From Maribacter spongiicola (lineage in GTDB: Bacteria; Bacteroidota; Bacteroidia; Flavobacteriales; Flavobacteriaceae), in NCBI RefSeq assembly GCF_004364165.1, contig NZ_SOAY01000010.1, positions 1,391,098-1,455,097 on the forward strand: a stretch of DNA of 64,000 nt, written 5' to 3'. The position numbers and the translations under genes were made by a program. Positions 1 to 64,000 of the stretch are shown in pieces. The notes beneath the pieces are model-generated. The model had not been told where the DNA came from. It was given only the letters and a program-made list of their open reading frames with translations, and did not search any database. The stretch's first letter is position 1, and every line of letters starts with the position of its first letter.

Positions 1-276
1 AGAATCAACCTTGTAATCTAATTCTAAAATAAAATCATCATAAAATTTTTCGGTAGATAGAAATGTGTTCGGTGTGCCGTGAGTGGTAGTGCCTATTATT
101 GTACCATCTTTTATAGTATAAGTGGCTTCGCCGCCGAGCTTTTGCCAACCATTTAAAGTTTCGCCGTCAAAAAGGTCTACCCATGGCGTATCATCTTTTG
201 AATTTTCTTTACAGCTCGCAAAAATCAAAAGAATTAGTATAGCAATTGTGTTTGCTGTTGTTCGCATCTTGTTCAT
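1..276 (-). CDS. DUF1080 (3-keto-disaccharide hydrolase family) lipoprotein, partial
   Basis: The N-terminal 92 residues are visible and the rest lies beyond the left edge. The ATG at 276-274 starts a lipoprotein signal peptide with lipobox FASC, so the protein should be membrane-anchored in the periplasm or on the surface. After the signal comes the DUF1080 (PF06439) opening: WVDLFDGETLNGW, then YTIKDGTIIG and the start of the jelly-roll strand DFILELDYKV. The family is named for hydrolysis or elimination of 3-keto-glycosides, and many members have no tested function. It is divergent from the Gfo/Idh/MocA gene at 667, a partner type that could supply 3-keto sugars. A second DUF1080 gene lies at 28775. 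The family call is secure; substrate and activity are inferred. Confidence 0.85.
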   Translation of the reverse strand, partial: MNKMRTTANTIAILILLIFASCKENSKDDTPWVDLFDGETLNGWQKLGGEATYTIKDGTIIGTTTHGTPNTFLSTEKFYDDFILELDYKVDS

Positions 277-666
277 TTTAAATTTAGATATGGTTTGATT
301 GTTTTATTCAGATTTAATGTCGCTAGTACTTCATTTTAATACGATATATGTAATGTGTAATCGATAACTTCTGTGAATATCTTTAATTTTTGTTTAAAAT
401 ATTGAAAATTTGATAACCTAAAAATATATTATTTTTTGTAGTTGACTTCTTTTTTCTATGTATTAACAAGATGTTAACAGTTGTGGTTTTTCGATTTGTT
501 TTTTTATAATTTTTTTGGATTAAAAAGTTATATAAAAATCATACATGGCACCTTTTTAATCATATCTATCATCTGTTCGATTTTGAATTATATAGTTTTA
601 ATCACAACAAATTTTACAGCTCGTTAAGGGCGCTAAATTCAAACATAACTTACAGAACTTAAAAGA
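277..666. other. 390-bp divergent intergenic region
   Basis: This AT-rich region lies between the divergent DUF1080 and Gfo/Idh/MocA genes. It holds one recognisable element, the tandem-repeat operator and -7 box at 534-600 that points to the right. I see no matching operator for the leftward gene, no small ORF with coding character and no RNA gene. Confidence 0.6.
534..600 (+). promoter_or_regulatory. AraC-type tandem operator plus -7 box, upstream of the Gfo/Idh/MocA gene
   Basis: Half-sites AAAAATCATACATGG (TCAT at 539) and TTTAATCATATC (TCAT at 560) are exactly 21 bp apart. A -7-like box TAGTTTTA sits at 593-600, starting 33 bp after the second TCAT. The spacing is the same as in nine other promoters of the window. 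The box ends 66 bp before the ATG at 667. Confidence 0.75.
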
Positions 667-1986
667 ATGAAGAACGCTAAAAAATCTAAGAAAATTTCTG
701 ACCAAACCCTTTCTCGAAGAGGTTTTTTGACTAAAACAACCCTGGCTGCTGGGGCAATTACCATTCTGCCAAGGCATGTTTTCGGCAGAGGCTTTACTGC
801 ACCTAGCGATAGAATTAATTTAGGTTTTATAGGCTTAGGTAAACAATGTAATGGGTTGGCTAAGAATTTTATAGGCAATACCAGTGCCCAAATTATTGCT
901 GCCAGCGATGTTTGGTCTACTAAAAATGACTGGTTTAAAGGTCATGTAGAAAGTACTTACGCAGAAAAACGAAATCAAAAAAACTATAACTCTGTAAAAA
1001 CATATTTAAATTATAAGGAGCTTTTAGAGCGCAGTGATATTGATGGCGTGGTCATCGCAACGCCTGATCATTGGCATGCCATACAGGCAATCGATGCTAT
1101 GAAAGCTGGTAAAGATGTGTATTGTGAAAAGCCCTTAACGCATAATATTGAAGAAGGTATTGCACTTGTTAAGACGACCAAAAAGACAGGTCAAATTTTG
1201 CAGACGGGCAGTATGCAAAGATCATGGAGTTCTTTTAGAAAGGCATGTGAACTAATTCGTAATGGTTACTTGGGAGATATTAAGCAGGTACTTGTAAATG
1301 TTGGTGACCCAGCAATTCCATATAATTTAAAAGCAGAAACAATGCCGTCTGAAATTAACTGGAACAATTGGTGCGGTCCAGCTCCTTTGTTGGCTTATAA
1401 TCATCGTTTGGCACCTTCTCGTAATAATGTAGATTTTTGGCCAGATTGGCGACTTTTTGAAGAAGTTGGCGGTGGTATTCTTTGTGATTGGGGTGCGCAT
1501 ATGTTCGATATTGTTCAATGGGCTTTAGATATGGATCGATCAGGACCTGTAAAATACGTTCCGCCAACAGATAAAAATGCGGTACGTGGATTGAAAATGT
1601 ATTATGAAAACGGAATAGAAATGATACATGAAGATTTTGGTAGAGGATGGGGTGTGCGTTTTATTGGTTCTGAAGGTACTATGGATGTAAGTAGATCGTA
1701 TTTAGAAACTACTCCAGAAAATATTTTAACTACAGATTTATCTAATGCCAAAGTAAAACTATACAATACTGAGGGTAATCATCTTAAAGATTGGTTAGAT
1801 GCTATGAAGACTAGAACGCAGCCAATTTGCGATGTAGAAACTGGGCATAGATCTGCTACTGTATGTAACATTGCCAATATCGCCTATAATTTAGGTAGAC
1901 CGTTAGAATGGAACCCAACAAAAGAGAAGTTCTTAAAAGATGCTGAAGCCAACAAAATGCGTGGCAGAAAAGCACGCAAGTTTTAA
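667..1986 (+). CDS. Tat-exported Gfo/Idh/MocA family oxidoreductase
   Basis: An NAD(P)-dependent sugar dehydrogenase fold of 439 residues. A twin-arginine signal (SRRGFLTKTTLAAGA, RR at 17-18) predicts export in folded form, presumably with bound cofactor. The Rossmann motif GFIGLGKQ (53-60), ATPDHWH (131-137), the family signature CEKPLTHN (EKP 154-156) and the C-terminal-domain motif WGAHMFDIVQW (275-285) are all present. The length is normal for the exported subgroup common in Bacteroidota and Planctomycetota. It probably oxidises a sugar or oligosaccharide hydroxyl in the periplasm, which fits DUF1080 (3-keto glycoside) proteins at 1-276 and 28775. Its promoter carries the shared operator (534-600), so it belongs to the PUL regulon. 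The substrate is unknown, and an epimerase- or hydrolase-like activity through transient oxidation is also possible. Confidence 0.92.
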   Translation: MKNAKKSKKISDQTLSRRGFLTKTTLAAGAITILPRHVFGRGFTAPSDRINLGFIGLGKQCNGLAKNFIGNTSAQIIAASDVWSTKNDWFKGHVESTYAEKRNQKNYNSVKTYLNYKELLERSDIDGVVIATPDHWHAIQAIDAMKAGKDVYCEKPLTHNIEEGIALVKTTKKTGQILQTGSMQRSWSSFRKACELIRNGYLGDIKQVLVNVGDPAIPYNLKAETMPSEINWNNWCGPAPLLAYNHRLAPSRNNVDFWPDWRLFEEVGGGILCDWGAHMFDIVQWALDMDRSGPVKYVPPTDKNAVRGLKMYYENGIEMIHEDFGRGWGVRFIGSEGTMDVSRSYLETTPENILTTDLSNAKVKLYNTEGNHLKDWLDAMKTRTQPICDVETGHRSATVCNIANIAYNLGRPLEWNPTKEKFLKDAEANKMRGRKARKF

Positions 1987-1996
1987 AACAAATTAT

Positions 1997-2866
1997 TTAG
2001 ATATTCACCTGCTCTTTTCTGAAAAAAGCAGGTGTTTTTCCTGTATGCTTTTTAAATAGCCTAGAGAAGTAAGAGCTATTATTTAAACCCACTTTTTCAG
2101 CAATTTCGTTTAAAGAGTCATTAGTGGTAAGAAGTAGCAATTGTGACCGCTCTATTCTTTTTTCTTGAATGAATTTATTAGGATTGGATTTATATACCTG
2201 TTTAAAAAGTCTTGAGAAATGATCAGGACTATAATTGCAAATTTCAGCTAACTCAACTACTGTAATCGGTAATTGTAAATTATTGTTGATATAGTTCAAT
2301 ATGTTTTGCATTCCATAATTAGTAACCTGTATTTTATTTTGCACATTATAACTGGTAATAAATTTGGAGAAGAGTACGGTAAGTAAACCTTGGGTTTCTA
2401 GAAAGTCTTTTGTGCTCAACACTTCATTCTGCTTAATAAAATCTTGCAATGTAGGTTTATTGTCATATGTTTTTGGATCACTATTCATGATTTCCCTATT
2501 CCTGTTTAAAGCAAGTAAACATTCAAAATACTCTTTGTCGTTATCACCTGCTTCAATTTCATAATTAAAATTTTTTAGGCTGTATATAGAAATTCCATTG
2601 TTTACTTCCTCTAAAAAACTAATGTAAAATTGCTCATGATAGTTGTCGCAAGAGAATTTGGCATAACTATAACTTGGTATCAAGTACATGTAGCCCGGCT
2701 TTAAAGTGAATAACTGATTGTTATGGTACACCTTAGCACTCCCCTTGGTGATGTAATACATTCTGGTGAACGGACTAATCACATTCTCAAAATTCCATGA
2801 GGTGTTAAGCTTGGCATAGCCAATATTCAAAAGAGTTAAGCGTAAAGATTGAAGTATCTGAATCAT
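1997..2866 (-). CDS. AraC-family transcriptional regulator
   Basis: A 289-residue cytoplasmic regulator. Residues about 20-140 form an AraC-type cupin sensor (FTRMYYITKGSAKVYHN, then LKPGYMYLIPSYSYAKFSC). Residues about 185-285 form the double helix-turn-helix (LPITVVELAEICNYSPDHFS, then NEIAEKVGLNNSSYFSRLFKK). No signal peptide or membrane segment is seen, so it should sense an intracellular sugar, unlike hybrid two-component PUL regulators. It is the only PUL-type regulator gene in the window. I infer that it binds the 21-bp-spaced tandem repeats found before ten transcription units. I see no good copy of that operator before its own gene. Its 3' end overlaps the terminator hairpin of the converging gene at 667-1986. 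Confidence 0.93.
   Translation of the reverse strand: MIQILQSLRLTLLNIGYAKLNTSWNFENVISPFTRMYYITKGSAKVYHNNQLFTLKPGYMYLIPSYSYAKFSCDNYHEQFYISFLEEVNNGISIYSLKNFNYEIEAGDNDKEYFECLLALNRNREIMNSDPKTYDNKPTLQDFIKQNEVLSTKDFLETQGLLTVLFSKFITSYNVQNKIQVTNYGMQNILNYINNNLQLPITVVELAEICNYSPDHFSRLFKQVYKSNPNKFIQEKRIERSQLLLLTTNDSLNEIAEKVGLNNSSYFSRLFKKHTGKTPAFFRKEQVNI
2006..2039 (+). terminator. Rho-independent terminator of the Gfo/Idh/MocA gene, inside the 3' end of the AraC gene
   Basis: Arms CACCTGC (2006-2012) and GCAGGTG (2028-2034) are followed by five T on the plus strand. The hairpin sits about 20 bp after the stop of the plus-strand gene, and its arms also encode the last residues of the converging AraC protein. 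Confidence 0.6.
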
Positions 2867-3032
2867 AAATAGTTCGCTTTATTTCTTATTCAAAGCAGTT
2901 TTAAAGCTTGATTATCGTATTAGTGAAATTAAAATATTATTTCGGCCATCGGCTACAAGGTTTTAAAATTAAAGAATTTGCCCTTAATATCAACTCGATT
3001 TAATATAGACATATCGGAAATGTATATTTTAT

Positions 3033-3077
3033 GAACTGATTTGTAACAGTCTTTAGGGTTTTGATAATTTATTTTTG
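3033..3077 (+). promoter_or_regulatory. Promoter of the cytochrome/DUF1501/GH29 operon with a degenerate shared operator
   Basis: A perfect -7 box TATTTTTG lies at 3070-3077, 25 bp before the ATG at 3103. Exactly 33 bp upstream of its first base is ACTGATTTGTAAC (TGAT at 3037), a near match to the proximal half-site of the other promoters. The distal half-site 21 bp further up (around 3016) is poor. It is likely a weak member of the same regulon. Confidence 0.5.
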
Positions 3078-3102
3078 GAAGGATACTTATTTATAATATT
3101 TT

Positions 3103-6100
3103 ATGACAAATTTTATCAAACTTATAATATTCGGATTTTTTATTGTGGTATTATCATCTTGTGGTGGTCCAGAACTTCCTGAATTGGTAGCAGTGGCTTA
3201 TGATAAACTACCTGAAGAAGTAGATTTTAATCAACATGTAAAACCTATATTATCTGATAAATGCTATTTGTGCCATGGTCCAGATAAAGGAAACATTAAA
3301 GGAGGTCTACAACTTCATGATGCAGAATTTGCATACGGCGAACTGAGTGAAACGCTTGGTAAGTTTGCGATTACACCTGGTAATTTAAAGAAGAGCGAAT
3401 TCTTTCATCGAATTATAACAGATGATCAAGACTTGATAATGCCTGCGCCAAGTTCTCATTTAACCCTTACCGCTTATGAAAAAGCGGTTTTAGTAAAATG
3501 GATAGAAGATGGTGCCGAATACAAGGATCACTGGGCATTTTTGCAACCAGAAAAATATGATATTCCTGAGGTAGACCAAAAACAATCCGTTAATAATGAA
3601 ATTGACAATTTTGTATTGGCAAAGTTAGGTGAAGTCAATCTGAAGCCATCTGAAATGGCTTCGAAAGAGGTATTGTTGCGTAGAGCTTCTTTTGATTTAA
3701 TAGGTTTACCACCAACACCTAAAGAAATAGAATTGTTTTTAAAAGATACTTCTTCGAATGCATTTGAAAAACAAATAGATAGATTGCTAGCTTCAACGCA
3801 CTTCGGGGAACAAATGACCCTCGATTGGATGGATGTTTCGCGCTATGCAGATACTCATGGGTATAGTAATGATCGATATAGAGATACTTCACCCTGGCGA
3901 GATTGGGTCATTAAATCATTCAATGAAAATATGCCATATGATGAATTTCTTACTTGGCAATTGGCGGGCGATTTGTTTGAGAATCCGACCCTAGAACAAA
4001 AACTAGCAACCACATTTAATAGATTGCATCCGCAGAACTTAGAAGGTGGTATTATTGACGAAGAATTTAGGTCAGAATATGTAGCCGATAGAACAGCTAC
4101 GGTAAGTCAAGGTATCTTAGGCTTATCTTATGCCTGCGCAAAATGCCATGATCATAAATACGATCCCATCTCTCAGAAAAACTATTACGAGATGTATAGC
4201 TTTTTCAATAATATAGACGAAACGGGATTAATTCCTTGGGATTTGGCTACACCCGTACCGGCGATGTTATTACCAACTGAAGAGCAAGAAGGTGTTTTAG
4301 CATATTTAGAGGAAATTGTAAAAACCACTGAGAAAAGACTGGCGGAAACAGAAACAACCGAAGTTCAGAAAGCAGAGGTATGGTTGGCTAGTAACGACTA
4401 TAAAAACATTCCTGTAAATAGTAAACCTAATGGACTGGTCGCCGCATTCAATTTTGATGAACAAAAACTTATTAATACCGTAGGTGGTAATGGTCGCAAT
4501 AAAATTCAAATGCGTCAAGAGTTTGTGCAGAACGAAAAAGCAGCCTATAAGCAAGGTGCTTCGGGTATGGGCTTGGCGATGGATGGTGATACGTGGCTAG
4601 ATTTGGATAAAATTGGAATTTATAAAAGAAATGAACCGTTCAGTATTTCTATTGAAGTATTTATACCGACTGACTTAGACGATGGGGTAATATTCCATAA
4701 AATGAATAGCTCTGAACTACACTCGTTTAGAGGATATCATCTAAAAATAAAAGAGAATAAAATAGAAGCATTATTAGCACATGTGTATCCAGATAATGCG
4801 ATAGTTATTGAGTCTTTAAATGATGTACCTAAAGAGAAATGGATTCAGTTAACGATGACTTATGACGGTTCTAGTAAAGCTGAAGGAATTTCAATTTATC
4901 AAGACGGCGAAAAACTGAAAACCAAAACAACGTTCGATAATCTTTATAAAGATATTGTATTTAATGGCTTGCAATTATATGGTGCAGAGAGTCCAAAATT
5001 AGAACCAGGCTTGAGAGTAGGGGCTATTTGGCGAGATAAGGGTATTAGAGGGGCTGTAGTAGATAATTTATTGGTATTCGATAGAGAAATTTCAGCTATT
5101 GAGGTGCTACAAATAAAGAATTCTGATAAGTTAAAAGAGCTGCAACAAAAGCAATTTTCAAACTTAAGTGCATCTGAAAAACAACAATTATCAGCATACT
5201 TTTTAAATACAAAATCTAAAGCATATGCAACTGTTCTCAAAGAGGTAGAGCTTAAAAGAAGAGCTTTAGTAGATAGCATAGAAAAAGTCAAACAAATAAT
5301 GGTTATGAAAGAGCGTAAAACGCCTCGTCAAGCCTATATTTTAGATAGAGGAAATTACGATTCACCTACCGATTCGGTTTTTCCCAATGTGCCTGAAGAT
5401 ATTTTACCATGGAAAAAAGAATGGCCAAAAAACAGGCTAGGTTTGGCTAAATGGATAACAGATGAGAAAAATCCGTTGACGGCTAGAGTAACGGTGAACA
5501 GGTACTGGCAAAATTTATTTGGTAGAGGATTGGTATTAAGTTCAGAAGATTTTGGTAATCAAGGCGATTTACCTACTCACCCTAAGTTGCTAGATTGGTT
5601 GGCTATTGGTTTTGTTGATTCCGGTTGGGATGTCAAACTATTATTAAAAACCATGATGATGTCTCGAACATACCAACAGAGTTCGGTTATAAGCGAAGAA
5701 CTTCTTGCAGTCGATGGGGAAAATAAGTGGTTGTCTCGCGGACCTTCTACACGACTATCTGGTGAGATGCTTCGAGATAACGCGCTATACGCATCAGGGT
5801 TGTTAAATGAAAAAATTGGAGGGGAGAGCGTAAAACCTTATCAACCCGAGGGGTTATGGGAAGTGAACGGTGACACCTATGTTCAAGATAGTGAAGAAGG
5901 ACTTTATAGAAGAAGTATGTATACCATTTGGAAAAGAACGGTTCCAAACCCAACTATAGCCACATTTGATGCACCCACAAGAGATTTATGTTCTTCTCGA
6001 CGACAGAAAACAAATACGCCATTACAAGCCCTAGTTATACTTAACGATCCCACTTACATAGAAGCTTCAAGAGTTCTAGGGAAAAGAATTTCTGAAGCTA

Positions 6101-6357
6101 CTTCTATTGAAACGGGAATTCGTTCCGCATTTATAAAATTGACGGGTAGAGCACCCAATGAAAAGGAGTTGTCATTATTGATGAACCTTCAGAAAGAAGA
6201 GTATTCAAAATTTCAAAAGAACATTGATAAAACAAAGGGCTGGATAAATACAGGTGCTTTCAAATTAAGCCAAACAGATGACAAAGCGCTTATTGCAGCA
6301 AATGCCGTAGTGGCAAGTACAATTATGAATGCAGATGCCACCATCACAAAAAGATAA
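3103..6357 (+). CDS. DUF1549/DUF1553 lipoprotein with two c-heme motifs (planctomycete-type cytochrome C domain)
   Basis: A 1084-residue exported lipoprotein (lipobox LSSC, Cys20). In order: a PSCyt1 cytochrome c-like domain with CYLCH at 54-58, a DUF1549 domain (about 165-370) containing a second heme motif CAKCH at 345-349 followed by DHKYDP, a LamG-like concanavalin fold insert (about 440-680), and a DUF1553 domain (about 780-1070; WRNLFG-like stretch NRYWQNLFGRGLV, then RRSMYTIWKRT and TNTPLQALVILNDP). The family is abundant in Planctomycetota, usually paired with DUF1501 as here, and its reaction is unknown. Two CxxCH motifs suggest electron transfer. It is the first gene of a tight operon (gaps of 19-26 bp) ending in a GH29 gene, which argues for a role in sugar oxidation or cleavage. 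Confidence 0.9.
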   Translation: MTNFIKLIIFGFFIVVLSSCGGPELPELVAVAYDKLPEEVDFNQHVKPILSDKCYLCHGPDKGNIKGGLQLHDAEFAYGELSETLGKFAITPGNLKKSEFFHRIITDDQDLIMPAPSSHLTLTAYEKAVLVKWIEDGAEYKDHWAFLQPEKYDIPEVDQKQSVNNEIDNFVLAKLGEVNLKPSEMASKEVLLRRASFDLIGLPPTPKEIELFLKDTSSNAFEKQIDRLLASTHFGEQMTLDWMDVSRYADTHGYSNDRYRDTSPWRDWVIKSFNENMPYDEFLTWQLAGDLFENPTLEQKLATTFNRLHPQNLEGGIIDEEFRSEYVADRTATVSQGILGLSYACAKCHDHKYDPISQKNYYEMYSFFNNIDETGLIPWDLATPVPAMLLPTEEQEGVLAYLEEIVKTTEKRLAETETTEVQKAEVWLASNDYKNIPVNSKPNGLVAAFNFDEQKLINTVGGNGRNKIQMRQEFVQNEKAAYKQGASGMGLAMDGDTWLDLDKIGIYKRNEPFSISIEVFIPTDLDDGVIFHKMNSSELHSFRGYHLKIKENKIEALLAHVYPDNAIVIESLNDVPKEKWIQLTMTYDGSSKAEGISIYQDGEKLKTKTTFDNLYKDIVFNGLQLYGAESPKLEPGLRVGAIWRDKGIRGAVVDNLLVFDREISAIEVLQIKNSDKLKELQQKQFSNLSASEKQQLSAYFLNTKSKAYATVLKEVELKRRALVDSIEKVKQIMVMKERKTPRQAYILDRGNYDSPTDSVFPNVPEDILPWKKEWPKNRLGLAKWITDEKNPLTARVTVNRYWQNLFGRGLVLSSEDFGNQGDLPTHPKLLDWLAIGFVDSGWDVKLLLKTMMMSRTYQQSSVISEELLAVDGENKWLSRGPSTRLSGEMLRDNALYASGLLNEKIGGESVKPYQPEGLWEVNGDTYVQDSEEGLYRRSMYTIWKRTVPNPTIATFDAPTRDLCSSRRQKTNTPLQALVILNDPTYIEASRVLGKRISEATSIETGIRSAFIKLTGRAPNEKELSLLMNLQKEEYSKFQKNIDKTKGWINTGAFKLSQTDDKALIAANAVVASTIMNADATITKR

Positions 6358-6383
6358 TTGGCTAACCTTAAACGTATAAAACT

Positions 6384-7898
6384 ATGTGTAACGATCATCA
6401 ACATAAATTAAGGTCTAATAATAAAGATTTACAAAAATTAGAAAGTCAGCTAGACAGAAGACATTTCTTAAAGAAAACGTCTTTGGGTATTGGAGCCTTG
6501 GCGTTGGGTAGTCTTTTGGGTACAGAAAAATTATTCGCAGGTATTGATAAGAATAGTGCGCCCGAAGATATTCTAAAAGCATATAATAAGAATAGATTAG
6601 GTCTGCCACATCATCTACCTAAGGCAAAGAGAATTATCTATCTATTTCAAAGTGGAGGTCCCTCACAGATGGATTTGTTCGATTACAAGCCAAAGCTTTC
6701 AGATATGTTCGGTAAAGAACTGCCGGACTCTGTAATGAGTGGTCAGCGATTAACAGGTATGAGTGGTAACCAAAGCACACTGCCCATTGCACCATCAACT
6801 TTTAACTTTAAGCAATACGGAGAATCTAGAGCTTGGGTCAGTGATGCAATGCCCTATTTATCTGAGGTAGTTGACGATTTGTGTTTTATAAAAGGAATGC
6901 AGACGGATCAAATTAATCACACTCCGGCAATAACGTTTATGCAAACAGGTAATCAGTTACCGGGTAGACCTTCTATTGGCTCGTGGTTAAGCTATGGTCT
7001 TGGTTCTGACAATGAAAACCTACCTACGTTTATTACCCTAGTTTCTAAAAATGGAAAAGGACAACCGTTAAAGGCTAGTTTATGGGGTAACGGATTTTTA
7101 CCTACCGAACACCAAGGCGTGCAATTTCGCTCGGGTAAAGACCCAGTGTTGTACCTAAGTGACCCAGAAAATTATGATGGAAATGACCGTAGGCATATGT
7201 TAGATTATTTGGGTAATCTTAATAACCTTCAACACGATGCTTATGGTGATCCAGAAATTCAGGCTAGAATGTCGCAGTACGAAATGGCTTTTAAAATGCA
7301 AACTTCTGTACCTGAGGTTTCAGATCTTTCAGACGAATCGGACAGCACTTTTGAGATGTATGGTAAAGATAGTAGGGATCCAGGCACTTATGCTGCAAAT
7401 TGTCTCATGGCAAGAAAACTATTAGAAAAAGGCGTAAAATTTGTGCAGCTGTATCACCAAGGTTGGGATCAGCATAACTACTGTCCGGGTGGGGTTAAAA
7501 GTCAATCACAGAAAACAGACCAAGCTACTGCTGCATTGGTCAAAGATTTAAAACAACGTGGTATACTAGATGATACCTTGGTAGTTTGGGGTGGTGAATT
7601 TGGTAGAACGGTCTACTCTCAAGGGCAACTTACAAAAGAAAACTATGGTCGAGATCATCACCCAAAAGCATTTACCATGTGGATGGCAGGTGCAGGTGTA
7701 AAGCCAGGTTTTAGCTATGGCGAAACAGATGACTTTAGCTATAACGTGGTTAAAGATCCTGTGCATGTGCACGATTTTCATGCAACGCTTTTACATCTAT
7801 TCGGTGTTGATCATGAACGATTAACCTTTAAACATCAAGGTAGACGATACCGCTTAACCGATGTTCATGGTAACGTAGTCAAAGATTTATTAACCTAG
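6384..7898 (+). CDS. Tat-exported DUF1501 protein
   Basis: A 504-residue protein with a twin-arginine signal (RRHFLKKTSLGIGALALG, RR at 25-26). The remainder is a DUF1501 domain, related to the alkaline phosphatase/sulfatase-like fold. Visible motifs include YLFQSGGPSQMDLFDYKP near the start, VQLYHQGWDQH in the middle, WGGEFGRT and GRDHHPKAF near residues 405-430, and a C-terminal HDFHATLLHLFGVDHERL segment; the His/Asp-rich pattern is consistent with metal binding. It follows the DUF1549/DUF1553 gene by 26 bp, the standard pairing in Planctomycetota. No activity is established for the family. Export through Tat implies that it folds, possibly with metal, before transport. Confidence 0.9.
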   Translation: MCNDHQHKLRSNNKDLQKLESQLDRRHFLKKTSLGIGALALGSLLGTEKLFAGIDKNSAPEDILKAYNKNRLGLPHHLPKAKRIIYLFQSGGPSQMDLFDYKPKLSDMFGKELPDSVMSGQRLTGMSGNQSTLPIAPSTFNFKQYGESRAWVSDAMPYLSEVVDDLCFIKGMQTDQINHTPAITFMQTGNQLPGRPSIGSWLSYGLGSDNENLPTFITLVSKNGKGQPLKASLWGNGFLPTEHQGVQFRSGKDPVLYLSDPENYDGNDRRHMLDYLGNLNNLQHDAYGDPEIQARMSQYEMAFKMQTSVPEVSDLSDESDSTFEMYGKDSRDPGTYAANCLMARKLLEKGVKFVQLYHQGWDQHNYCPGGVKSQSQKTDQATAALVKDLKQRGILDDTLVVWGGEFGRTVYSQGQLTKENYGRDHHPKAFTMWMAGAGVKPGFSYGETDDFSYNVVKDPVHVHDFHATLLHLFGVDHERLTFKHQGRRYRLTDVHGNVVKDLLT

Positions 7899-7917
7899 TA
7901 GTCAACAAATAACATTT

Positions 7918-9024
7918 ATGCCAACCAGAAGAAATTTCATAAAAAAAACCGCTATTGCAGGTGCAGCTTTAACGGCTGTACCAACATTCGGATTCAATAC
8001 TCTAAAAAAGAATAAACCGGCTGATACCATATTAGGTCATGGCGATTATCAATACAAGGTGCATAACGATTGGGCACAAATAAGTTCGGTTAGAACACCC
8101 TTGTTGAACTGCCATGAAATGGAAATGGATAGTAAAGGTCGTTTAATTATGATCGGTGATCACCCACAGAACAATGTGTTGATATTTGATAAATCTGGGA
8201 AATTATTAGACTATTGGGGAACTGCCTACCCAGGTGGTCATGGGTTGACTATTTCAAATGAAGGAGGCGAAGATTTTCTGTTTTTGGCTGATTCTGGGTG
8301 GTACCTAAATAAAATAGGAAAGTGGATTAAGCATAACGGTAGAGTTTCAAAGACTACCATAGATGGTAAAGTGCTTTTTGATATTGGGCATCCACAAACT
8401 ATTGGTGTTTATGAAGCGGGACTAAATTATTGCCCTACAGAAGTTGCTGTGGGTCCTAATGGTGATATCTACGTTGCAGACGGTTATGGGCAAGATTTTA
8501 TTTTACAGTACAATTATAAGGGCGAGTTTATACGTAAATGGGGCGGTCATGATAATGAAGATTCGAATTATAATCTTCAAAATGCACATGGTGTAGCAAT
8601 AGATTATAGAGATAAAAATAACCCCATGGTGGTCTGTACTTCTAGAAACGAACAATCGTTTAAGTGGTTTACACTAGACGGTATCTATGTTAAAACACTT
8701 ACACTCCCTAATATGCAGGTATGTAGACCTGTTTTTGATGATACTAATTTGTACGCTGGCGTATGTTGGTCTCAGCCAAAAGTCGGAAAAACAAATTGGA
8801 AAGATCATACTGGCTTTGTTACCATCTTAGAAGGTGATAAAGTAGTTTCTAATCCAGGTGGAACCACGCCCGAATATAAAAATGGTGAACTGCAAAAATC
8901 ATATCAGTTAGAGAATAAGCCTATTCTACATGGACATGATGTATGTGTAGATGAAGATAAAAATTTATACATCTGCCAATGGAACGCCAATAAAACGGCA
9001 CCCATTAAATTAGAACGTGTTTAA
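7918..9024 (+). CDS. Tat-exported NHL-repeat six-bladed beta-propeller protein
   Basis: A 368-residue protein beginning with a twin-arginine-like signal (RRNFIKKTAIAGAALTAVPTFG). The body shows NHL-type blades: NVLIFDKSGKLLDYWG, EVAVGPNGDIYVADGYG, FILQYNYKGEFIRKWGG, AHGVAIDYRDKNN and HDVCVDEDKNLYICQWN. The fold resembles the propellers of peptidyl-alpha-hydroxyglycine lyase and gluconolactonase-like proteins, but I see no decisive catalytic set. It is third in the cytochrome/DUF1501 operon, 19 bp after the previous stop. It could bind or hydrolyse the oxidised (lactone or keto) product of the module, or be a docking protein. The function is inferred from fold only. Confidence 0.85.
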   Translation: MPTRRNFIKKTAIAGAALTAVPTFGFNTLKKNKPADTILGHGDYQYKVHNDWAQISSVRTPLLNCHEMEMDSKGRLIMIGDHPQNNVLIFDKSGKLLDYWGTAYPGGHGLTISNEGGEDFLFLADSGWYLNKIGKWIKHNGRVSKTTIDGKVLFDIGHPQTIGVYEAGLNYCPTEVAVGPNGDIYVADGYGQDFILQYNYKGEFIRKWGGHDNEDSNYNLQNAHGVAIDYRDKNNPMVVCTSRNEQSFKWFTLDGIYVKTLTLPNMQVCRPVFDDTNLYAGVCWSQPKVGKTNWKDHTGFVTILEGDKVVSNPGGTTPEYKNGELQKSYQLENKPILHGHDVCVDEDKNLYICQWNANKTAPIKLERV

Positions 9025-9045
9025 AGTGATTTTGAAGAAATAGTT

Positions 9046-10437
9046 ATGGAGAATAGTGTTCCAGATTTTGTATTGTTCTTAGGTAGATTTCATCCGCTTG
9101 TGGTGCATTTACCTATTGGTTTTTTGTTTTTTGCATTTGTATTGGAAGTTTTTAGTCGTTGGAAAAAGAATCCTGTGCTAACCTCAGGTATTCCGTTGGC
9201 TTTATTTTTAGGTGGACTTAGTGGTGCCGTTGCGTGTATTTTAGGGTATATGTTATCATTAAGTGGCGATTATGAAGAGGCTGCTTTAGATACTCATTTT
9301 TGGTTTGGTATTGCAACCACTGCTATTGCATTTATAGCATGGGGTATACGAATCGAAAAAATTAAAGTATCAAGCTTAAAAAAGTTACAGCCAAATATTG
9401 CATTTCTGACCCTATTGGTAATTCTATTAAGTGTTACGGGTCATTACGGTGGTAACCTTACACATGGTAGTGATTATTTGGTGAAATATATGCCTTTTGG
9501 TGGTGCAGAAAAACAAGAACTGGTTGCGGTTACTAAAGTTGAAGATGCTGAGGTTTTTGGTCATCTGGTAAATCCTATTTTGCAGAATAAATGTGCAAGT
9601 TGCCATAATTCAAGTAAAAAGAAAGGCGGACTTTCAATTGCAGATAGTCTGGCTATTCTTAATGGGGGAAAAAACGGTGATATATTAATTCCTGGTGATG
9701 CATCGAATTCTGAAATGCTGAAAAGAGTATTGTTAGATCCGCATCACGATGATTTTATGCCGCCCGAAGGTAAAACACCCTTAACCGAAGAAGAGATAGC
9801 TATTTTGACGTATTGGATCGATAATGCGCAGGCGAATTTCAAAACGAAGGTAGCATCGGTTGAAACAGATGAGAATATTACGGGTATAGCTAGCACTATG
9901 CTTGGCTTGTCAGCAGGATCTTCTAGTGGTTCAGAGATACCGATTCCGAGTGTGAGTTTAGTTGCTGATGATAAAATAACTGAACTACAGGTAGAAGGCT
10001 TTAGATTACGTGAACTGGCATTTGAATCTGGATTGTATGAAGCTGTTCTAGCGCCAAATTCAAATGAAAATGGTACAACCGATGACATGTCCAAAAAACT
10101 CGAAAAGTTACTTTCTATAAAAGAGAATATTCTATGGTTATCATTAGAGAATAATGAAATTAAAGATGACCATATAAAATTGATAGCTCAGTTTATAAAT
10201 GTTCAAAAATTGAAATTGAACGATAATCCTTTGTCAGATGCAGCAGTTGCTCAATTAACGCAGCTAGAGAATTTAACGAGTGTAAATCTATTAGGTACTA
10301 ATATAACGGCTAAAAGTATCCCTTCTTTTTCTGAAATGAAGCAGCTCAAATATGCCTATGTTTGGAAAACGAAAATCAAAAAAGAAGATTTAGAGAAAAA
10401 AGGGATTAATGATTATCCTAAAATTATAATTGATTAA
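9046..10437 (+). CDS. Inner-membrane c-type cytochrome with leucine-rich repeat domain
   Basis: A 463-residue protein. Four hydrophobic segments near residues 18-36, 48-70, 85-101 and 117-133 form a DUF2231-like membrane domain with HPLVVHLPIGF. A cytochrome c domain follows, with CASCH at 183-187, a downstream Met (DFMPPEGKTPL) as likely heme ligand, and YWIDNAQ. The C-terminal part (about 310-460) is leucine-rich repeats (LWLSLENNEIKDDHIKLIAQF and similar). It probably receives electrons from periplasmic partners and passes them to the membrane chain. It is fourth in the operon, 21 bp after the NHL gene and 25 bp before the GH29. The LRR part may bind a partner protein. The electron-transfer role is inferred from the heme motif. 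Confidence 0.88.
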   Translation: MENSVPDFVLFLGRFHPLVVHLPIGFLFFAFVLEVFSRWKKNPVLTSGIPLALFLGGLSGAVACILGYMLSLSGDYEEAALDTHFWFGIATTAIAFIAWGIRIEKIKVSSLKKLQPNIAFLTLLVILLSVTGHYGGNLTHGSDYLVKYMPFGGAEKQELVAVTKVEDAEVFGHLVNPILQNKCASCHNSSKKKGGLSIADSLAILNGGKNGDILIPGDASNSEMLKRVLLDPHHDDFMPPEGKTPLTEEEIAILTYWIDNAQANFKTKVASVETDENITGIASTMLGLSAGSSSGSEIPIPSVSLVADDKITELQVEGFRLRELAFESGLYEAVLAPNSNENGTTDDMSKKLEKLLSIKENILWLSLENNEIKDDHIKLIAQFINVQKLKLNDNPLSDAAVAQLTQLENLTSVNLLGTNITAKSIPSFSEMKQLKYAYVWKTKIKKEDLEKKGINDYPKIIID

Positions 10438-10462
10438 AGCTTAATTAAGAGTACATAAGCAC

Positions 10463-11962
10463 ATGAAGAAAGGTATATTTTTTAGTTGCATTGCTGTTTT
10501 AATGTTGAATGGTTGTTCTGCACAAAAAGTTGTTACCGATACTGAAATTAATAAACAACATTATACAGCCGATTGGGAATCTTTACAACAATATAAAGTA
10601 CCTGAATGGTATAAAGATTTAAAATTCGGAATCTATTTTCACTGGGGTCCGTATTCTGTGCCTGCTTATGAAAATGAATGGTATTCTCGGTGGATGTATG
10701 TTGAGGGGCACCCAATAAACACCTACCATAAAGAAACATATGGCTCATTAGATACATTCGGTTACAAAGATTTTATACCGATGTTTAAGGCTGAAGAGTT
10801 TGATGCCGATGTTTGGGCAGATTTATTTGTAAAAGCCGGAGCACAATTTGCTGGCCCTATTGCAGAACATGCCGATGGTTTTGCGATGTGGGATAGCAAA
10901 CTGACCCAATGGGATGCGAAGGATATGGGACCCAAAATAGATGTCGTAGGTGCTATGGAAAAAGCCGTAAAATCTCGTGGACTTAAATTTATTACCACCT
11001 TTCATCGTCATTGGTTGTATGCATGGTACCCAACTTGGGATGAGAATACGGATGCTTCAAATCCACTTTATAAAGGACTCTATGGTCCAAAAGTTCCAGA
11101 GGGGACATTTGTAATGGCCAATGAACCAACCGATCCGCTACCAGATGAAAATTTCAATCAAGATTGGTTAGATCGACTTACCGAATTAACCACTACCTAT
11201 GATCCAGATATTATATGGTTCGATAATAAAATGGATATTATTGGTGAAAACTATAGAAAACAATTCTTGGCAGATTTTTATAATCGTGGTCTTGAAAAAG
11301 GCAAAGATGTAGTTGTTACCTATAAATTTACTGATTTGGCGGTAGGTTCTGCAGTGTTAGATTTAGAACGCTCTAGAATGAGCGAGAAAAAAGAATTTAC
11401 TTGGTTAACTGACGATTCTATAGATTGGAAAGCGTGGAGTAATATTCAAAATCCGGAATATAAATCTACCAATAGACTTATTGATTTTTTGGTCGATGTG
11501 GTCAGTAAAAATGGAGCAGTATTACTTAATATAACCCCTACTGCTCAAGGTAAAATACCCACTGAAGTTGAGGAACGATTATTGCAAATGGGAGAGTGGT
11601 TAACTAAAAATGGGGAAGCTATCTATGGAACCAGACCTTGGAAAGTTTATGGAGAAGGACCAGCAGAAGTCATAGAAGGTCATTTGAGTGAACATAAAAA
11701 TGCAGATAATACCGCAGAGGATATTAGATTTACTACAAAAGACGACACGCTTTATGCCATAGTTCTAGATCGCCCACAAGAAGAAATATATATAAGGGCT
11801 CTGGGTAAACAGGAACGAAAAATAAAAAGTATTCAACTTTTAGGGAATCCTGAGAAGATCTCTTGGGTACAAAATGATACGGAACTAATTATTCAGCCTT
11901 CTGAAAACAAAATAGGTGACTACGCATTTGCCTATAAGATTGAGTTTGTAAAAATACAATAG
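10463..11962 (+). CDS. GH29 alpha-L-fucosidase/alpha-L-galactosidase-like lipoprotein (copy 1)
   Basis: A 499-residue GH29 (alpha/beta)8-barrel enzyme with lipobox NGCS (Cys18). Family motifs are KFGIYFHWGPYSVPAYENEWYS (54-75), FAGPIAEHADGFAMWDS (129-145) and the nucleophile motif PDIIWFDNKMD (Asp254). The usual His of HHDG is replaced by AHADG here. It hydrolyses a terminal alpha-L-sugar with retention. In red-algal galactan loci GH29 members act on L-galactose rather than L-fucose, which I infer here. Unusually, it is the last gene of the cytochrome/DUF1501 operon, linking that module to glycan breakdown. A C-terminal beta-sandwich of about 100 residues completes the protein. Confidence 0.92.
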   Translation: MKKGIFFSCIAVLMLNGCSAQKVVTDTEINKQHYTADWESLQQYKVPEWYKDLKFGIYFHWGPYSVPAYENEWYSRWMYVEGHPINTYHKETYGSLDTFGYKDFIPMFKAEEFDADVWADLFVKAGAQFAGPIAEHADGFAMWDSKLTQWDAKDMGPKIDVVGAMEKAVKSRGLKFITTFHRHWLYAWYPTWDENTDASNPLYKGLYGPKVPEGTFVMANEPTDPLPDENFNQDWLDRLTELTTTYDPDIIWFDNKMDIIGENYRKQFLADFYNRGLEKGKDVVVTYKFTDLAVGSAVLDLERSRMSEKKEFTWLTDDSIDWKAWSNIQNPEYKSTNRLIDFLVDVVSKNGAVLLNITPTAQGKIPTEVEERLLQMGEWLTKNGEAIYGTRPWKVYGEGPAEVIEGHLSEHKNADNTAEDIRFTTKDDTLYAIVLDRPQEEIYIRALGKQERKIKSIQLLGNPEKISWVQNDTELIIQPSENKIGDYAFAYKIEFVKIQ

Positions 11963-12010
11963 TGTACTAGCTTCACTTCAACTCATATTACTGGGATAGT
12001 TTTATGATGA

Positions 12011-12076
12011 AAGATCATATGTTATAGTGTAAAAAACATTTGAAAAGATATTTTCTTTAGTGGTCGATTAACTTTA
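12011..12076 (+). promoter_or_regulatory. AraC-type tandem operator plus -7 box, upstream of the first GH16 gene
   Basis: Half-sites AAGATCATATGTTATAG (TCAT at 12015) and AAAAAACATTTGAAAAG (ACAT at 12036) are exactly 21 bp apart. The -7 box TAACTTTA lies at 12069-12076, 33 bp after the proximal anchor. It ends only 14 bp before the ATG at 12091, so the mRNA leader would be very short. Confidence 0.8.
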
Positions 12077-12090
12077 TATAAAACAAAAAA

Positions 12091-13281
12091 ATGAAGTTTT
12101 ATATGATGAATTATAAGATATTTTATGCACTAACTTTATGTGCATTGACCTCTTGCAGTAGTAGCGATGACTCCGCTGATAAAGTTGAGCTAGACGCTAT
12201 AGCCCCCACAATAAATTGTCAAGAATCTATAACCATTAACATTGAATCTTTTGAAGATGGTGCTGAGGTTACTTATGAAACTCCCGAAGGAAGCGATAAT
12301 GTAAGCGCAATTACGTCTCAAATCGAGGGTTTGGCAACAGGAGCAAAATTTCCGATAGGTACAACAATCAACACTTTTGAGGCTAGGGATGCAGCAGGAA
12401 ATAAAACGACATGTAGTTTTGAAGTTACCGTTGTACAGAATGACCCATCTGCAAATCTGCCTTATTTTGTTAATTCAAACCCTACACCTGAAGGCAAAAA
12501 ATGGACTAAGGTCGAGAATATGTCAGATGAATTTAATGGGACCACTTTTGATGATGATAAATGGCATAGAAGTCCATCGACCGATGGGTTTAATTGGATC
12601 GGTCGCCCGCCGGGCTTATTTGAGTCTGATAATGTATCTGTTAGTGACGGCAACATGAATGTTACTACCGAAGAATTTGAAACTCCAAAAACCGTAAATG
12701 GCATAGAGTTTACCCATGGCGGTGCAATAGTACGTTCTAAGTTAAAAGCAAAACAAGGGCATTATTATGAATGTAGAATGCAAGCGAATAAAACAGTAAT
12801 GTCTTCTACTTTTTGGATAGCTTTTCAACAGAATTGTAATACTGGTCCTCTAAGAAAGCTCGAATTAGATATACAGGAATGTGTGGGCAGACTTACAACG
12901 ACCGCTGCTTGGGCGGCAGATTTTGATCATATATATGCTTCTAATACTTGGAGACATGAAAGGGAATGTGATACCGAATTTACCGGTTCACAACAAAGTC
13001 CTGCCAAAACAGTTTTAGAAGAGAAAAATAATTCTAGGTACTTTGTATACGGATGCTGGTGGAAATCGCCAACTGAGATATTATTTTACTTAGATGGACA
13101 ATTAACGCATACCATTACAAATCCGCCTGCTGATTTTGATTTAGAGGGGCATTTGACCATGGCAATAGAAACTTATGATTGGAACCCGATTGATTCTGAA
13201 ACCATATTTAAAACTGCTTCTTTTGATGATCTAACAACAAAATATGATTGGATTAGATCTTGGAAACTCGAAGATGAATAG
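12091..13281 (+). CDS. GH16 endo-galactanase-like lipoprotein with N-terminal HYR-like domain
   Basis: A 396-residue lipoprotein (lipobox LTSC, Cys22). Residues about 35-115 form an immunoglobulin-like HYR module (APTINC, GTTINTFEARDAAGNKTTCSFEVTV). The GH16 beta-jelly roll follows from about 135, with the catalytic strand ELDIQE (nucleophile Glu258, Asp260, acid/base Glu263) and WIGRPPGLFESDNVSVSDG, a segment typical of the beta-agarase/porphyranase side of the family. It likely cuts beta-1,4 linkages of algal galactan at the cell surface. Weak alternative starts exist at the two ATG codons 12103 and 12106; I keep 12091. It has its own copy of the shared operator. The GH16 call is firm; agarase versus porphyranase is not decided. 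Confidence 0.92.
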   Translation: MKFYMMNYKIFYALTLCALTSCSSSDDSADKVELDAIAPTINCQESITINIESFEDGAEVTYETPEGSDNVSAITSQIEGLATGAKFPIGTTINTFEARDAAGNKTTCSFEVTVVQNDPSANLPYFVNSNPTPEGKKWTKVENMSDEFNGTTFDDDKWHRSPSTDGFNWIGRPPGLFESDNVSVSDGNMNVTTEEFETPKTVNGIEFTHGGAIVRSKLKAKQGHYYECRMQANKTVMSSTFWIAFQQNCNTGPLRKLELDIQECVGRLTTTAAWAADFDHIYASNTWRHERECDTEFTGSQQSPAKTVLEEKNNSRYFVYGCWWKSPTEILFYLDGQLTHTITNPPADFDLEGHLTMAIETYDWNPIDSETIFKTASFDDLTTKYDWIRSWKLEDE

Positions 13282-13323
13282 CTGACGCGCTTAATACATA
13301 GAGAACATAAAGTAAATTAGCTG

Positions 13324-13362
13324 AAAAGCCGGAGTTGGTAAAACAACTCCGGCTTTTTTTTT
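13324..13362. terminator. Strong terminator hairpin between convergent genes
   Basis: Fourteen-base arms AAAAGCCGGAGTTG (13324-13337) and CAACTCCGGCTTTT (13344-13357) enclose a six-base loop. A run of T follows on the plus strand, ending the GH16 transcript. On the minus strand the shorter T run may also stop the converging FG-GAP transcript. Confidence 0.9.
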
Positions 13363-13400
13363 GTAAATATTTCAATGAATTAAAGCGAACTGGTTATGAT

Positions 13401-16400
13401 TTATTCTAGTTCAAATAGGCGTAACTTATCATCGTTAACGGCACTTAAAATTCCGGTTTTGTTATCAATAATTATTTTCTCAATTCCTTTTACGTTATAA
13501 GGAAGTAATATTCCACTTTCAAGGTAATTTATAGCTTTATAATTTCCACTTTCGGTACCTAGAAATAGTTGTCCTATTGATGCATCTGCTCTTGTGGTTT
13601 CAACTTCAACCTCAAACTTATTTCCTGCTATTAAAATATCAAGAATATTATCATTATTAAAGTCATCTACAACAATACCATTTATAACAGAAAACTGCGC
13701 CTCTTTTGGTAGTGGTTTGATTTTTAGTTCACCATTATTATTTTCTAATATGATACTTTCAAAAAGTTGAACTTCATATTTTAACGCATTTTCTATATCA
13801 GGTAAAATATCGTCAATGTCTGCTTTTGCAAATTGTTGATAGGTTTTAAATTTTTGACTTATTTCTGGCAGTTGTTGAGAAGAACATTCCTTACCACGCA
13901 CAGGTACAAGCCTATCTTTGTAGTGCTTGGTCAGAAAAATATCATTGGTGCCATTGCGGTCAAAATCATTTGCATAAATAGTAAATGGTTTTTCAACGCT
14001 AGCCGTAAATTTGTAATTAAGTCCAAGATTTCCGATTATAAAATCAATATCTCCGTCTTTATCGATATCTTTTGCAACTATCTTATTCCACCAACCTCTT
14101 GTATTTGTTAGATGGAAAGAGTCTGTTGCGTTGACAAATTTTTGACCTTCTTTTTTGAAAATGGTAATAGGCATCCATTCGCCAACAATAATTAGTTCTT
14201 TTGATGAATCAGCATCAATATCTGCCCAAGTAGCCGAAGTAACCATGCCGATTTCAGATAGTTCAGGGGCTACTTTTTGGGTGACATCAGTAAATATGCC
14301 TTCTTTGTTTTCTAACAAAAAGCTGTTTGGTGCGCTTGGGTAAGAATTAGGAACTAATCTACCACCTACGAATAGATCTAAATCGCCATCATTATCAAAA
14401 TCTAACGGTACAACACACGAACCGCTCTCTGTTACATTCGGTAAACTATTAGTTAGTTCAAAATTACCTTTACCATTATTAAGGTAGAGTCGATCTTGTA
14501 GGGTAGGGGAGTTTTGCTCAAATTCATTGCCACCACTTACCACATACAAATCTAAATCTAAGTCGCCATCAGCATCGAAAAACACTGCACCAACATCTTC
14601 GTAATTAGCGGTAGATGCGAAAGCTGGTTGTTTACTTATCGAGAATTGACCTTTAGAATTCTGTAAATAAAGTGCTGCTTGCTGATTTGCCGCGCCACCT
14701 ACATAAAAATCTTCCAAGCCATCATTATTGACATCTCCAACGGTTATACATGGTCCGTTTTGAGATAATTTATGAGGAAGTAGAATCTGTTTTTTAAAAT
14801 CATCATATTCGTTTTCCAGATGAACAAGGGGTGAACTGAACTTTGAATCGGTGACTTCTGTAAAAATAGTTTTAGCAGGAGTTTTAGGGGCTGTTTTATT
14901 TTTTGCGGCATCATAATTAATCTCTAGCATTTGGTTAGCCTGTACATGCTGTAGCGTGTATTCTTTACCATTTGGCCATACAATATCTAATGCATCTATA
15001 GTGTCTGTTTTTCCCAATCCGAAATGATTGATTGGTTCAACAGATGATAAATAGCCTCTTACAGTTTTAAACTCATGATGTTGTATTTCGTTATTGTACT
15101 TTAAAGTTATTTTAGCACCTAAACCCGTTGGGTTGTTCTTAGGGCCGTTCAATTTTATTTTTAGGTAATTATTTTCTAATTTTTCAGAAGTGTTTTTATA
15201 GATAAATGCGGTACCGTCTATATTGTTCACAATGATGTCTAGATCACCATCGTTGTCTAAATCACCTAAAGATGCACCGTTAGATAAGCTTTCTTTATCT
15301 AGACCCCATTCTTTGGTTTTTTTGGTAAATGTTAGGTCGCCATTATTTTTAAAAATATAATTTGGTTTTTTATTTTCTTTGAATTGATTTACAATGTAAG
15401 CTACATTTTCTTGAGTGGTTTTTTTACGAGCTTCCATACTTTGCATGTATTGCCCTATTTTAGCATTGGTGTCTTTGTCCCAAATATCTCTTTTAAATCC
15501 GTTAGTGATGAAGAGATCATTAAAACCGTCATTATCAAAATCACTACCTAAACAAGACCAGCTCCAATCGGTTTTTCCTACGCCAGCGTATGCACTGATT
15601 TCACTATACATTCCGTTACCCCGGTTTAAGTGAAGCATGTTGTGCATGTATTGGTAATGAAAACCGTTCGTGGTCATATCACCGAACAGTTTTGTATTCA
15701 TCGACGCCATGGTGGTTTTAGAGCGTTCGTAATCTTCGGGTAACATTTCTAATTGAATGATATCTTCAAAACCATCATTGTTAAAATCTACAATATCTAC
15801 ACCCATAGCGTAAAACGGAACGTGGTTAAAGCGCTTGGTAAGTTCATCGTTAAACGAGTTATTGCCTTGATTTATATACGCATAATCTCTTTCTAAATAA
15901 TCGTTAGAAACATAGATATCTATTTTGCCGTCACTATTTAAGTCTGATGTAGCCAAACCTAAACCGTAGCCGTAATTATTTTTTATGCCGGCCTTTAGCC
16001 CAATTTCTATATATTTACCATTATTGTTAATGTATAATTTATCTCTATAGATATCATCTTCGTTTGCTTTACCTTCTAGTACTTGAGTGTAGTTTTGAAA
16101 GAATTTTTCAGGTCTGTTAGTAAGGTACATGTCTAAATCATTATCATTGTCGGCATCAAAGAACGAAGCCATAATCGAGTAGCCATTATCATTTAAACCA
16201 AATGCTGCAGCGTCTTCTTTGAAGGTTAAATCTCCTTGATTTATAAAAAGTAAATTTTCCCTGTCTTCCTTTATATCACGAAAACCACCTCGGCAAACAT
16301 AAATATCTTGTAAACCATCACCATTTATATCGACCATGACAACACCGTTGTGCCATCCTTTATTTTTATCAATATTAGCCTTTGCAGTGATGTCTTCAAA

Positions 16401-16706
16401 TTCAAAATTGCCTTTGTTCAGGTAAAGTTTGTTTTCAACTTCGTTGCCCACAAAATAAATATCTGATAAGCCATCATTGTTAATATCGCCAACGGCAACC
16501 CCTGCACCGTTATATACATAGTTGAAAAATTCATAAAAATGTTCAAAGTTTTCCTCTACTTTATTATTGAAGTTTATTCCACTCTCTTTTGGAGAAACTA
16601 ACTCAAATAAAACTGATTGTTTTTCGTCAGGAATTTGATTCTTAGAATTCTGTTTACAGGAAACGAGCATCAAAATCAGGAGGAATATGATATTCTTGAT
16701 TTGCAT
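13401..16706 (-). CDS. FG-GAP/VCBS repeat lipoprotein with ASPIC/UnbV domain
   Basis: A 1101-residue surface lipoprotein (lipobox LVSC, Cys17). It contains two sets of FG-GAP/VCBS propeller repeats with repeated calcium-binding-like motifs such as DINNDGLSDIYFV, DINGDGLQDIYV, DFDNDGFNDLFI and DVNNDGLEDFYVGG. Between the sets, around residues 520-610, lies an ASPIC/UnbV domain (GLGAKITLKY, VEPINHFGLGKTDTIDALDIVWPNGK). Such proteins are common next to susCD in marine Bacteroidota and are thought to bind glycan or protein partners, but no reaction is known. It is separated from the upstream susCD-PKD operon by the hairpin at 16746-16776, so it needs readthrough or its own promoter. I did not find the shared operator in front of it. 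Confidence 0.9.
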   Translation of the reverse strand: MQIKNIIFLLILMLVSCKQNSKNQIPDEKQSVLFELVSPKESGINFNNKVEENFEHFYEFFNYVYNGAGVAVGDINNDGLSDIYFVGNEVENKLYLNKGNFEFEDITAKANIDKNKGWHNGVVMVDINGDGLQDIYVCRGGFRDIKEDRENLLFINQGDLTFKEDAAAFGLNDNGYSIMASFFDADNDNDLDMYLTNRPEKFFQNYTQVLEGKANEDDIYRDKLYINNNGKYIEIGLKAGIKNNYGYGLGLATSDLNSDGKIDIYVSNDYLERDYAYINQGNNSFNDELTKRFNHVPFYAMGVDIVDFNNDGFEDIIQLEMLPEDYERSKTTMASMNTKLFGDMTTNGFHYQYMHNMLHLNRGNGMYSEISAYAGVGKTDWSWSCLGSDFDNDGFNDLFITNGFKRDIWDKDTNAKIGQYMQSMEARKKTTQENVAYIVNQFKENKKPNYIFKNNGDLTFTKKTKEWGLDKESLSNGASLGDLDNDGDLDIIVNNIDGTAFIYKNTSEKLENNYLKIKLNGPKNNPTGLGAKITLKYNNEIQHHEFKTVRGYLSSVEPINHFGLGKTDTIDALDIVWPNGKEYTLQHVQANQMLEINYDAAKNKTAPKTPAKTIFTEVTDSKFSSPLVHLENEYDDFKKQILLPHKLSQNGPCITVGDVNNDGLEDFYVGGAANQQAALYLQNSKGQFSISKQPAFASTANYEDVGAVFFDADGDLDLDLYVVSGGNEFEQNSPTLQDRLYLNNGKGNFELTNSLPNVTESGSCVVPLDFDNDGDLDLFVGGRLVPNSYPSAPNSFLLENKEGIFTDVTQKVAPELSEIGMVTSATWADIDADSSKELIIVGEWMPITIFKKEGQKFVNATDSFHLTNTRGWWNKIVAKDIDKDGDIDFIIGNLGLNYKFTASVEKPFTIYANDFDRNGTNDIFLTKHYKDRLVPVRGKECSSQQLPEISQKFKTYQQFAKADIDDILPDIENALKYEVQLFESIILENNNGELKIKPLPKEAQFSVINGIVVDDFNNDNILDILIAGNKFEVEVETTRADASIGQLFLGTESGNYKAINYLESGILLPYNVKGIEKIIIDNKTGILSAVNDDKLRLFELE

Positions 16707-16745
16707 ATTTTCAAGGCTATTATGGTAAAAAAGTAAGTTATTAAA

Positions 16746-16776
16746 AAAAGCCTATATAATAATTATATAGGCTTTT
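16746..16776 (-). terminator. Terminator of the susC-susD-PKD operon
   Basis: Arms AAAAGCCTATATAAT (16746-16760) and ATTATATAGGCTTTT (16762-16776) form a long hairpin. Read on the minus strand it is followed by a T run. It lies 36 bp after the stop of the PKD gene. Confidence 0.85.
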
Positions 16777-16811
16777 GAAATTAATTAAAGCTATGTTTAT
16801 TTAGTACTAGC

Positions 16812-18272
16812 TTAATCAGCTGCTTCTAGAGAAACATTGTCTATTAGTACCACTGCAGTATTTGCATGAGCTGGTCCTATTCTTAATTGTAATTTTACAG
16901 ATCCTGCCGCTATTGGAGCCGCTACAGTAAAGTTTACAGAAGTTTCTTGCCAAACACCAATGTTTTCAGGTAAAGTCCAATCCATCAACTTAAAGGCACC
17001 GTAAACTTGTGCTGGTGGTCCGAAGGCTACGTCATTGCCATACTCAGTTACATAGGTTCTCAATTCAAGTGCCCCTGGTAAGGTTCTATCACCACCTTCT
17101 AACATATACCTAAAAGTAAACGTATAATTTCCTGCAGGCAATTCGCCTAAATCAGCAGTTCTGAAAACAGTATTTTTTTCTAATCCAGAAGCTCCAGCTT
17201 GTATTCTTAAAGCGGTAACACCATCAGTAGTTACAATACCGTAATCTTCTTCAGGAGTATTAGCTGTTGGCGGTGTTTGTAAGTCCCAACCGTTTAAAGT
17301 TGCAAAGTCTGCATCTACGCCACCACGGATAATAAAATTAGGATCTGGACCGGTTACGGTAATAAAGTCTTCTGTTGTAATCGTATCTGTCATTCCATCG
17401 GCAACTCTTGTCGATTGAAGCGTGACACTATACGTTCCTGCAGCAGCATAAGTTACTATAGGATTTTCTTCGGTTGAGGTCTCGGGCGTACCACCTTCAA
17501 ATGTCCATAACCATTCGTCTGGTGCTCCAGCAGAATCGTCGCTATATGTTACGGCAACATTTTCTGCAGGATTGCTATTATCTGCCGAGAATGCAGCTAC
17601 TACAGGTGTTGGTTCAACAACGGTGATATATGCATCAACGGTTTTAGTAGTTTCACTTAAAGGAGACTCTCTATGTGCAGTTAATGTTACTTTGTACGTG
17701 CCTAAAGTATTGTAGGTTACTGTAGGGTTTTCAGCAGTAGAAGTAGCGGGCGTACCGCCTTCAAAAGTCCATTCTAAACCATCATTTTCTCTAGCTTCTT
17801 CAAATAACGATTGTAAATTTTCAACTACCGATGTAAAAGTGGTACTAGTACCGACAATAACTTCAGTTTCTTCTGATGAAAAATCTGCAGTTACTTTATT
17901 ATAAACACGAACTAAAAATTTACCTTCTTCAACCGTACCATCATCATGTGTTACTGATAGTGATGTAAGATAACCTGGTAGAACCCCTTCTTCATTTAGA
18001 GATTGCCCAGTTGGGTAATCAACATCTACTGTTGCTTGATCTGAGGTAGGTATACTACCCTCGGCAAATGTCCATAATCTACTAGTAACATTTGTTGAAG
18101 AATCAATATATGTAATAGTACCTCCTTCGGTTATATTTCTGTTTTTTGCGGTTGCTTTAAAGCTCACATCTCTTATGCCGTCTCTAACATCACCATCTTC
18201 TTCACAACTAATAAATGTTGCTAAAAGTGCTAGTGTTAAAACCCACAGGCTATAATATTTTTTATTTTTCAT
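16812..18272 (-). CDS. PKD-domain surface lipoprotein (SusE/F position)
   Basis: A 486-residue lipoprotein (lipobox FISC, Cys23). Three PKD-like immunoglobulin domains lie between about 35 and 310; the last two share the repeated pattern EGGTPxTSTxENPxVTY followed by GTYxVTL. The C-terminal 170 residues look like a beta-sandwich carbohydrate-binding domain (GLEKNTVFRTADLGELPAGNYTF, ending VVLIDNVSLEA). It follows susD by 17 bp, the position of the SusE/SusF or surface-glycan-binding protein of other PULs. It most likely holds the galactan at the cell surface before import. There is no catalytic motif. The binding specificity is not readable from the sequence. Confidence 0.88.
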   Translation of the reverse strand: MKNKKYYSLWVLTLALLATFISCEEDGDVRDGIRDVSFKATAKNRNITEGGTITYIDSSTNVTSRLWTFAEGSIPTSDQATVDVDYPTGQSLNEEGVLPGYLTSLSVTHDDGTVEEGKFLVRVYNKVTADFSSEETEVIVGTSTTFTSVVENLQSLFEEARENDGLEWTFEGGTPATSTAENPTVTYNTLGTYKVTLTAHRESPLSETTKTVDAYITVVEPTPVVAAFSADNSNPAENVAVTYSDDSAGAPDEWLWTFEGGTPETSTEENPIVTYAAAGTYSVTLQSTRVADGMTDTITTEDFITVTGPDPNFIIRGGVDADFATLNGWDLQTPPTANTPEEDYGIVTTDGVTALRIQAGASGLEKNTVFRTADLGELPAGNYTFTFRYMLEGGDRTLPGALELRTYVTEYGNDVAFGPPAQVYGAFKLMDWTLPENIGVWQETSVNFTVAAPIAAGSVKLQLRIGPAHANTAVVLIDNVSLEAAD

Positions 18273-18289
18273 TTTTATAATGTTTTTGT

Positions 18290-19837
18290 TTAGTAACCTG
18301 GGTTTTGAACTAGGTTAGGGTTTAATTGCATTTGAGCATCTGGTATTGGCCATCTGATTTCAAAATCTTCATATTGAGTAATAGGATCGCCAGCATTTGG
18401 ACCACCTTGTGTAATGCCCGAGATGGACTCTGCATATTTGCCAAACCTGATCAAATCATTACGTCTCCAACCTTCAAAACACAATTCTTTTCTTCTTTCA
18501 GATAACAATTCTGTAGCATTATCTTCTTGAGAACCTAATACCATCATATCTGCTGCAGTTAAACCTGCTCTTGTTCTTAAACGATTTACCGTATTGTCAA
18601 TAACACCCTGCGTTAATTTGTTTTGACCATTCAATGCTTCTGCATATAGCAATAAAACATCTGCATATCTTATATATGGGTAATCAAAAGGAGAGTCATT
18701 GGCATAACCATTTGGGCTTTCTGCATGCCATTTCCATCCTCTCCACGTATTTTTGGCCACAGTCCAAGATGCTGGGTCTGTTACAGCAGTTTCAGGGTCG
18801 GTATTATTTGCATTATGTCGCGCTATGTTGTTGATCATACGCACATCATTTTCAATATCGTAGCTATCTGCAAAACTATGGTTAATGTGACAGGTTCCCC
18901 AGCCTCCACCGTTTTGTACACTACCTTGTGGTCCAAAAAAGAATCCTAATATACCACCTTCACCTAAAGCAGGACCATCAAGACTAATAGAGAAAACCAT
19001 TTCTTGACTTTGTTCATTATCCAAATCAAAAACGGTAGCATAATCTGGTAAAAGTTCGTAAACACCACTGTCCATAACCTTTTTCAATGCTTGTTCAGCT
19101 AAAGGGAATTTATCGGTCTGGTTTAATGGAAAACCAGTCATTTGTAAGTAAATTTTACCTAATAATGCATTTGCCGCACCTGTAGTTACACGACCACCAC
19201 CTTGCTCTGTAGGTAAGTATGGCAAGGCAGAAATTAAATCTGATACCATAAAGTCATACACTTCTGAAGGTGCAGCTTGCGTTACATTAATGTCATCTAG
19301 CGATGTAACTTCATTTTTAAGTAGCGGAACATTTTCCCATGAACTTACCAATGCGAAATTTAAAGTTGTTCTAAGAAATTTTGCTTCAGCCACATATTGG
19401 TTTTTTAGATCACTTTCTATTTGATCTGGTGACATCGCATCAATTCTATCTACAACACTGTTTATTCTATTTAAAGACTCATAATATTTAACCCATGCTT
19501 GGTTAATTGCACCAGTTGTTGGGGTTACTTGATGTAAGTATATCAATTTACGTTCACCGCCCCAGTTAGGAAAAACTACTTCATCGGCCGCCGTGGTTCC
19601 CCAATAAATAGACCAAGGTGCAGGGTTACTGCCACCAGTAGGTGCAATAGATTGTTGAACGGCATCATAGGCACCGTTAAGGTACGTTTGTGCTCCTTCC
19701 TTATTTACCAAAAGTAAAGGTGGAGATACAAACGTATCTGGGTCTTCTGATAAAAATGTATCACTACAGGAACTAAGTGTAATTATTGCTCCGAGTAAAA
19801 TAAATGCTTTCAAATAATTTTTTCTATCTTTTTTCAT
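18290..19837 (-). CDS. susD: SusD-like starch-binding-type outer-membrane lipoprotein
   Basis: A 515-residue lipoprotein (lipobox LSSC, Cys24) of the SusD/RagB family. The N-terminal tetratricopeptide-type helices include AQTYLNGAYDAVQQS and INQAWVKYYESLNRINSVVDRI. The C-terminal family region has YPYIRYADVLLLYAEALN and ERRKELCFEGWRRNDLIRFG. It forms the lid over its SusC partner, encoded 11 bp upstream, and binds oligosaccharide for import across the outer membrane. It sits second in the operon driven by the operator at 23179-23243. Family and role are clear; the ligand is inferred to be a sulfated galactan oligosaccharide. Confidence 0.96.
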   Translation of the reverse strand: MKKDRKNYLKAFILLGAIITLSSCSDTFLSEDPDTFVSPPLLLVNKEGAQTYLNGAYDAVQQSIAPTGGSNPAPWSIYWGTTAADEVVFPNWGGERKLIYLHQVTPTTGAINQAWVKYYESLNRINSVVDRIDAMSPDQIESDLKNQYVAEAKFLRTTLNFALVSSWENVPLLKNEVTSLDDINVTQAAPSEVYDFMVSDLISALPYLPTEQGGGRVTTGAANALLGKIYLQMTGFPLNQTDKFPLAEQALKKVMDSGVYELLPDYATVFDLDNEQSQEMVFSISLDGPALGEGGILGFFFGPQGSVQNGGGWGTCHINHSFADSYDIENDVRMINNIARHNANNTDPETAVTDPASWTVAKNTWRGWKWHAESPNGYANDSPFDYPYIRYADVLLLYAEALNGQNKLTQGVIDNTVNRLRTRAGLTAADMMVLGSQEDNATELLSERRKELCFEGWRRNDLIRFGKYAESISGITQGGPNAGDPITQYEDFEIRWPIPDAQMQLNPNLVQNPGY

Positions 19838-19848
19838 AATCGTTTTTT

Positions 19849-22800
19849 TTAAAATCCAATATTTAGTCCAACTCTGAAAGTTCTAGCTCTTGGATAAGAA
19901 TCTGAGTCTAAACCAGGTGTTAGTTGGTTGTTACCAACGCTAACTTCTGGGTCATAACCACTATAATTGGTCCATACATATAAATTGTCAGCAGCAGCAT
20001 AAAGTCTAAATGATTTTACACCTAAGCTTTGTGTAACTTTATTTGGTAATTTATAACCAATTGTAATGTTACTTAATCTCAAGAAAGAACCATCTTCTAC
20101 GTAATCTGAGTATGCATTACCACTTACCCCGGCATCACCAAAACCATTTATAATAGGCACATTGGTATCTGTGTTTTCAGGAGTCCATCGGTCTCTAATA
20201 GTACCGTATTTATTAAAGAACGGAATGTTTTGACCAGTTCCTCTTACAAGGTTTTTATTGTAAACATCATTACCATATGACCATGACGTTAATATAGAAA
20301 GATCTACGTTTTTATACGTAAAATTATTGGTAAATCCACCAAAATGCTTTGGTACCGTACGTCCTATGATTGTTCTGTCATCTGAGTTTATTATACCATC
20401 GGCACTATCAGGAATACCGTCACCATCAGTATCTACAGTTATTTGATCTTTTAACTTAGGTAAGCCAGGTCTGTAGGTTGAGGTATCGGTTCTACCAGAA
20501 GATACGACTACACCATCTTTCAACTGGTAATTAAGTTGATAAAGAGTCACGCCATTTGCAGCAGCATCTGCATACATTTTTTGAGCAGCTTCAGCATCGG
20601 TTAATCCGTCAAAATCAACGAAATCTGAATATTGGTACAAACCATCATTTTGAATACCGTAAATAGAACCAACAGGTTCACCGACACGGGTAACATAATC
20701 GATAGGAATTTGATTGTCACCAATTGCTCTAGTAAAGAATTCAGTAGCTCCTCCTAAATCTGTAACCTCATTATCGTTGAAGCTAATATTGAAGCTAGAA
20801 TTCCATGAGAAATTTTCGGTATCAATATTCACTGTATTTACAGCGAATTCCAGTCCTTCGTTTACTAAACTTCCAACATTTGTAAATACGGTTTCAAAAC
20901 CTGTAGTACCTGGTATAGGCTTGTCCAATAATAAGTTTGTTGTTTCTTTTTTATAGTATTCGGCATCTATAGCGATTCTGTTCTTAAATAGACCTAAAGA
21001 TACACCAGCATCTAGCTGAGAGGTAGTTTCCCAGGTTAAACCATCAACAACTAAATTGCCTATTGCAACACCAATAGCTAATTGATTACCATCAAAAATG
21101 GCTGAAGATGTAGCTGTTTGCGGTAATGATCTATAAGATCCTATAGCTGTATTACCAGTTTCACCATAACTCGCTTTAAATTTCAAGTTACTTATTGTTT
21201 GGTTATCCTTTAAGAAATTTTCGTTAGATACTTTCCATGCTACACCAGCAGAAGGAAAGAACCCCCATTTGTAACCTTCGGCAAACCTAGAAGAGCCATC
21301 ATAACGTGCACTTAGGTTTAAAACATAGCGGTCGTCAAAATCATATTGTACACGACCTAAAACAGATCTTAAAGAGTTTTTATTAAAGGTTGATAATGTA
21401 GCAAGGGTTTCTTGCGCTGTACCCAAGTTATTCAAGTTTACGCCAGGTAAATCAAAACCGGTAGATCGGGAATTGGTAAATTCAAAAGAAGACTCTTGTT
21501 GTTCGTATACTGCAGTCGCATTTAACCTATGCTTACCATACGTTTTATTGAACGATAAGTTTTGCTCTGTGGTAAGACCAACATTATTACTGTTATTGGT
21601 AAATGCTCTACCACCTACAGATTGACCGTATCCAAATTTCTCAGAGAAATATGCTTGCCCCTTACTAGAACCAAAATTACCTCTAAGTGAAGTTGTAAAC
21701 TTTAATCCATCAGCTAACTGATATTCTAGGTACACATTCCCAAAAGAATTGAAACGTAATGATCGGTTGGTGTTACCTTCTAAAATTCTATTTGGATTAA
21801 CAACATCGCCAGAACGCAACGACAGAATTCTACCATCTTCATCGTATTCTGCATCATCGTAACGAGTTAAACCTTGTACTGGACTAAAAAGAACGGCATT
21901 TGTAACAATACCAGATTGTCCGTTAGCATTTGAACTCGCGGAGGTTACAACGCCTTTAGATTGCGTGAAACCCATATTTAGATTTACACCTGCCTTTAAT
22001 TTTTTAGAAATATTCTGATTCAATCTTAAACTAGCATTATATCTTTCAAAATCTGTCGTCTTAATAACTCCTTCACTATTTAAGTATGAAAATGATGCTG
22101 CGTAAGAGTTGGTGTCAGATCCACCTGTCATAGAAAGGTTATAGTTACTTGTTATGGCAGTTCTAGCAATTTCGTCTTGCCAATCGGTAAGAATAACTCT
22201 AGGGTCATTTAAATTAATATTGTTACCAAATTCATCTCTATAAGCTGAAGGTTGTGGTTCTGTACTATTGGGATCCCATGGAAAATATTCGTTCCACCAA
22301 TCTACATATTCCTGCCCTTTTAATAGGTCAATTTTTCTTGCTAGTGTCGCAACAGATGTATAGGTTTCAAAGTTTAAGGTGGATCTTCCTTTTTTACCAC
22401 CTTTAGTGGTAATTATAATAACACCATTTGCACCTCTAGAACCATAAATTGCAGTAGCAGAAGCATCTTTTAACACCTCTATGGATTCAATAGTACTTGG
22501 GTCAATTGAAGATAAAGGACTCGTGGTAGAGTTACCTAAACCTACACCTGTACTTTGGTTATCACCCTGTAGAGCAAAGCCATCGATTACATATAGTGGA
22601 TCACTACTGGCGTTGATAGATGTTCCACCACGTACACGTACTTTGAATCCTGAATCTGGTCCACCTTCAGAGGCAACGATCTGCACACCTGCAGCTTTAC
22701 CGGCGATACCACCTTCAAACGAAATAGGCTTTACCCTATTTAACTCTTCTGCCTTAATGGAGACTATGGATCCTGTAAGATCTTTTCGTCTTGCAGAACC

Positions 22801-23148
22801 ATACCCTATAACAACAACCTCGTCAAGAGCAGAAACGTCTTCAGCTAATTTTGTGTTGATGGTTGTTTTTCCATTAACGGCGATTTCCTTTTTGGTAAAA
22901 CCAATATAGGTAAAGACCAAAACATCATCGCTATTTACATTAATGGTATACAGCCCGTCAAAATCAGTAACAGTTCCGTTTGTAGTTCCCTTTACAACTA
23001 CACTTACACCAGGCAATGGACCGTCATCTGATGTTACCGTTCCTCGAATGCTGCTCGTTTGAGCGTTCATGGAACCCATACCCAATAGCACTAGAATTGC
23101 TATCAGTAGGGTTCCGGATTTCCGTTTAAATAAGAATTTCATTTTCAT
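19849..23148 (-). CDS. susC: SusC-like TonB-dependent outer-membrane transporter
   Basis: A 1099-residue protein. A signal peptide (to about 29, ending GSMNAQ) is followed by a carboxypeptidase-regulatory-like beta-sandwich (about 34-108, IRGTVTSDDGPLPGVSVVVKG), a TonB-box-like segment DEVVVIGYG, the plug (GVQIVASEGGPDSGFKVRVRG, LYVIDGFALQG, IESIEVLKDASATAIYGSRG) and a long beta barrel ending in an aromatic residue (GLNIGF). It imports large oligosaccharides with the SusD partner, using energy from TonB. It is first in a three-gene operon. The length and all family landmarks are intact. It is the only SusC in the window, so the ten sulfatases probably serve this one importer or others outside the view. 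Confidence 0.97.
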   Translation of the reverse strand: MKMKFLFKRKSGTLLIAILVLLGMGSMNAQTSSIRGTVTSDDGPLPGVSVVVKGTTNGTVTDFDGLYTINVNSDDVLVFTYIGFTKKEIAVNGKTTINTKLAEDVSALDEVVVIGYGSARRKDLTGSIVSIKAEELNRVKPISFEGGIAGKAAGVQIVASEGGPDSGFKVRVRGGTSINASSDPLYVIDGFALQGDNQSTGVGLGNSTTSPLSSIDPSTIESIEVLKDASATAIYGSRGANGVIIITTKGGKKGRSTLNFETYTSVATLARKIDLLKGQEYVDWWNEYFPWDPNSTEPQPSAYRDEFGNNINLNDPRVILTDWQDEIARTAITSNYNLSMTGGSDTNSYAASFSYLNSEGVIKTTDFERYNASLRLNQNISKKLKAGVNLNMGFTQSKGVVTSASSNANGQSGIVTNAVLFSPVQGLTRYDDAEYDEDGRILSLRSGDVVNPNRILEGNTNRSLRFNSFGNVYLEYQLADGLKFTTSLRGNFGSSKGQAYFSEKFGYGQSVGGRAFTNNSNNVGLTTEQNLSFNKTYGKHRLNATAVYEQQESSFEFTNSRSTGFDLPGVNLNNLGTAQETLATLSTFNKNSLRSVLGRVQYDFDDRYVLNLSARYDGSSRFAEGYKWGFFPSAGVAWKVSNENFLKDNQTISNLKFKASYGETGNTAIGSYRSLPQTATSSAIFDGNQLAIGVAIGNLVVDGLTWETTSQLDAGVSLGLFKNRIAIDAEYYKKETTNLLLDKPIPGTTGFETVFTNVGSLVNEGLEFAVNTVNIDTENFSWNSSFNISFNDNEVTDLGGATEFFTRAIGDNQIPIDYVTRVGEPVGSIYGIQNDGLYQYSDFVDFDGLTDAEAAQKMYADAAANGVTLYQLNYQLKDGVVVSSGRTDTSTYRPGLPKLKDQITVDTDGDGIPDSADGIINSDDRTIIGRTVPKHFGGFTNNFTYKNVDLSILTSWSYGNDVYNKNLVRGTGQNIPFFNKYGTIRDRWTPENTDTNVPIINGFGDAGVSGNAYSDYVEDGSFLRLSNITIGYKLPNKVTQSLGVKSFRLYAAADNLYVWTNYSGYDPEVSVGNNQLTPGLDSDSYPRARTFRVGLNIGF

Positions 23149-23178
23149 AAGTTGTGAATGTAATTAAGTTTAGTTCTG

Positions 23179-23243
23179 CAAATATTTAATTATTACACTG
23201 GGCTTAGGATAACAAATGATTTTTAAAGGGTAACAAATGTGTT
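23179..23243 (-). promoter_or_regulatory. AraC-type tandem operator plus -7 box of susC
   Basis: On the minus strand the half-sites are ACATTTGTTACCC (anchor 23240-23237) and AAAAATCATTTGTTATCC (anchor 23219-23216), exactly 21 bp apart. The -7 box AATATTTG lies at 23186-23179, 33 bp after the proximal anchor, and ends 30 bp before the susC ATG. Confidence 0.85.
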
Positions 23244-23582
23244 TGTCTAAAAAAAATGTTAAAGCGGCGACTATTTTTCATTTTCAGGACTTTTTAATTT
23301 CATTTTCTTAATAATCGTACTTAACTATTGTGAAATCTGTTTTTGATAGCAACTGCAGCATTACGTAATTTAGTGTGTAAAACATTATTGTTAGTGGTAT
23401 CAACAATCTCATATACTAGGAGCAGTTTTATGTAAATAGGTTATGTATATGTTTATTTGCGGAATTTTGATGCTACATCTATTTGGTAATCGATATAAGT
23501 ATATACTTCAATAATAGAATGAAGAAAACATCACGTTTAAATAAAGAATTACGTCTTTATAAATAATTTATCTTATTGCATA

Positions 23583-23648
23583 TTACTCATATGTTTTGTT
23601 CATAAAATCATTTGTTATTCCGTAATCCTAAAAAATAGGTAACTTTTG
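23583..23648 (+). promoter_or_regulatory. AraC-type tandem operator plus -7 box, upstream of sulfatase 1
   Basis: Half-sites ACTCATATGTTTTG (TCAT at 23587) and AAAATCATTTGTTATTCC (TCAT at 23608) are exactly 21 bp apart. The -7-like box AACTTTTG at 23641-23648 starts 33 bp after the proximal anchor. The proximal half-site is nearly identical to the one before susC. Confidence 0.8.
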
Positions 23649-23706
23649 TAAAGCGTATAATGCGTATCATGTATTGCAAATTCTGATCTTAAAAACTCTC
23701 TTAAAA

Positions 23707-25368
23707 ATGTTCAAAAAACTCTTTTTTATTTTTCTGATAGGTGTATTTTTTTCTGCTTGTGAAGAAGCTCCTCAAGAAACTGTTGTGGCTAAAAAACCAA
23801 ACATCATCTATATAATGGCCGATGACCATACCACTCAGGCTTTTGGTATTTATGGTAGTAGATTGGCTAGCCTAAACCCGACACCGGCTTTAGATCAGTT
23901 AGCGAATGAGGGAATGATCTTTGATAATTGTTTTGTTACAAACGCAATTTGTACCCCAAGTAGGGCAACGATAATTACAGGTCAATATAGTCAGGCCAAT
24001 GGGGTTTTAGACTTGGAGGGGCATATACCGCCAGACAGGCAATATCTGCCTCAAGAAATGAGAAAATTAGGTTATGAGTCTGCTATTGTTGGTAAATGGC
24101 ACTTAGAAGAAGAACCTGCATCATTTGATTATTATGCGGTTTTACCTGGGCAAGGTAAATATCATGATCCCGAGTTTATTGTACAAGGTGAGGAAGAATG
24201 GCCTAAAAATAGAATTGAAACTACGGGGCATTCCAGTGATAATATCACCGATTTAACTATTAATTGGTTAAAGGATAAAAGAAATAAAGACAAGCCATTT
24301 TTCTTAATGCACCATTATAAAGCGCCGCATGATGATTTTGAGTATGCGCCTAGATATAAAGATTATTTAGAAGATGCATATATTCCAGAGCCTGCCAGTT
24401 TGTATGTAAATGGTAATAATGGTTCTGTTGCCACTAGAGGAAATAATGATTCGTTGTTAACTGTTATAGGCTCGTCTGTTTCTAAACGAAATACTATTAG
24501 AAGTATGGGTATGCGATTATGGAGCGATGAGTTTACGAAAATCTCAAATCCTGATTTTAATGCGGATTTTAAAACCAAACTAGATTTAAGCGATAGGGCA
24601 TATACGCATGCCACTTATCAAGAATATTTAAAAAGATATTTGCGTTGCGTAAAAGGGGTAGACGATAATGTAGCGCGATTGATTAAATTTTTAAAAGATG
24701 AGGGTCTTTATGATAATACCATAATAGTATATACTGGTGATCAAGGGTTTATGCTAGGGGAACATGATTATATCGATAAAAGATGGATGTATGAAGAATC
24801 TATGCGTATGCCATTCTTTGTACGTTATCCTGAAAAAATAAAGGCAGGTACTAGAACTGATGCCATTATCAATAATGCCGATTTTGCACCTACTTTAATA
24901 GATATGGCAGGTGGTACTGCCCCAGAACAAATGCAAGGGCATAGTTTTAAAACTATTTTAGAAACTGGAGAAGAGCCAGAAGATTGGCAACAGTCTACCT
25001 ATTATAGATATTGGATGCATATGGCGCACGCACACGCCAACCCAGCGCATTTTGGTATACGTACAAAACAATACAAATTAATATTTTTCTATGGTAAGTA
25101 TTGGGTCGATACAAAAGATCCAGCTGCAACTTGGAACAAGAAGAGCTGGGGCAATCGCTTTGAAATGGATACCCCTGTAGCTTGGGAGTTTTATGACCTA
25201 AGCAAAGATCCTAAAGAGATGAATAATGCTTATAATAACCCCGAATATAGAGATGTTATTGCCGATCTAAAAAATCAATTATTAGAAAAAAGAAAGAGCT
25301 TGAATGAAGAGGATGGGGATAAGTACCCGCATATTCAGAAGGTAATCGATGCGCATTGGAACGATTAA
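23707..25368 (+). CDS. Formylglycine-dependent sulfatase (S1 family), lipoprotein
   Basis: The start is set at the ATG at 23707, which gives a clean lipoprotein signal (MFKKLFFIF to SAC). The frame upstream only offers a TTG. The 553-residue protein has metal-binding DD (IMADDHT), the active-site motif CTPSRATIITG with Cys82 as the formylglycine precursor, VGKWHLE, a second metal site YTGDQGFMLGEHDYIDKRW, and C-terminal YDLSKDPKEMNN. The GEHDYIDKRWMYEES segment is of the type seen in many exo-acting glycan sulfatases. It removes sulfate from oligosaccharides in the periplasm or at the surface. It is the first gene of a plus-strand cluster with the shared operator. The S1 subfamily and the position attacked on the sugar cannot be read here. 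Confidence 0.94.
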   Translation: MFKKLFFIFLIGVFFSACEEAPQETVVAKKPNIIYIMADDHTTQAFGIYGSRLASLNPTPALDQLANEGMIFDNCFVTNAICTPSRATIITGQYSQANGVLDLEGHIPPDRQYLPQEMRKLGYESAIVGKWHLEEEPASFDYYAVLPGQGKYHDPEFIVQGEEEWPKNRIETTGHSSDNITDLTINWLKDKRNKDKPFFLMHHYKAPHDDFEYAPRYKDYLEDAYIPEPASLYVNGNNGSVATRGNNDSLLTVIGSSVSKRNTIRSMGMRLWSDEFTKISNPDFNADFKTKLDLSDRAYTHATYQEYLKRYLRCVKGVDDNVARLIKFLKDEGLYDNTIIVYTGDQGFMLGEHDYIDKRWMYEESMRMPFFVRYPEKIKAGTRTDAIINNADFAPTLIDMAGGTAPEQMQGHSFKTILETGEEPEDWQQSTYYRYWMHMAHAHANPAHFGIRTKQYKLIFFYGKYWVDTKDPAATWNKKSWGNRFEMDTPVAWEFYDLSKDPKEMNNAYNNPEYRDVIADLKNQLLEKRKSLNEEDGDKYPHIQKVIDAHWND

Positions 25369-25408
25369 ATAGCAGCTTTTTTTAATCTAAATTTTTATTC
25401 AAATTCAT

Positions 25409-27031
25409 ATGAGAGCCATATTCAAATTAACAGTAGTTTTATGTATTCTATGCTCAACTAGTAGTTTTTCTCAACTAAGAAAAGAGAAATATGCTGCGAA
25501 AACACTTTCTGTTCAAAAATGGGAAGTTCTTGATATTGACTTTAAAAGTAAAACGATAGGCGACTCACCCTTTACTACTAATTTTTCGGCAGTTTTTACG
25601 CATGAAAATGGTGAGCAGAAAATTGTACCTGGTTTTTTTAACGGAGATAAGAATTGGGTAATTAGGTTCTCAAGTACTTTAGAAGGTAATTATACCTATG
25701 TAACTATATCAGAAATTGCATCGCTCAACAACAAGAAAGGCAAGGTTAAGGTAACCGAAGCTAAAAGTGATAATCATGGTGGTATAGTAGTTAGCGATAA
25801 TGACCCTCAGCACTTTTATTATGAAGATGGTACGCCATATTTTCTATTGGCTTTTGAATGCGATTGGTTGTATGCGCTCGATTATCATAATGAAAAAGAC
25901 TTGCCTAAAACAGCGCATTTATTAAACCTTATTGAAGAAAACGGATTCAATCAAATAGTCATGAATGTGTTTTCGTATGATGTAAGTTGGGATAAAGATG
26001 AAAAGCTTAAAGATCACCCTGAACATGAATTTGGTGGTCCAGATGATATTTTTCCTTTCTTAGGGAACAACGAAAACCCTGATTATTCTGAACTGAACCC
26101 TGTATTTTTTCAAAAACTAGATCGTACTATAAGTATGATGCATGACAAACGCATAGCATCACATCTTATGATTTATGTGTGGAACAAATTAGTTGCATGG
26201 CCAGATATGAACAGTGATGCCGATAATATGTATTTCGACTATGTAGTAAAACGTTATCAGGCATTTCCAAATATGGTTTGGGATATTTCTAAAGAAGCAC
26301 TTTACTATGGTAGGGCAGATGAAGATTACATACATGGCAGAATTGATAGAATACGAGAAAATGACCACTTTAATAGGTTGGTCTCTGTACACGATTTTAA
26401 ATACTGCTCTAACTTTCCTGATAAAGTAGATTTTATTTCTACTCAAAATTGGTCTCATAATATTTATGATAAAATGCTAGATGCCAAGAATAAATTTAAG
26501 GATAAACCAATTTTTAATATCGAACATGGTGGCTACGAAGAGTCGCCATATACTGTTTTTACTGGAGATTACGTAAATGCAGAAACTTGTTTGCGTAGAA
26601 ATTATATGTGTTTATTTGCTGGCGTTTATACCACTTATTACTGGCAAGGTGCTTCATGGAATGTTATTATCTATAATCCTTTTGAGCAGCCAGATGATTT
26701 TGTTAAACCGAAGTTCCAGTATTTTGAACATATGCAGAAACTATTCGCAGCATTTGATTTTACTAAACTAAAGCCAACACCTTGGAAAAACGGTAGTGCT
26801 TATAACCTTACAGATGATAATGAAACGGTGTTGCTTTACATGCATAAAGAAAACTATGGTATAGATGCAGCTTTTCTTAAAAAAGAAAGTGCAATAAGAT
26901 CATTACAATGGTTCAATACCTTAACGGGGGAATTTAGCCAGGAAGTAGGGTTGCCAAAAACAGGAAAATTAATATCGCCATGGCAAGGAAAAGCCGATGC
27001 AGTATTGATTTCTAGGCTTAATTCACTTTAA
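25409..27031 (+). CDS. DUF5060/DUF4038 putative glycoside hydrolase (GH140-like fold)
   Basis: A 540-residue exported protein with a signal peptide ending near SSFSQ. Residues about 30-125 form a DUF5060 beta-sandwich (ENGEQKIVPGFFNGDKNW). From about 135 a DUF4038-type TIM barrel begins with FYYEDGTPYFLLAFECDWLYAL. Two conserved-looking acidic positions are Glu296 in WDISKEA and Glu372 in NIEHGG, placed like the acid/base and nucleophile of clan-A enzymes. It follows the sulfatase by 40 bp and precedes GH29 copy 2. The fold is related to apiosidase-type GH140, but the substrate is not, since nothing suggests apiose here. It is likely an exo-glycosidase for a galactan side sugar. Confidence 0.75.
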   Translation: MRAIFKLTVVLCILCSTSSFSQLRKEKYAAKTLSVQKWEVLDIDFKSKTIGDSPFTTNFSAVFTHENGEQKIVPGFFNGDKNWVIRFSSTLEGNYTYVTISEIASLNNKKGKVKVTEAKSDNHGGIVVSDNDPQHFYYEDGTPYFLLAFECDWLYALDYHNEKDLPKTAHLLNLIEENGFNQIVMNVFSYDVSWDKDEKLKDHPEHEFGGPDDIFPFLGNNENPDYSELNPVFFQKLDRTISMMHDKRIASHLMIYVWNKLVAWPDMNSDADNMYFDYVVKRYQAFPNMVWDISKEALYYGRADEDYIHGRIDRIRENDHFNRLVSVHDFKYCSNFPDKVDFISTQNWSHNIYDKMLDAKNKFKDKPIFNIEHGGYEESPYTVFTGDYVNAETCLRRNYMCLFAGVYTTYYWQGASWNVIIYNPFEQPDDFVKPKFQYFEHMQKLFAAFDFTKLKPTPWKNGSAYNLTDDNETVLLYMHKENYGIDAAFLKKESAIRSLQWFNTLTGEFSQEVGLPKTGKLISPWQGKADAVLISRLNSL

Positions 27032-27042
27032 AAAGCAGCATA

Positions 27043-27108
27043 TAAATCATTTGGTCTATTATAAAAGACATACGTTTTAATGCTTTCGCCAAGATAATTC
27101 GAATTTCG
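27043..27108 (+). promoter_or_regulatory. AraC-type tandem operator with a weak -7 box, upstream of GH29 copy 2
   Basis: Half-sites AAATCATTTGGTCTATT (TCAT at 27047) and GACATACGTTTTAATG (ACAT at 27068) are exactly 21 bp apart. At the expected 33-bp offset lies GAATTTCG (27101-27108), a poor -7 box. The GH29 ATG is 41 bp further on. Confidence 0.65.
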
Positions 27109-27148
27109 CTTCAAGGGAATTAAGAAAAACTAATAAGAGATATTTACC

Positions 27149-28696
27149 ATGAATTTAAAAAGATATAAGTTATTCGCTTTTATGGTCTGTACAGCAACAT
27201 TCTTTTCTTGTGCTGATAAAAAAGAAAAGAAAGAAACTGTAGTACAAGCGAAACCAGTTTACGAAGCCAACTGGGAATCTATAAAAGCCAATTACAAAGA
27301 TCCAGCATGGTTTAATAAACAAAAATTCGGCATCTTTATTCATTGGGGTGCCTACAGTGTACCAGCTTATAGTTCTGAATGGTATCCTAGAAAAATGTAT
27401 ATGGATTCTGCTACCTTTTCTGCACAGTTAGAACTAGGGCAAAAAGGACCATCAGATGTGTATTTACATCACAAAGAAAAATGGGGTGATCAGAAAGATT
27501 TCGGTTATAAAGATTTCATCCCGATGTTTAAAGGAGAAAATTTCGATGCTAACCAATGGATCGATATTTTCGAGAAAGCTGGGGCAAAGTATGTAATACC
27601 TGTAGCAGAACATCATGATGGTTTTGCCATGTACAAGTCTAACGTAACACGATGGAATTCTGTTGACATGGGACCTAAAAAAGATGTTTTAGGAGAATTA
27701 TTTAAAGCTGGTCGTGAAAAGGGTATGATTATGGGGGCTTCTTCGCATTTCGCCTTCAACTGGTCTTTTTATAATAAAAAAGATAAATTCGATACTACAG
27801 ATCCCAAAAATGCAGACTTATATTCTACAAAAGGTAAAGACTTAAATGAACCGGTTTCACAGGAGTTTAAAGAATTGTGGTGGGCAAGAACTAAAGATAT
27901 TATTGATAATTACCAACCAGATATCTTATGGTTCGATTTTTATCTAGACATTCCTGACTTTGCAGATCAACGACCAAAATTAGCGGCATACTATTATAAT
28001 AAAGGTATTGAATGGAATAAAGAAGTAGTGTTACAGGATAAGAACTTCTCTCATGAAGCATTTCCTGAAGGTACGGTTGTTTATGATCTAGAAAGAGGTA
28101 AGCTACCTGGTATTCGCAAATTACCATGGCAGACAGATACTTCAATCGGTAAAAACTCTTGGAGTCATGTTACGAATTGGGAGTCTAAAACAGCTAATGA
28201 AATTGTAGATGATTTAGTAGATATTGTAAGTAAAAATGGAAATCTATTGTTAAATGTGGGTCCTAAATCTGACGGTACGATCCCAAAAGATCAGCAGGCT
28301 ATATTATTTCAAATTGGAGATTGGCTAAAGATTAATGGCGATGCTATTTATGATACTACATACTGGAAAACTTTTGGTGAAGGTCCGACAGAGGTAAAAA
28401 AAGGACATCATTCTGAGGGTGATAATGAAGGTTTGTCATCAAAAGACATCAGGTTTACCATAAAAGATAATAAGCTTTTTGCCATTGTTCTTGATTGGCC
28501 AAAAGACGGTATGGTGAATATTGAATCTTTAGCTAAAGATTCAGAATATGTAAAAGATATAGAAATAGCCAGTGCAAAAGTATTGGGTAGTACAGATAAA
28601 ATTGAGTGGAGTCAAGAGACCGACGGTTTACTGGTTACAATGCCAAAAGAAAAACCAGGTGACTTCGCGTATGTTATTCAGTTCGATTTACGATAG
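27149..28696 (+). CDS. GH29 alpha-L-fucosidase/alpha-L-galactosidase-like lipoprotein (copy 2)
   Basis: A 515-residue GH29 enzyme with lipobox FFSC (Cys21). Motifs are KFGIFIHWGAYSVPAYSSEWYP, KYVIPVAEHHDGFAMY (intact HHDG) and nucleophile motif PDILWFDFYLD (Asp263), then the barrel end NGNLLLNVGPKSDGTIP, typical of the family. A C-terminal beta domain follows from about 390. It cleaves terminal alpha-L-linked sugars after desulfation. It shares the motif spacing with the other three GH29 proteins but differs in the substrate loops after HHDG, so the copies probably treat different end groups. A terminator follows directly (28721-28758). Confidence 0.94.
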   Translation: MNLKRYKLFAFMVCTATFFSCADKKEKKETVVQAKPVYEANWESIKANYKDPAWFNKQKFGIFIHWGAYSVPAYSSEWYPRKMYMDSATFSAQLELGQKGPSDVYLHHKEKWGDQKDFGYKDFIPMFKGENFDANQWIDIFEKAGAKYVIPVAEHHDGFAMYKSNVTRWNSVDMGPKKDVLGELFKAGREKGMIMGASSHFAFNWSFYNKKDKFDTTDPKNADLYSTKGKDLNEPVSQEFKELWWARTKDIIDNYQPDILWFDFYLDIPDFADQRPKLAAYYYNKGIEWNKEVVLQDKNFSHEAFPEGTVVYDLERGKLPGIRKLPWQTDTSIGKNSWSHVTNWESKTANEIVDDLVDIVSKNGNLLLNVGPKSDGTIPKDQQAILFQIGDWLKINGDAIYDTTYWKTFGEGPTEVKKGHHSEGDNEGLSSKDIRFTIKDNKLFAIVLDWPKDGMVNIESLAKDSEYVKDIEIASAKVLGSTDKIEWSQETDGLLVTMPKEKPGDFAYVIQFDLR

Positions 28697-28720
28697 TTTG
28701 TTAGTTTTATTTTATTGTGT

Positions 28721-28758
28721 GCCAAGACTTTTGTTGTTAGAGGTCTTGGCTTTTTTTT
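28721..28758 (+). terminator. Terminator between GH29 copy 2 and the DUF1080 gene
   Basis: Arms GCCAAGAC (28721-28728) and GTCTTGGC (28743-28750) are followed by eight T (28751-28758). The next ATG is only 16 bp downstream (28775), so DUF1080 expression may depend on readthrough of this hairpin. Confidence 0.85.
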
Positions 28759-28774
28759 ATTAAAATCGATTATC

Positions 28775-29698
28775 ATGAAATTACATAAGCGGTGTTTATC
28801 TTACCAAGTATTAATTTGTTCAATCTTATTTTTCACTTTGCTTTTCGGATGCAAATCGACAATGGATTTAGATGCAAAAAACAGCCCAGATAGTGAAGCT
28901 ATAAATTTGCTAGATGCTAATTTGTCTGAATGGGAAATTTGGATGGGCGCTGTACATACATCTGTAGATTTAGATGTAGAGAAGTTTGATAATGTGCAAA
29001 CAGGAAAACCTTTAGGCTTACATAATGACCCTAAGAATGTATTTTCGGTACAAGAAGTGAATGGTGAAGCTATATTAAAAATTACAGGAGAAATTTATGG
29101 AGGTTTAACTACGAAAAAAGAATATGGTAATTATCATCTTTCGTTACAATTTAAATGGGGAGATAAGAAATGGGAACCAAGATTAAATACAAAACGAGAT
29201 AGTGGCATACTCTATCACGCTAAAGGACCGCACGGCGCATTTTGGAATGTATGGATGGCTAGTCTTGAATTTCAAGTTCAAGAAGGTGATTGTGGTGATT
29301 TTATTGCTTTAGGTAATGTATATGGTGATGGACCGGTTGAGAGAAAAATAAAGGATGGCGATAAGCCATTTTACAGGTATACCCCAAAAGGTATTGTTAC
29401 TCCTTTAAAATATGGATCAGAATTTGTTGCTAGTCAATCAAGTAAATCTGAGCTTCATGAAAAGCCACATGGTCAGTGGAATACATTAGAAATTTATTGT
29501 TTGGGTAGTGAGAGTATTCATCTTGTAAATGGTTTTGTGGTAAACAGGGTAAAGAATGCTAGGTATGACATAGATGGTGCAACTATACCAGTTGTAAAAG
29601 GTAAAATTCAATTGCAATCAGAGGCTGCAGAAGTTTACTACAAGAATATTATACTTACTCCAATAAATGCTTTCCCCTCAAAATACGCGGATTTTTAG
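28775..29698 (+). CDS. DUF1080 (3-keto-disaccharide hydrolase family) lipoprotein
   Basis: The start is set at the ATG at 28775; a longer reading frame from 28715 would begin inside the terminator hairpin. The 307-residue protein has lipobox LLFGC (Cys26) and a DUF1080 jelly roll: INLLDANLSEWEIWMG, GGLTTKKEYGNYHLSLQFKWG, DSGILYHAKGPHG, LEFQVQEGDCGDF, HGQWNTLEIYC and a closing GKIQLQSEAAEVYYKNIILTPI. DSGILYH and the LEFQVQEGD strand match the conserved cleft residues of the family. It is a candidate for cleaving glycosides oxidised at C3, with the oxidoreductase at 667 as the possible oxidising partner. It has no promoter of its own that I can see. Confidence 0.88.
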   Translation: MKLHKRCLSYQVLICSILFFTLLFGCKSTMDLDAKNSPDSEAINLLDANLSEWEIWMGAVHTSVDLDVEKFDNVQTGKPLGLHNDPKNVFSVQEVNGEAILKITGEIYGGLTTKKEYGNYHLSLQFKWGDKKWEPRLNTKRDSGILYHAKGPHGAFWNVWMASLEFQVQEGDCGDFIALGNVYGDGPVERKIKDGDKPFYRYTPKGIVTPLKYGSEFVASQSSKSELHEKPHGQWNTLEIYCLGSESIHLVNGFVVNRVKNARYDIDGATIPVVKGKIQLQSEAAEVYYKNIILTPINAFPSKYADF

Positions 29699-29703
29699 CC
29701 CCT

Positions 29704-29769
29704 TTAATCATCCGTTCTAGTTTCAGAATCATACGTTATTGGCGATGGTGTGCTATTGAATTATTTTTG
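29704..29769 (+). promoter_or_regulatory. AraC-type tandem operator plus -7 box, upstream of sulfatase 2
   Basis: Half-sites TTTAATCATCCGTTCTAG (TCAT at 29708) and AGAATCATACGTTATTGG (TCAT at 29729) are exactly 21 bp apart. A perfect -7 box TATTTTTG lies at 29762-29769, 33 bp after the proximal anchor and 33 bp before the ATG. Confidence 0.88.
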
Positions 29770-29802
29770 AGTGCATTACTATGCTAGTAGTCGCTTATTA
29801 TA

Positions 29803-31317
29803 ATGATTATGAAAAACTTTATTACAGGTTGTTTTTTTACAATTTCTGCTCTTTTGTCGGCACAAGATAAACCCAACGTTATTGTAGTTTTAGCTGATGA
29901 TATTGGGGTAGGCGATGTTTCTTATTATAGAAGAATGCACTCTGAAAATATAATAGTAGAAACACCTGCTTTAGATCAACTAGCGAAAGAAGGTATGGTT
30001 TTTACAGATGCACATTCACCTGCAGCTCTTTGTGCTCCTTCAAGATATGCAATTATGACAGGTAATAATTGTTACCGTAGTTATGCGCCCTGGGGAGTTT
30101 GGGGTGCGTACCAACCTTCACCTATAGAACCAGATCAATTGACATTAGGTAAACTAATGAAAAATGCAGGCTACCAAACGGCATTTTTGGGTAAGTGGGG
30201 TTTTGGAATGGATTTCTACAAAAAAGGAGATTCCACACAAATACATGAAGGACCACGCAAACATGTAGAACTAGATGTAGACATTCGTCAAATAGCAGGT
30301 AAAGGTCCGATACAAAACGGATTTGATTATAGCCTAACTTTCCCTGCCGGAATTCAGAATGTGCCGTATGCAGTTTATGAAGATCAAAAGTGGATGCCTT
30401 TGAGCGAGAATTCTGAAATAGGTTACATTTCTCAAGAGAATATGACCAAGCTCGATGTCAAGCTTGATAAAGATGAAGGTTTAGGCGACACCGCTTGGGA
30501 TCCTCATAATATGGGTCCACTTCTTATACATAAAGCAATAGATTATATAGAGAATACGAATGAAGCTCAACCCTTTTTTATGTATTACTGTTCTCTTGCC
30601 GTGCACTTGCCACATACACCTACCAAAGAACTTAACGAAATTAAGGTAGCTGAAACCACACCATCGCACCATCTAGATCTTGTAAAAGAATTAGACATAC
30701 AAATGGCGATGCTAATAGAGACGCTTAAAAAGAAGGGTATTTACGAGAATACATTAATCATTTTTACTTCTGATAATGGTGGTCTGCAAAGAAAGGAAAC
30801 CATAGCCTCTGGTCATCAATCGAATGATATTTATCGTGGCGGTAAAAACCAACCTTATGAAGGTGGGCAAAGAGTACCTTTTATTGCATCTTGGGCTGGT
30901 AAAATTAAACCAGGTTCTATTTCTAACACACCAGTTTTAGGTCTTGATGTTTTAGGTACGCTTGCTGCAATTACGAACCAAGAAATTGAAGAAAACCAAG
31001 CAAACGATTCGGCTAATTTATTACCTACGCTTTTAGGCCAAACTTCTAGTGAAGTACATCCATACTTAATAAATCAATCAGGTACTAGTCGAGAAGCTAT
31101 GATTGTCAAAGACGGTTACAAATTGATAATTGCTTTCGATAAAAAAGATAAAACCGACACCATAAGAAAGCCGTTGGCATTATTCAATTTAAAAGATAAT
31201 AGCGAAGAGAATGAAAAGTTCAATTTGGTAAATAAACCTAAATACAAAGAAAAGGTAGAAGAACTTTTTAATGCTTACAATACGTTGCGTTCTAGTGGTG
31301 ATGCAACTAAAATATGA
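29803..31317 (+). CDS. Formylglycine-dependent sulfatase (S1 family), secreted
   Basis: A 504-residue arylsulfatase-type protein with a signal peptide ending near LLSAQ. The ATG at 29809 is an equally possible start. Active-site elements are VVLADDIGVGDVS (metal Asp pair), CAPSRYAIMTG with Cys77, FLGKWGFGMD, and TSDNGGLQ (second metal site), followed by RGGKNQPYEGGQRVPFIASW. The GKWGFG variant instead of GKWHLG loses the usual catalytic-site His at that place, a feature of some subfamilies. It is likely periplasmic and acts on galactan oligosaccharides. It is transcribed from its own operator promoter, with a GH29 gene 85 bp downstream. Confidence 0.92.
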   Translation: MIMKNFITGCFFTISALLSAQDKPNVIVVLADDIGVGDVSYYRRMHSENIIVETPALDQLAKEGMVFTDAHSPAALCAPSRYAIMTGNNCYRSYAPWGVWGAYQPSPIEPDQLTLGKLMKNAGYQTAFLGKWGFGMDFYKKGDSTQIHEGPRKHVELDVDIRQIAGKGPIQNGFDYSLTFPAGIQNVPYAVYEDQKWMPLSENSEIGYISQENMTKLDVKLDKDEGLGDTAWDPHNMGPLLIHKAIDYIENTNEAQPFFMYYCSLAVHLPHTPTKELNEIKVAETTPSHHLDLVKELDIQMAMLIETLKKKGIYENTLIIFTSDNGGLQRKETIASGHQSNDIYRGGKNQPYEGGQRVPFIASWAGKIKPGSISNTPVLGLDVLGTLAAITNQEIEENQANDSANLLPTLLGQTSSEVHPYLINQSGTSREAMIVKDGYKLIIAFDKKDKTDTIRKPLALFNLKDNSEENEKFNLVNKPKYKEKVEELFNAYNTLRSSGDATKI

Positions 31318-31402
31318 TTATTTGATACATATTGGGTTTGGTAGTTTATTTGATCGATTTAGCAGCTTAAATAGCTTACCAGCCAAAATTCAACTATAAA
31401 AA

Positions 31403-32971
31403 ATGAAAAGAGGAAAATTAACGTTAGGCTTGTTTCTTGGGTTCGCTCTAGTTTATGGTCAGCAAAGTAATACTACAGAAGATAATAAGAGCTTTCGGTT
31501 CGAAGATAACTGGAAATCTTTAGAAAAAGTGAATGCTGTTCCTGACTGGTTTCAAGATGCAAAATTTGGTATTTATGCACATTGGGGTCCTGTTTCTTCA
31601 GCTTTTGAAGGTTCAGATCCTGATAAATTCTACGCAGGTTGGCATGGTATGAAAATGTATGAAGATGGTAAAAGAGTACCTACTAAAAACGGCAAGCCTA
31701 CTTCTAATTTTGAACATCATTCTAAAAAATATGGAAATCCTAAAAAATATGGATATAAACATATTATAGAACAATTTGATCCATCAGCATTTAATGCAAA
31801 AGAATGGGCCGATTTATTCGCTAAATCAGGTGCTAAATTTGCAGGACCTGTAGCTATGCACCATGATAATTTTGCCATGTGGGATAGTAAGACTACAAGA
31901 TGGAATTCTATGAATTATGGAGGAATAGATCCTTCGGCAGAATTAAAGAAAGAAATTGAAGCTAAGGGCTTAAAGTTTATGGCTTCTTTTCACCATGCAT
32001 TTACTTGGAAATATTTTGCTCCAGCACATAAGTACGGTGGAGTAAAAGCTGAAGATTATGACTTGTATACCAACCCACATTCTTTGGAATCTGATACACC
32101 AGATGAACAATTTTATAAAGATTGGTGGGCAAAAATGAAGGAGTATATAGATGTATATCAACCAGATTTAATTTGGTTTGATTGGTGGCTAGAAAATATG
32201 ACAGAAGAGTCTCGACTAGAGTTCTTAGCTTATTATTATAATAAAGCTTTAGAATGGGATAAAGAGGTAGTGATATCTTATAAAGAAACTACTTTTCCTG
32301 AAACGGTTGCCGTTAAAGATTATGAACGTGGCAGACCAAATCAGCCAAAGTCTCCATCTTGGTTAACAGATACCTCCCCTGGTGCCTGGTTTTATAGACC
32401 AAATGCAAAATTCAAAACACCTAATGAGTTGGTAGACATTCTAGTGGACATTGTCTCAAAAAATGGATTGATGCTTTTAAATGTACCTCCTAATCCCGAC
32501 GGGTCTATCCCTCAAGAGATGCAAGACCTATTAATTGATATGGGAGATTGGTTGGCTATTAATGGTGATGCTATTTACGGCACTAGACCTTGGACGATTT
32601 TTGGAGAAGGACCAACCCGTTTGCCGGAAGGGGGACACAAGGTGGAGAAATTCAAAATAGAATATAAGAATACGGATATAAGATTTACTAAAAAATCGGA
32701 TAAGGAATTCTACATTATCGTAATGGACACCCCTGATACTGAAATTGTAGTGAAATCATTATCTACCGATATTGGAGTTTTAAATTCTAAAATAGAACAT
32801 ATTTCTCTTTTAGGAAGTGATGAGGAGATTAAATGGGCAAGAGATGAACGTGGTTTGGTACTACAAGCCCCAGCTAAGTTACCTACTAATTATGCACATG
32901 CTTTTAAAGTAGTTTTAGAAGGATATAAAGAAAATAATATTGGGGGTAATATTGATGCTCATGTAGATTAA
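31403..32971 (+). CDS. GH29 alpha-L-fucosidase/alpha-L-galactosidase-like protein (copy 3)
   Basis: A 522-residue GH29 enzyme with an ordinary signal peptide (cleavage near VYGQQ) rather than a lipobox. Motifs are KFGIYAHWGPVSSAFEGSDP, FAGPVAMHHDNFAMWDS (HHDN in place of HHDG) and nucleophile motif PDLIWFDWWLEN (Asp260), then NGLMLLNVPPNPDGSIP. An insertion of about 20 residues after the first motif (FYAGWHGMKMYEDGKRVPTKNGKPT) distinguishes it from the other copies and lies near the active-site mouth. It is probably co-transcribed with the sulfatase 85 bp upstream. I do not see a copy of the shared operator in the gap. It shares a bidirectional terminator with the converging GH29 copy 4. Confidence 0.93.
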   Translation: MKRGKLTLGLFLGFALVYGQQSNTTEDNKSFRFEDNWKSLEKVNAVPDWFQDAKFGIYAHWGPVSSAFEGSDPDKFYAGWHGMKMYEDGKRVPTKNGKPTSNFEHHSKKYGNPKKYGYKHIIEQFDPSAFNAKEWADLFAKSGAKFAGPVAMHHDNFAMWDSKTTRWNSMNYGGIDPSAELKKEIEAKGLKFMASFHHAFTWKYFAPAHKYGGVKAEDYDLYTNPHSLESDTPDEQFYKDWWAKMKEYIDVYQPDLIWFDWWLENMTEESRLEFLAYYYNKALEWDKEVVISYKETTFPETVAVKDYERGRPNQPKSPSWLTDTSPGAWFYRPNAKFKTPNELVDILVDIVSKNGLMLLNVPPNPDGSIPQEMQDLLIDMGDWLAINGDAIYGTRPWTIFGEGPTRLPEGGHKVEKFKIEYKNTDIRFTKKSDKEFYIIVMDTPDTEIVVKSLSTDIGVLNSKIEHISLLGSDEEIKWARDERGLVLQAPAKLPTNYAHAFKVVLEGYKENNIGGNIDAHVD

Positions 32972-32992
32972 ACTCAATATTGGTATTTGATT

Positions 32993-33038
32993 AAAAAAAC
33001 ACAAACACTATAAATTTGATTCGTATTTGTGTTTTTTT
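32993..33038. terminator. Bidirectional terminator between convergent GH29 genes
   Basis: Arms AAAAAAACACAAA (32993-33005) and TTTGTGTTTTTTT (33026-33038) give a hairpin with A/T tails on both sides, placed 22 bp after one stop codon and 6 bp after the other. Confidence 0.85.
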
Positions 33039-33043
33039 AATTG

Positions 33044-34546
33044 TTACTCTAATTCAAACTTAAAAACTGTGGCTAAGTCGTTCATTTCAGCATTGGGCAT
33101 GGTTAAATAAAAACTCTCTGAAGTAAGTTCCCAATCCACAGAAATATCTGAACCTAATAAGCGTACGTTTTTTATTGGAGTAGGAGGTATGTTTCTATGA
33201 TACCCGCCAATAGCGCGCATTTCTATTTTCTTTCCCGTCTCTGGTTTACCTAGAAAGAATACGTACATCGCCTTTTTATCTTTCGCAATGGTAAAACGTA
33301 CATCATCTGCGGTGTATTTTATTTTGGATGATTGACCACCATGAGAGCCATCTACCGCTTTCGCTGGGCCATAGCCAAAAATAGTATGTGTTCTGGTACC
33401 GTAAACAGCTTCACCATGTATTTTTAGCCAATCGCCAATTTCTTTGAGAATGTCTCTTTGTTCTTGATTGATAACCCCATCTGCTCTTGGAGAAACATTT
33501 AGTAATACAATTCCGTTTTTACTCCAAACATCGATCATATTTCTAACGACTAGATCTGCTGTTTTGTACGGATGCCCTTCAACATACATCCATTTACTTT
33601 CTCCTAAAGTAATATCTGTTAACCAAGGTAAAGGGTGTATATCTCTTCTTCCACCTTGTTCAAAATCTAGCACGCTATAGTCTAAGGGTAGATCATCTTG
33701 TTTGTGTGCTGTAACCACTTCTTTGTTTTGTTTCAGCCCATTGTTAAAATGATGTGCGGCCATTTCCATTCTTTTATCTTCTGGAATTAAATTCAGCCAA
33801 GAGTCATACCATAGAATATCTGGATGGTATTTGTCTACGACTTCATTTACTTGAGCTAACCAATAGTTATTGAATTCTTCTATGGTCTCAAAATTTCCGA
33901 ATAGTTTACGCAATTTTGGGTCTGTAGTGGCGGTCGGTAGATCAGGGTGATATACATAATGACTATCATAAGCTGTTTTCCAAGCCTCAGGCTTATGAGC
34001 ATTTCGTTGCCCATTTCTAGCATGATGAAATGTGGCAATGGTTTTCATGTTTCTTTTCTCTAAAGAGGTAAAGAGTTCACCGAGTATATCTCTTTTCGGG
34101 CCCATATCTGATGCATTCCATGGGTTTACGTCACTATCCCACATGGCAAAGCCATCATGATGTTGTGCTACAGGACCAGCGAATTTAGCGCCTGCCATTT
34201 CAAACAAGTCTGCCCAATCTTCGGGATCAAATTGTTCTGCTTTAAACATGGGTATGAAATCTTCGTATCCAAAATCATGAATACTACCATAAGTCTTTTC
34301 ATGATGTTTACGAATATTTCCCTGGTCTTTATACATGTTATGCGGATACCATGCACTACCATAAGCAGACACGCTGTAAGGTCCCCAATGAAAATAGATA
34401 CCTAACTTTGAATCTTGAAACCATTCTGGTGCGGCATCATGTTTTTTTAAAGATTCAAATACAGGTTTATAAGTAGCCTCCTTGTTAGTTTTACAACCTA
34501 GAAGGAGGATAGAAATAGAAATCAATAAAAACTTAGCTGCGTTCAT
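33044..34546 (-). CDS. GH29 alpha-L-fucosidase/alpha-L-galactosidase-like lipoprotein (copy 4)
   Basis: The start is set at the ATG at 34546 (500 residues), 10 bp after the stop of the GH2 gene. The extension to 34567 would need a TTG and overlap that gene. Lipobox LLGC. Motifs are KLGIYFHWGPYSVSAYGSAWYP, FAGPVAQHHDGFAMWDS and PDILWYDSWLN (nucleophile Asp248). WYD replaces the WFD seen in the other three copies. An extended segment of about 35 residues after HHAR (NGQRNAHKPEAWK and on) lines the active-site side. It is the last gene of a six-gene operon with GH2, GH117-like, GH16 and two sulfatases. This suggests that it removes alpha-L-sugars alongside GH2 removal of beta-D-galactose. Confidence 0.93.
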   Translation of the reverse strand: MNAAKFLLISISILLLGCKTNKEATYKPVFESLKKHDAAPEWFQDSKLGIYFHWGPYSVSAYGSAWYPHNMYKDQGNIRKHHEKTYGSIHDFGYEDFIPMFKAEQFDPEDWADLFEMAGAKFAGPVAQHHDGFAMWDSDVNPWNASDMGPKRDILGELFTSLEKRNMKTIATFHHARNGQRNAHKPEAWKTAYDSHYVYHPDLPTATTDPKLRKLFGNFETIEEFNNYWLAQVNEVVDKYHPDILWYDSWLNLIPEDKRMEMAAHHFNNGLKQNKEVVTAHKQDDLPLDYSVLDFEQGGRRDIHPLPWLTDITLGESKWMYVEGHPYKTADLVVRNMIDVWSKNGIVLLNVSPRADGVINQEQRDILKEIGDWLKIHGEAVYGTRTHTIFGYGPAKAVDGSHGGQSSKIKYTADDVRFTIAKDKKAMYVFFLGKPETGKKIEMRAIGGYHRNIPPTPIKNVRLLGSDISVDWELTSESFYLTMPNAEMNDLATVFKFELE

Positions 34547-34556
34547 TCTGGTTTTT

Positions 34557-37385
34557 TTAAAATTCAAAAGTCAATGCTATTTGTATCGGTTCGTCTGAAT
34601 TGCCAAAATAATTTTCTGGATTTCCCTGTGGTCCCATAGTATCTGGTTTTTGAAATTTGGTGCCAATACCAGGTATGTTTTTTACAAAAGAAATGTCACC
34701 TTCAGGATATTCAATACTTACTCTTTTGTTAGGGTCTTCTGATGGATTTTCAGGGGTTAGCATACGTAGAAATGTGTATTCAGAGTTGCAATAGACGGTA
34801 AAACCATTGTCATTTTCCCCTTTAACTTTCACCCAATATAAGCTGGAGAAAAACCCTTTAAATTCAGGATAAACATATTCGGTTTCACCAGTAATGGTAT
34901 TGTTGTAATCATTCTCCCAAACCTTAAATTGGGTACCTTTCATTCTATTTCTCCAAACCCGATACGGACCATCGCCCAACCATTTCATACCACTTACCTC
35001 AGACTCAGGAAAAGAGAATGAAATGCCCTTGTAGCCTTTTATAACTCTCTTGGCTTTAAAATCTACTGCCAAATCAAGTAAACCGTTAGCATGAATGGTC
35101 CATTTGATGATATCTGAGGATAACTCTTTGTGACTCGCCCAGGTAGGTGATTTATCTTTTAGCTCATAAATTGTCGTAATCTCTATGCTGTTTTCTAAGC
35201 TTTTAACATCAACCGAAATTATGCTGTCATGCTGTGCTAAAATGATGGGTCCGTTATTAAAAGGAATTACTTTTCCGTTCTTGACAACCTCTTTTAATAG
35301 ACCTGTCTTTGCCGAAAATGTATAGTGAATGCCATTGGCTTCTATGGCAATACTATTATCTTTTATGGTTTTCTTAAGTTTACTTTTTTCAGAAGAATTT
35401 ATATACGCAGCATTTAGTTTTTTGGGTGTTTTTACGGGATAGCTCCAAGTAAATATTTCCATGCCTTGCGCATCTACAGCAGTCAGATAAAGTACATCGG
35501 CCGACTGCCAATTGTTTGGTTTGGTAACCGAAAACGCTCCCTTAGTATTTGGTTCTAAAGCTGGTAATTCAATTTCTGATTCGGAGAGTACCTTAAAATT
35601 ATCACTTTCATCAGGACCATTAAATTGAACCCATTTTGCGGTCATTTTAATTTCATTCAAATTCGTAAAATGATACCTGTTTTCAATCTTGAAAATTCCA
35701 TTAAAGTTTGGTGTTATGTATCGATCTTCAATATAAATAGGAGACCAAACTTCTTTTATGGTGAAATAACTGGCTTCTTTCTCTCCGTATGGCCCTACAA
35801 TGCCATCGGCAGCATGGTTGCCGTCAGTGTCAAGGGTGTTATTTTTATCGGTACGGATGATGGCTTCATCTGCAAAATCCCAAAGAAAACCTCCTGCAGA
35901 AAGTGGCATGTTCCACATTTTATTCCAGTAATCTTCCAAGCCTGCGCCATGCCCACCGTCATATAAGCCATGTAAAAATTCTGTAGGGAAAAGTATTTTA
36001 TCTTTGGAATAGGCGTCATTGGCCAATGCATGATATTGAAAATAATGTAGCGTATTGGTTTTGTTGAAGATATTCCATGGGTGAATAACTCCTCTTTTCT
36101 GAATATCCCACAGGGCATAATCATTATCTAAATCGGTATTCCAGCCTGTTTCATTACCATTTGCCCATAGTAAAATAGAGGGATGGTTAACATCTCTAAC
36201 CACCGTTTCTTTTACTATTTTTTCTCCAACTTCAGTATCTAAATGGGGAGAATGCCAGGTACAGACTTCGTCAATAACAAAGAGCCCCAAAGAATCACAA
36301 GCATTTAAAAAATGAACATCGGGCGGGTAATGAGACATGCGTACCGCGTTCATGTTCATATCTTTCATCATTTTAATATGCTCAATACTCAGCGCTTTAG
36401 AAGTTGTTCTACCTGATGAAGGATGAAAAGAATGCCTGTTTACCCCTTTAAATTTAATTTGTTTTCCGTTTACATAAATTCCATCGCGTTCGCGAACTTC
36501 AACCGTTCTAAAACCAATACGATTGCTGGTGGTATGGAGTACTTTTTTCTTTGCGTCTAACACCTCAATAGTTAATAGATAAAGGTTCGGTTTTTCAGGA
36601 TTCCAAGTTTTAATGTCATTTGCTGTTGTAGTTACATGCCATTTTCCTTCTTCTTGATTATTTTCGGTTATAGCTAAATCTTGAATTTTGTTATTATCCA
36701 AGTCAGATAAAAACATGTTTACAGATTTAACCTTTTTTGATGAAGAGAAAATATCGGCATTAATGCTACCATCTGCCTGTGCATCTATGGCAACCCGTTC
36801 TATATGTTCTTTTGGAGAAATTTTTAAATATACAGGTCTAAATATTCCTCCAAAAACCCAAAAATCTGCTTTTCGTTCGGCATGATTGATAGATTCATTT
36901 GCCGAAACCTTGTTGACCTTAACTTCTAATAAATTAGATTCTCCAAACTTTAATAGGGCTGTTATATCATATTTAAATTCATAAAAGGCACCTTGGTGAA
37001 TCTCCCCTGCTAACTTTCCATTAATTTTCACTTCGGCGTCGGTCATGACACCTTCAAAAACAATCTCGATCGTTTTGTTTTTCCATTCTTCAGTTGCCAG
37101 AAATTCATGTTTATAAAGACCAAATTCTTTATGGCGTGTAGCAAGATCATCTTGCCCATAATTGTAACCACCAAAACCTTGTTGTTCCCAACAAGAGGGT
37201 ACCCCAATGGTAGTCCAGACACCACTGTTCATTCCTTCAGAGCAATAGAATTGCCAATCTACAGTAGTATCTTTTCCGGTACCCGATAGGTATTGTATTT
37301 CTGATTTGGCGCTTGAGGTTTGCCCAATGGCCATATGCTGTAAGAGCACAAAGAAGCTAACGACGAGATATTTGAATTTTGTCAT
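34557..37385 (-). CDS. GH2 beta-galactosidase-like enzyme
   Basis: A 942-residue exported enzyme (signal ends near MAIGQ). Sugar-binding domain (about 40-200, VPSCWEQQGFGGYNYG), Ig-like domain (about 200-300), TIM barrel from about 305 with GVNRHSFHP, MSHYPPD, the acid/base motif NGNETGW (Glu412) and a nucleophile candidate Glu469 in PTEFLHG, then a large C-terminal beta-sandwich region. The beta-galactosidase small-chain-like tail makes it longer than the GH2 at 60436. It likely removes beta-D-galactose from the non-reducing end. Its stop is 10 bp before the GH29 start, and its ATG touches the stop of the GH117-like gene, indicating tight co-translation. Confidence 0.93.
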   Translation of the reverse strand: MTKFKYLVVSFFVLLQHMAIGQTSSAKSEIQYLSGTGKDTTVDWQFYCSEGMNSGVWTTIGVPSCWEQQGFGGYNYGQDDLATRHKEFGLYKHEFLATEEWKNKTIEIVFEGVMTDAEVKINGKLAGEIHQGAFYEFKYDITALLKFGESNLLEVKVNKVSANESINHAERKADFWVFGGIFRPVYLKISPKEHIERVAIDAQADGSINADIFSSSKKVKSVNMFLSDLDNNKIQDLAITENNQEEGKWHVTTTANDIKTWNPEKPNLYLLTIEVLDAKKKVLHTTSNRIGFRTVEVRERDGIYVNGKQIKFKGVNRHSFHPSSGRTTSKALSIEHIKMMKDMNMNAVRMSHYPPDVHFLNACDSLGLFVIDEVCTWHSPHLDTEVGEKIVKETVVRDVNHPSILLWANGNETGWNTDLDNDYALWDIQKRGVIHPWNIFNKTNTLHYFQYHALANDAYSKDKILFPTEFLHGLYDGGHGAGLEDYWNKMWNMPLSAGGFLWDFADEAIIRTDKNNTLDTDGNHAADGIVGPYGEKEASYFTIKEVWSPIYIEDRYITPNFNGIFKIENRYHFTNLNEIKMTAKWVQFNGPDESDNFKVLSESEIELPALEPNTKGAFSVTKPNNWQSADVLYLTAVDAQGMEIFTWSYPVKTPKKLNAAYINSSEKSKLKKTIKDNSIAIEANGIHYTFSAKTGLLKEVVKNGKVIPFNNGPIILAQHDSIISVDVKSLENSIEITTIYELKDKSPTWASHKELSSDIIKWTIHANGLLDLAVDFKAKRVIKGYKGISFSFPESEVSGMKWLGDGPYRVWRNRMKGTQFKVWENDYNNTITGETEYVYPEFKGFFSSLYWVKVKGENDNGFTVYCNSEYTFLRMLTPENPSEDPNKRVSIEYPEGDISFVKNIPGIGTKFQKPDTMGPQGNPENYFGNSDEPIQIALTFEF

Positions 37386-38623
37386 TACTCTTTTTCTTTT
37401 AATGCTTCATTTTCCAAACGAATACGTTCTTGCTGCTCTTTGTTTAAACCCTGCTTATAATAAAATTCGGGCTTGTGATAAACATGCGCTTTTTTCATGC
37501 CTTGATCATCTATATCTAAGCTCAAATCACAATCAAACCGAGTTAAAATAGCGTGATTTGTTTCCCAACCAGTTGCGTTAGTAAAATGTGATATACCCCA
37601 AGTAATACCTCTACCATCCTTGGTGTCCGTAAAAGCATCAGGAATAAAAGGACCTGCGGCATCTGGCATTAATTCTGTAATAGCAGCAATATTAAAATTG
37701 ATGCCGTCTTCTGAATATTGTATGGTATTGTGTTCATTACCATCTCTAATACTTAAGGCTGCAATACCAGTTTTAAAGGGAAAAAGGGTAGTCTCGTGTC
37801 CGGAATTTAATACTGGGTTTAATGGATTTTTAGTAAATGGACCAAGAGGATCTTCGGCAGTAGCTAGACCTTGCATTCGCACTAAGTTTGGTCTGCCTAC
37901 AAAATCAGATTTATAGTACAAGTAAATCTTGCCTTTATAGACCAGTGGATATGGGTCATGAATAGAGTATTGATCCCATGTATCTTTTGGTCCATTAGGG
38001 ATAACAATTTTGTTGGTGGCGGTCCAAGGTCCATCTGGTGAAGAAGCATATGACATTAGAACAGGGCAATCATCGCCTCTTGTTCCACTAGGCTCACTAA
38101 AACCTTGGTAATACATATAGTACTTGCCTTTCCATTTAAGAATATCGGCTGTTGATACGGAACGGTGGCCTAAATTCGGTTTTGGAGGTCGAGGAATAGC
38201 AACACCTTGCTCTTTCCAAGTAAAGCCATCATTGCTCGTTGCATACCAGATTTCAGCCAAATCCCAATCGGCAGAAGGGATTGTTTCTGTTGCAGATGCT
38301 GCACCTTTAGGCGAGGTAACAGTATTTCGATAGGTATACCAAACATAATATTTTCCGTTTTCAAAAATCACTTTAGAAGGATCTCTTCTACTAATGGTAC
38401 CATCATGATTATTATAGTCTAAACCTTTTAATTCGGTATATTTAAACTGGGTATAAAGTTCATTATATTTTGGTTCTGGTGCCAGATAACTATCATAATT
38501 ACGCTCCATTGAAGTACTCAACGGTATAGATGGTTTTTCTTTAGGCAAATTATAGGGGAAATATTGTGCGCTTGCGCTACACACAATTAAAAAAAAAGCG
38601 ATAAAGAGTGCGTGTATTTTCAT
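37385..38623 (-). CDS. GH117-like alpha-1,3-(3,6-anhydro-)L-galactosidase candidate
   Basis: A 412-residue secreted five-bladed beta-propeller enzyme (signal ends CSASAQ). The N-terminal helix LSTSMERNYDSY resembles the SxAxxR domain-swap motif of GH117 with Ser for Ala. Then come YTQFKYTELKGLDY, RRDPSKVIFENGKYYVWYT (Asp81), WDQYSIHDPYPLVYKGK (Asp223) and NSGHETTLFPF (His276, Glu277), placed as in GH117 catalytic centres. The family releases 3,6-anhydro-L-galactose (or related sugars) from the non-reducing end of neoagaro-oligosaccharides, and this is the strongest hint that the substrate is agar or porphyran. A generic GH43-type propeller is the main alternative. The ATG/stop overlap with GH2 couples the two. 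Confidence 0.82.
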   Translation of the reverse strand: MKIHALFIAFFLIVCSASAQYFPYNLPKEKPSIPLSTSMERNYDSYLAPEPKYNELYTQFKYTELKGLDYNNHDGTISRRDPSKVIFENGKYYVWYTYRNTVTSPKGAASATETIPSADWDLAEIWYATSNDGFTWKEQGVAIPRPPKPNLGHRSVSTADILKWKGKYYMYYQGFSEPSGTRGDDCPVLMSYASSPDGPWTATNKIVIPNGPKDTWDQYSIHDPYPLVYKGKIYLYYKSDFVGRPNLVRMQGLATAEDPLGPFTKNPLNPVLNSGHETTLFPFKTGIAALSIRDGNEHNTIQYSEDGINFNIAAITELMPDAAGPFIPDAFTDTKDGRGITWGISHFTNATGWETNHAILTRFDCDLSLDIDDQGMKKAHVYHKPEFYYKQGLNKEQQERIRLENEALKEKE

Positions 38624-38795
38624 AGTATTTAATCTATAATTAGTGTTTTTGTTTGTTGTTCTAAAATTGTCTTTTAAGGCATTTCTTTATTTTTATAAAC
38701 CTCTTCTATATTATCTATCCTACATTTTTAATGAATTGACTGTGATGTTTATACAGCATAAATAGAATTATGATTTAATTAATATGCGGTGTAGT

Positions 38796-39686
38796 TTATT
38801 TACTTTCTACTAATTCCCATGATCTGACCCAATTGTAAGTAGTCGTTCTTTCTTCTTCGGTACCGCTCATTCCGCCATCTTCTGGCACAGGATTCCAGTT
38901 GTACGTTTCTACCACCATTCTTAAATACATTTCAATGTCATAATCTGCAGGAGGGGTTACTTTTGCAAGAAATTTACCATCTAGAAAAAACTGTACTTCA
39001 TCTTTAGATTTCCACCATACACCATATACATGAAAATCATCGTATACTTTGCCACCAACTAAAGCACCAGATTTATTCGAGCCTTTTTCGTAATCGCACC
39101 CTTCTGGTATATTTCTACTGTGTGTATTCGAATTCATAGATTGATCAAAATTTTTCATCCACTCGGCATCATTGGTAATTTGACCAACACTTTCTTGAAT
39201 ATCTAACTCTGTAGTTCTTTTATTACACCCTTCTAATTCTTTAGACTCGTTTATGAGCCAAAAAGTTGAGGACATGAAGGTTTTGTTGGCTTTCATTTCG
39301 CATTCATAGTAGCCATAGGTCATACCATTAATAGAGCCAACATAACCGCCACCATGGGTGTATTCTTTACCTTGTTTTGTTACTGGGTGCGGTAATAGTT
39401 TTGTGGTTATTTTTAAGCCGCCATCTTCAACTTTTATATTCTCTGATTGAAATAAGCCTGGTGCTCTACCAATCCAGCCTTGACCTGAAATTTGCCATTT
39501 TTTTTCATCTACCTTTTTGCCCTCAAATTCATCTGACATGTTTTTAACCAGTTTCCATTTTTGGGTAGTTGGTTTAGGATCTTCACCATCATTAAAGTGT
39601 GGTGATTTTTGAGCTACCAAGGTGCCGACAGTTAAAAATAAGCCGGTAAAAAGTAGTTGCTTTAATGTGATATAGTTTGATTTCAT
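38796..39686 (-). CDS. GH16 endo-galactanase-like enzyme (copy 2)
   Basis: A 296-residue secreted enzyme (signal ends TLVAQ). It is a single GH16 domain with SDEFEGKKVDEKKW, GWIGRAPGLFQSENIKVEDGGL and the catalytic strand ELDIQE (Glu160, Asp162, Glu165). It is very similar in motif order to copy 1 (ELDIQEC) and copy 3 (EIDIQEC), but has Ser after the acid/base. It has no lipobox, so it may be periplasmic or released, unlike copies 1 and 3. It sits between a sulfatase and the GH117-like gene in the 42941-33044 operon. The 172-bp gap downstream of its stop (38624-38795) may hold an internal promoter, but I see no shared operator there. Confidence 0.92.
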   Translation of the reverse strand: MKSNYITLKQLLFTGLFLTVGTLVAQKSPHFNDGEDPKPTTQKWKLVKNMSDEFEGKKVDEKKWQISGQGWIGRAPGLFQSENIKVEDGGLKITTKLLPHPVTKQGKEYTHGGGYVGSINGMTYGYYECEMKANKTFMSSTFWLINESKELEGCNKRTTELDIQESVGQITNDAEWMKNFDQSMNSNTHSRNIPEGCDYEKGSNKSGALVGGKVYDDFHVYGVWWKSKDEVQFFLDGKFLAKVTPPADYDIEMYLRMVVETYNWNPVPEDGGMSGTEEERTTTYNWVRSWELVESK

Positions 39687-39709
39687 TTGTATCGGTTTTT
39701 TATAAGATT

Positions 39710-41548
39710 TTAATTGTTTAAATAGGTAACTCTTTCTTGAATAAGGCTGTTTTGATAAACAGCCTTGTCTAATTTTTTAATATCTATATTAAATTGGTAT
39801 TTCTGATAATAGTCTTGTTGCAAAGTGATAGTGTTAAGTATTAAAAGTGCTTCTTTTTCATTCGTAGACGAATACAACATTTCTGTTAAAAACTTTGAAC
39901 TATTTAAGGTTCCCGTAATACCTAAATACTCTGCAGCTCGCATTCTGTTTATCAACAAAGAGTCAGACGTCATCATTTGTTGAATTTGATCGGAAAATTC
40001 ATCTGCTTGTGTGCCAAAACTAGAACACGTAATTAAAGCCCAATAGCGCTCTAAATCATCGGTAGATTCTAGATATTTTTTCAATTTTGGTTGTGCCTCT
40101 TTAAATGGGATTATTTGTAGATTGGCAATTTTTAAATAATTAGATATTTCTTTTTTGTGTGCTTGACCAAATGTTATAGGATCATTAAAAGCCTTGTCAA
40201 TAATATAATTTTCAGGGTATAATGATAGATCTGGCATTGAACTCATCCAAGAATTTAGGTTTTTTCTAAGCTGTTTTAAGCTTTTTTGATATGCAGGATT
40301 GTTCGCAAGATTGATGGTTTCATAAGGGTCATTTTCAACATCATATAATTCTTCGGGAACCTTAGGGGTGAAAAATTGAAATTGTATTTCGTTCAGTTTT
40401 CCAGTATCGAAAAGGTCTTTCCATTCCTTATACGCCAATTGTCTATATCTATATTCATTCATTAAGGCATTTACAGTAAAAGGTTGAAAATTCCGTATGT
40501 ATTTTAAGTTGCCTTTTCGCAAGCTTCTAACCATATCATACTTTTCGTCAAACCTATCTGCATAGCCATAGGTTTTATTATTTTGTAGGGTAGCTTTTGA
40601 GATGTTCGTGCCTAAAAAAGGGGTTCCGGCTATGGTTTTAGGTATTGCAATGCCAGCTAAGTTTAAAACGGTAGCACTAAAATCAATAAAGCTAACAAAG
40701 GTATTTGTTGCCGTACCTAATGTAAAAGGGGATAAGTTTTTAAACTTTTCAGGAATGTAGACTACCAGCGGAACATGTAGCCCGGTTTCTTTCAAATAGC
40801 CTTTACTATTAGGTAAAACGCCACCGTGGTCGCCATAATAGAATACAATGGTATTCTCGAGTAGATGATCATCTTTTAATTGTTCGATGACTTCTGCTAC
40901 CTGTGCATCCATTTTTATGATTAAATCGCGATAAAGTGCATTGGTGTACTTAAATGTTTCTGTTTGCGGATGATTGGGCTGTACAAATACTGTTTCTGCT
41001 TCAGTTTTGGTTTTACTTGATTCCATACTCGCCTCCGTAAAATGTAAACTACCCTCATGGGTTGTACCTAAGTTTTGAACGTGAAAGAAAGGTTGATTCT
41101 TATTACGATTTCTCCAACTCGCTTTTTTTGAAGAATCGTCCCAAACATTGTCATTTTTAAAAATATTATAATCCTCCTTGGCATTATTGCTCGTGTAATA
41201 CCCGGCATCTCGCAGATATTCAGGAAACATCTTTATGTTTTCGGGCAGTGTTACTTTTTCTTCTGACCTATGATAATGAGAGGCAAGTTTAGGACCATAA
41301 ACTCCAGTAATGATACTCGATCTAGCAGCACTACAAACAGCGGCATTTGAAAATGCCCTGTTAAATTGAATCCCTTTTTCAGCTAGTTTTTCGATGTTGG
41401 GTGTTGATACACCGTTTTCATCAAAAAGCTTCATGTAGTGTTTGGAGTTATCTTCTGATACGATCCAAACTATATTGGGTTTTTCTTGAGCTTTCAGAAA
41501 AGTAGAAAGTCCGATAATAAATATGAAGAAAATAGATTTAAAATTCAT
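39710..41548 (-). CDS. Sulfatase with CSAAR active site and C-terminal helical extension
   Basis: The start is set at the ATG at 41548, which begins the signal peptide (MNFKSIFFIFIIG to LKAQ); an upstream in-frame extension lacks one. The 612-residue protein has VSEDNSKHYMK at the first metal site, active-site motif CSAARSSIITG with Cys72 (C-x-A-x-R rather than C-x-P-S-R, still accepted by formylglycine-generating systems), YYGDHGGVLP at the second metal site and ELYDVENDPYETINL. After about residue 460 there is a helical HEAT-like extension (RMRAAEYLGITGT and on) not present in the other sulfatases. It resembles the N-sulfoglucosamine sulfohydrolase-like branch. It is the second gene of the six-gene operon. 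Confidence 0.9.
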   Translation of the reverse strand: MNFKSIFFIFIIGLSTFLKAQEKPNIVWIVSEDNSKHYMKLFDENGVSTPNIEKLAEKGIQFNRAFSNAAVCSAARSSIITGVYGPKLASHYHRSEEKVTLPENIKMFPEYLRDAGYYTSNNAKEDYNIFKNDNVWDDSSKKASWRNRNKNQPFFHVQNLGTTHEGSLHFTEASMESSKTKTEAETVFVQPNHPQTETFKYTNALYRDLIIKMDAQVAEVIEQLKDDHLLENTIVFYYGDHGGVLPNSKGYLKETGLHVPLVVYIPEKFKNLSPFTLGTATNTFVSFIDFSATVLNLAGIAIPKTIAGTPFLGTNISKATLQNNKTYGYADRFDEKYDMVRSLRKGNLKYIRNFQPFTVNALMNEYRYRQLAYKEWKDLFDTGKLNEIQFQFFTPKVPEELYDVENDPYETINLANNPAYQKSLKQLRKNLNSWMSSMPDLSLYPENYIIDKAFNDPITFGQAHKKEISNYLKIANLQIIPFKEAQPKLKKYLESTDDLERYWALITCSSFGTQADEFSDQIQQMMTSDSLLINRMRAAEYLGITGTLNSSKFLTEMLYSSTNEKEALLILNTITLQQDYYQKYQFNIDIKKLDKAVYQNSLIQERVTYLNN

Positions 41549-41636
41549 TGATAGTGCTGTTTTAATTTGATGTGTGTTAGTAGTTATTAAAATTATGGTT
41601 GCGTCCAAAGAAAACTGTAGCCGTATTTATTTCATT

Positions 41637-42941
41637 TTATAGATTGTATTTTAAATAGATTGTGGTTAGATCTGTTTTATCCAAGGTTTTTAATTGCCAC
41701 TCTTTCAATTGACTTAAAAGACTGGTAATGGTAGATTTTGATTGGTGTTCACCAATCAGGTTTTTTGTTTCCCATGGATCATTAATTAGATCATACAATT
41801 CTAAGTTTCCTGTTTTAGGATAAACAATCAGTTTTTTGTTTTTTGATATTATGCCTCGTTGATCATCGAACATAGCTAGATAAATAGAGGCTCTAGCTTT
41901 TCCTGTATGAGTTAATAAAGGAGCTAAACTTTCGAAATCTGTTGGCTCTTGTATTTCAAGGTCTAGCAAATCAAATAGGGTAGGCACCACATCTTGCAAA
42001 TACACTCGAGATGCGATTTTAGAATTAGGAGTAACCGATGGTGCTTTAATAATTAATGGAGCAGTTACACTTGGTTCATAGAGACATACCTTGCCTGCGA
42101 CACCATTTTCACCAAAATTAATTCCATGGTCAGAAGTAAAAACTATGATGGTATTATCATAGATTCCTTTGTTCTTCAAAGCTTGTATGATATCTCCGAT
42201 ACGGGTATCCATATGTGTTACCATGGCATTGTTTTGCTGTACGCGTTTTTGCATTGTTTTAGAACTCAAAGGGTCATTTGCGTATTGGTACTTTACATTT
42301 TTATTCAATGGTGTGTTGTCTACCACACTTGGGGGTAAAACCATTTCATCAGCAGGATACATATCATAATATTTTTGCTCGGTCTGTCTAGGTACATGCG
42401 GAGCGTTGAATGCTACATAGGCAAAAAATGGTTTTACATTATCGTATGTATTTAGAAAGTTAACAGCTTCATTAGCGGTAATATCGGTAATATGCCCAGC
42501 AGGGGAGTTATAGGTTTTTAGTTGACCTGGTTGTATGCTTCCGGTTTCATCAAAAATTTCTTTTGCATTTTTCCCCATGGCATGCCATTTTCCGGTCATA
42601 TAGGTATAATAGCCATTGTCGTGTAATTTTTCTGGTAATGATTTTGGGGCATTTTGCTTGTTTATTTTTTGAGATTCCCAAATGTACTTTCCATAAATAA
42701 GCATGGTTCTGCTAGGGATACAAACTGCTGGAGACCAACAGCCCATATTGTACGCGGCAGTAAAAGAAGTGCCTTCTTTGGCAAGAGCATCAATATTAGG
42801 AGTAAGCATAGCTTCATTACCATAGGCACCAACTGCTTGATTGCTCTGATCATCAGATTCTATAAACAGAATATTCTGTTGAGCGTGAATATGAATTGTA
42901 AATAGAACTATTAGAAAATAGAAAACTTTTTTTTTGTTCAT
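41637..42941 (-). CDS. Formylglycine-dependent sulfatase, short form
   Basis: A 434-residue secreted sulfatase (signal ends IHIHA). Motifs are ESDDQSNQAVGAYG (first metal site), CWSPAVCIPSRTMLIYG with Cys74, MTGKWHAMGK, FAYVAFNAPHVPR and TSDHGINFGENGVAGKVCLYE. The ending LYDLINDPWETKNL follows directly, so the C-terminal subdomain is short. The DHGxxxGExxxxGKxxLYE type of second metal loop is shared with the gene at 46366 and the partial gene at the right edge, so these three form a related subgroup. It is first in the operon that runs to 33044, from the operator at 43022-43087. Confidence 0.93.
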   Translation of the reverse strand: MNKKKVFYFLIVLFTIHIHAQQNILFIESDDQSNQAVGAYGNEAMLTPNIDALAKEGTSFTAAYNMGCWSPAVCIPSRTMLIYGKYIWESQKINKQNAPKSLPEKLHDNGYYTYMTGKWHAMGKNAKEIFDETGSIQPGQLKTYNSPAGHITDITANEAVNFLNTYDNVKPFFAYVAFNAPHVPRQTEQKYYDMYPADEMVLPPSVVDNTPLNKNVKYQYANDPLSSKTMQKRVQQNNAMVTHMDTRIGDIIQALKNKGIYDNTIIVFTSDHGINFGENGVAGKVCLYEPSVTAPLIIKAPSVTPNSKIASRVYLQDVVPTLFDLLDLEIQEPTDFESLAPLLTHTGKARASIYLAMFDDQRGIISKNKKLIVYPKTGNLELYDLINDPWETKNLIGEHQSKSTITSLLSQLKEWQLKTLDKTDLTTIYLKYNL

Positions 42942-43021
42942 TGTAGGGATGAGTAAGAGTCGTTATTTTTTTATTTCTGCCTATGACAAACCACATATTG
43001 AAATAGGTGTTTTGTGCTAAA

Positions 43022-43087
43022 TAAAAGTAGATATACCAATGATGAATAAGGGCAAGAGATAGGCAGAATACTACCATATATGATTTT
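43022..43087 (-). promoter_or_regulatory. AraC-type tandem operator plus -7 box of the six-gene operon
   Basis: On the minus strand the half-sites are AAAAATCATATATGGTAG (anchor 43083-43080) and a weaker CTATCTC (anchor 43062-43059), 21 bp apart. The -7 box TACTTTTA is at 43029-43022, at the standard 33-bp offset. The stretch on both sides matches the operator before the GH16 at 57229 at many positions. Confidence 0.7.
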
Positions 43088-43140
43088 TAATAGGCTTAAC
43101 TACATGTATAATTTGTACAATGCATATTATTGAGCCTTAC

Positions 43141-43206
43141 TAGCACATCTGTTTTAGAGGTTAAATCATTTGTGATGTTGATGAGACATTATATTATTTA
43201 ATTTTG
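43141..43206 (+). promoter_or_regulatory. AraC-type tandem operator plus -7 box of sulfatase 5
   Basis: Half-sites AGCACATCTGTTTTAG (ACAT at 43145) and TTAAATCATTTGTGATG (TCAT at 43166) are exactly 21 bp apart. A perfect -7 box TAATTTTG lies at 43199-43206, 33 bp after the proximal anchor and 46 bp before the ATG. Confidence 0.85.
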
Positions 43207-43252
43207 AGAAGACCTCACTACTCGGTATTAATGGTGAAATGAATTAGGGTTA

Positions 43253-45052
43253 ATGAAATTTAAAATAGATATGCTCCAGAAAGTAATTCAACTATTCATT
43301 TTTCTGATTTTTTCTTTTGGGTTTTCAATGCAAAAAAAGCAACAGAAACCGCCTAACGTAATTCTAATTTTAGCTGATGATTTAGGAATTGGAGATTTAG
43401 GCTGCCAAGGTAACCCGTGGCTAAAAACACCAGAAATAGATGCTTTTTATAACGAAGCCATTCGCATGACCGATTTTCATGTAAGTGCATTATGCACGCC
43501 AACTAGAGCCGCGATAATGACTGGTCAGTTTCCTATAAATAATGGTGCATGGGCAACGTTTAAAGGTAGAGATGCCTTATCGGAAAATGCTATAACCATG
43601 GCAGATGTTTTTAAAGGAAATGGCTATAATACTGGTTTGTTCGGTAAATGGCATTTAGGCGATAACTTTCCGTCAAGACCTACAGATAGTGGTTTTGATA
43701 GGGTCGTACAACATTTAGGCGGGGGCGTAGGTGAATTATCAGATTATTGGGGCAATAGTTATTTTGATGATGTGTATTACGTAAATAACCAACCAAAACA
43801 ATTTGAAGGCTATTGTACTGATGTATGGTTTAAAGAAGCTACACGTTTTATTGATTTAAACAAAGAGGAACCATTTTTTGTTTACTTGCCATTAAATGCT
43901 CCGCATGACCCCTTAATTGTTGCTGAAAAATATGCCGCGCCTTATAAGAAATTAGAAGGTAAAGATATCATTAGTGCAAATCTTTATGGTATGATAGCCA
44001 ATATTGACGAAAATTTTGGCAAGTTTTATCAGTATTTGGAGAAGCAAAATTTGCTAGAAAATACCATTCTTATTTTTATGAGTGATAATGGTACTAGATT
44101 TGGTTACAGTAAAGATGGTAAATTAGGTTTTAATAAAGGGTTTAGAGGTATAAAAGGAGATGAAGAAGAAGGTGCCCATCGTGTGCCGTTTTTTATACGT
44201 TGGCCAAAAGGTAATATTCAAGGCGGTAAAGATATACCTAATCTCACGGCGCATGTAGATTTGATTCCAACCTTGGCATCGTTATGTAATTTAACGCTGC
44301 CTGAGCAAATGACTTTAGACGGAACTGATTTTTCTTCTGTCTTTTCTTCTAAAGAAACAGCCGTTCAAAATCGATCGATGTCTTTACACAATCGTCAAGA
44401 TTGGAGACCTCCTCATGATATAGCATCGACTTGTATTATTAAAAACCAATGGCGTCTAATTGATGGTAAAGAATTATATAATATTGATAAGGACCCAAAA
44501 CAAGAGATAAATTTAGCAGAAACATACCCCGAATTGGTGACTGAATTACTTCAGGAAAATACAATTTTTATTAATGCTGCAAAATTGTCTACTGCCTATA
44601 AAGAATTACCGGTAACCGTAGTTGGTAATAATGCTCAATTAGAGACCAAGCTTACCATACAACACGCTATCGGTGAAGATGTCGGTATTTGGAAATGTGA
44701 ACAAGTTGCCGATGGTATAAAAAACACTAATAATACCCACGCTTTACGTATTGCCCAAGAGGGAGAATATTTAATTTCTTTACGTAGATGGCCAAAAGAA
44801 TGTTCAGGTGCTATACGGGGTATTCCGAAAGAAAATCCTAAAAATTCATTTCAATATAAAAATATTAGTCCGACAAAAGCAAAAATTTCAATTGCAAATC
44901 AAATGCATGAAAAGCCGATTTTAGAGGGGGATGAAGAAGTAGTTTTTAAAGTACATTTACAAAAAGGGAAAACGTTTTTAGTTAATGATTTCATTGAAAA
45001 TGAAACAAACTACGGAGTCTACTATACCTACATTAATAAAGTAGCCGAATAA
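43253..45052 (+). CDS. Sulfatase with CTPTR active site and C-terminal beta domain
   Basis: A 599-residue sulfatase with an uncleaved or weakly predicted signal (hydrophobic 8-25, then MQKKQQ). Motifs are LADDLGIGDLGCQGNPWLKTP, ALCTPTRAAIMTG with Cys81 (Thr in place of Ser), GKWHLGDNFPSRPTDSGF, LPLNAPHDP, MSDNGTRFG and EEEGAHRVPFFIRWPKG. From about residue 470 an extra beta-rich domain follows (EDVGIWKCEQVADG, YLISLRRWPKE). The gene at 51630 has the same architecture and CxPTR motif, so the two are paralogues, probably with related but not equal targets. It is a single-gene unit under its own operator. The next gene, GH16 copy 3, converges on it. Confidence 0.93.
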   Translation: MKFKIDMLQKVIQLFIFLIFSFGFSMQKKQQKPPNVILILADDLGIGDLGCQGNPWLKTPEIDAFYNEAIRMTDFHVSALCTPTRAAIMTGQFPINNGAWATFKGRDALSENAITMADVFKGNGYNTGLFGKWHLGDNFPSRPTDSGFDRVVQHLGGGVGELSDYWGNSYFDDVYYVNNQPKQFEGYCTDVWFKEATRFIDLNKEEPFFVYLPLNAPHDPLIVAEKYAAPYKKLEGKDIISANLYGMIANIDENFGKFYQYLEKQNLLENTILIFMSDNGTRFGYSKDGKLGFNKGFRGIKGDEEEGAHRVPFFIRWPKGNIQGGKDIPNLTAHVDLIPTLASLCNLTLPEQMTLDGTDFSSVFSSKETAVQNRSMSLHNRQDWRPPHDIASTCIIKNQWRLIDGKELYNIDKDPKQEINLAETYPELVTELLQENTIFINAAKLSTAYKELPVTVVGNNAQLETKLTIQHAIGEDVGIWKCEQVADGIKNTNNTHALRIAQEGEYLISLRRWPKECSGAIRGIPKENPKNSFQYKNISPTKAKISIANQMHEKPILEGDEEVVFKVHLQKGKTFLVNDFIENETNYGVYYTYINKVAE

Positions 45053-45125
45053 GTTATCTAATACATTTAGAAAACGAATATAGCATACTTAATTTTTTCG
45101 CTTGTCATCTTTCGCAAACGCTAAA

Positions 45126-46181
45126 TTAAATGTCTTCAAGTTTCCAAACCCTAACCCAATCAAATTTTGTGTAACGCTCTTCTAAAGGTTGTTCAAAACC
45201 CATTTCTTGCGCTGTAGTTTCTTCGATCCAATCATAGAAATTACTTGACATAATTAACCTTAGTGCTCCATTGAAAGGAATGACAGGCGTAACAGACTCT
45301 TCTAAGGCTCCATCAATATAAAAATCAACTTTACTGCCGTCTGCGTACCAATAGGCAGCGTAAATATGAAACTCTTCAGAATTGTTTTTTTCAAAATTAC
45401 TTTTACCTCCTTTTGTCTGTCTTGCTCCAATATTGTTACAAGGGCTATTATGTCTATGGGTATTGTAATGAAATATTTTATCCCAATCAGAGGTTACTGC
45501 CCAATCATCGTTTGTCCAATCATCACCTAATTCACCAGTAAAAACACCTACACATTCTTGTATGTCTATCTCAAGATTTTCACCATCATTAAAGTTTTCT
45601 GTACATGGTTTGGTTTCAGATTTTAACCAAAATGCAGCAGACATCGCCGTTTTACTAGCTTTCATACGTGCTTCAATATAATAGCCCGGCTCTGCTAAGG
45701 TTTTACCATAAATATATGCTCCGCCATACCTGCGTTCTGAGGGTTCGTTGGTATTGTCTTTAGGTGAATATTTTGGGCTATCAAATTTCTCTCCTTTTAT
45801 TCTTAAATAACCATCGCCCGTGCTAACATTATCGGCTTCAAAAAGAGATCTGCCTGATCCGTACCAACCTCGATCTTGACCGTTCCAAATAAATTCTGGA
45901 GTCGGGTTCCATTTATCGGCGTCTAATTCGTTACTATCGAATTCATCAGAAAGTCCATCAACTTTGACCCATTTTTTATCTTCTGGTTTTGGATCTTGGT
46001 TTTCTGTAAAAGTTGGTTTCGGAGTACTATCTGGTTCTATTTCTTCAACCGGAGCCTCAATTTCTTCTTCTTGCGTTACTTCGATTTCTTCAATAACTGC
46101 ATTATCAATGGAATCAGAACTACTGCAAGCAAAAATGAGAATCGTAAAAAATAGGGATAGTACTTTTATAGTTTCGGACAT
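45126..46181 (-). CDS. GH16 endo-galactanase-like lipoprotein (copy 3)
   Basis: A 351-residue lipoprotein (lipobox FACS, Cys19). A very acidic linker (about 28-55, VTQEEEIEAPVEEIEPD) separates the membrane anchor from the GH16 domain, a common surface-display arrangement. The catalytic strand is EIDIQEC (Glu204, Asp206, Glu209). Other motifs are SGRSLFEADNVSTGDGYLRIKG and DWIEETTAQEMGFEQP near the end. It is about 35 residues longer inside the domain than copy 2 because of extra loops before the catalytic strand, which likely shape the cleft. The promoter operator (46197-46262) has its -7 box just 15 bp before the ATG. Confidence 0.92.
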   Translation of the reverse strand: MSETIKVLSLFFTILIFACSSSDSIDNAVIEEIEVTQEEEIEAPVEEIEPDSTPKPTFTENQDPKPEDKKWVKVDGLSDEFDSNELDADKWNPTPEFIWNGQDRGWYGSGRSLFEADNVSTGDGYLRIKGEKFDSPKYSPKDNTNEPSERRYGGAYIYGKTLAEPGYYIEARMKASKTAMSAAFWLKSETKPCTENFNDGENLEIDIQECVGVFTGELGDDWTNDDWAVTSDWDKIFHYNTHRHNSPCNNIGARQTKGGKSNFEKNNSEEFHIYAAYWYADGSKVDFYIDGALEESVTPVIPFNGALRLIMSSNFYDWIEETTAQEMGFEQPLEERYTKFDWVRVWKLEDI

Positions 46182-46196
46182 AATCTGATTTTTTTA

Positions 46197-46262
46197 TAAA
46201 ATTAATCTGAATAGATTTTGGTTCAACCATTATATGTTCAGAAGTATAACACATATGGTTTT
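46197..46262 (-). promoter_or_regulatory. AraC-type tandem operator plus -7 box of GH16 copy 3
   Basis: On the minus strand the half-sites are AAACCATATGTGTTATAC (anchor 46258-46255) and TGAACATATAATGG (anchor 46237-46234), exactly 21 bp apart. The -7 box TAATTTTA lies at 46204-46197. The region also contains an overlapping inverted arrangement of the same sequence (AACCAT...ATGGTT). Confidence 0.85.
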
Positions 46263-46365
46263 TAAAACATTCGTTATACTTTTATAAAGTACTTTCTTTG
46301 AAGTAAAATAACTCCAATGACATTTGAGCAAATGATTAGTTTATAGCTATTGTTCGGTATATGCC

Positions 46366-48015
46366 TTAATGTTTTGCATTTGGGTAAGCATCATTGGTGT
46401 ATCTTAAAACCTGTGGTTTGCCGCTACCTCTAGCTGCAGTAATTTCTGTTTTCCATTGGGCTTTCAGATTTTCTAGAATTTTAGAATGTTCAGGTCTGTC
46501 GGCTAAGTTATGAAGTTCGTTAGAATCTTCTTTTAGGTTATACAATTCTTCATAAACAGGTTGTTCTCCATGTAAAGGAGCATCAATGTAATCTCGATAA
46601 ATGGCAATTTGCGGGTCGTGCATATTATAGAGCATTTCATTGACAGGTATACCTATTTCTTTAGCATATTTAATTTCTTTTGAAGCAGAGAAATTATTGT
46701 TCTTGTAATATCTAATATATTTCCATTCTTTATTCTGAACCGATTCACACCTAGGGTTTCCAAAATGTGTAGACCATAAGTTTTCGGTAAATACATAATC
46801 TCGAACTTCAATTTTTGAACCTTTAATTAAACTAGAGATATCTGCACCTTGAAAGGTTTCTGGAGCTTTAATATCTGCATAGGCAAGCATTGTTGGTGCT
46901 ATATCAATAGTTTGCACTAAGGCATCGCTTTTTAGACCTCTTTGTTTTCTAGTTGCATTGGGATCAAAAACAATTATAGGTACATGTGTAGTTTGCTCAT
47001 AACAAAGCGCCTTACCGCCTAAACCTTGTTCACCACCAAATAAGCCATGGTCCGAAGTGAAAATGATAATGGTATTTTTATCAAGTTTCAGTTCTTTAAG
47101 TTTATCTCTAAGATTGCCCACTAATCTATCTATGCCCGTCATGGCCTCTAATTCTCTTATGTAACGTTCCTTCTTATCCTTAGGATTATCTACATAATTA
47201 TATCCTTCTTGCCTGTCTTCAGTTTTAAGAAGATCTGCAGGCAGTTTAGGTGTTTTTATATCTGCCTTTGCAATGTAATTTTCAGGAAGAGGAAGGTCAA
47301 TGTCACGATACATGGTTTTGTAAATAGTATCATCAGTTTCTTTTAATTTCATAGAACGGGTACCGGCGCCATGGGGTAAATTAAAATTGATAGAAAGCAT
47401 AAATGGTTTTTTCTTAGGTCTGTTTTCTAAAAAATGAACGGCACCTTTTAATTTTCTGGCATTTATATCTAAAAATTCATTTACACCTTCATTAATAATT
47501 TCAGGTTGCGTAAATGCTATGGCATCATTAAAAATAGAATGATTGTCTTTCGGATAGAAACCTAAATGGCCATGCCCCGCATACCAATAATCAAAACTCT
47601 TTTCCATCAGTCCGCTGTCATACCCACCATTACCAATAGGCGCATGATTTTTACCTACCCAGCCGGTATAATAGCCATTATCGCGCATTATAACAGGATA
47701 AGAGTTTGCCCAAGCAGTATCTGAAACACTTGTGCCAGAATTGAAATTTACACCGTGCTTGCGTTCGTATTGACTTAATAAAATAGATATTCTACTTGGT
47801 GTACAAATGGCACTGGTAACATGTGCGTTTGTAAACAGTATGCCTTCTTGTGCAATGTTATCAATATTAGGGGTCTGAACAATTGGGTTACCTGTGCAAC
47901 CTAACAGGTCATACGACTGGTCATCGGTTAAAATGAAAACAATATTAGGTCGGTCTTGCGCCTTAACTATGGTAGCTAATAGGAAAAGGAACAGAAACGT
48001 TTTTTTCATTTTCAT
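46366..48015 (-). CDS. Formylglycine-dependent sulfatase, secreted
   Basis: A 549-residue sulfatase (signal ends IVKAQ). Motifs are LTDDQSYDLLGCTGNP, SAICTPSRISILLSQYERKHG with Cys71, VGKNHAPIG (GKNH in place of GKWH), SINFNLPHGAG and TSDHGLFGGEQGLGGKALCYE. The RKHGVNF after the active site and the GKNHAPIG variant mark it as a distinct subtype from the other nine. It ends with ELYNLKEDSNELHNLADRPE. Upstream there is a 13-bp inverted repeat (48046-48078) closing the previous operon and almost no room for a promoter, so its expression source is unclear. The shared operator is not visible before it. Confidence 0.92.
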   Translation of the reverse strand: MKMKKTFLFLFLLATIVKAQDRPNIVFILTDDQSYDLLGCTGNPIVQTPNIDNIAQEGILFTNAHVTSAICTPSRISILLSQYERKHGVNFNSGTSVSDTAWANSYPVIMRDNGYYTGWVGKNHAPIGNGGYDSGLMEKSFDYWYAGHGHLGFYPKDNHSIFNDAIAFTQPEIINEGVNEFLDINARKLKGAVHFLENRPKKKPFMLSINFNLPHGAGTRSMKLKETDDTIYKTMYRDIDLPLPENYIAKADIKTPKLPADLLKTEDRQEGYNYVDNPKDKKERYIRELEAMTGIDRLVGNLRDKLKELKLDKNTIIIFTSDHGLFGGEQGLGGKALCYEQTTHVPIIVFDPNATRKQRGLKSDALVQTIDIAPTMLAYADIKAPETFQGADISSLIKGSKIEVRDYVFTENLWSTHFGNPRCESVQNKEWKYIRYYKNNNFSASKEIKYAKEIGIPVNEMLYNMHDPQIAIYRDYIDAPLHGEQPVYEELYNLKEDSNELHNLADRPEHSKILENLKAQWKTEITAARGSGKPQVLRYTNDAYPNAKH

Positions 48016-48045
48016 TTTTTTGTAGGATGATTATTACATAAGGTA

Positions 48046-48078
48046 TTGGTTAAGTAATTTTGAAGATTACTTAACCAA
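48046..48078 (-). terminator. Perfect 13-bp inverted repeat, likely terminator of the SDR operon
   Basis: Arms TTGGTTAAGTAAT (48046-48058) and ATTACTTAACCAA (48066-48078) enclose a seven-base loop, 12 bp after the SDR stop on the minus strand. There is no long T tract, so it may be a weak terminator or an mRNA processing/stability hairpin. Confidence 0.55.
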
Positions 48079-48089
48079 TTGCAATTATT

Positions 48090-48809
48090 TTAAGGATTCG
48101 TAGACCATAAAGATGCACTTTTTAGCATTGCTCTTCTCGGTAATTTTAAACCGCCAAGAATCAATTCAGCAAAATCTTCGGGTTGTAAAACGCTATCTTC
48201 TGAACCCTTTTCTGCAATACCTGCTTCAATTGACATATCAGATTCTATGGTGCTTGGGGTTAATGTAACAACCCTAATATTGTTTTTACGTACTTCTTTC
48301 ATCAATGATTCAGACATGCCAATAACTGCAAATTTTGATGCTGAATAGGCTGATGTAGTTGCATTTCCGGTTAATCCTGCTGTAGAAGACACATTAATAA
48401 TATCGCCTTCATTTTTAGCAATTAAATACGGCAAAACTTCTTTAGTCACATAATACATACCCATAAGATTGGTCTGTATAATTTGAGACCATTGGTCAAC
48501 CGGCATCTCATTAAATGATCCAAAGCCCCCTATACCTGCGTTATTAACCAAAATATCGACACCTCCTAATGTGTTTATGAGGTTTTTAATACTTGTTTTA
48601 ACATCCTCATAATTGCTTACATCGAATACCGCATAAGTAGCGCTAACACCCAGAGCTTCTATTTCTGAAACGGTTTCTTTTAATGTACTTTCTGTTCTGC
48701 CAGTAATGGCTACATCAATACCTTCTTTGGCAAATGCTATTGCCGTCGCTTTACCAAGACCTCTACCACCACCTGTAATGATGGCTTTTTTATTTTTTAA
48801 GTTTTCCAT
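48090..48809 (-). CDS. Short-chain dehydrogenase/reductase (SDR), FabG-like
   Basis: The start is set at the ATG at 48809 (239 residues), 13 bp after the previous stop; the longer frame overlaps that gene. Classical SDR motifs: cofactor loop TGGGRGLGKA, NNAG (INNTL..VDILVNNAGIGG), catalytic Ser in NVSSTAGL and YSASK (Tyr-x-x-x-Lys). It is a cytoplasmic NAD(P)-dependent reductase of broad type, closest in motifs to 3-ketoacyl-ACP reductase-like proteins. It is last in a three-gene operon with a beta-propeller/Dabb protein and an HbpS-like protein under a Crp/Fnr-type palindrome. The substrate is unknown. It does not look like part of the galactan pathway. Confidence 0.9.
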   Translation of the reverse strand: MENLKNKKAIITGGGRGLGKATAIAFAKEGIDVAITGRTESTLKETVSEIEALGVSATYAVFDVSNYEDVKTSIKNLINTLGGVDILVNNAGIGGFGSFNEMPVDQWSQIIQTNLMGMYYVTKEVLPYLIAKNEGDIINVSSTAGLTGNATTSAYSASKFAVIGMSESLMKEVRKNNIRVVTLTPSTIESDMSIEAGIAEKGSEDSVLQPEDFAELILGGLKLPRRAMLKSASLWSTNP

Positions 48810-48822
48810 TTCTCTTTCAAAA

Positions 48823-50349
48823 TTAATTTGTTGTTGTCCAATAATCCATAATAAAAGCACCACCTATTATTGGACCTACCTTTTTAACTAAGTCTAAATG
48901 TGCTTTGTGAAATAGATATATTTCTCTAGCATGTTCATCATTAAAGGTGATTGTAAACGTATGTGTAAAACCATTACTGGCACCTTCTTCACTGTCATTA
49001 ACACCCCATTCGATGTTGGCTATTTCTGGTATTTCATTCTGTAACTGTAAAAAGGTTTCAACCGCTTCGTCAACTTGAGCTTCGGTAGCTTCTTCTTTAT
49101 ATTTAAGATTTACGATATGTCTCAAAACCTTGCCTTCTCTATTAATTTTCGGTGAAATTTTATAAGAGACTATTTTTCCTAAATCAAAACGAAAAGAACC
49201 GGCAATTAAAAAGTTGTCATCTCCAATTTTATGAGAGCGTAACCCGTAATAAATCGAATATCCTGTTTCTAAATAATTGATAGGACTAAGAACGCCAGCT
49301 TCGTTTAATTTTAATAATTGAATACTCGCATCGTCTCTTGTGCCAACTGCTAAAACAGCTTCGTTATTATCGGTTGAAACAATTTCTATTCTAGTTTGGC
49401 CTTGTAATTTGGTGGTTTCATCATCCTTAAGAACAAAATGTGGTACTAAAGCTCCTTTTTTATTCACTTTAAATACGCTTACACCATCCCCATGATAAAC
49501 AAAGTCTGTTTTTTTAATAAAGCCATTTCGTTCGTAATATTTGTGATGTCTATGACCTACAATTATATATTTATTATCGCCTAGGGTTACCCCTGTTACT
49601 GGGTAAGCTCCTGTTAAATATCTATCTGTATTATTATCGCTAATATTATTTATATTCTTGAAAGTTCCGTCATCATAGACTCTGAAACTACTTACGCCAT
49701 TGTCTTGAAAACCTCCTGTGTATAAAAAGGTTTTACCCTTTATTTTGTGTATGAACATGCCAATAATTCCATCAGTGTGTATGGTTTCATCATCTTTCAT
49801 AGATTGCACATGCGTTAGTTTTCCATCGTTCTGTATTTTGAAACTACTCAAGCCAGGTGTTTCTTCTAAGCCACCAATAAAAAGATATGATGCATTTTTC
49901 ATATGTATTACTTGTAAGGTAATTGCAATGCCCAAATAGGTATCATCGGTATCTTCAACGAGAGAAACACGGTCTAAAGATCCGTTGTCTAAAATTTTAA
50001 AGGTTTCTATAACATTACCATGTTTGTTTGCCACAAAAAGGAAGTCCGTTCCATTAATGTTATCGGCAACCATACCTCTTGCTGGTCCTGTTTGCATATG
50101 CAATTCGTGATTGCTAATTGGTGTAAGTATACCGTCTTCATTTAAACTATATACATCTACATTACCTACGCCACCAGCATAAACAAGATGAATTCCGTTT
50201 TTTTCGTAGCTAGTCACCGAAACTGTGTTTTTTCCGGTGATGCTTTTGAAGTCTTTTCTAACGAGCATTATATCATCTGAAACTTGAGCAAGGTTTAATT
50301 GCGAAAATGCCATGATGATGATTAGTGCAAAATATTTTATTATTTTCAT
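48823..50349 (-). CDS. Exported beta-propeller protein fused to a Dabb (stress-responsive A/B barrel) domain
   Basis: A 508-residue exported protein (signal ends LNLAQ). Residues about 30-390 form a seven-bladed lactonase-like propeller (HLVYAGGVGNVDVYSLNEDG, FLFVANKHGNVIETFKI, SSYLFIGGLEETPGLSSFKI). The last 110 residues are a Dabb ferredoxin-like domain (LRHIVNLKYKEEATEAQVDE, then HTFTITFNDEHAREIYLFHKAH). This fusion is unusual, and I know of no assigned reaction. The N-terminal half resembles 6-phosphogluconolactonase-type propellers but lacks an obvious catalytic set. It lies 22 bp after the HbpS-like gene and 13 bp before the SDR. Confidence 0.85.
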   Translation of the reverse strand: MKIIKYFALIIIMAFSQLNLAQVSDDIMLVRKDFKSITGKNTVSVTSYEKNGIHLVYAGGVGNVDVYSLNEDGILTPISNHELHMQTGPARGMVADNINGTDFLFVANKHGNVIETFKILDNGSLDRVSLVEDTDDTYLGIAITLQVIHMKNASYLFIGGLEETPGLSSFKIQNDGKLTHVQSMKDDETIHTDGIIGMFIHKIKGKTFLYTGGFQDNGVSSFRVYDDGTFKNINNISDNNTDRYLTGAYPVTGVTLGDNKYIIVGHRHHKYYERNGFIKKTDFVYHGDGVSVFKVNKKGALVPHFVLKDDETTKLQGQTRIEIVSTDNNEAVLAVGTRDDASIQLLKLNEAGVLSPINYLETGYSIYYGLRSHKIGDDNFLIAGSFRFDLGKIVSYKISPKINREGKVLRHIVNLKYKEEATEAQVDEAVETFLQLQNEIPEIANIEWGVNDSEEGASNGFTHTFTITFNDEHAREIYLFHKAHLDLVKKVGPIIGGAFIMDYWTTTN

Positions 50350-50371
50350 AATTGAGGTTCTTTGTGAATAA

Positions 50372-50860
50372 TTAGTCTACTATTGATTTTGCTCCTGCTG
50401 TAGCTATTGCTCTATCTTGTTCTATTGTTCCGCCGCTTACACCGATGGCTCCAATAATTTTACCGTCTTTATTTTTAATAGGTAAGCCGCCAGGAAAAGT
50501 CATTAGACCACCATTAGAATGCTCAATATTGTAAATAATACCACCTGGTTGGGTTAATTCGCCCAATTCACCTGTGTCAATATCAAAATATCTTGCTGTC
50601 TTTGCTTTTTTTATAGCTACGTCTATACTGCCTAAAAATGACTCATCCATTCGAATGAATGCTTTTAAATTTGCACCTGCATCGACCACTGCAATGTTTA
50701 CCAGTACATTTGAATCTTCAGCATTTTTCTTTGCGGCTAAAAGAATTTCAAAGGCTTCATCGTGCGAAATGTCATTTGTAATTTGAGCATAAGTTGTAGT
50801 TGACATAGTTGTTAATGCCAGTGCGATAACCCAAACTTTAATTTGCTTAAATAAGTTCAT
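50372..50860 (-). CDS. HbpS/GlcG-family exported protein
   Basis: A 162-residue protein with a signal peptide (ends TTYAQ). The HbpS/GlcG (DUF336, heme-degrading/binding-like) fold is shown by VNIAVVDAGANLKAFIRMDESFLGSIDVAIKKAKTA and PGGLPIKNKDGKIIGAIGVSGGT near the C terminus. Family members bind heme or small aldehydes/acids and are linked to oxidative stress in some bacteria. It opens a three-gene operon, directly behind an 18-bp TGTTGAAC/GTTCAACA palindrome and an AATATTTG -7 box, with a Crp/Fnr regulator gene just upstream. The role is inferred; the family call is firm. Confidence 0.9.
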   Translation of the reverse strand: MNLFKQIKVWVIALALTTMSTTTYAQITNDISHDEAFEILLAAKKNAEDSNVLVNIAVVDAGANLKAFIRMDESFLGSIDVAIKKAKTARYFDIDTGELGELTQPGGIIYNIEHSNGGLMTFPGGLPIKNKDGKIIGAIGVSGGTIEQDRAIATAGAKSIVD

Positions 50861-50884
50861 AATTACGTTTATTAGTTAAGCTTA

Positions 50885-50930
50885 CAAATATTGGAAATCA
50901 CTTCTAAAAAATTGTTGAACAAGTTCAACA
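50885..50930 (-). promoter_or_regulatory. Crp/Fnr-type palindromic operator and -7 box of the HbpS-like operon
   Basis: TGTTGAAC-AA-GTTCAACA (50913-50930) is a perfect 8-bp inverted repeat with a 2-bp spacer. The core TTGAAC/GTTCAA resembles Fnr/Crp half-sites. A -7-like AATATTTG lies at 50892-50885 on the minus strand, 20 bp downstream, so the operator would cover about -35 to -50. The Crp-family gene ends 10 bp upstream of the palindrome. Confidence 0.65.
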
Positions 50931-50939
50931 CGATTATGA

Positions 50940-51521
50940 TTATTGAATTTTATCTTGTTTTTTTATTTTACTCAAAAACTCATGCGTAATGCCTAAATAA
51001 CTTGCCATTTGTCTATCCGTAAGTTTCAAAACAATTTCAGGATAACGTGTCGTAAAATAATAATAGCGCTCTTTTGCTGTTAAGCTGTTGTTTCTAACCA
51101 CTCTTCGCTGCCAAGCCACAATTGATTTTTGGAACATGATTCGAAAAAATTTCTCAGCAATAGGTAATTCATTATAAAGGGTAGTTTTGTCTTCTTGAGA
51201 GATGATCAAAATCTTGCTGTCTTCTAAAGCTTGAATATTTAAATCTGATGGTTTGTGGTTCATAAAACTATCTATATCCATCAGCCACCAATCTTTAGCG
51301 GCAAAGTATAATGTATTTTCATTCCCTTTTTTATCTAATGAAAAAACTCTAAAACACCCTTCAGTTACAAACGCTTCAAATTTGCAAAACTCGCCTTGCT
51401 TGAGTAAAAATTCTCTTTTTGAAATAGTTTTGGCACTAAAAAAACTACAAAATTTTTCAGCTTCGGCAATCGACACTGCTCTATTTTTAGTAATATTTTC
51501 AATTAATAAATCGTAAATCAT
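50940..51521 (-). CDS. Crp/Fnr-family transcriptional regulator
   Basis: A 193-residue cytoplasmic regulator. The cyclic-nucleotide-binding-like jelly roll spans about 25-120 (SKREFLLKQGEFCKFEAFVTEGCFRVF, ENTLYFAAKDWW). The C-terminal helical region (LTDRQMASYLGITHEFLSKIKKQ) holds the helix-turn-helix that recognises DNA, shorter than in E. coli Crp. This subgroup is typical of Bacteroidota. A 10-bp palindrome TACACGTGTA (51535-51544) lies just before its ATG and may be an autoregulatory or sigma-related site. It probably controls the HbpS-like operon through the palindrome at 50913-50930. The ligand is unknown. Confidence 0.92.
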   Translation of the reverse strand: MIYDLLIENITKNRAVSIAEAEKFCSFFSAKTISKREFLLKQGEFCKFEAFVTEGCFRVFSLDKKGNENTLYFAAKDWWLMDIDSFMNHKPSDLNIQALEDSKILIISQEDKTTLYNELPIAEKFFRIMFQKSIVAWQRRVVRNNSLTAKERYYYFTTRYPEIVLKLTDRQMASYLGITHEFLSKIKKQDKIQ

Positions 51522-51629
51522 ATTGTATTCTAATTACACGTGTAGTACAATAATTATCTAATGTAATAGTACTATTATAAGCTTTATGCGTGTTAAATAA
51601 TTGGTGCAATAGTATGTATCATTCTCAAT

Positions 51630-53462
51630 TTATATTTTTTTGATATACACATAATAGGCAACATTCGGTTGATTTTGAGCATCAATAAAGTTTGCTGATA
51701 ATTTTGTTTTCCCTGCTTTCAATGTTACGTTGAATACAGCTGAGGTGTCGCCATCTTTGATTGAAGTTTCTGTTGTAATCTGATTTTCAAAAGTGATGTT
51801 GGCTTTGGTATACTCTAAATTTTTTCCCGCAGGAATTTCTTTTTCCAAACCAGGTAAGTCAGTAATTGAAATTTTGGGGGTAGTAGCGTTTATAGCTAAA
51901 TTAGATTCTATTGGATATCTTCTAAGGGATACTTTGTAATTACCATCTTCAACGATATTTACACTCCAATAACCGGCACCAGATTTACCTTCTCTAATTT
52001 GAATCTGGTTCCAAGGTTGCATTGTTTCAGGTCCGTGTACGTCATGGGCTGTAAGGGTAATTGGATTTTCTTGTTTAGATCCTATCTGAAAATAGATTTC
52101 TTCGTTAAAGTCTTTAGAAACTTCTGTCCACCATTCTTCATAGAAAGCTTTCATAGCCTCGACCTTTTGTGGGTTTTTAGATGCAATATCGTTTTCTTGC
52201 CCTTGATCATTTTCAATATTGTAAAGCTCTTTCCCATTTACTAAACGCCAATTTGCCTGCATGACTGCCGATTTTTTCCATTTCTCAGGGTTTTGAATTC
52301 TTTGAGAATCGGTTACTAACATTCTATTTTGTACCGTGTCTTTTCCCATTAAAATGGGCACAATGCTTTTTCCGTTCAATGCCAAGTGATCTTTCGGTAA
52401 TGCGATACCACAAAGTTCTGCCAATGTGGGTAAGATGTCTATTTGTGCGGTAAGGGTATTTATATCTTTTGCCGTAGTTATTTGCCCGTCTTTCCAATAA
52501 ATAAAGAATGGTACTCGGTGACCGCCATCATACTCGCTTCCTTTGGTCCCTCTCATGCCGCTATTAAAGCCTGTAATTTTTCCTTTTTTGTTATAGTAAC
52601 CTGCAGAGGTGCCATTGTCGGTCATGAAAATCAATATGGTATTATCGGCTATTTTCAGTTCACTCAATTTAGCTCTTAGTTTTCCGAAATTGTCATCGAT
52701 ATTCGTAATCATTCCATAAAAGCGTTTTTGGGTATCTGCTAAAATACTATCGTCTAAATCTTTATATAAATCATAATACGCTGTAGGTACATTGTAAGGA
52801 CCATGAGGTGCATTGGGCGCTAAATAGCAAAAGAACGGCTTGTCTTTATTAGTCTGTATGAATTTTATAGCTTCATCAAAAAATACATCGGTACAATACC
52901 CCTCGTATTTCTCAGGTGTTCCGTTATGAAAATAGGTGTCGTTGAAATACGTATTATTCCAATAGTCGGGTGTTTGTTGTACACCACCCCCACCATGCAT
53001 TACTGTTTCTTGAAAGCCACGGTCTTCTGGTCTAAAAGGATAATTATCACCTAAATGCCATTTACCAAAACCACCAGTTTTATAACCTGCTTCGGTAAAC
53101 ATATCGGCTAAGGTTTTTTCATTTTCACGCAATAACGACCAACCGCCAACGGTATGCCAAACGCCTGTACTATTTGCATATCTGCCCGTCATTAATCCTG
53201 AACGGGTAGGAGCACAGGTGGGACCCACATGAAAATTGGTTAAATGGGTACTCTCTGTATAAAAGGAATCTATATTCGGCGTTTTAATGATCTTGTTACC
53301 GTGAACGCCCAAATCTCCATAACCTTGATCATCTGTAATGACCAGAATAACATTAGGTTTTGAAATTTCTTTTGTATTTACCTCTTTATGTTTTTTATCA
53401 GAACAAGCAGTTACTATGATGAAACTTATTATTAAAAATAGTGTTGTCTTAGAATACATCAT
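51630..53462 (-). CDS. Sulfatase with CAPTR active site and C-terminal beta domain, lipoprotein
   Basis: A 610-residue lipoprotein (lipobox VTAC, Cys20). Motifs are ITDDQGYGDLGVHGNKIIKTP, TCAPTRSGLMTGRYA with Cys83, GKWHLGDNYPFRPEDRGF, YLAPNAPHGPY, MTDNGTSAGYY and SEYDGGHRVPFFIYW. The C-terminal beta domain from about 475 (GYWSVNIVEDGNYKVSLRRYPIE) matches that of the paralogue at 43253 and is of a type that could bind glycan. It is the last gene of the 57229-51630 operon with GH16 and GH2, 18 bp after the GH2 stop. The operon layout GH16-GH2-sulfatase suggests endo cut, desulfation and exo removal of galactose. Confidence 0.94.
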   Translation of the reverse strand: MMYSKTTLFLIISFIIVTACSDKKHKEVNTKEISKPNVILVITDDQGYGDLGVHGNKIIKTPNIDSFYTESTHLTNFHVGPTCAPTRSGLMTGRYANSTGVWHTVGGWSLLRENEKTLADMFTEAGYKTGGFGKWHLGDNYPFRPEDRGFQETVMHGGGGVQQTPDYWNNTYFNDTYFHNGTPEKYEGYCTDVFFDEAIKFIQTNKDKPFFCYLAPNAPHGPYNVPTAYYDLYKDLDDSILADTQKRFYGMITNIDDNFGKLRAKLSELKIADNTILIFMTDNGTSAGYYNKKGKITGFNSGMRGTKGSEYDGGHRVPFFIYWKDGQITTAKDINTLTAQIDILPTLAELCGIALPKDHLALNGKSIVPILMGKDTVQNRMLVTDSQRIQNPEKWKKSAVMQANWRLVNGKELYNIENDQGQENDIASKNPQKVEAMKAFYEEWWTEVSKDFNEEIYFQIGSKQENPITLTAHDVHGPETMQPWNQIQIREGKSGAGYWSVNIVEDGNYKVSLRRYPIESNLAINATTPKISITDLPGLEKEIPAGKNLEYTKANITFENQITTETSIKDGDTSAVFNVTLKAGKTKLSANFIDAQNQPNVAYYVYIKKI

Positions 53463-53480
53463 TTTTAAAGTTAGGTTGAT

Positions 53481-56354
53481 TTATTTAATTTGTTTTAAAA
53501 CAAAACCATTTAACCAAAGGCTTCCTTTTTCATTTTTACCTTTAAACTTTAGAATAACAGGGTTAGTACCATCAGATTCTAAAGTTGAATTAATAGAAAT
53601 TGGTTGACGCTCACCGCTACTATTATTATCATAATAATTTACAATATGGTCATCTGAAGTTCTAGTGAAACTACCATCTGCATCATGTACAGTAACTTCT
53701 ATTTCATTGGTTAATTTAATATCCGTTTTTCTTGCATGATGAAATGTTTCTAAAGCATATCTACCTGCTTTTAAATTGGGTAATTTAAAATGAATTTCTC
53801 CTTTCTCAACAAATAGGCCGTCTGTACCTACAAAACTCAAATCACCCAACATACTAGTGCCATTACCTAACCAATTAATTTTTTCGTCAGCGCTTATTTC
53901 TACTTGAGTATTCGTTTCTTTAATGGTGTAGTTTAAATCATTATCAGTATTTCCTGTCCATTCATTCCATTCAAATTGTACCAATTGTTTTTCTCCCCCA
54001 ATATCGACTCTGCTAATGGGGTAATCATATATCGGTTTGGCATTATTGGCAATTTCGTTGGTGTTAAACTTTACGGTATTGATTGTAGCTTTACCAGATT
54101 TGAGACCTGTTGCTTTTGCCGTAACTGTAATGGATCCCAAATCTTGGGTTCCTTTTACATAGATAGCCGCAACGCCATTGTATGTTGGCGCCGGATTGGC
54201 ATAAATTTTTCCGTTATCTATGAGTTCTCCAGCTCCCGAAATCGAAAATTGAACGTCATAATCAGCACTAGTTATCACATTGTCATTTTCATCTAATATA
54301 GAAGCGTAAACCAAACGAACATCTGATCCTTCTGCATAAAATGGTTTATCATTAATATTATATGCTACTTGTATATGATGCGGCTTACCTTCTTTATGCC
54401 TAGTAAATTCGGTTACTTTTTCACCATTTGTATAACCAATGGCTTTTAAGCTACCTTCTTTCCAATTGTATTTAAATGTAAATGATGGATGGTCAAGATT
54501 AATTTTGGTAAGGTCATTATCAGGTACTTGTTTCCCGATTAATTCTCCATTATGGTACAAGGCTATTTCTTGACAATTACTGAATACATGAACTTTTCCA
54601 TCTTTAGAGGCTGTTTCATCTGCAATGTGAACAATAGGTTTTGGTACCAATTCAGATTGATACCAATAATAAACAGGTTTAGGGACTCTATAAGCTGATA
54701 ATACGCCGTAAGTAGTCACAAAATCTCGCGACCATTGCGCATCTACAATATCGGGTTGTAAGTGATTGTAATCTGCACCCAACCATGTAATTGCCGCAAA
54801 ATTATTCTTATTGCCTTTATATCTTGATATATGAAATTGATTTACTTCTGAATTGGGAGAACTACCATGTTCCATTACCATTGTAAAAGCACTTTCTGGG
54901 AATTCGGTTCTTCTATAATCCATAGTAGCATGCACATCAGTAATACCTTCATTTTTAGGTCCGTCCCATGGGGCAGAGGCTGAGGCGGTCAATCTAAACG
55001 GATCTTCTTCTTTAGCCACGGTTTGCATTCTTGGTACGGGACCTCTATGATTTATACCAGCACCCCAAACAATAATAGACGGGTGATTTCTATGATTACG
55101 GATCATAGTTCTGGTTGCCTTTTCTAAATTATCGAACCAAGTATCGCCACCCCATTCGATCCATGTAGAGGGTTCTTCATAAATGAGGATGCCTAATTCG
55201 TCGCAGGCCTGTATAAAAGCATCATCTTGGGTGTAGTGAGAGAGCCTAATGATATTCATACCAGCCTTTTTGTACTGTAGTGCCTCGTTATAATGAAACG
55301 AGTTTGGTATGGCATCACCGATATTAGGATAGTTCTGGTGACGGTTGGCACCAACCAAAAACAATGGCTCTCCATTTAAAACGAAGCCTTTTCCCTTTTC
55401 TAATGAAAACTTTCTAAATCCGAATGTATTCTCAACAAAATCAGCAGGACTATCGCCATCATAAATTATTGAATTTACCCGGTATAGGTAAGGGGAGTCT
55501 GGCGACCATAAATGGTAATCATCTTCAATGGTTGCAGATTGCCTAAACGTATGTTTTGCATTAGCTGCAATATCGATTTCAGAAATTAATTTCTTTATAA
55601 CGTAACCATCTTTGTCAATTACGTTGGTTATTATTTTAGTTTTCTTGGTGGTAGAATTTTCATTTTTTACAGTAGTTTTAATCGTTACCGTGCCATTATG
55701 TTTGTTTACTGTAGGTGTTGTTATATGTACACCGGCATCAAAATCTTCCCAATTATAGTTTACGTGCAAATTATTGGTGGTTACTAAATATACATCACGG
55801 TACAAACCACCGAATTTTACATAATCGGTTCTATCTGGGTCGGGTGCAATAACTTGGCTGTACGAGTTATCTGCTTTAACGGCAATGGTGTTTTCTTTTC
55901 CTAAATGAACATAATCGGTAATGTCAAAATGAAAAGGCACATAACCATTGACTGCGTATTCGCCGACTTTTGTACCATTCACCCATAATTCTGTGGCATT
56001 ATGAACTGCTTCGAATTCTAAAAATACCTTGTCTGTGCTTTTGGCGTTAATAGTTATCTTTTTGCGGTACCAGCTGATATCTCGAAGATATTTCTCTTGT
56101 ACCCAAGTTTCTTTAATACTATCCATTTCATAAGAAACTAGCTGTGGTGTATGTGGTACAGAAACATTTTTCCAGCTACTATCATCAAAATCTATTGCAG
56201 TAGGTGAGTTTGTTACATCGCCTAAATGAAATTTCCATCCGATATTTAAATTGGTTTTTGTTCTGTCGCCGGCATTAAAACCCTCTGGTAATTGTTGTGC
56301 CTTTATAGATGAAGACAATAAAAGGACTATTATAATTGTTTGTAATTTTTTCAT
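53481..56354 (-). CDS. GH2-family protein with substituted acid/base position
   Basis: The start is set at the ATG at 56354, just past the GH16 stop (957 residues; signal ends SIKAQ). Sugar-binding domain, Ig-like domain and TIM barrel are in normal order (GANRHQNYP, RLSHYTQDD, DELGILIYEE). The usual WxxGNE acid/base motif reads WGAGINHRG here (residues about 430-438), so the Glu of GNE appears to be Asn. The putative nucleophile is kept as Glu495 in VMEHGSS. A large C-terminal part holds a DUF4982-like and Ig-like domains (LRLTASAS...KVTEFTRHK region) and a final carbohydrate-binding-like domain (FHHARKTDIKLTNEIEV). It may use another acid, act on an activated leaving group, or be a non-catalytic binder. 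It is co-transcribed with GH16 and sulfatase. Confidence 0.85.
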   Translation of the reverse strand: MKKLQTIIIVLLLSSSIKAQQLPEGFNAGDRTKTNLNIGWKFHLGDVTNSPTAIDFDDSSWKNVSVPHTPQLVSYEMDSIKETWVQEKYLRDISWYRKKITINAKSTDKVFLEFEAVHNATELWVNGTKVGEYAVNGYVPFHFDITDYVHLGKENTIAVKADNSYSQVIAPDPDRTDYVKFGGLYRDVYLVTTNNLHVNYNWEDFDAGVHITTPTVNKHNGTVTIKTTVKNENSTTKKTKIITNVIDKDGYVIKKLISEIDIAANAKHTFRQSATIEDDYHLWSPDSPYLYRVNSIIYDGDSPADFVENTFGFRKFSLEKGKGFVLNGEPLFLVGANRHQNYPNIGDAIPNSFHYNEALQYKKAGMNIIRLSHYTQDDAFIQACDELGILIYEEPSTWIEWGGDTWFDNLEKATRTMIRNHRNHPSIIVWGAGINHRGPVPRMQTVAKEEDPFRLTASASAPWDGPKNEGITDVHATMDYRRTEFPESAFTMVMEHGSSPNSEVNQFHISRYKGNKNNFAAITWLGADYNHLQPDIVDAQWSRDFVTTYGVLSAYRVPKPVYYWYQSELVPKPIVHIADETASKDGKVHVFSNCQEIALYHNGELIGKQVPDNDLTKINLDHPSFTFKYNWKEGSLKAIGYTNGEKVTEFTRHKEGKPHHIQVAYNINDKPFYAEGSDVRLVYASILDENDNVITSADYDVQFSISGAGELIDNGKIYANPAPTYNGVAAIYVKGTQDLGSITVTAKATGLKSGKATINTVKFNTNEIANNAKPIYDYPISRVDIGGEKQLVQFEWNEWTGNTDNDLNYTIKETNTQVEISADEKINWLGNGTSMLGDLSFVGTDGLFVEKGEIHFKLPNLKAGRYALETFHHARKTDIKLTNEIEVTVHDADGSFTRTSDDHIVNYYDNNSSGERQPISINSTLESDGTNPVILKFKGKNEKGSLWLNGFVLKQIK

Positions 56355-56365
56355 TTTTATTATTT

Positions 56366-57229
56366 CTATTTCCAAACTCTAAAATATTTTACGTGATATT
56401 CTCCATTTAGCTTATTCTCATCAGGTAATGCACCAAACCACTTGTTAGATTCACAATTAAAATTGACTTCTAAAGGTTGATGCCAATGTGTGTTTTTTGC
56501 CTCTCTAAATAGTATGCCATCTATATAGAAACGGATATATTCTTTTGTCCATTCTAGCCCCCAAACGTGATAATCTTTTTGTAGTTCTTTTGGGAAAAAA
56601 TATTTTTTGGTCCTAGAGAAATGTGTTTTAACATCCCCATGTTCTTTTGGAGATTTAAAAACATGGATATTTGAATTTAAATCATGGCGATTATTTTCAA
56701 CTCCGGGTGCGTTTTCACAGATATCAATTTCGGTCCACCAATCTTTATCTACGTTCGTCATCCAAAAACCTGAAACCCATGGCGCATCCATTAATTTAGC
56801 TTCAGCTTCAAAATATCCATACAGAAATTTATTTTTACTTTTTATAAAGCCTGTTGAATGCGTAAACTCTTTTGGTAATTTTTCAGTTCCATGTTGGTTT
56901 ACCTTAATTACTAACTCCCCATTTATTTGACTCACGTTTGATTTATGGAAATATGTTGGTGGTCTTCCTTTCCATTTTGGGTTATTTGGAAACCATTTAT
57001 TTTGATTCAATTGATCACTACTAAATTCATCAGAATATTTTTTTAATAGTTTCCAATCTTTAGAATTAAGTTGGTCCGATAATGGGTAGTTAGAATTTTC
57101 TCTGACAATACTTTTTTCGATTTGAACGGAATCGACATATTTTTTTGGTGGAACGGTTAGATCTTGAGCAATAACCTTTGTCGCTATAAAGAACAATACC
57201 AAAACATATTGAATTTTTACAAACCTCAT
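56366..57229 (-). CDS. GH16 endo-galactanase-like enzyme (copy 4)
   Basis: A 287-residue secreted enzyme (signal ends VIAQ). Single GH16 domain with KYSDEFSSDQLNQNKW, WKGRPPTYFHKSNVSQING and catalytic strand EIDICE (Glu167, Asp169, Glu172). Cys in place of Gln inside the strand and the segment ENAPGVENNRHDLNSNIHVF set it apart from the three ELDIQE/EIDIQE copies. It is likely to have a different cut site or tolerance to sulfate. It is first in the GH16-GH2-sulfatase operon, with the operator at 57254-57319. The stop codon is 12 bp from the GH2 start. Confidence 0.92.
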   Translation of the reverse strand: MRFVKIQYVLVLFFIATKVIAQDLTVPPKKYVDSVQIEKSIVRENSNYPLSDQLNSKDWKLLKKYSDEFSSDQLNQNKWFPNNPKWKGRPPTYFHKSNVSQINGELVIKVNQHGTEKLPKEFTHSTGFIKSKNKFLYGYFEAEAKLMDAPWVSGFWMTNVDKDWWTEIDICENAPGVENNRHDLNSNIHVFKSPKEHGDVKTHFSRTKKYFFPKELQKDYHVWGLEWTKEYIRFYIDGILFREAKNTHWHQPLEVNFNCESNKWFGALPDENKLNGEYHVKYFRVWK

Positions 57230-57253
57230 TTACTTCACTATTTAAATTTGAAA

Positions 57254-57319
57254 TAAAAATATTCTATAAGTGCAACTTGTTAAATTAGAGATGGACGGAA
57301 TGCTAACACATATGGTTAA
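57254..57319 (-). promoter_or_regulatory. AraC-type tandem operator plus -7 box of the GH16-GH2-sulfatase operon
   Basis: On the minus strand the half-sites are TTAACCATATGTGTTAGC (anchor 57315-57312) and TCCATCTC (anchor 57294-57291), exactly 21 bp apart. The -7 box TATTTTTA lies at 57261-57254, 24 bp before the ATG at 57229. The distal half-site shares AACCATATGTGTTA with the one before GH16 copy 3. Confidence 0.82.
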
Positions 57320-57393
57320 TTACAACGATAGTTGCCTATAAATGGAGTTTATTCACTTTATAAGGTTGTCTTACTTGAGAGATATTGGCATAA

Positions 57394-57427
57394 AAAAAGG
57401 CTTTGAATGTAAATTCAAAGCCTTTTT
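57394..57427 (-). terminator. Terminator of the right-edge sulfatase/GH2 operon
   Basis: Arms AAAAAGGCTTTGAAT (57394-57408) and ATTCAAAGCCTTTTT (57413-57427) form a strong hairpin. On the minus strand the T run follows, 18 bp after the stop codon of the gene at 57446. Confidence 0.9.
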
Positions 57428-57445
57428 GGTTTCGGTTGATATAAA

Positions 57446-59035
57446 TTATTTCAATTCTAATTCTTTAATTTCTACTTTATCGGTACCTCTTAATTTTTGG
57501 TAGGTTGCCATCATTTCCTTCAATTTCTCAGGATTAGATTCTGCAACGTTATGTTCTTGTGCGCTATCTTCTTTTATATTGTAAAGTTGATATGATTCTG
57601 AAACACCCAATTCAATTTTAACTTGATTATTAAAAGCGCTGCCTTTATAAGGCGGAATCATAATCCAATCGCCGCTTCTTAATGCTGTTTTCTGACTCGC
57701 TTCTAAAATTAAATCGGTTCTACCAGTTTTTGTCTTTCCTAATAGTGCATCAATTAGTTGAGCACTATCATCTGTTTTTTCGGTACTACCCGTTAAACTT
57801 GCAAGCGAACTAAGAAAATCTACTTGACAAACTAGCGCGTCTGAAACTGAAGGCTCAATAGTACCTTTCCAATACGTAATGAATGGCACATGGGTTCCCG
57901 CATCAAATAAACTATACTTTCCGCCTCTTAGACCACCTGCAGGCGTATGTTTGCCTAATTTTTCAACGGCGTCATCATAATAGCCATCATTTAAAACAGG
58001 ACCGTTATCACTTGTAAAAATAATTAAGGCGTTTTTTAAAATTCCCTCATCTTTCAATGTTTTCATGAATTCACCTATAACCCAATCAGCTTCAAGAATG
58101 ACATCACCACGTGGTCCCATACCAGATTTACCTTCAAAACGAGGATGTGGTGTTCTTGGTACATGCGGTTGTTGCAGTGCATAGTATAGAAAGAAAGGTT
58201 CTTTTTTATGGTTCTTTACATAGGCTTGTGCTTTTTCTAAAAAGTGATCAGCCATATCTACATCGCTCCATTTTGCATCTTCTCCACCTTTCATGAAGCC
58301 AATTCTTGGTATACCGTTTACAATGCTATTATTATGGCCATGATGCCACTTCATACTTGTTAATTCAGGATTGTCCTTACCCGTTGGTTGGTTGTCATAA
58401 TTGTTCTCATAATCTACTTCTATTGGGTCATTAGGGTCTAAACCATCTACATGACCATCTTTTATATAGACTGTAGGTACGCGATCTTGGGTAGCTGCCA
58501 TAATATAAGAATAGTCAAAACCAACTTCATTGGGACCCGGAGATACCCTCTCGTTCCAGTTTACATTACCTGTACCTAACCCTAAGTGCCATTTACCAAC
58601 GATACCTGTAGCATAGCCTTGTTTCTTTAACATCTTTGGTACGGTCTGCTGTTCGGTACTAATAATTAATGGTGCAGTACCGGGTAATATTTGCGCGTCT
58701 TTATTTCTCCACGGGTATACTCCTGTTAAAAGTCCATAACGGCTTGGCGTACACGTGGCAGATGTTGCATAGCCATTTGTAAAACGTACACCACCATTGG
58801 CTAAATTATCAATGTTTGGGGTGTTTATTTCAGTAGCGCCATTGGCACTTATATCACCATACCCTAAATCATCGAGGTAAATAACCACAATATTTGGTTG
58901 TGCCGAAGTTTCTGCCTCTATAGAAACATCTGTTGCACCTTTTTTATCCGAATCCTTACAGCTAATAATACCTAATACTAAAAGTGATAGGCAAAGTTTG
59001 TAGAGACTACTTTTTGGTCTTAAAATCTTATTCAT
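57446..59035 (-). CDS. Formylglycine-dependent sulfatase, lipoprotein
   Basis: A 529-residue lipoprotein (lipobox IISC, Cys26). Motifs are YLDDLGYGDISANGATEINTP, SATCTPSRYGLLTGVYPWRN with Cys95, GIVGKWHLGLGTGNVNWNERVSPGPNEVGF, YYALQQPHVPRTPHPRF and TSDNGPVLNDGYYDDA, ending LYNIKEDSAQEHNVAE. The CTPSRYGLLTGxYxWR pattern and the PGP-EVGFDYS insert are those of arylsulfatase A-like enzymes. It is the last gene of an operon running in from the right (sulfatase, GH2, sulfatase, this gene), 12 bp after the preceding stop, and closed by a strong terminator. Confidence 0.94.
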   Translation of the reverse strand: MNKILRPKSSLYKLCLSLLVLGIISCKDSDKKGATDVSIEAETSAQPNIVVIYLDDLGYGDISANGATEINTPNIDNLANGGVRFTNGYATSATCTPSRYGLLTGVYPWRNKDAQILPGTAPLIISTEQQTVPKMLKKQGYATGIVGKWHLGLGTGNVNWNERVSPGPNEVGFDYSYIMAATQDRVPTVYIKDGHVDGLDPNDPIEVDYENNYDNQPTGKDNPELTSMKWHHGHNNSIVNGIPRIGFMKGGEDAKWSDVDMADHFLEKAQAYVKNHKKEPFFLYYALQQPHVPRTPHPRFEGKSGMGPRGDVILEADWVIGEFMKTLKDEGILKNALIIFTSDNGPVLNDGYYDDAVEKLGKHTPAGGLRGGKYSLFDAGTHVPFITYWKGTIEPSVSDALVCQVDFLSSLASLTGSTEKTDDSAQLIDALLGKTKTGRTDLILEASQKTALRSGDWIMIPPYKGSAFNNQVKIELGVSESYQLYNIKEDSAQEHNVAESNPEKLKEMMATYQKLRGTDKVEIKELELK

Positions 59036-59047
59036 TGTTCTGTTGTT

Positions 59048-60436
59048 TTAATTCTTTTTTAGTGATTTATTTCTGTCTTGCTCCCATTTTTTTTCCTCTT
59101 TAATGACGTTTTTGGCATGAGGGTCCAGCCAACCCGGTGCCATATTCTTTGCATCCCATTTTTTATATTCCTGTTCTAAATTTATACAAATTTCAGGATT
59201 TGTCGATGCAATATCATAGCGCTCTAATTGGTCATTTTCTAAATCGAAAAGTAAAGTACTGTTTTTATAAGCACTTTTGTACAACTTGTATTTTCCTTTT
59301 CTAACCGCATATTCAAAGTTGCCTGATGATCGCCAAAATAAGGTCTCATGAGGTTTTTTTTTATGCTCTTTAAGAATGTAGGGTAGTAAATCTACACCAT
59401 CTAATTGTGTTTCTTTTTTTGAATTACCACCGGCAGCGTTTAAAATGGTAGGAAAAAGATCCAAAGAAGAAACTGGGTTGTCAAAAGTTTGCTTTCCTTT
59501 TATTTTATTGGGCCAGGTGATAAAGAAAGGCACTTTTATTCCGCCCTCGAACAGCATGCCTTTATGACCTCTATAAGGTCTATTGTCGGCATGTTCAATT
59601 CTACCACCATTATCGCTTAAAAATACTAAAATTGTATTTTCCTTCATATTGTTGGCAACCAGAGTTGAATCTATTCTACCAACGTTGGTATCTACTGCAT
59701 TTACCATAGCGGCATAAATACTTCTACCGGCATATTCTATATGTTTGGTTTTTTCTAAATATTCTTTTGTAGCGTGATCAGGCGCATGTGGTGCGTTATA
59801 TGCCAAATAGATAAAAAAGGGTTTGTCATCTTTTTTATTAATAAAGGCAATTGTTTCGTCGGTGAAGTCATCTGTTAAGTACGATAATTCATTTTCGGGT
59901 ACTGCTTTTCTATTTCTGTAAATAGTCTGAATTTCATTTTTAGATTTCCCCCAATAGTTCATTCCGCCACCAGGAAATCCGAACCAATGGTCAAAACCTT
60001 GTGCTGGCGGGTACAAATCTGGATGATCACCTATATGCCATTTTCCTACTGCACTAGTTCTATAGCCCTGGTTCTTTAAAGCTTCAGAAATCATTTTTTC
60101 AGATAAAGGTGTACCAATACTGGCATCGTTTTCTCCGTCATAGGGCATGTTACAATCATGACCGAAACGGGCTTGGTAACGACCTGTTAATAAACCAGCT
60201 CTCGACGGACTGCAGTACGGATGAGAAACATAACCATTTGAAAAAATAACTCCTTCTCTAGAAAGCCTATCTAAATTTGGGGTGGGTATATCGGTAGCAC
60301 CATTAAAACCCACATCGGCCCAACCTTGATCATCTGTAAGAATTACGATAACATTTGGCCGTTCTTGGCTAATTGCTGTATTAAAACTTAATATCGCTAA
60401 GAGTAAAATAAAGAGTGCGGTAAAATTCTTGTTCAT
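59048..60436 (-). CDS. Formylglycine-dependent sulfatase, secreted
   Basis: A 462-residue secreted sulfatase (signal ends AISQE). Motifs are LTDDQGWADVGFNGATDIPTP, HPYCSPSRAGLLTGRYQARFG with Cys75, AVGKWHIGDHPDLYPPAQGFDHWFGFPGGGMNY, YLAYNAPHAPDHA and LSDNGGRIEHADNRPYRGHKG, then FEGGIKVPFFITWPNK. This is the compact arylsulfatase-type layout common for exo-sulfatases of agarocolloid and carrageenan loci. The stop-start junction with the GH2 at 60436 overlaps by one base, a sign of translational coupling. No separate promoter is visible. Confidence 0.94.
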   Translation of the reverse strand: MNKNFTALFILLLAILSFNTAISQERPNVIVILTDDQGWADVGFNGATDIPTPNLDRLSREGVIFSNGYVSHPYCSPSRAGLLTGRYQARFGHDCNMPYDGENDASIGTPLSEKMISEALKNQGYRTSAVGKWHIGDHPDLYPPAQGFDHWFGFPGGGMNYWGKSKNEIQTIYRNRKAVPENELSYLTDDFTDETIAFINKKDDKPFFIYLAYNAPHAPDHATKEYLEKTKHIEYAGRSIYAAMVNAVDTNVGRIDSTLVANNMKENTILVFLSDNGGRIEHADNRPYRGHKGMLFEGGIKVPFFITWPNKIKGKQTFDNPVSSLDLFPTILNAAGGNSKKETQLDGVDLLPYILKEHKKKPHETLFWRSSGNFEYAVRKGKYKLYKSAYKNSTLLFDLENDQLERYDIASTNPEICINLEQEYKKWDAKNMAPGWLDPHAKNVIKEEKKWEQDRNKSLKKN

Positions 60437-62934
60437 TATTTCGATTTAATGGTAATGGTAGATGAACTTAAATTTTGTGAGCTTGCCGTTATATTAATTT
60501 CGCCAGATGCTTCGGTAGATTTTAATATAGCCAAGCTTTTGCCATAAAAAGATTTAATACGGTCTTCTTTAAAAGATTCTAAAGAGGCAGAATTTCCATT
60601 GCCAACTGCTTCGAGAACACCATTACCGGTTACTTCAAAATTTACTAAGTTATCTGCATTAGCACATAAATTACCATCTTTATCTTCAACCCTTACGGTT
60701 ATAAAAGACAGATCCTTTCCATCAGCATCAATACTGCTTCTATCAGCCACCAAAGTTATTTTAGCAGCTTTGCCTGCCGTTTTTATTTCTTTGGTTGCCA
60801 CTTCTTTATTGTTTTTATAAGCAACTACTTTTATACTGCCCGGTTGGTATGGTACGTTCCAAGACAGTCGGTATTTAGATTTGTAAATTCCGCGTTTAAA
60901 TCCATAACCTGAATCTAAGAAACCTCTGTATTCGGTAAAGACATCGGTTAAATCTTTGCCTTTTACTTTTTTGCCAAATGACTTCCCGTTTACAAATAAC
61001 TCCACTTCATCTGCATTGGTGTAGGCGTAAACCGGTATGGTCTGTCCTTCTCTTCCTTCCCAATTCCAATGTGGTAAAACATGTACCATAGGTTCTGTTG
61101 TCCATTGACTTTGGTATAAATAGAATCTATCTTTTGGAAATCCGCATAAATCTACCGGTGCAAAATAAGAAGCATGAGATGGCCAATCGTCGTTCCAATA
61201 ACCGTTGGTAGAATTATCTCTACCACCATAAGGTGTTGGTTCGCCTAAATAATCAAAACCTGTCCAAATAAACTCGCCTAAAGAATGTGGATTTGCCTCT
61301 TGTGCCGCAAATTCAATATCTGGTGCATACGCCCAATTAGGACCAACAGTAACATCATAACTAGAAACTTGGTTGGTCTCTTTATTGACATTGTATGCCT
61401 GCGGAATTTCATAAAACCCTCTAGTGCTTGTTTGTGATGAGGTTTCGGAACCATAGAAAATCATTTCAGGATTCTGTTTTCGTATTTCGTCATAGTAAGA
61501 AGGTTTGTAATTAACCCCTACCACATCAATCTGTGAAGCCAATTTATTAGTAAATGAAGCAGGATAGTTATTAAAACCGGCAGTTGTTGGTCTTGTGTTA
61601 TCTTCATCATGGCAAATATCATTTAGCATTTTTGCTGTTTTCCACCCGTCAGGTTTTGCTTGCTCTAAAATTTCATTACCAATACTCCACATAATTACCG
61701 ACGGGTGATTACGGTCTCTTTTTATCATATCACGTAAATCTGTTTCTGCCCATTCATCAAAATAATTGCTATATCCGTTAGGCACTTTCGGTATTTTCCA
61801 CTCGTCAAAAGCCTCGTCAATGACAACAATTCCTAATCTATCGCATACCTGAAGCATTTCTGGCGATGGCGGATTATGACTTGTTCGTAAAGCATTAGCA
61901 CCCATTTCTTGCATAATCTGCATTTGGCGTTCGGTTGCCCTATAATTTACTGCCGCACCTAGCGGTCCTAAATCATGATGCATGCAAACCCCATTAAGCT
62001 CGACAGCAGATCCGTTTAAATAAAAACCTTCTTTTTTAAAGTCAATATGTCTAATACCAAACTCGGTTTCATATTCATCTACAATTTGCCCGTCTATGAT
62101 AACACGACTTATAGATTTGTATAAATTGGGATTGCCAATATGCCATAATTTCGGGTTTGTAACCTCAATTTCTTGAATTTCTTTGCTTTCAGATTTTTTT
62201 AAAAGAGAGACTTGCGATGCGCTTACGGCCACGCTATTATTTTCGGTATCTAAAATGGTGGTTTCTAAAGTCACTTCTTTCGCACTTTCTGAAGCATTTT
62301 TTATTTTGGTTTCAACTTTTACCAATGCTTTTTCTGAGGTAGCAGTTGGGGTAGTGATGTAAGTTCCCCATTGCGGTATGTGTATTGCATTATTTATTTT
62401 TAAACGTACATTTCTGTAAATTCCCGCGCCAGGATACCAGCGTTCAGACAGTACTTCTGGTGCTAATTGTACAGCAATAACATTGTCTTCGCCAAACTTA
62501 ATATAAGGTGTTAAATAGTATTCAAAACCACTATACCCGTAGTGCCTTTTGCCAACAAAATTACCATTGATATATACTTTTGAATTATCCATTACTCCGT
62601 CAAATTCAATTGAAATTTGTTTGTCCTCGTTTTCTTTTTCTATGGTAAAATGTTTTCTGTACCACGCAATTCCATCAATTGTTAATCCACCGTTTCTGGC
62701 ATTATTACTACTGTCAAAAGGCATTTCTATAGCCCAATCATGTGGTACATTTACTTTTCTCCAATTGCTATCTTCTAAAGTTATACTTTCTCCATTTTCA
62801 ATAGTGTCTTTGACAAATAGCCAATCTTTATTAAAATCTATGTCTTCAATAACTTTTTCTTCTTTTGGCTGGCAAGAGGTTACTAAAAGCGCCAATAGAA
62901 TTATCTTATAAACTACTATTTTGAACAGTTTCAT
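60436..62934 (-). CDS. GH2 beta-galactosidase-like lipoprotein with DUF4982
   Basis: The start is set at the ATG at 62934 (832 residues); the longer frame begins with TTG inside the preceding gene. Lipobox VTSC. Sugar-binding domain (VNVPHDWAIEMPF), Ig-like domain, TIM barrel with acid/base Glu421 in WSIGNEIL and nucleophile Glu497 in YGSETSSQ, followed by a DUF4982 domain (HWNWEGREGQTIPVYAYTNADEVELFVNG) and an Ig-like invasin/BIG-type C-terminal domain (DGKDLSFITVRVEDKDGNL). Both catalytic Glu residues are intact, in contrast to the GH2 at 53481. It is expected to release beta-D-galactose or a related beta-sugar. It is translationally coupled to the sulfatase downstream. Confidence 0.94.
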   Translation of the reverse strand: MKLFKIVVYKIILLALLVTSCQPKEEKVIEDIDFNKDWLFVKDTIENGESITLEDSNWRKVNVPHDWAIEMPFDSSNNARNGGLTIDGIAWYRKHFTIEKENEDKQISIEFDGVMDNSKVYINGNFVGKRHYGYSGFEYYLTPYIKFGEDNVIAVQLAPEVLSERWYPGAGIYRNVRLKINNAIHIPQWGTYITTPTATSEKALVKVETKIKNASESAKEVTLETTILDTENNSVAVSASQVSLLKKSESKEIQEIEVTNPKLWHIGNPNLYKSISRVIIDGQIVDEYETEFGIRHIDFKKEGFYLNGSAVELNGVCMHHDLGPLGAAVNYRATERQMQIMQEMGANALRTSHNPPSPEMLQVCDRLGIVVIDEAFDEWKIPKVPNGYSNYFDEWAETDLRDMIKRDRNHPSVIMWSIGNEILEQAKPDGWKTAKMLNDICHDEDNTRPTTAGFNNYPASFTNKLASQIDVVGVNYKPSYYDEIRKQNPEMIFYGSETSSQTSTRGFYEIPQAYNVNKETNQVSSYDVTVGPNWAYAPDIEFAAQEANPHSLGEFIWTGFDYLGEPTPYGGRDNSTNGYWNDDWPSHASYFAPVDLCGFPKDRFYLYQSQWTTEPMVHVLPHWNWEGREGQTIPVYAYTNADEVELFVNGKSFGKKVKGKDLTDVFTEYRGFLDSGYGFKRGIYKSKYRLSWNVPYQPGSIKVVAYKNNKEVATKEIKTAGKAAKITLVADRSSIDADGKDLSFITVRVEDKDGNLCANADNLVNFEVTGNGVLEAVGNGNSASLESFKEDRIKSFYGKSLAILKSTEASGEINITASSQNLSSSTITIKSK

Positions 62935-62951
62935 TTCTTTAATTTCTATGG

Positions 62952-64000
62952 TTAATCGGTTAGGTTTGTAGTATAGCAATCGGTAATGTCAAGTGGATCA
63001 TCCATTTCTTGCTGTAATTGTTGCAAGTCTAGAAATAGCGATTTAATTCTTTCTTGTTGTTCAGCTAGATTAGAAATATCGTTCATTTCTTCAGGGTCAG
63101 CATTTAAATCGAAAAGGAGTATTTTTTTGATTTTAGGAAACACCATTAATTTGTAACCATCTTTACGTATCATTCTTTGAACGTCTAAATATGCACCGTA
63201 TATAGCACCATATTTGCTTTTGGTTTCTTTCCCTTTTGCAATATCCAGAAAACTATGATATTCAATATATGACGGTTTTTCTATACCTGCGATATCTAAT
63301 GAAGTAGCCATGGCATCTTGTAAATACACATCTACATTACTTTTTTTATTTTTTGGTATATCTGGACCTAAAATGATCATTGGTGGTCTAATACTATGCT
63401 CAAATAAGCTTTGCTTGCCCAACAAACCATGTCTGCCCATAGCCAAACCATGATCGGCCGTAAATATGATATAGGTATTGTTCATCTTTCCAGATTTTTT
63501 TAATGATGCTATAATTTTTCCTATTTGCGCATCTACATGGGTAATACTTGCGTAATATTCTTTGGTATGGGTTTTTATGGCAAGTTGTGTTCTAGGGAAG
63601 GGTGCCAATGCTTCATCTCTAAGGTTATCTCCATTAGCAATATCATGACGGTAGGTGTATTCGGGCATAAAGCTCTTCGGTACCGACATTTCTTCAATTG
63701 CATACATATTCTGATATTCTGGCGGAGCTTGCCTAGGATCATGAGGCGCATTGAAAGCCAAGTACATAAAAAAAGGTTTTTCACTTTCCTTAGCTTTATT
63801 TATAAACCCAATGGCATCATCTTTTAAAACTTCGCTCCAATGTTTTCCGCCTTGCCAGTATCCGCCATGAGCGGTATTTGTTGGTGACCAAGTAGTATCG
63901 TTGATAGAAAGCGGGCGATTATAGCCATTGGGCATAATATCGGCTGATTTTGCATTCGTAATTTTTGAAAGTGAATCGAACTTAGCAACCATGGTTTCGT
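62952..64000 (-). CDS. Sulfatase, partial (C-terminal part)
   Basis: The reading frame is open to the right edge, so the N-terminal part including the active-site Cys motif lies outside. Visible motifs: GYWQGGKHWSEVLKDDAIGFI, MYLAFNAPHDPRQAP, TADHGLAMGRHGLLGKQSLFEHSIRPP (second metal site with Asp-His) and LLFDLNADPEEMNDIS at the end. The ADHGxxxGxxGLxGKxSLFE loop places it with the DHG-type sulfatases at 41637 and 46366. It is upstream of the GH2 in the same operon, with its stop 17 bp from the GH2 start. Completeness cannot be judged. Confidence 0.9.
   Translation of the reverse strand, partial: ETMVAKFDSLSKITNAKSADIMPNGYNRPLSINDTTWSPTNTAHGGYWQGGKHWSEVLKDDAIGFINKAKESEKPFFMYLAFNAPHDPRQAPPEYQNMYAIEEMSVPKSFMPEYTYRHDIANGDNLRDEALAPFPRTQLAIKTHTKEYYASITHVDAQIGKIIASLKKSGKMNNTYIIFTADHGLAMGRHGLLGKQSLFEHSIRPPMIILGPDIPKNKKSNVDVYLQDAMATSLDIAGIEKPSYIEYHSFLDIAKGKETKSKYGAIYGAYLDVQRMIRKDGYKLMVFPKIKKILLFDLNADPEEMNDISNLAEQQERIKSLFLDLQQLQQEMDDPLDITDCYTTNLTD

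What the first reader, a model, noticed from the sequence alone, without database searches (positions are those of the whole stretch)
534..57319. A ten-promoter regulon defined by 21-bp tandem half-sites locked to a -7 box
Ten intergenic regions (proximal anchors at 560, 12036, 23219, 23608, 27068, 29729, 43062, 43166, 46237 and 57294) carry two copies of a half-site near AAATCATWYGTTAT. The NCAT anchors are exactly 21 bp apart each time. A -7-like box (TAnnTTTG/A or a near match) starts exactly 33 bp after the proximal anchor in all ten, on both strands. Two helical turns between direct repeats is the known geometry of AraC-type activators, with the proximal site overlapping the -33 region. 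The downstream genes are susC, GH16, GH29, sulfatases and the Gfo/Idh/MocA oxidoreductase, so the whole locus looks co-regulated. I found no HTCS or SusR gene in view; the AraC gene at 1997-2866 is the best candidate.
Basis: partly seen in the sequence, partly recalled or inferred. Interest (0 to 1): 0.92.

Follow-up and report, generated by a model that had tools for sequence, protein, structure and literature searches.

The report
Sensor-kinase regulon of a seaweed-sugar locus
A marine bacterium appears to switch on its seaweed-sugar gene cluster through twelve matching DNA sites, which are best explained as docking sites of a membrane sensor protein encoded just outside the window, not of the regulator first suspected.

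Summary
All ten sites have half-sites 21 bp apart and a -7-type box at one fixed distance. A matrix of the ten finds two more sites just past the window, flanking one gene. A model that includes these twelve finds twelve hits at E <= 1.1e-4 in the 4.46-Mb genome, all within 68.6 kb; the next has E 0.098.

The named regulator is not supported. [quoted passage not shown] The motif follows the HTCS: hits at E <= 0.01 in 5 of 5 tested genomes with it but no AraC orthologue (weak in two), and in 0 of 5 with the AraC but no HTCS. The AraC protein has another predicted site before its divergent operon (window 3014-3047), found once in this genome and at 25 of 35 AraC loci.

HTCS motifs as direct repeats averaging 21 bp are published for Bacteroides (PMC3878776), so this is a new member of a known kind. 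It adds a conserved lock to the -7 box, used with different half-sites by two regulators in one locus. Nothing was tested experimentally.

The parts
536..600 (+). Site 1: repeats 536-571, box 593-600 (TAGTTTTA); before Gfo/Idh/MocA gene 667-1986
12012..12076 (+). Site 2: repeats 12012-12047, box 12069-12076 (TAACTTTA); before HYR-GH16 gene 12091-13281
23179..23243 (-). Site 3: repeats 23208-23243, box 23186-23179 (AATATTTG); before susC gene 19849-23148
23584..23648 (+). Site 4: repeats 23584-23619, box 23641-23648 (AACTTTTG); before sulfatase gene 23674-25368
27044..27108 (+). Site 5: repeats 27044-27079, box 27101-27108 (GAATTTCG, weak); before GH29 gene 27149-28696
29705..29769 (+). Site 6: repeats 29705-29740, box 29762-29769 (TATTTTTG); before sulfatase gene 29803-31317
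43022..43086 (-). Site 7: repeats 43051-43086, box 43029-43022 (TACTTTTA), proximal half-site weak (TAT); before sulfatase gene 41637-42941
43142..43206 (+). Site 8: repeats 43142-43177, box 43199-43206 (TAATTTTG); before sulfatase gene 43253-45052
46197..46261 (-). Site 9: repeats 46226-46261, box 46204-46197 (TAATTTTA); before GH16 gene 45126-46181
57254..57318 (-). Site 10: repeats 57283-57318, box 57261-57254 (TATTTTTA); before GH16 gene 56366-57229
62952..64000 (-). Sulfatase gene cut by the window edge (furthest ATG at 64472 in continued coordinates). Beyond the edge, in L004: site 11 (repeats 64594-64629, box 64572-64565, minus strand), the HTCS gene (64628-68917, minus strand, L004:628-4917, 1429 aa) and site 12 (repeats 69058-69093, box 69115-69122, plus strand) before the sugar operon L004:5141-12405
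   Evidence: sites 11 and 12 were not in the training set (30.0 and 29.0 bits)
1997..2866 (-). AraC-family gene, 289 aa (HTH_18 at residues 206-284); proposed regulator of the 3014 site only
3014..3077 (+). Predicted AraC site: TCGGAAATGTATA and CTGATTTGTAAC in a 21-bp register (3014-3047), box TATTTTTG starting at 3070; before the PSCyt/DUF1501 operon that starts at 3103

Best explanation
The ten sites belong to a twelve-site regulon of the HTCS encoded immediately right of the window (64628-68917 in continued window coordinates). Proposed mechanism: the periplasmic Reg_prop/Y_Y_Y domain senses an oligosaccharide of the galactan that the locus degrades (porphyran- or agar-like is an inference from gene content). 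The kinase domain then passes phosphate to the fused receiver domain. The AraC-type DNA-binding domains are freed and bind as a pair to the two half-sites on one face of the DNA, from about -69 to -35. There they take the place of a -33 element and recruit sigma-A polymerase to the -7 box. Shown by computation: sites, spacing, register, genome-wide specificity, conservation with the HTCS. Inferred: binding, phosphorylation control, activation, ligand. The AraC protein at 1997-2866 most likely controls only the divergent PSCyt/DUF1501 operon through its own site.
For: HTCS domains. Two untrained sites flank the HTCS gene. Twelve hits at E <= 1.1e-4 in the whole genome, all in C1:1391631-1460219; the next hit has E 0.098 (the model includes these twelve, and the tool scored the best 150 of 8460 first-look candidates). 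Sites above 13 bits recur beside HTCS orthologues of 52-94% identity in 7 of 7 loci, and in 0 of 11 scanned loci with HTCS of 34% or less (L023 not scanned). Whole-genome model hits at E <= 0.01: 5 of 5 HTCS-without-AraC genomes (G126 5, G198 3, G312 7, G137 3, G101 1), 0 of 5 AraC-without-HTCS genomes, 0 of 5 with neither (none of these 15 genomes supplied sites to the model). Register: 61 sites found by half-sites alone (above 12 bits) in 37 HTCS loci; nAnnTTTR at +32 in 34 of 61, no other offset above 4; 0 of 25 background hits (above 10 bits). Separate AraC site. Published precedent: PMC3878776 (abstract and passages).
Against: No binding or expression data. Among 60 relatives (own genome included) the 9 with the AraC are the same 9 with an HTCS of 53% identity or more, and 7 of 7 orthologue genomes have both, so the separation rests on 5 + 5 more distant genomes. 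In two of the five HTCS-only genomes the best hit is weak (G101 E 0.004, G137 E 0.0014), the E-values are rough, and hits between E 0.017 and 0.1 occur in 4 of 5 AraC-only and 3 of 5 neither genomes. In HTCS-only genomes 11 of 19 hits at E <= 0.01 lie within 100 kb of the HTCS and 8 do not (my count). Among 23 loci of genomes with both genes, 20 of them about 7 kb long, 14 have a site above 14 bits and 9 have none. G027 has one hit (E 4.7e-5) although it lacks an HTCS at the cut-off; that hit lies next to a 41%-identical HTCS.
Confidence: 0.85

Rival explanations
1. The AraC-family protein at 1997-2866 binds the ten sites and activates the locus.
For: [quoted passage not shown]
Against: No model hit at E <= 0.01 in 5 of 5 tested genomes with the AraC but no HTCS orthologue, hits in 5 of 5 with the HTCS but no AraC. 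The AraC has its own conserved 21-bp repeat at 25 of 35 loci and once in this genome.
Confidence: 0.06
2. Both regulators act on the twelve sites, for example the HTCS on all and the AraC on a subset with the weaker proximal half-site (561, 43061, 46236, 57293).
For: The four sites look alike (CATAYRTG distal, weak proximal half-site), and the two proteins occur together in close relatives.
Against: A comparable site (CATATGTTCTA, then CATATCTAATTA; L138:16304-) exists in G126, which has no AraC match at E <= 1e-50. The predicted half-sites of the two proteins differ.
Confidence: 0.07
3. Another AraC-type or HTCS protein elsewhere in the genome reads the sites.
For: The genome holds 32 HTH_18 matches, three of them in open frames above 1300 aa.
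Against: All twelve sites lie in one 68.6-kb locus that contains this HTCS, and the motif follows its orthologues across genera.
Confidence: 0.02

Closest known systems
HTCS regulons of Bacteroides thetaiotaomicron (Ravcheev et al. 2013, PMC3878776; abstract and passages seen)
   Same: Fused sensor kinase and AraC-type regulator in a polysaccharide locus; the predicted motif is a direct repeat with tandem sites on average 21 bp apart, on one DNA face, before operons of the locus.
   Different: Marine flavobacterium, its own half-site, twelve sites in one locus, and a measured fixed distance to the -7 box; that distance was not in the passages I saw. I did not compare the half-site with the published logos.
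CgrA, AraC-family regulator of the Zobellia carrageenan locus (PMC5698469; passages seen)
   Same: AraC-family gene inside a red-algal galactan locus of a marine flavobacterium; its deletion gave a lag and reduced growth on carrageenans.
   Different: No binding motif in the passages seen; here the locus-wide motif tracks the HTCS instead. Orthology with the window's AraC was not tested.
E. coli AraC at araI1-I2 (recalled, no call)
   Same: Two direct half-sites 21 bp apart, the proximal one at the edge of the -35 region.
   Different: Soluble sugar-binding AraC and a sigma-70 promoter; here a membrane kinase fusion and a Bacteroidota -7 promoter.

Membership tests
Hybrid two-component system (HTCS) protein | One polypeptide with periplasmic sensor repeats (Reg_prop, Y_Y_Y), HisKA, HATPase_c, receiver and AraC-type HTH_18 | tested here: met
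   all six Pfam families over their cut-offs in L004:628-4917; periplasmic location not tested
Hybrid two-component system (HTCS) protein | S/CHIP sequence in the receiver domain, linked to phosphorylation-dependent release of the DNA-binding domain (PMC11253607, passages) | tested here: met
   ETSHIPVV in the receiver domain; the DK part of the motif was not checked
HTCS regulon with 21-bp direct repeats (PMC3878776) | Tandem sites about 21 bp apart before operons of the locus that holds the HTCS gene | tested here: met
HTCS regulon with 21-bp direct repeats (PMC3878776) | Motif conserved with HTCS orthologues | tested here: met
   with misses: 9 of 23 both-gene loci without a site above 14 bits
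HTCS regulon with 21-bp direct repeats (PMC3878776) | The HTCS DNA-binding domain binds the motif and activates transcription | not testable with these tools
   Needs gel shift, DAP-seq or RNA-seq
Regulon of the AraC protein at 1997-2866 | Motif found with the AraC in genomes that lack the HTCS | tested here: not met
   0 of 5 tested genomes with a hit at E <= 0.01; 0 sites above 14 bits in 5 x 19 kb around the AraC
Sigma-A (Bacteroidota) promoter | TAnnTTTG-like -7 box at a constant distance from the activator site | tested here: met
   10 of 10 at the same offset, 7 of 10 TAnnTTTR; nAnnTTTR at +32 in 34 of 61 and TAnnTTTR in 13 of 61 orthologue-locus sites. Transcription starts were not mapped

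The most novel reading that the evidence does not exclude
Regulators with AraC-type DNA-binding domains in Bacteroidota, both membrane HTCS and soluble AraC proteins, share one promoter architecture: direct half-sites 21 bp apart, held at a fixed distance from the sigma-A -7 box, so that the proximal half-site replaces the -33 element. Half-site sequence alone then tells regulators apart. Two regulators in this locus with different half-sites obey it. A scan that assumes no half-site sequence gives spacing 21 the highest count at 20 other HTCS loci (9 of 91 boxes; other spacings mean 1.53, maximum 3), and a third half-site type, ATGCAWCAA, shows the 21-bp repeat in loci of four genomes. Against it: background promoters also peak at 21 (7 of 143; mean 2.67, maximum 5), loci with distant HTCS show no peak (1 of 42; others at most 1), the scan is insensitive (the HTCS-orthologue loci themselves give only 3 of 67; another spacing also reaches 3), and some of the nine are likely orthologous promoters.
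Probability: 0.45. Interest if true: 0.62.

Novelty: new member of a known kind. Interest (0 to 1): 0.47.

Why it matters
It gives a marine galactan locus a concrete candidate regulator, a predicted set of twelve promoters that includes the sugar-catabolism operon next door, and a second, separate site for the AraC protein. [quoted passage not shown] johnsoniae in PMC7366714, passage).

Tried and rejected
I mistyped the gap (24 bp between repeat starts instead of 21); 0 of 50 hits fell in the locus. I use it only as an accidental spacing control; a gapped alignment of the ten sites was unusable; A3 aligned without gaps. Presence or absence in close relatives could not separate the two regulators, so I went to a family-wide sample of 299 genomes (cut-offs E 1e-50 for the AraC and 1e-250 for the HTCS, with only the best 8 and 2 candidates per genome scored): AraC in 26, HTCS in 24, both in 17, HTCS only in 7, AraC only in 9. 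I tested 5 of the 7 (left out G108 and G283, 38-39% identity) and 5 of the 9 (left out G071, G179, G208 and G360, 36-39% identity). I considered two separate motif classes for the four weaker sites and rejected it (see rivals). Self-similarity scans without a -7 box gave spacing 21 the top count in all four groups, background included, so they do not discriminate; with strict boxes the other HTCS loci peaked at 17, not 21. Literature searches: (0 papers); in what I saw I found no statement of a fixed HTCS-site to -7 distance, but most hits were seen as listings only, and subscription papers and supplements were not searched.
Full report
Setting. The window is G000:C1:1391098-1455097 of a 4.46-Mb genome. 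A same-genus genome, G017, has a contig of 671,654 bases, the same length as Maribacter sp. 1_MG-2023 contig NZ_JAUOPN010000001.1, so the genome is most likely a Maribacter (inference). The window holds a large polysaccharide utilization locus: SusC and SusD, several GH16, GH29 and GH2 genes, and many sulfatases.

The observation. I aligned the ten sites on the first base of the proximal CAT. The repeat distance is 21 bp in all ten, and a box begins 32 bp after that base in all ten. The box is TAnnTTTR in 7 of 10. One proximal half-site (43061-) begins TAT. The strict rule CAT-18-CAT-29-TAnnTTTR occurs 6 times, against a mean of 0.11 and a maximum of 2 in 100 Markov sequences; the other spacings tried give 0-2.

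The window cuts the set. A matrix from the ten sites, scanned over 144 kb, finds two further sites at 64604(-) and 69083(+) (continued window coordinates) with 30.0 and 29.0 bits; the next hit is 11.2, and the maximum in 400 kb of background is 18.2. Left-out scores of the ten are 14.5-24.2; two of ten (27069 and 46236) fall below the background maximum. A 68-column sequence model of 21 sites (these twelve plus nine from two Cellulophaga and one Tamlana genome) gives twelve hits at E <= 1.1e-4 in the whole genome, all in C1:1391631-1460219; the thirteenth has E 0.098 (the best 150 of 8460 first-look candidates were scored). The twelve trained the model, so the informative part is that nothing else found in the genome comes near.

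A hybrid two-component system lies next door. The two new sites flank an open frame of 1429 aa, L004:628-4917 (64628-68917 in continued window coordinates), with Reg_prop, Y_Y_Y, HisKA, HATPase_c, Response_reg and HTH_18. One new site precedes a sulfatase gene whose start lies beyond the window edge. The other precedes an operon of a zinc dehydrogenase, an altronate/galactarate dehydratase-type enzyme, a mannitol-dehydrogenase-type enzyme, an amidohydrolase, an SDR and an MFS transporter. From recalled pathway knowledge these fit oxidation of L-galactose through L-galactonate and tagaturonate, which together with GH16, GH29 and sulfatases suggests porphyran; L-fucose is the alternative. No substrate was tested.

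Which regulator. In close relatives the AraC and the HTCS occur together: of 60 genomes (own included) 9 have the AraC, and the same 9 hold HTCS matches of 53% identity or more; 7 of 7 genomes holding HTCS orthologues also have an AraC match (two of these are genomes already among the 60). In 299 genomes of the family the two come apart. I took 5 of 7 HTCS-only and 5 of 9 AraC-only genomes and searched them whole with the model, which contains no site from them (20 genomes in all, 150 candidates scored in each). At E <= 0.01: HTCS-only G126 5, G198 3, G312 7, G137 3, G101 1; AraC-only 0 in all five (best E 0.028); five genomes with neither, 0 (best E 0.017); G027 one, next to a 41%-identical HTCS; genomes with both, G017 11, G025 9, G241 3, G193 5. 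The hits of G137 and G101 are weak (best E 0.0014 and 0.004), and hits between 0.017 and 0.1 occur in 4 of 5 AraC-only and 3 of 5 neither genomes. Of the 19 hits in HTCS-only genomes 11 lie within 100 kb of the HTCS gene and 8 do not; in G312 only 1 of 7 does (my count). A matrix scan of 156 kb around the HTCS in the five HTCS-only genomes gives 15 sites above 14 bits, against 0 in 95 kb around the AraC in the five AraC-only genomes and 5 in 400 kb of background. Among 23 loci of genomes with both genes, 14 have a site and 9 have none.

Register conserved. Using half-sites only (above 12 bits), 61 sites were found in 37 HTCS loci; nAnnTTTR stands at +32 in 34 of 61, at any other offset in at most 4; TAnnTTTR stands there in 13, elsewhere in at most 2. 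Of 25 background hits (above 10 bits) none has it there. Some of the 61 are orthologous promoters and so not independent. With the flavobacterial -7 box at -12 to -5 (PMC9723704, passage), the repeats span about -69 to -35 (my arithmetic).

The AraC protein has another site. A geometry-only scan of AraC-only clusters gave 6 of 9 strict boxes with a 21-bp repeat. Four of the six precede the operon divergent from the AraC gene; the other two come from one L151 segment read on both strands. The fifth genome (L150) has the same kind of site at its divergent operon with a weaker self-match, so all five carry a TCGGAAA-like half-site followed by CTGATTT. Across 35 AraC loci, one per genome, 25 have it with at most 6 mismatches, against 3 of 200 background pieces, and in 23 of the 25 a -7 box starts at position 56 or 57. 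One of the 25 (L089) has no box and is probably chance, and L103 has no box; five Maribacter loci with about 54% identical AraC lack the site within 1.5 kb. In this genome it occurs once with at most 3 mismatches, at window 3014-3047, with no match of the reversed control; a looser scan of 144 kb also shows a 5-mismatch stretch at 79884.

Modules. In 19-kb stretches around the AraC of the five AraC-only genomes, PSCyt and DUF1501 genes are present in 5 of 5, NHL and close Gfo/Idh/MocA relatives in 3 of 5 each; these stretches also hold sulfatases, sugar-operon genes in 2 of 5 and a 36%-identical HTCS in one. Stretches around the HTCS of the HTCS-only genomes hold sugar-operon genes in 4 of 5 and various GH29, GH2, GH16 and sulfatase genes. 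The locus therefore looks like two modules with two regulators, though the split is not clean. Site 1 at 561 shows that the HTCS motif also reaches into the left module.

Mechanism. The most likely reading is an HTCS-controlled activator regulon, as predicted in Bacteroides, where HTCS motifs are direct repeats with an average distance of 21 bp (PMC3878776, abstract and passages). The receiver domain carries the SHIP sequence tied to phosphorylation-controlled DNA binding (PMC11253607, passages). Binding, activation and ligand are inferred.

Generality. With no half-site assumed, 20 further HTCS loci give 9 of 91 boxes with a 21-bp repeat (other spacings mean 1.53, maximum 3). Background also peaks at 21 (7 of 143; mean 2.67, maximum 5), eight loci with distant HTCS show 1 of 42, and the HTCS-orthologue loci themselves give only 3 of 67, a count another spacing also reaches, so the scan is insensitive. 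Among the nine, ATGCAWCAA repeats recur in loci of four genomes, likely orthologous promoters in part. This is suggestive only.

Verdict.

Noticed in passing
window 50372-51521: A small protein with a cNMP-binding domain (193 aa; the only Pfam hit) next to HbpS-like, Dabb and SDR genes; the same four genes stand in the same order beside the HTCS in G126 (L138).
   Followed up: partly
window 667-10437: Gfo/Idh/MocA, AraC, PSCyt1/PSCyt2/PSD1, DUF1501, NHL and DUF2231-PSCyt1 genes form a block that, in part, also occurs beside the AraC in the five tested genomes without the HTCS.
   Followed up: partly
L004:5141-12405: Operon for sugar-acid catabolism (zinc dehydrogenase, altronate/galactarate dehydratase type, mannitol dehydrogenase type, amidohydrolase, SDR, MFS); looks like L-galactose or L-fucose oxidation.
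   Followed up: partly
L078/L081, L080/L082, L093/L107, L094/L108, L097/L109: Tandem duplicates of the AraC gene in several genera (for example Algibacter mikhailovii and Tamlana sp. 2_MG-2023).
   Followed up: no
L183, L185, L187, L192: A third half-site type, ATGCAWCAA, repeated at 21 bp before -7-like boxes near other, about 37%-identical HTCS genes.
   Followed up: partly
L048-L052, upstream of the gene divergent from AraC: In five genomes with about 54% identical AraC, an HTCS-type site (20.8-25.1 bits) stands before the gene divergent from AraC, where the AraC-type site is missing.
   Followed up: no
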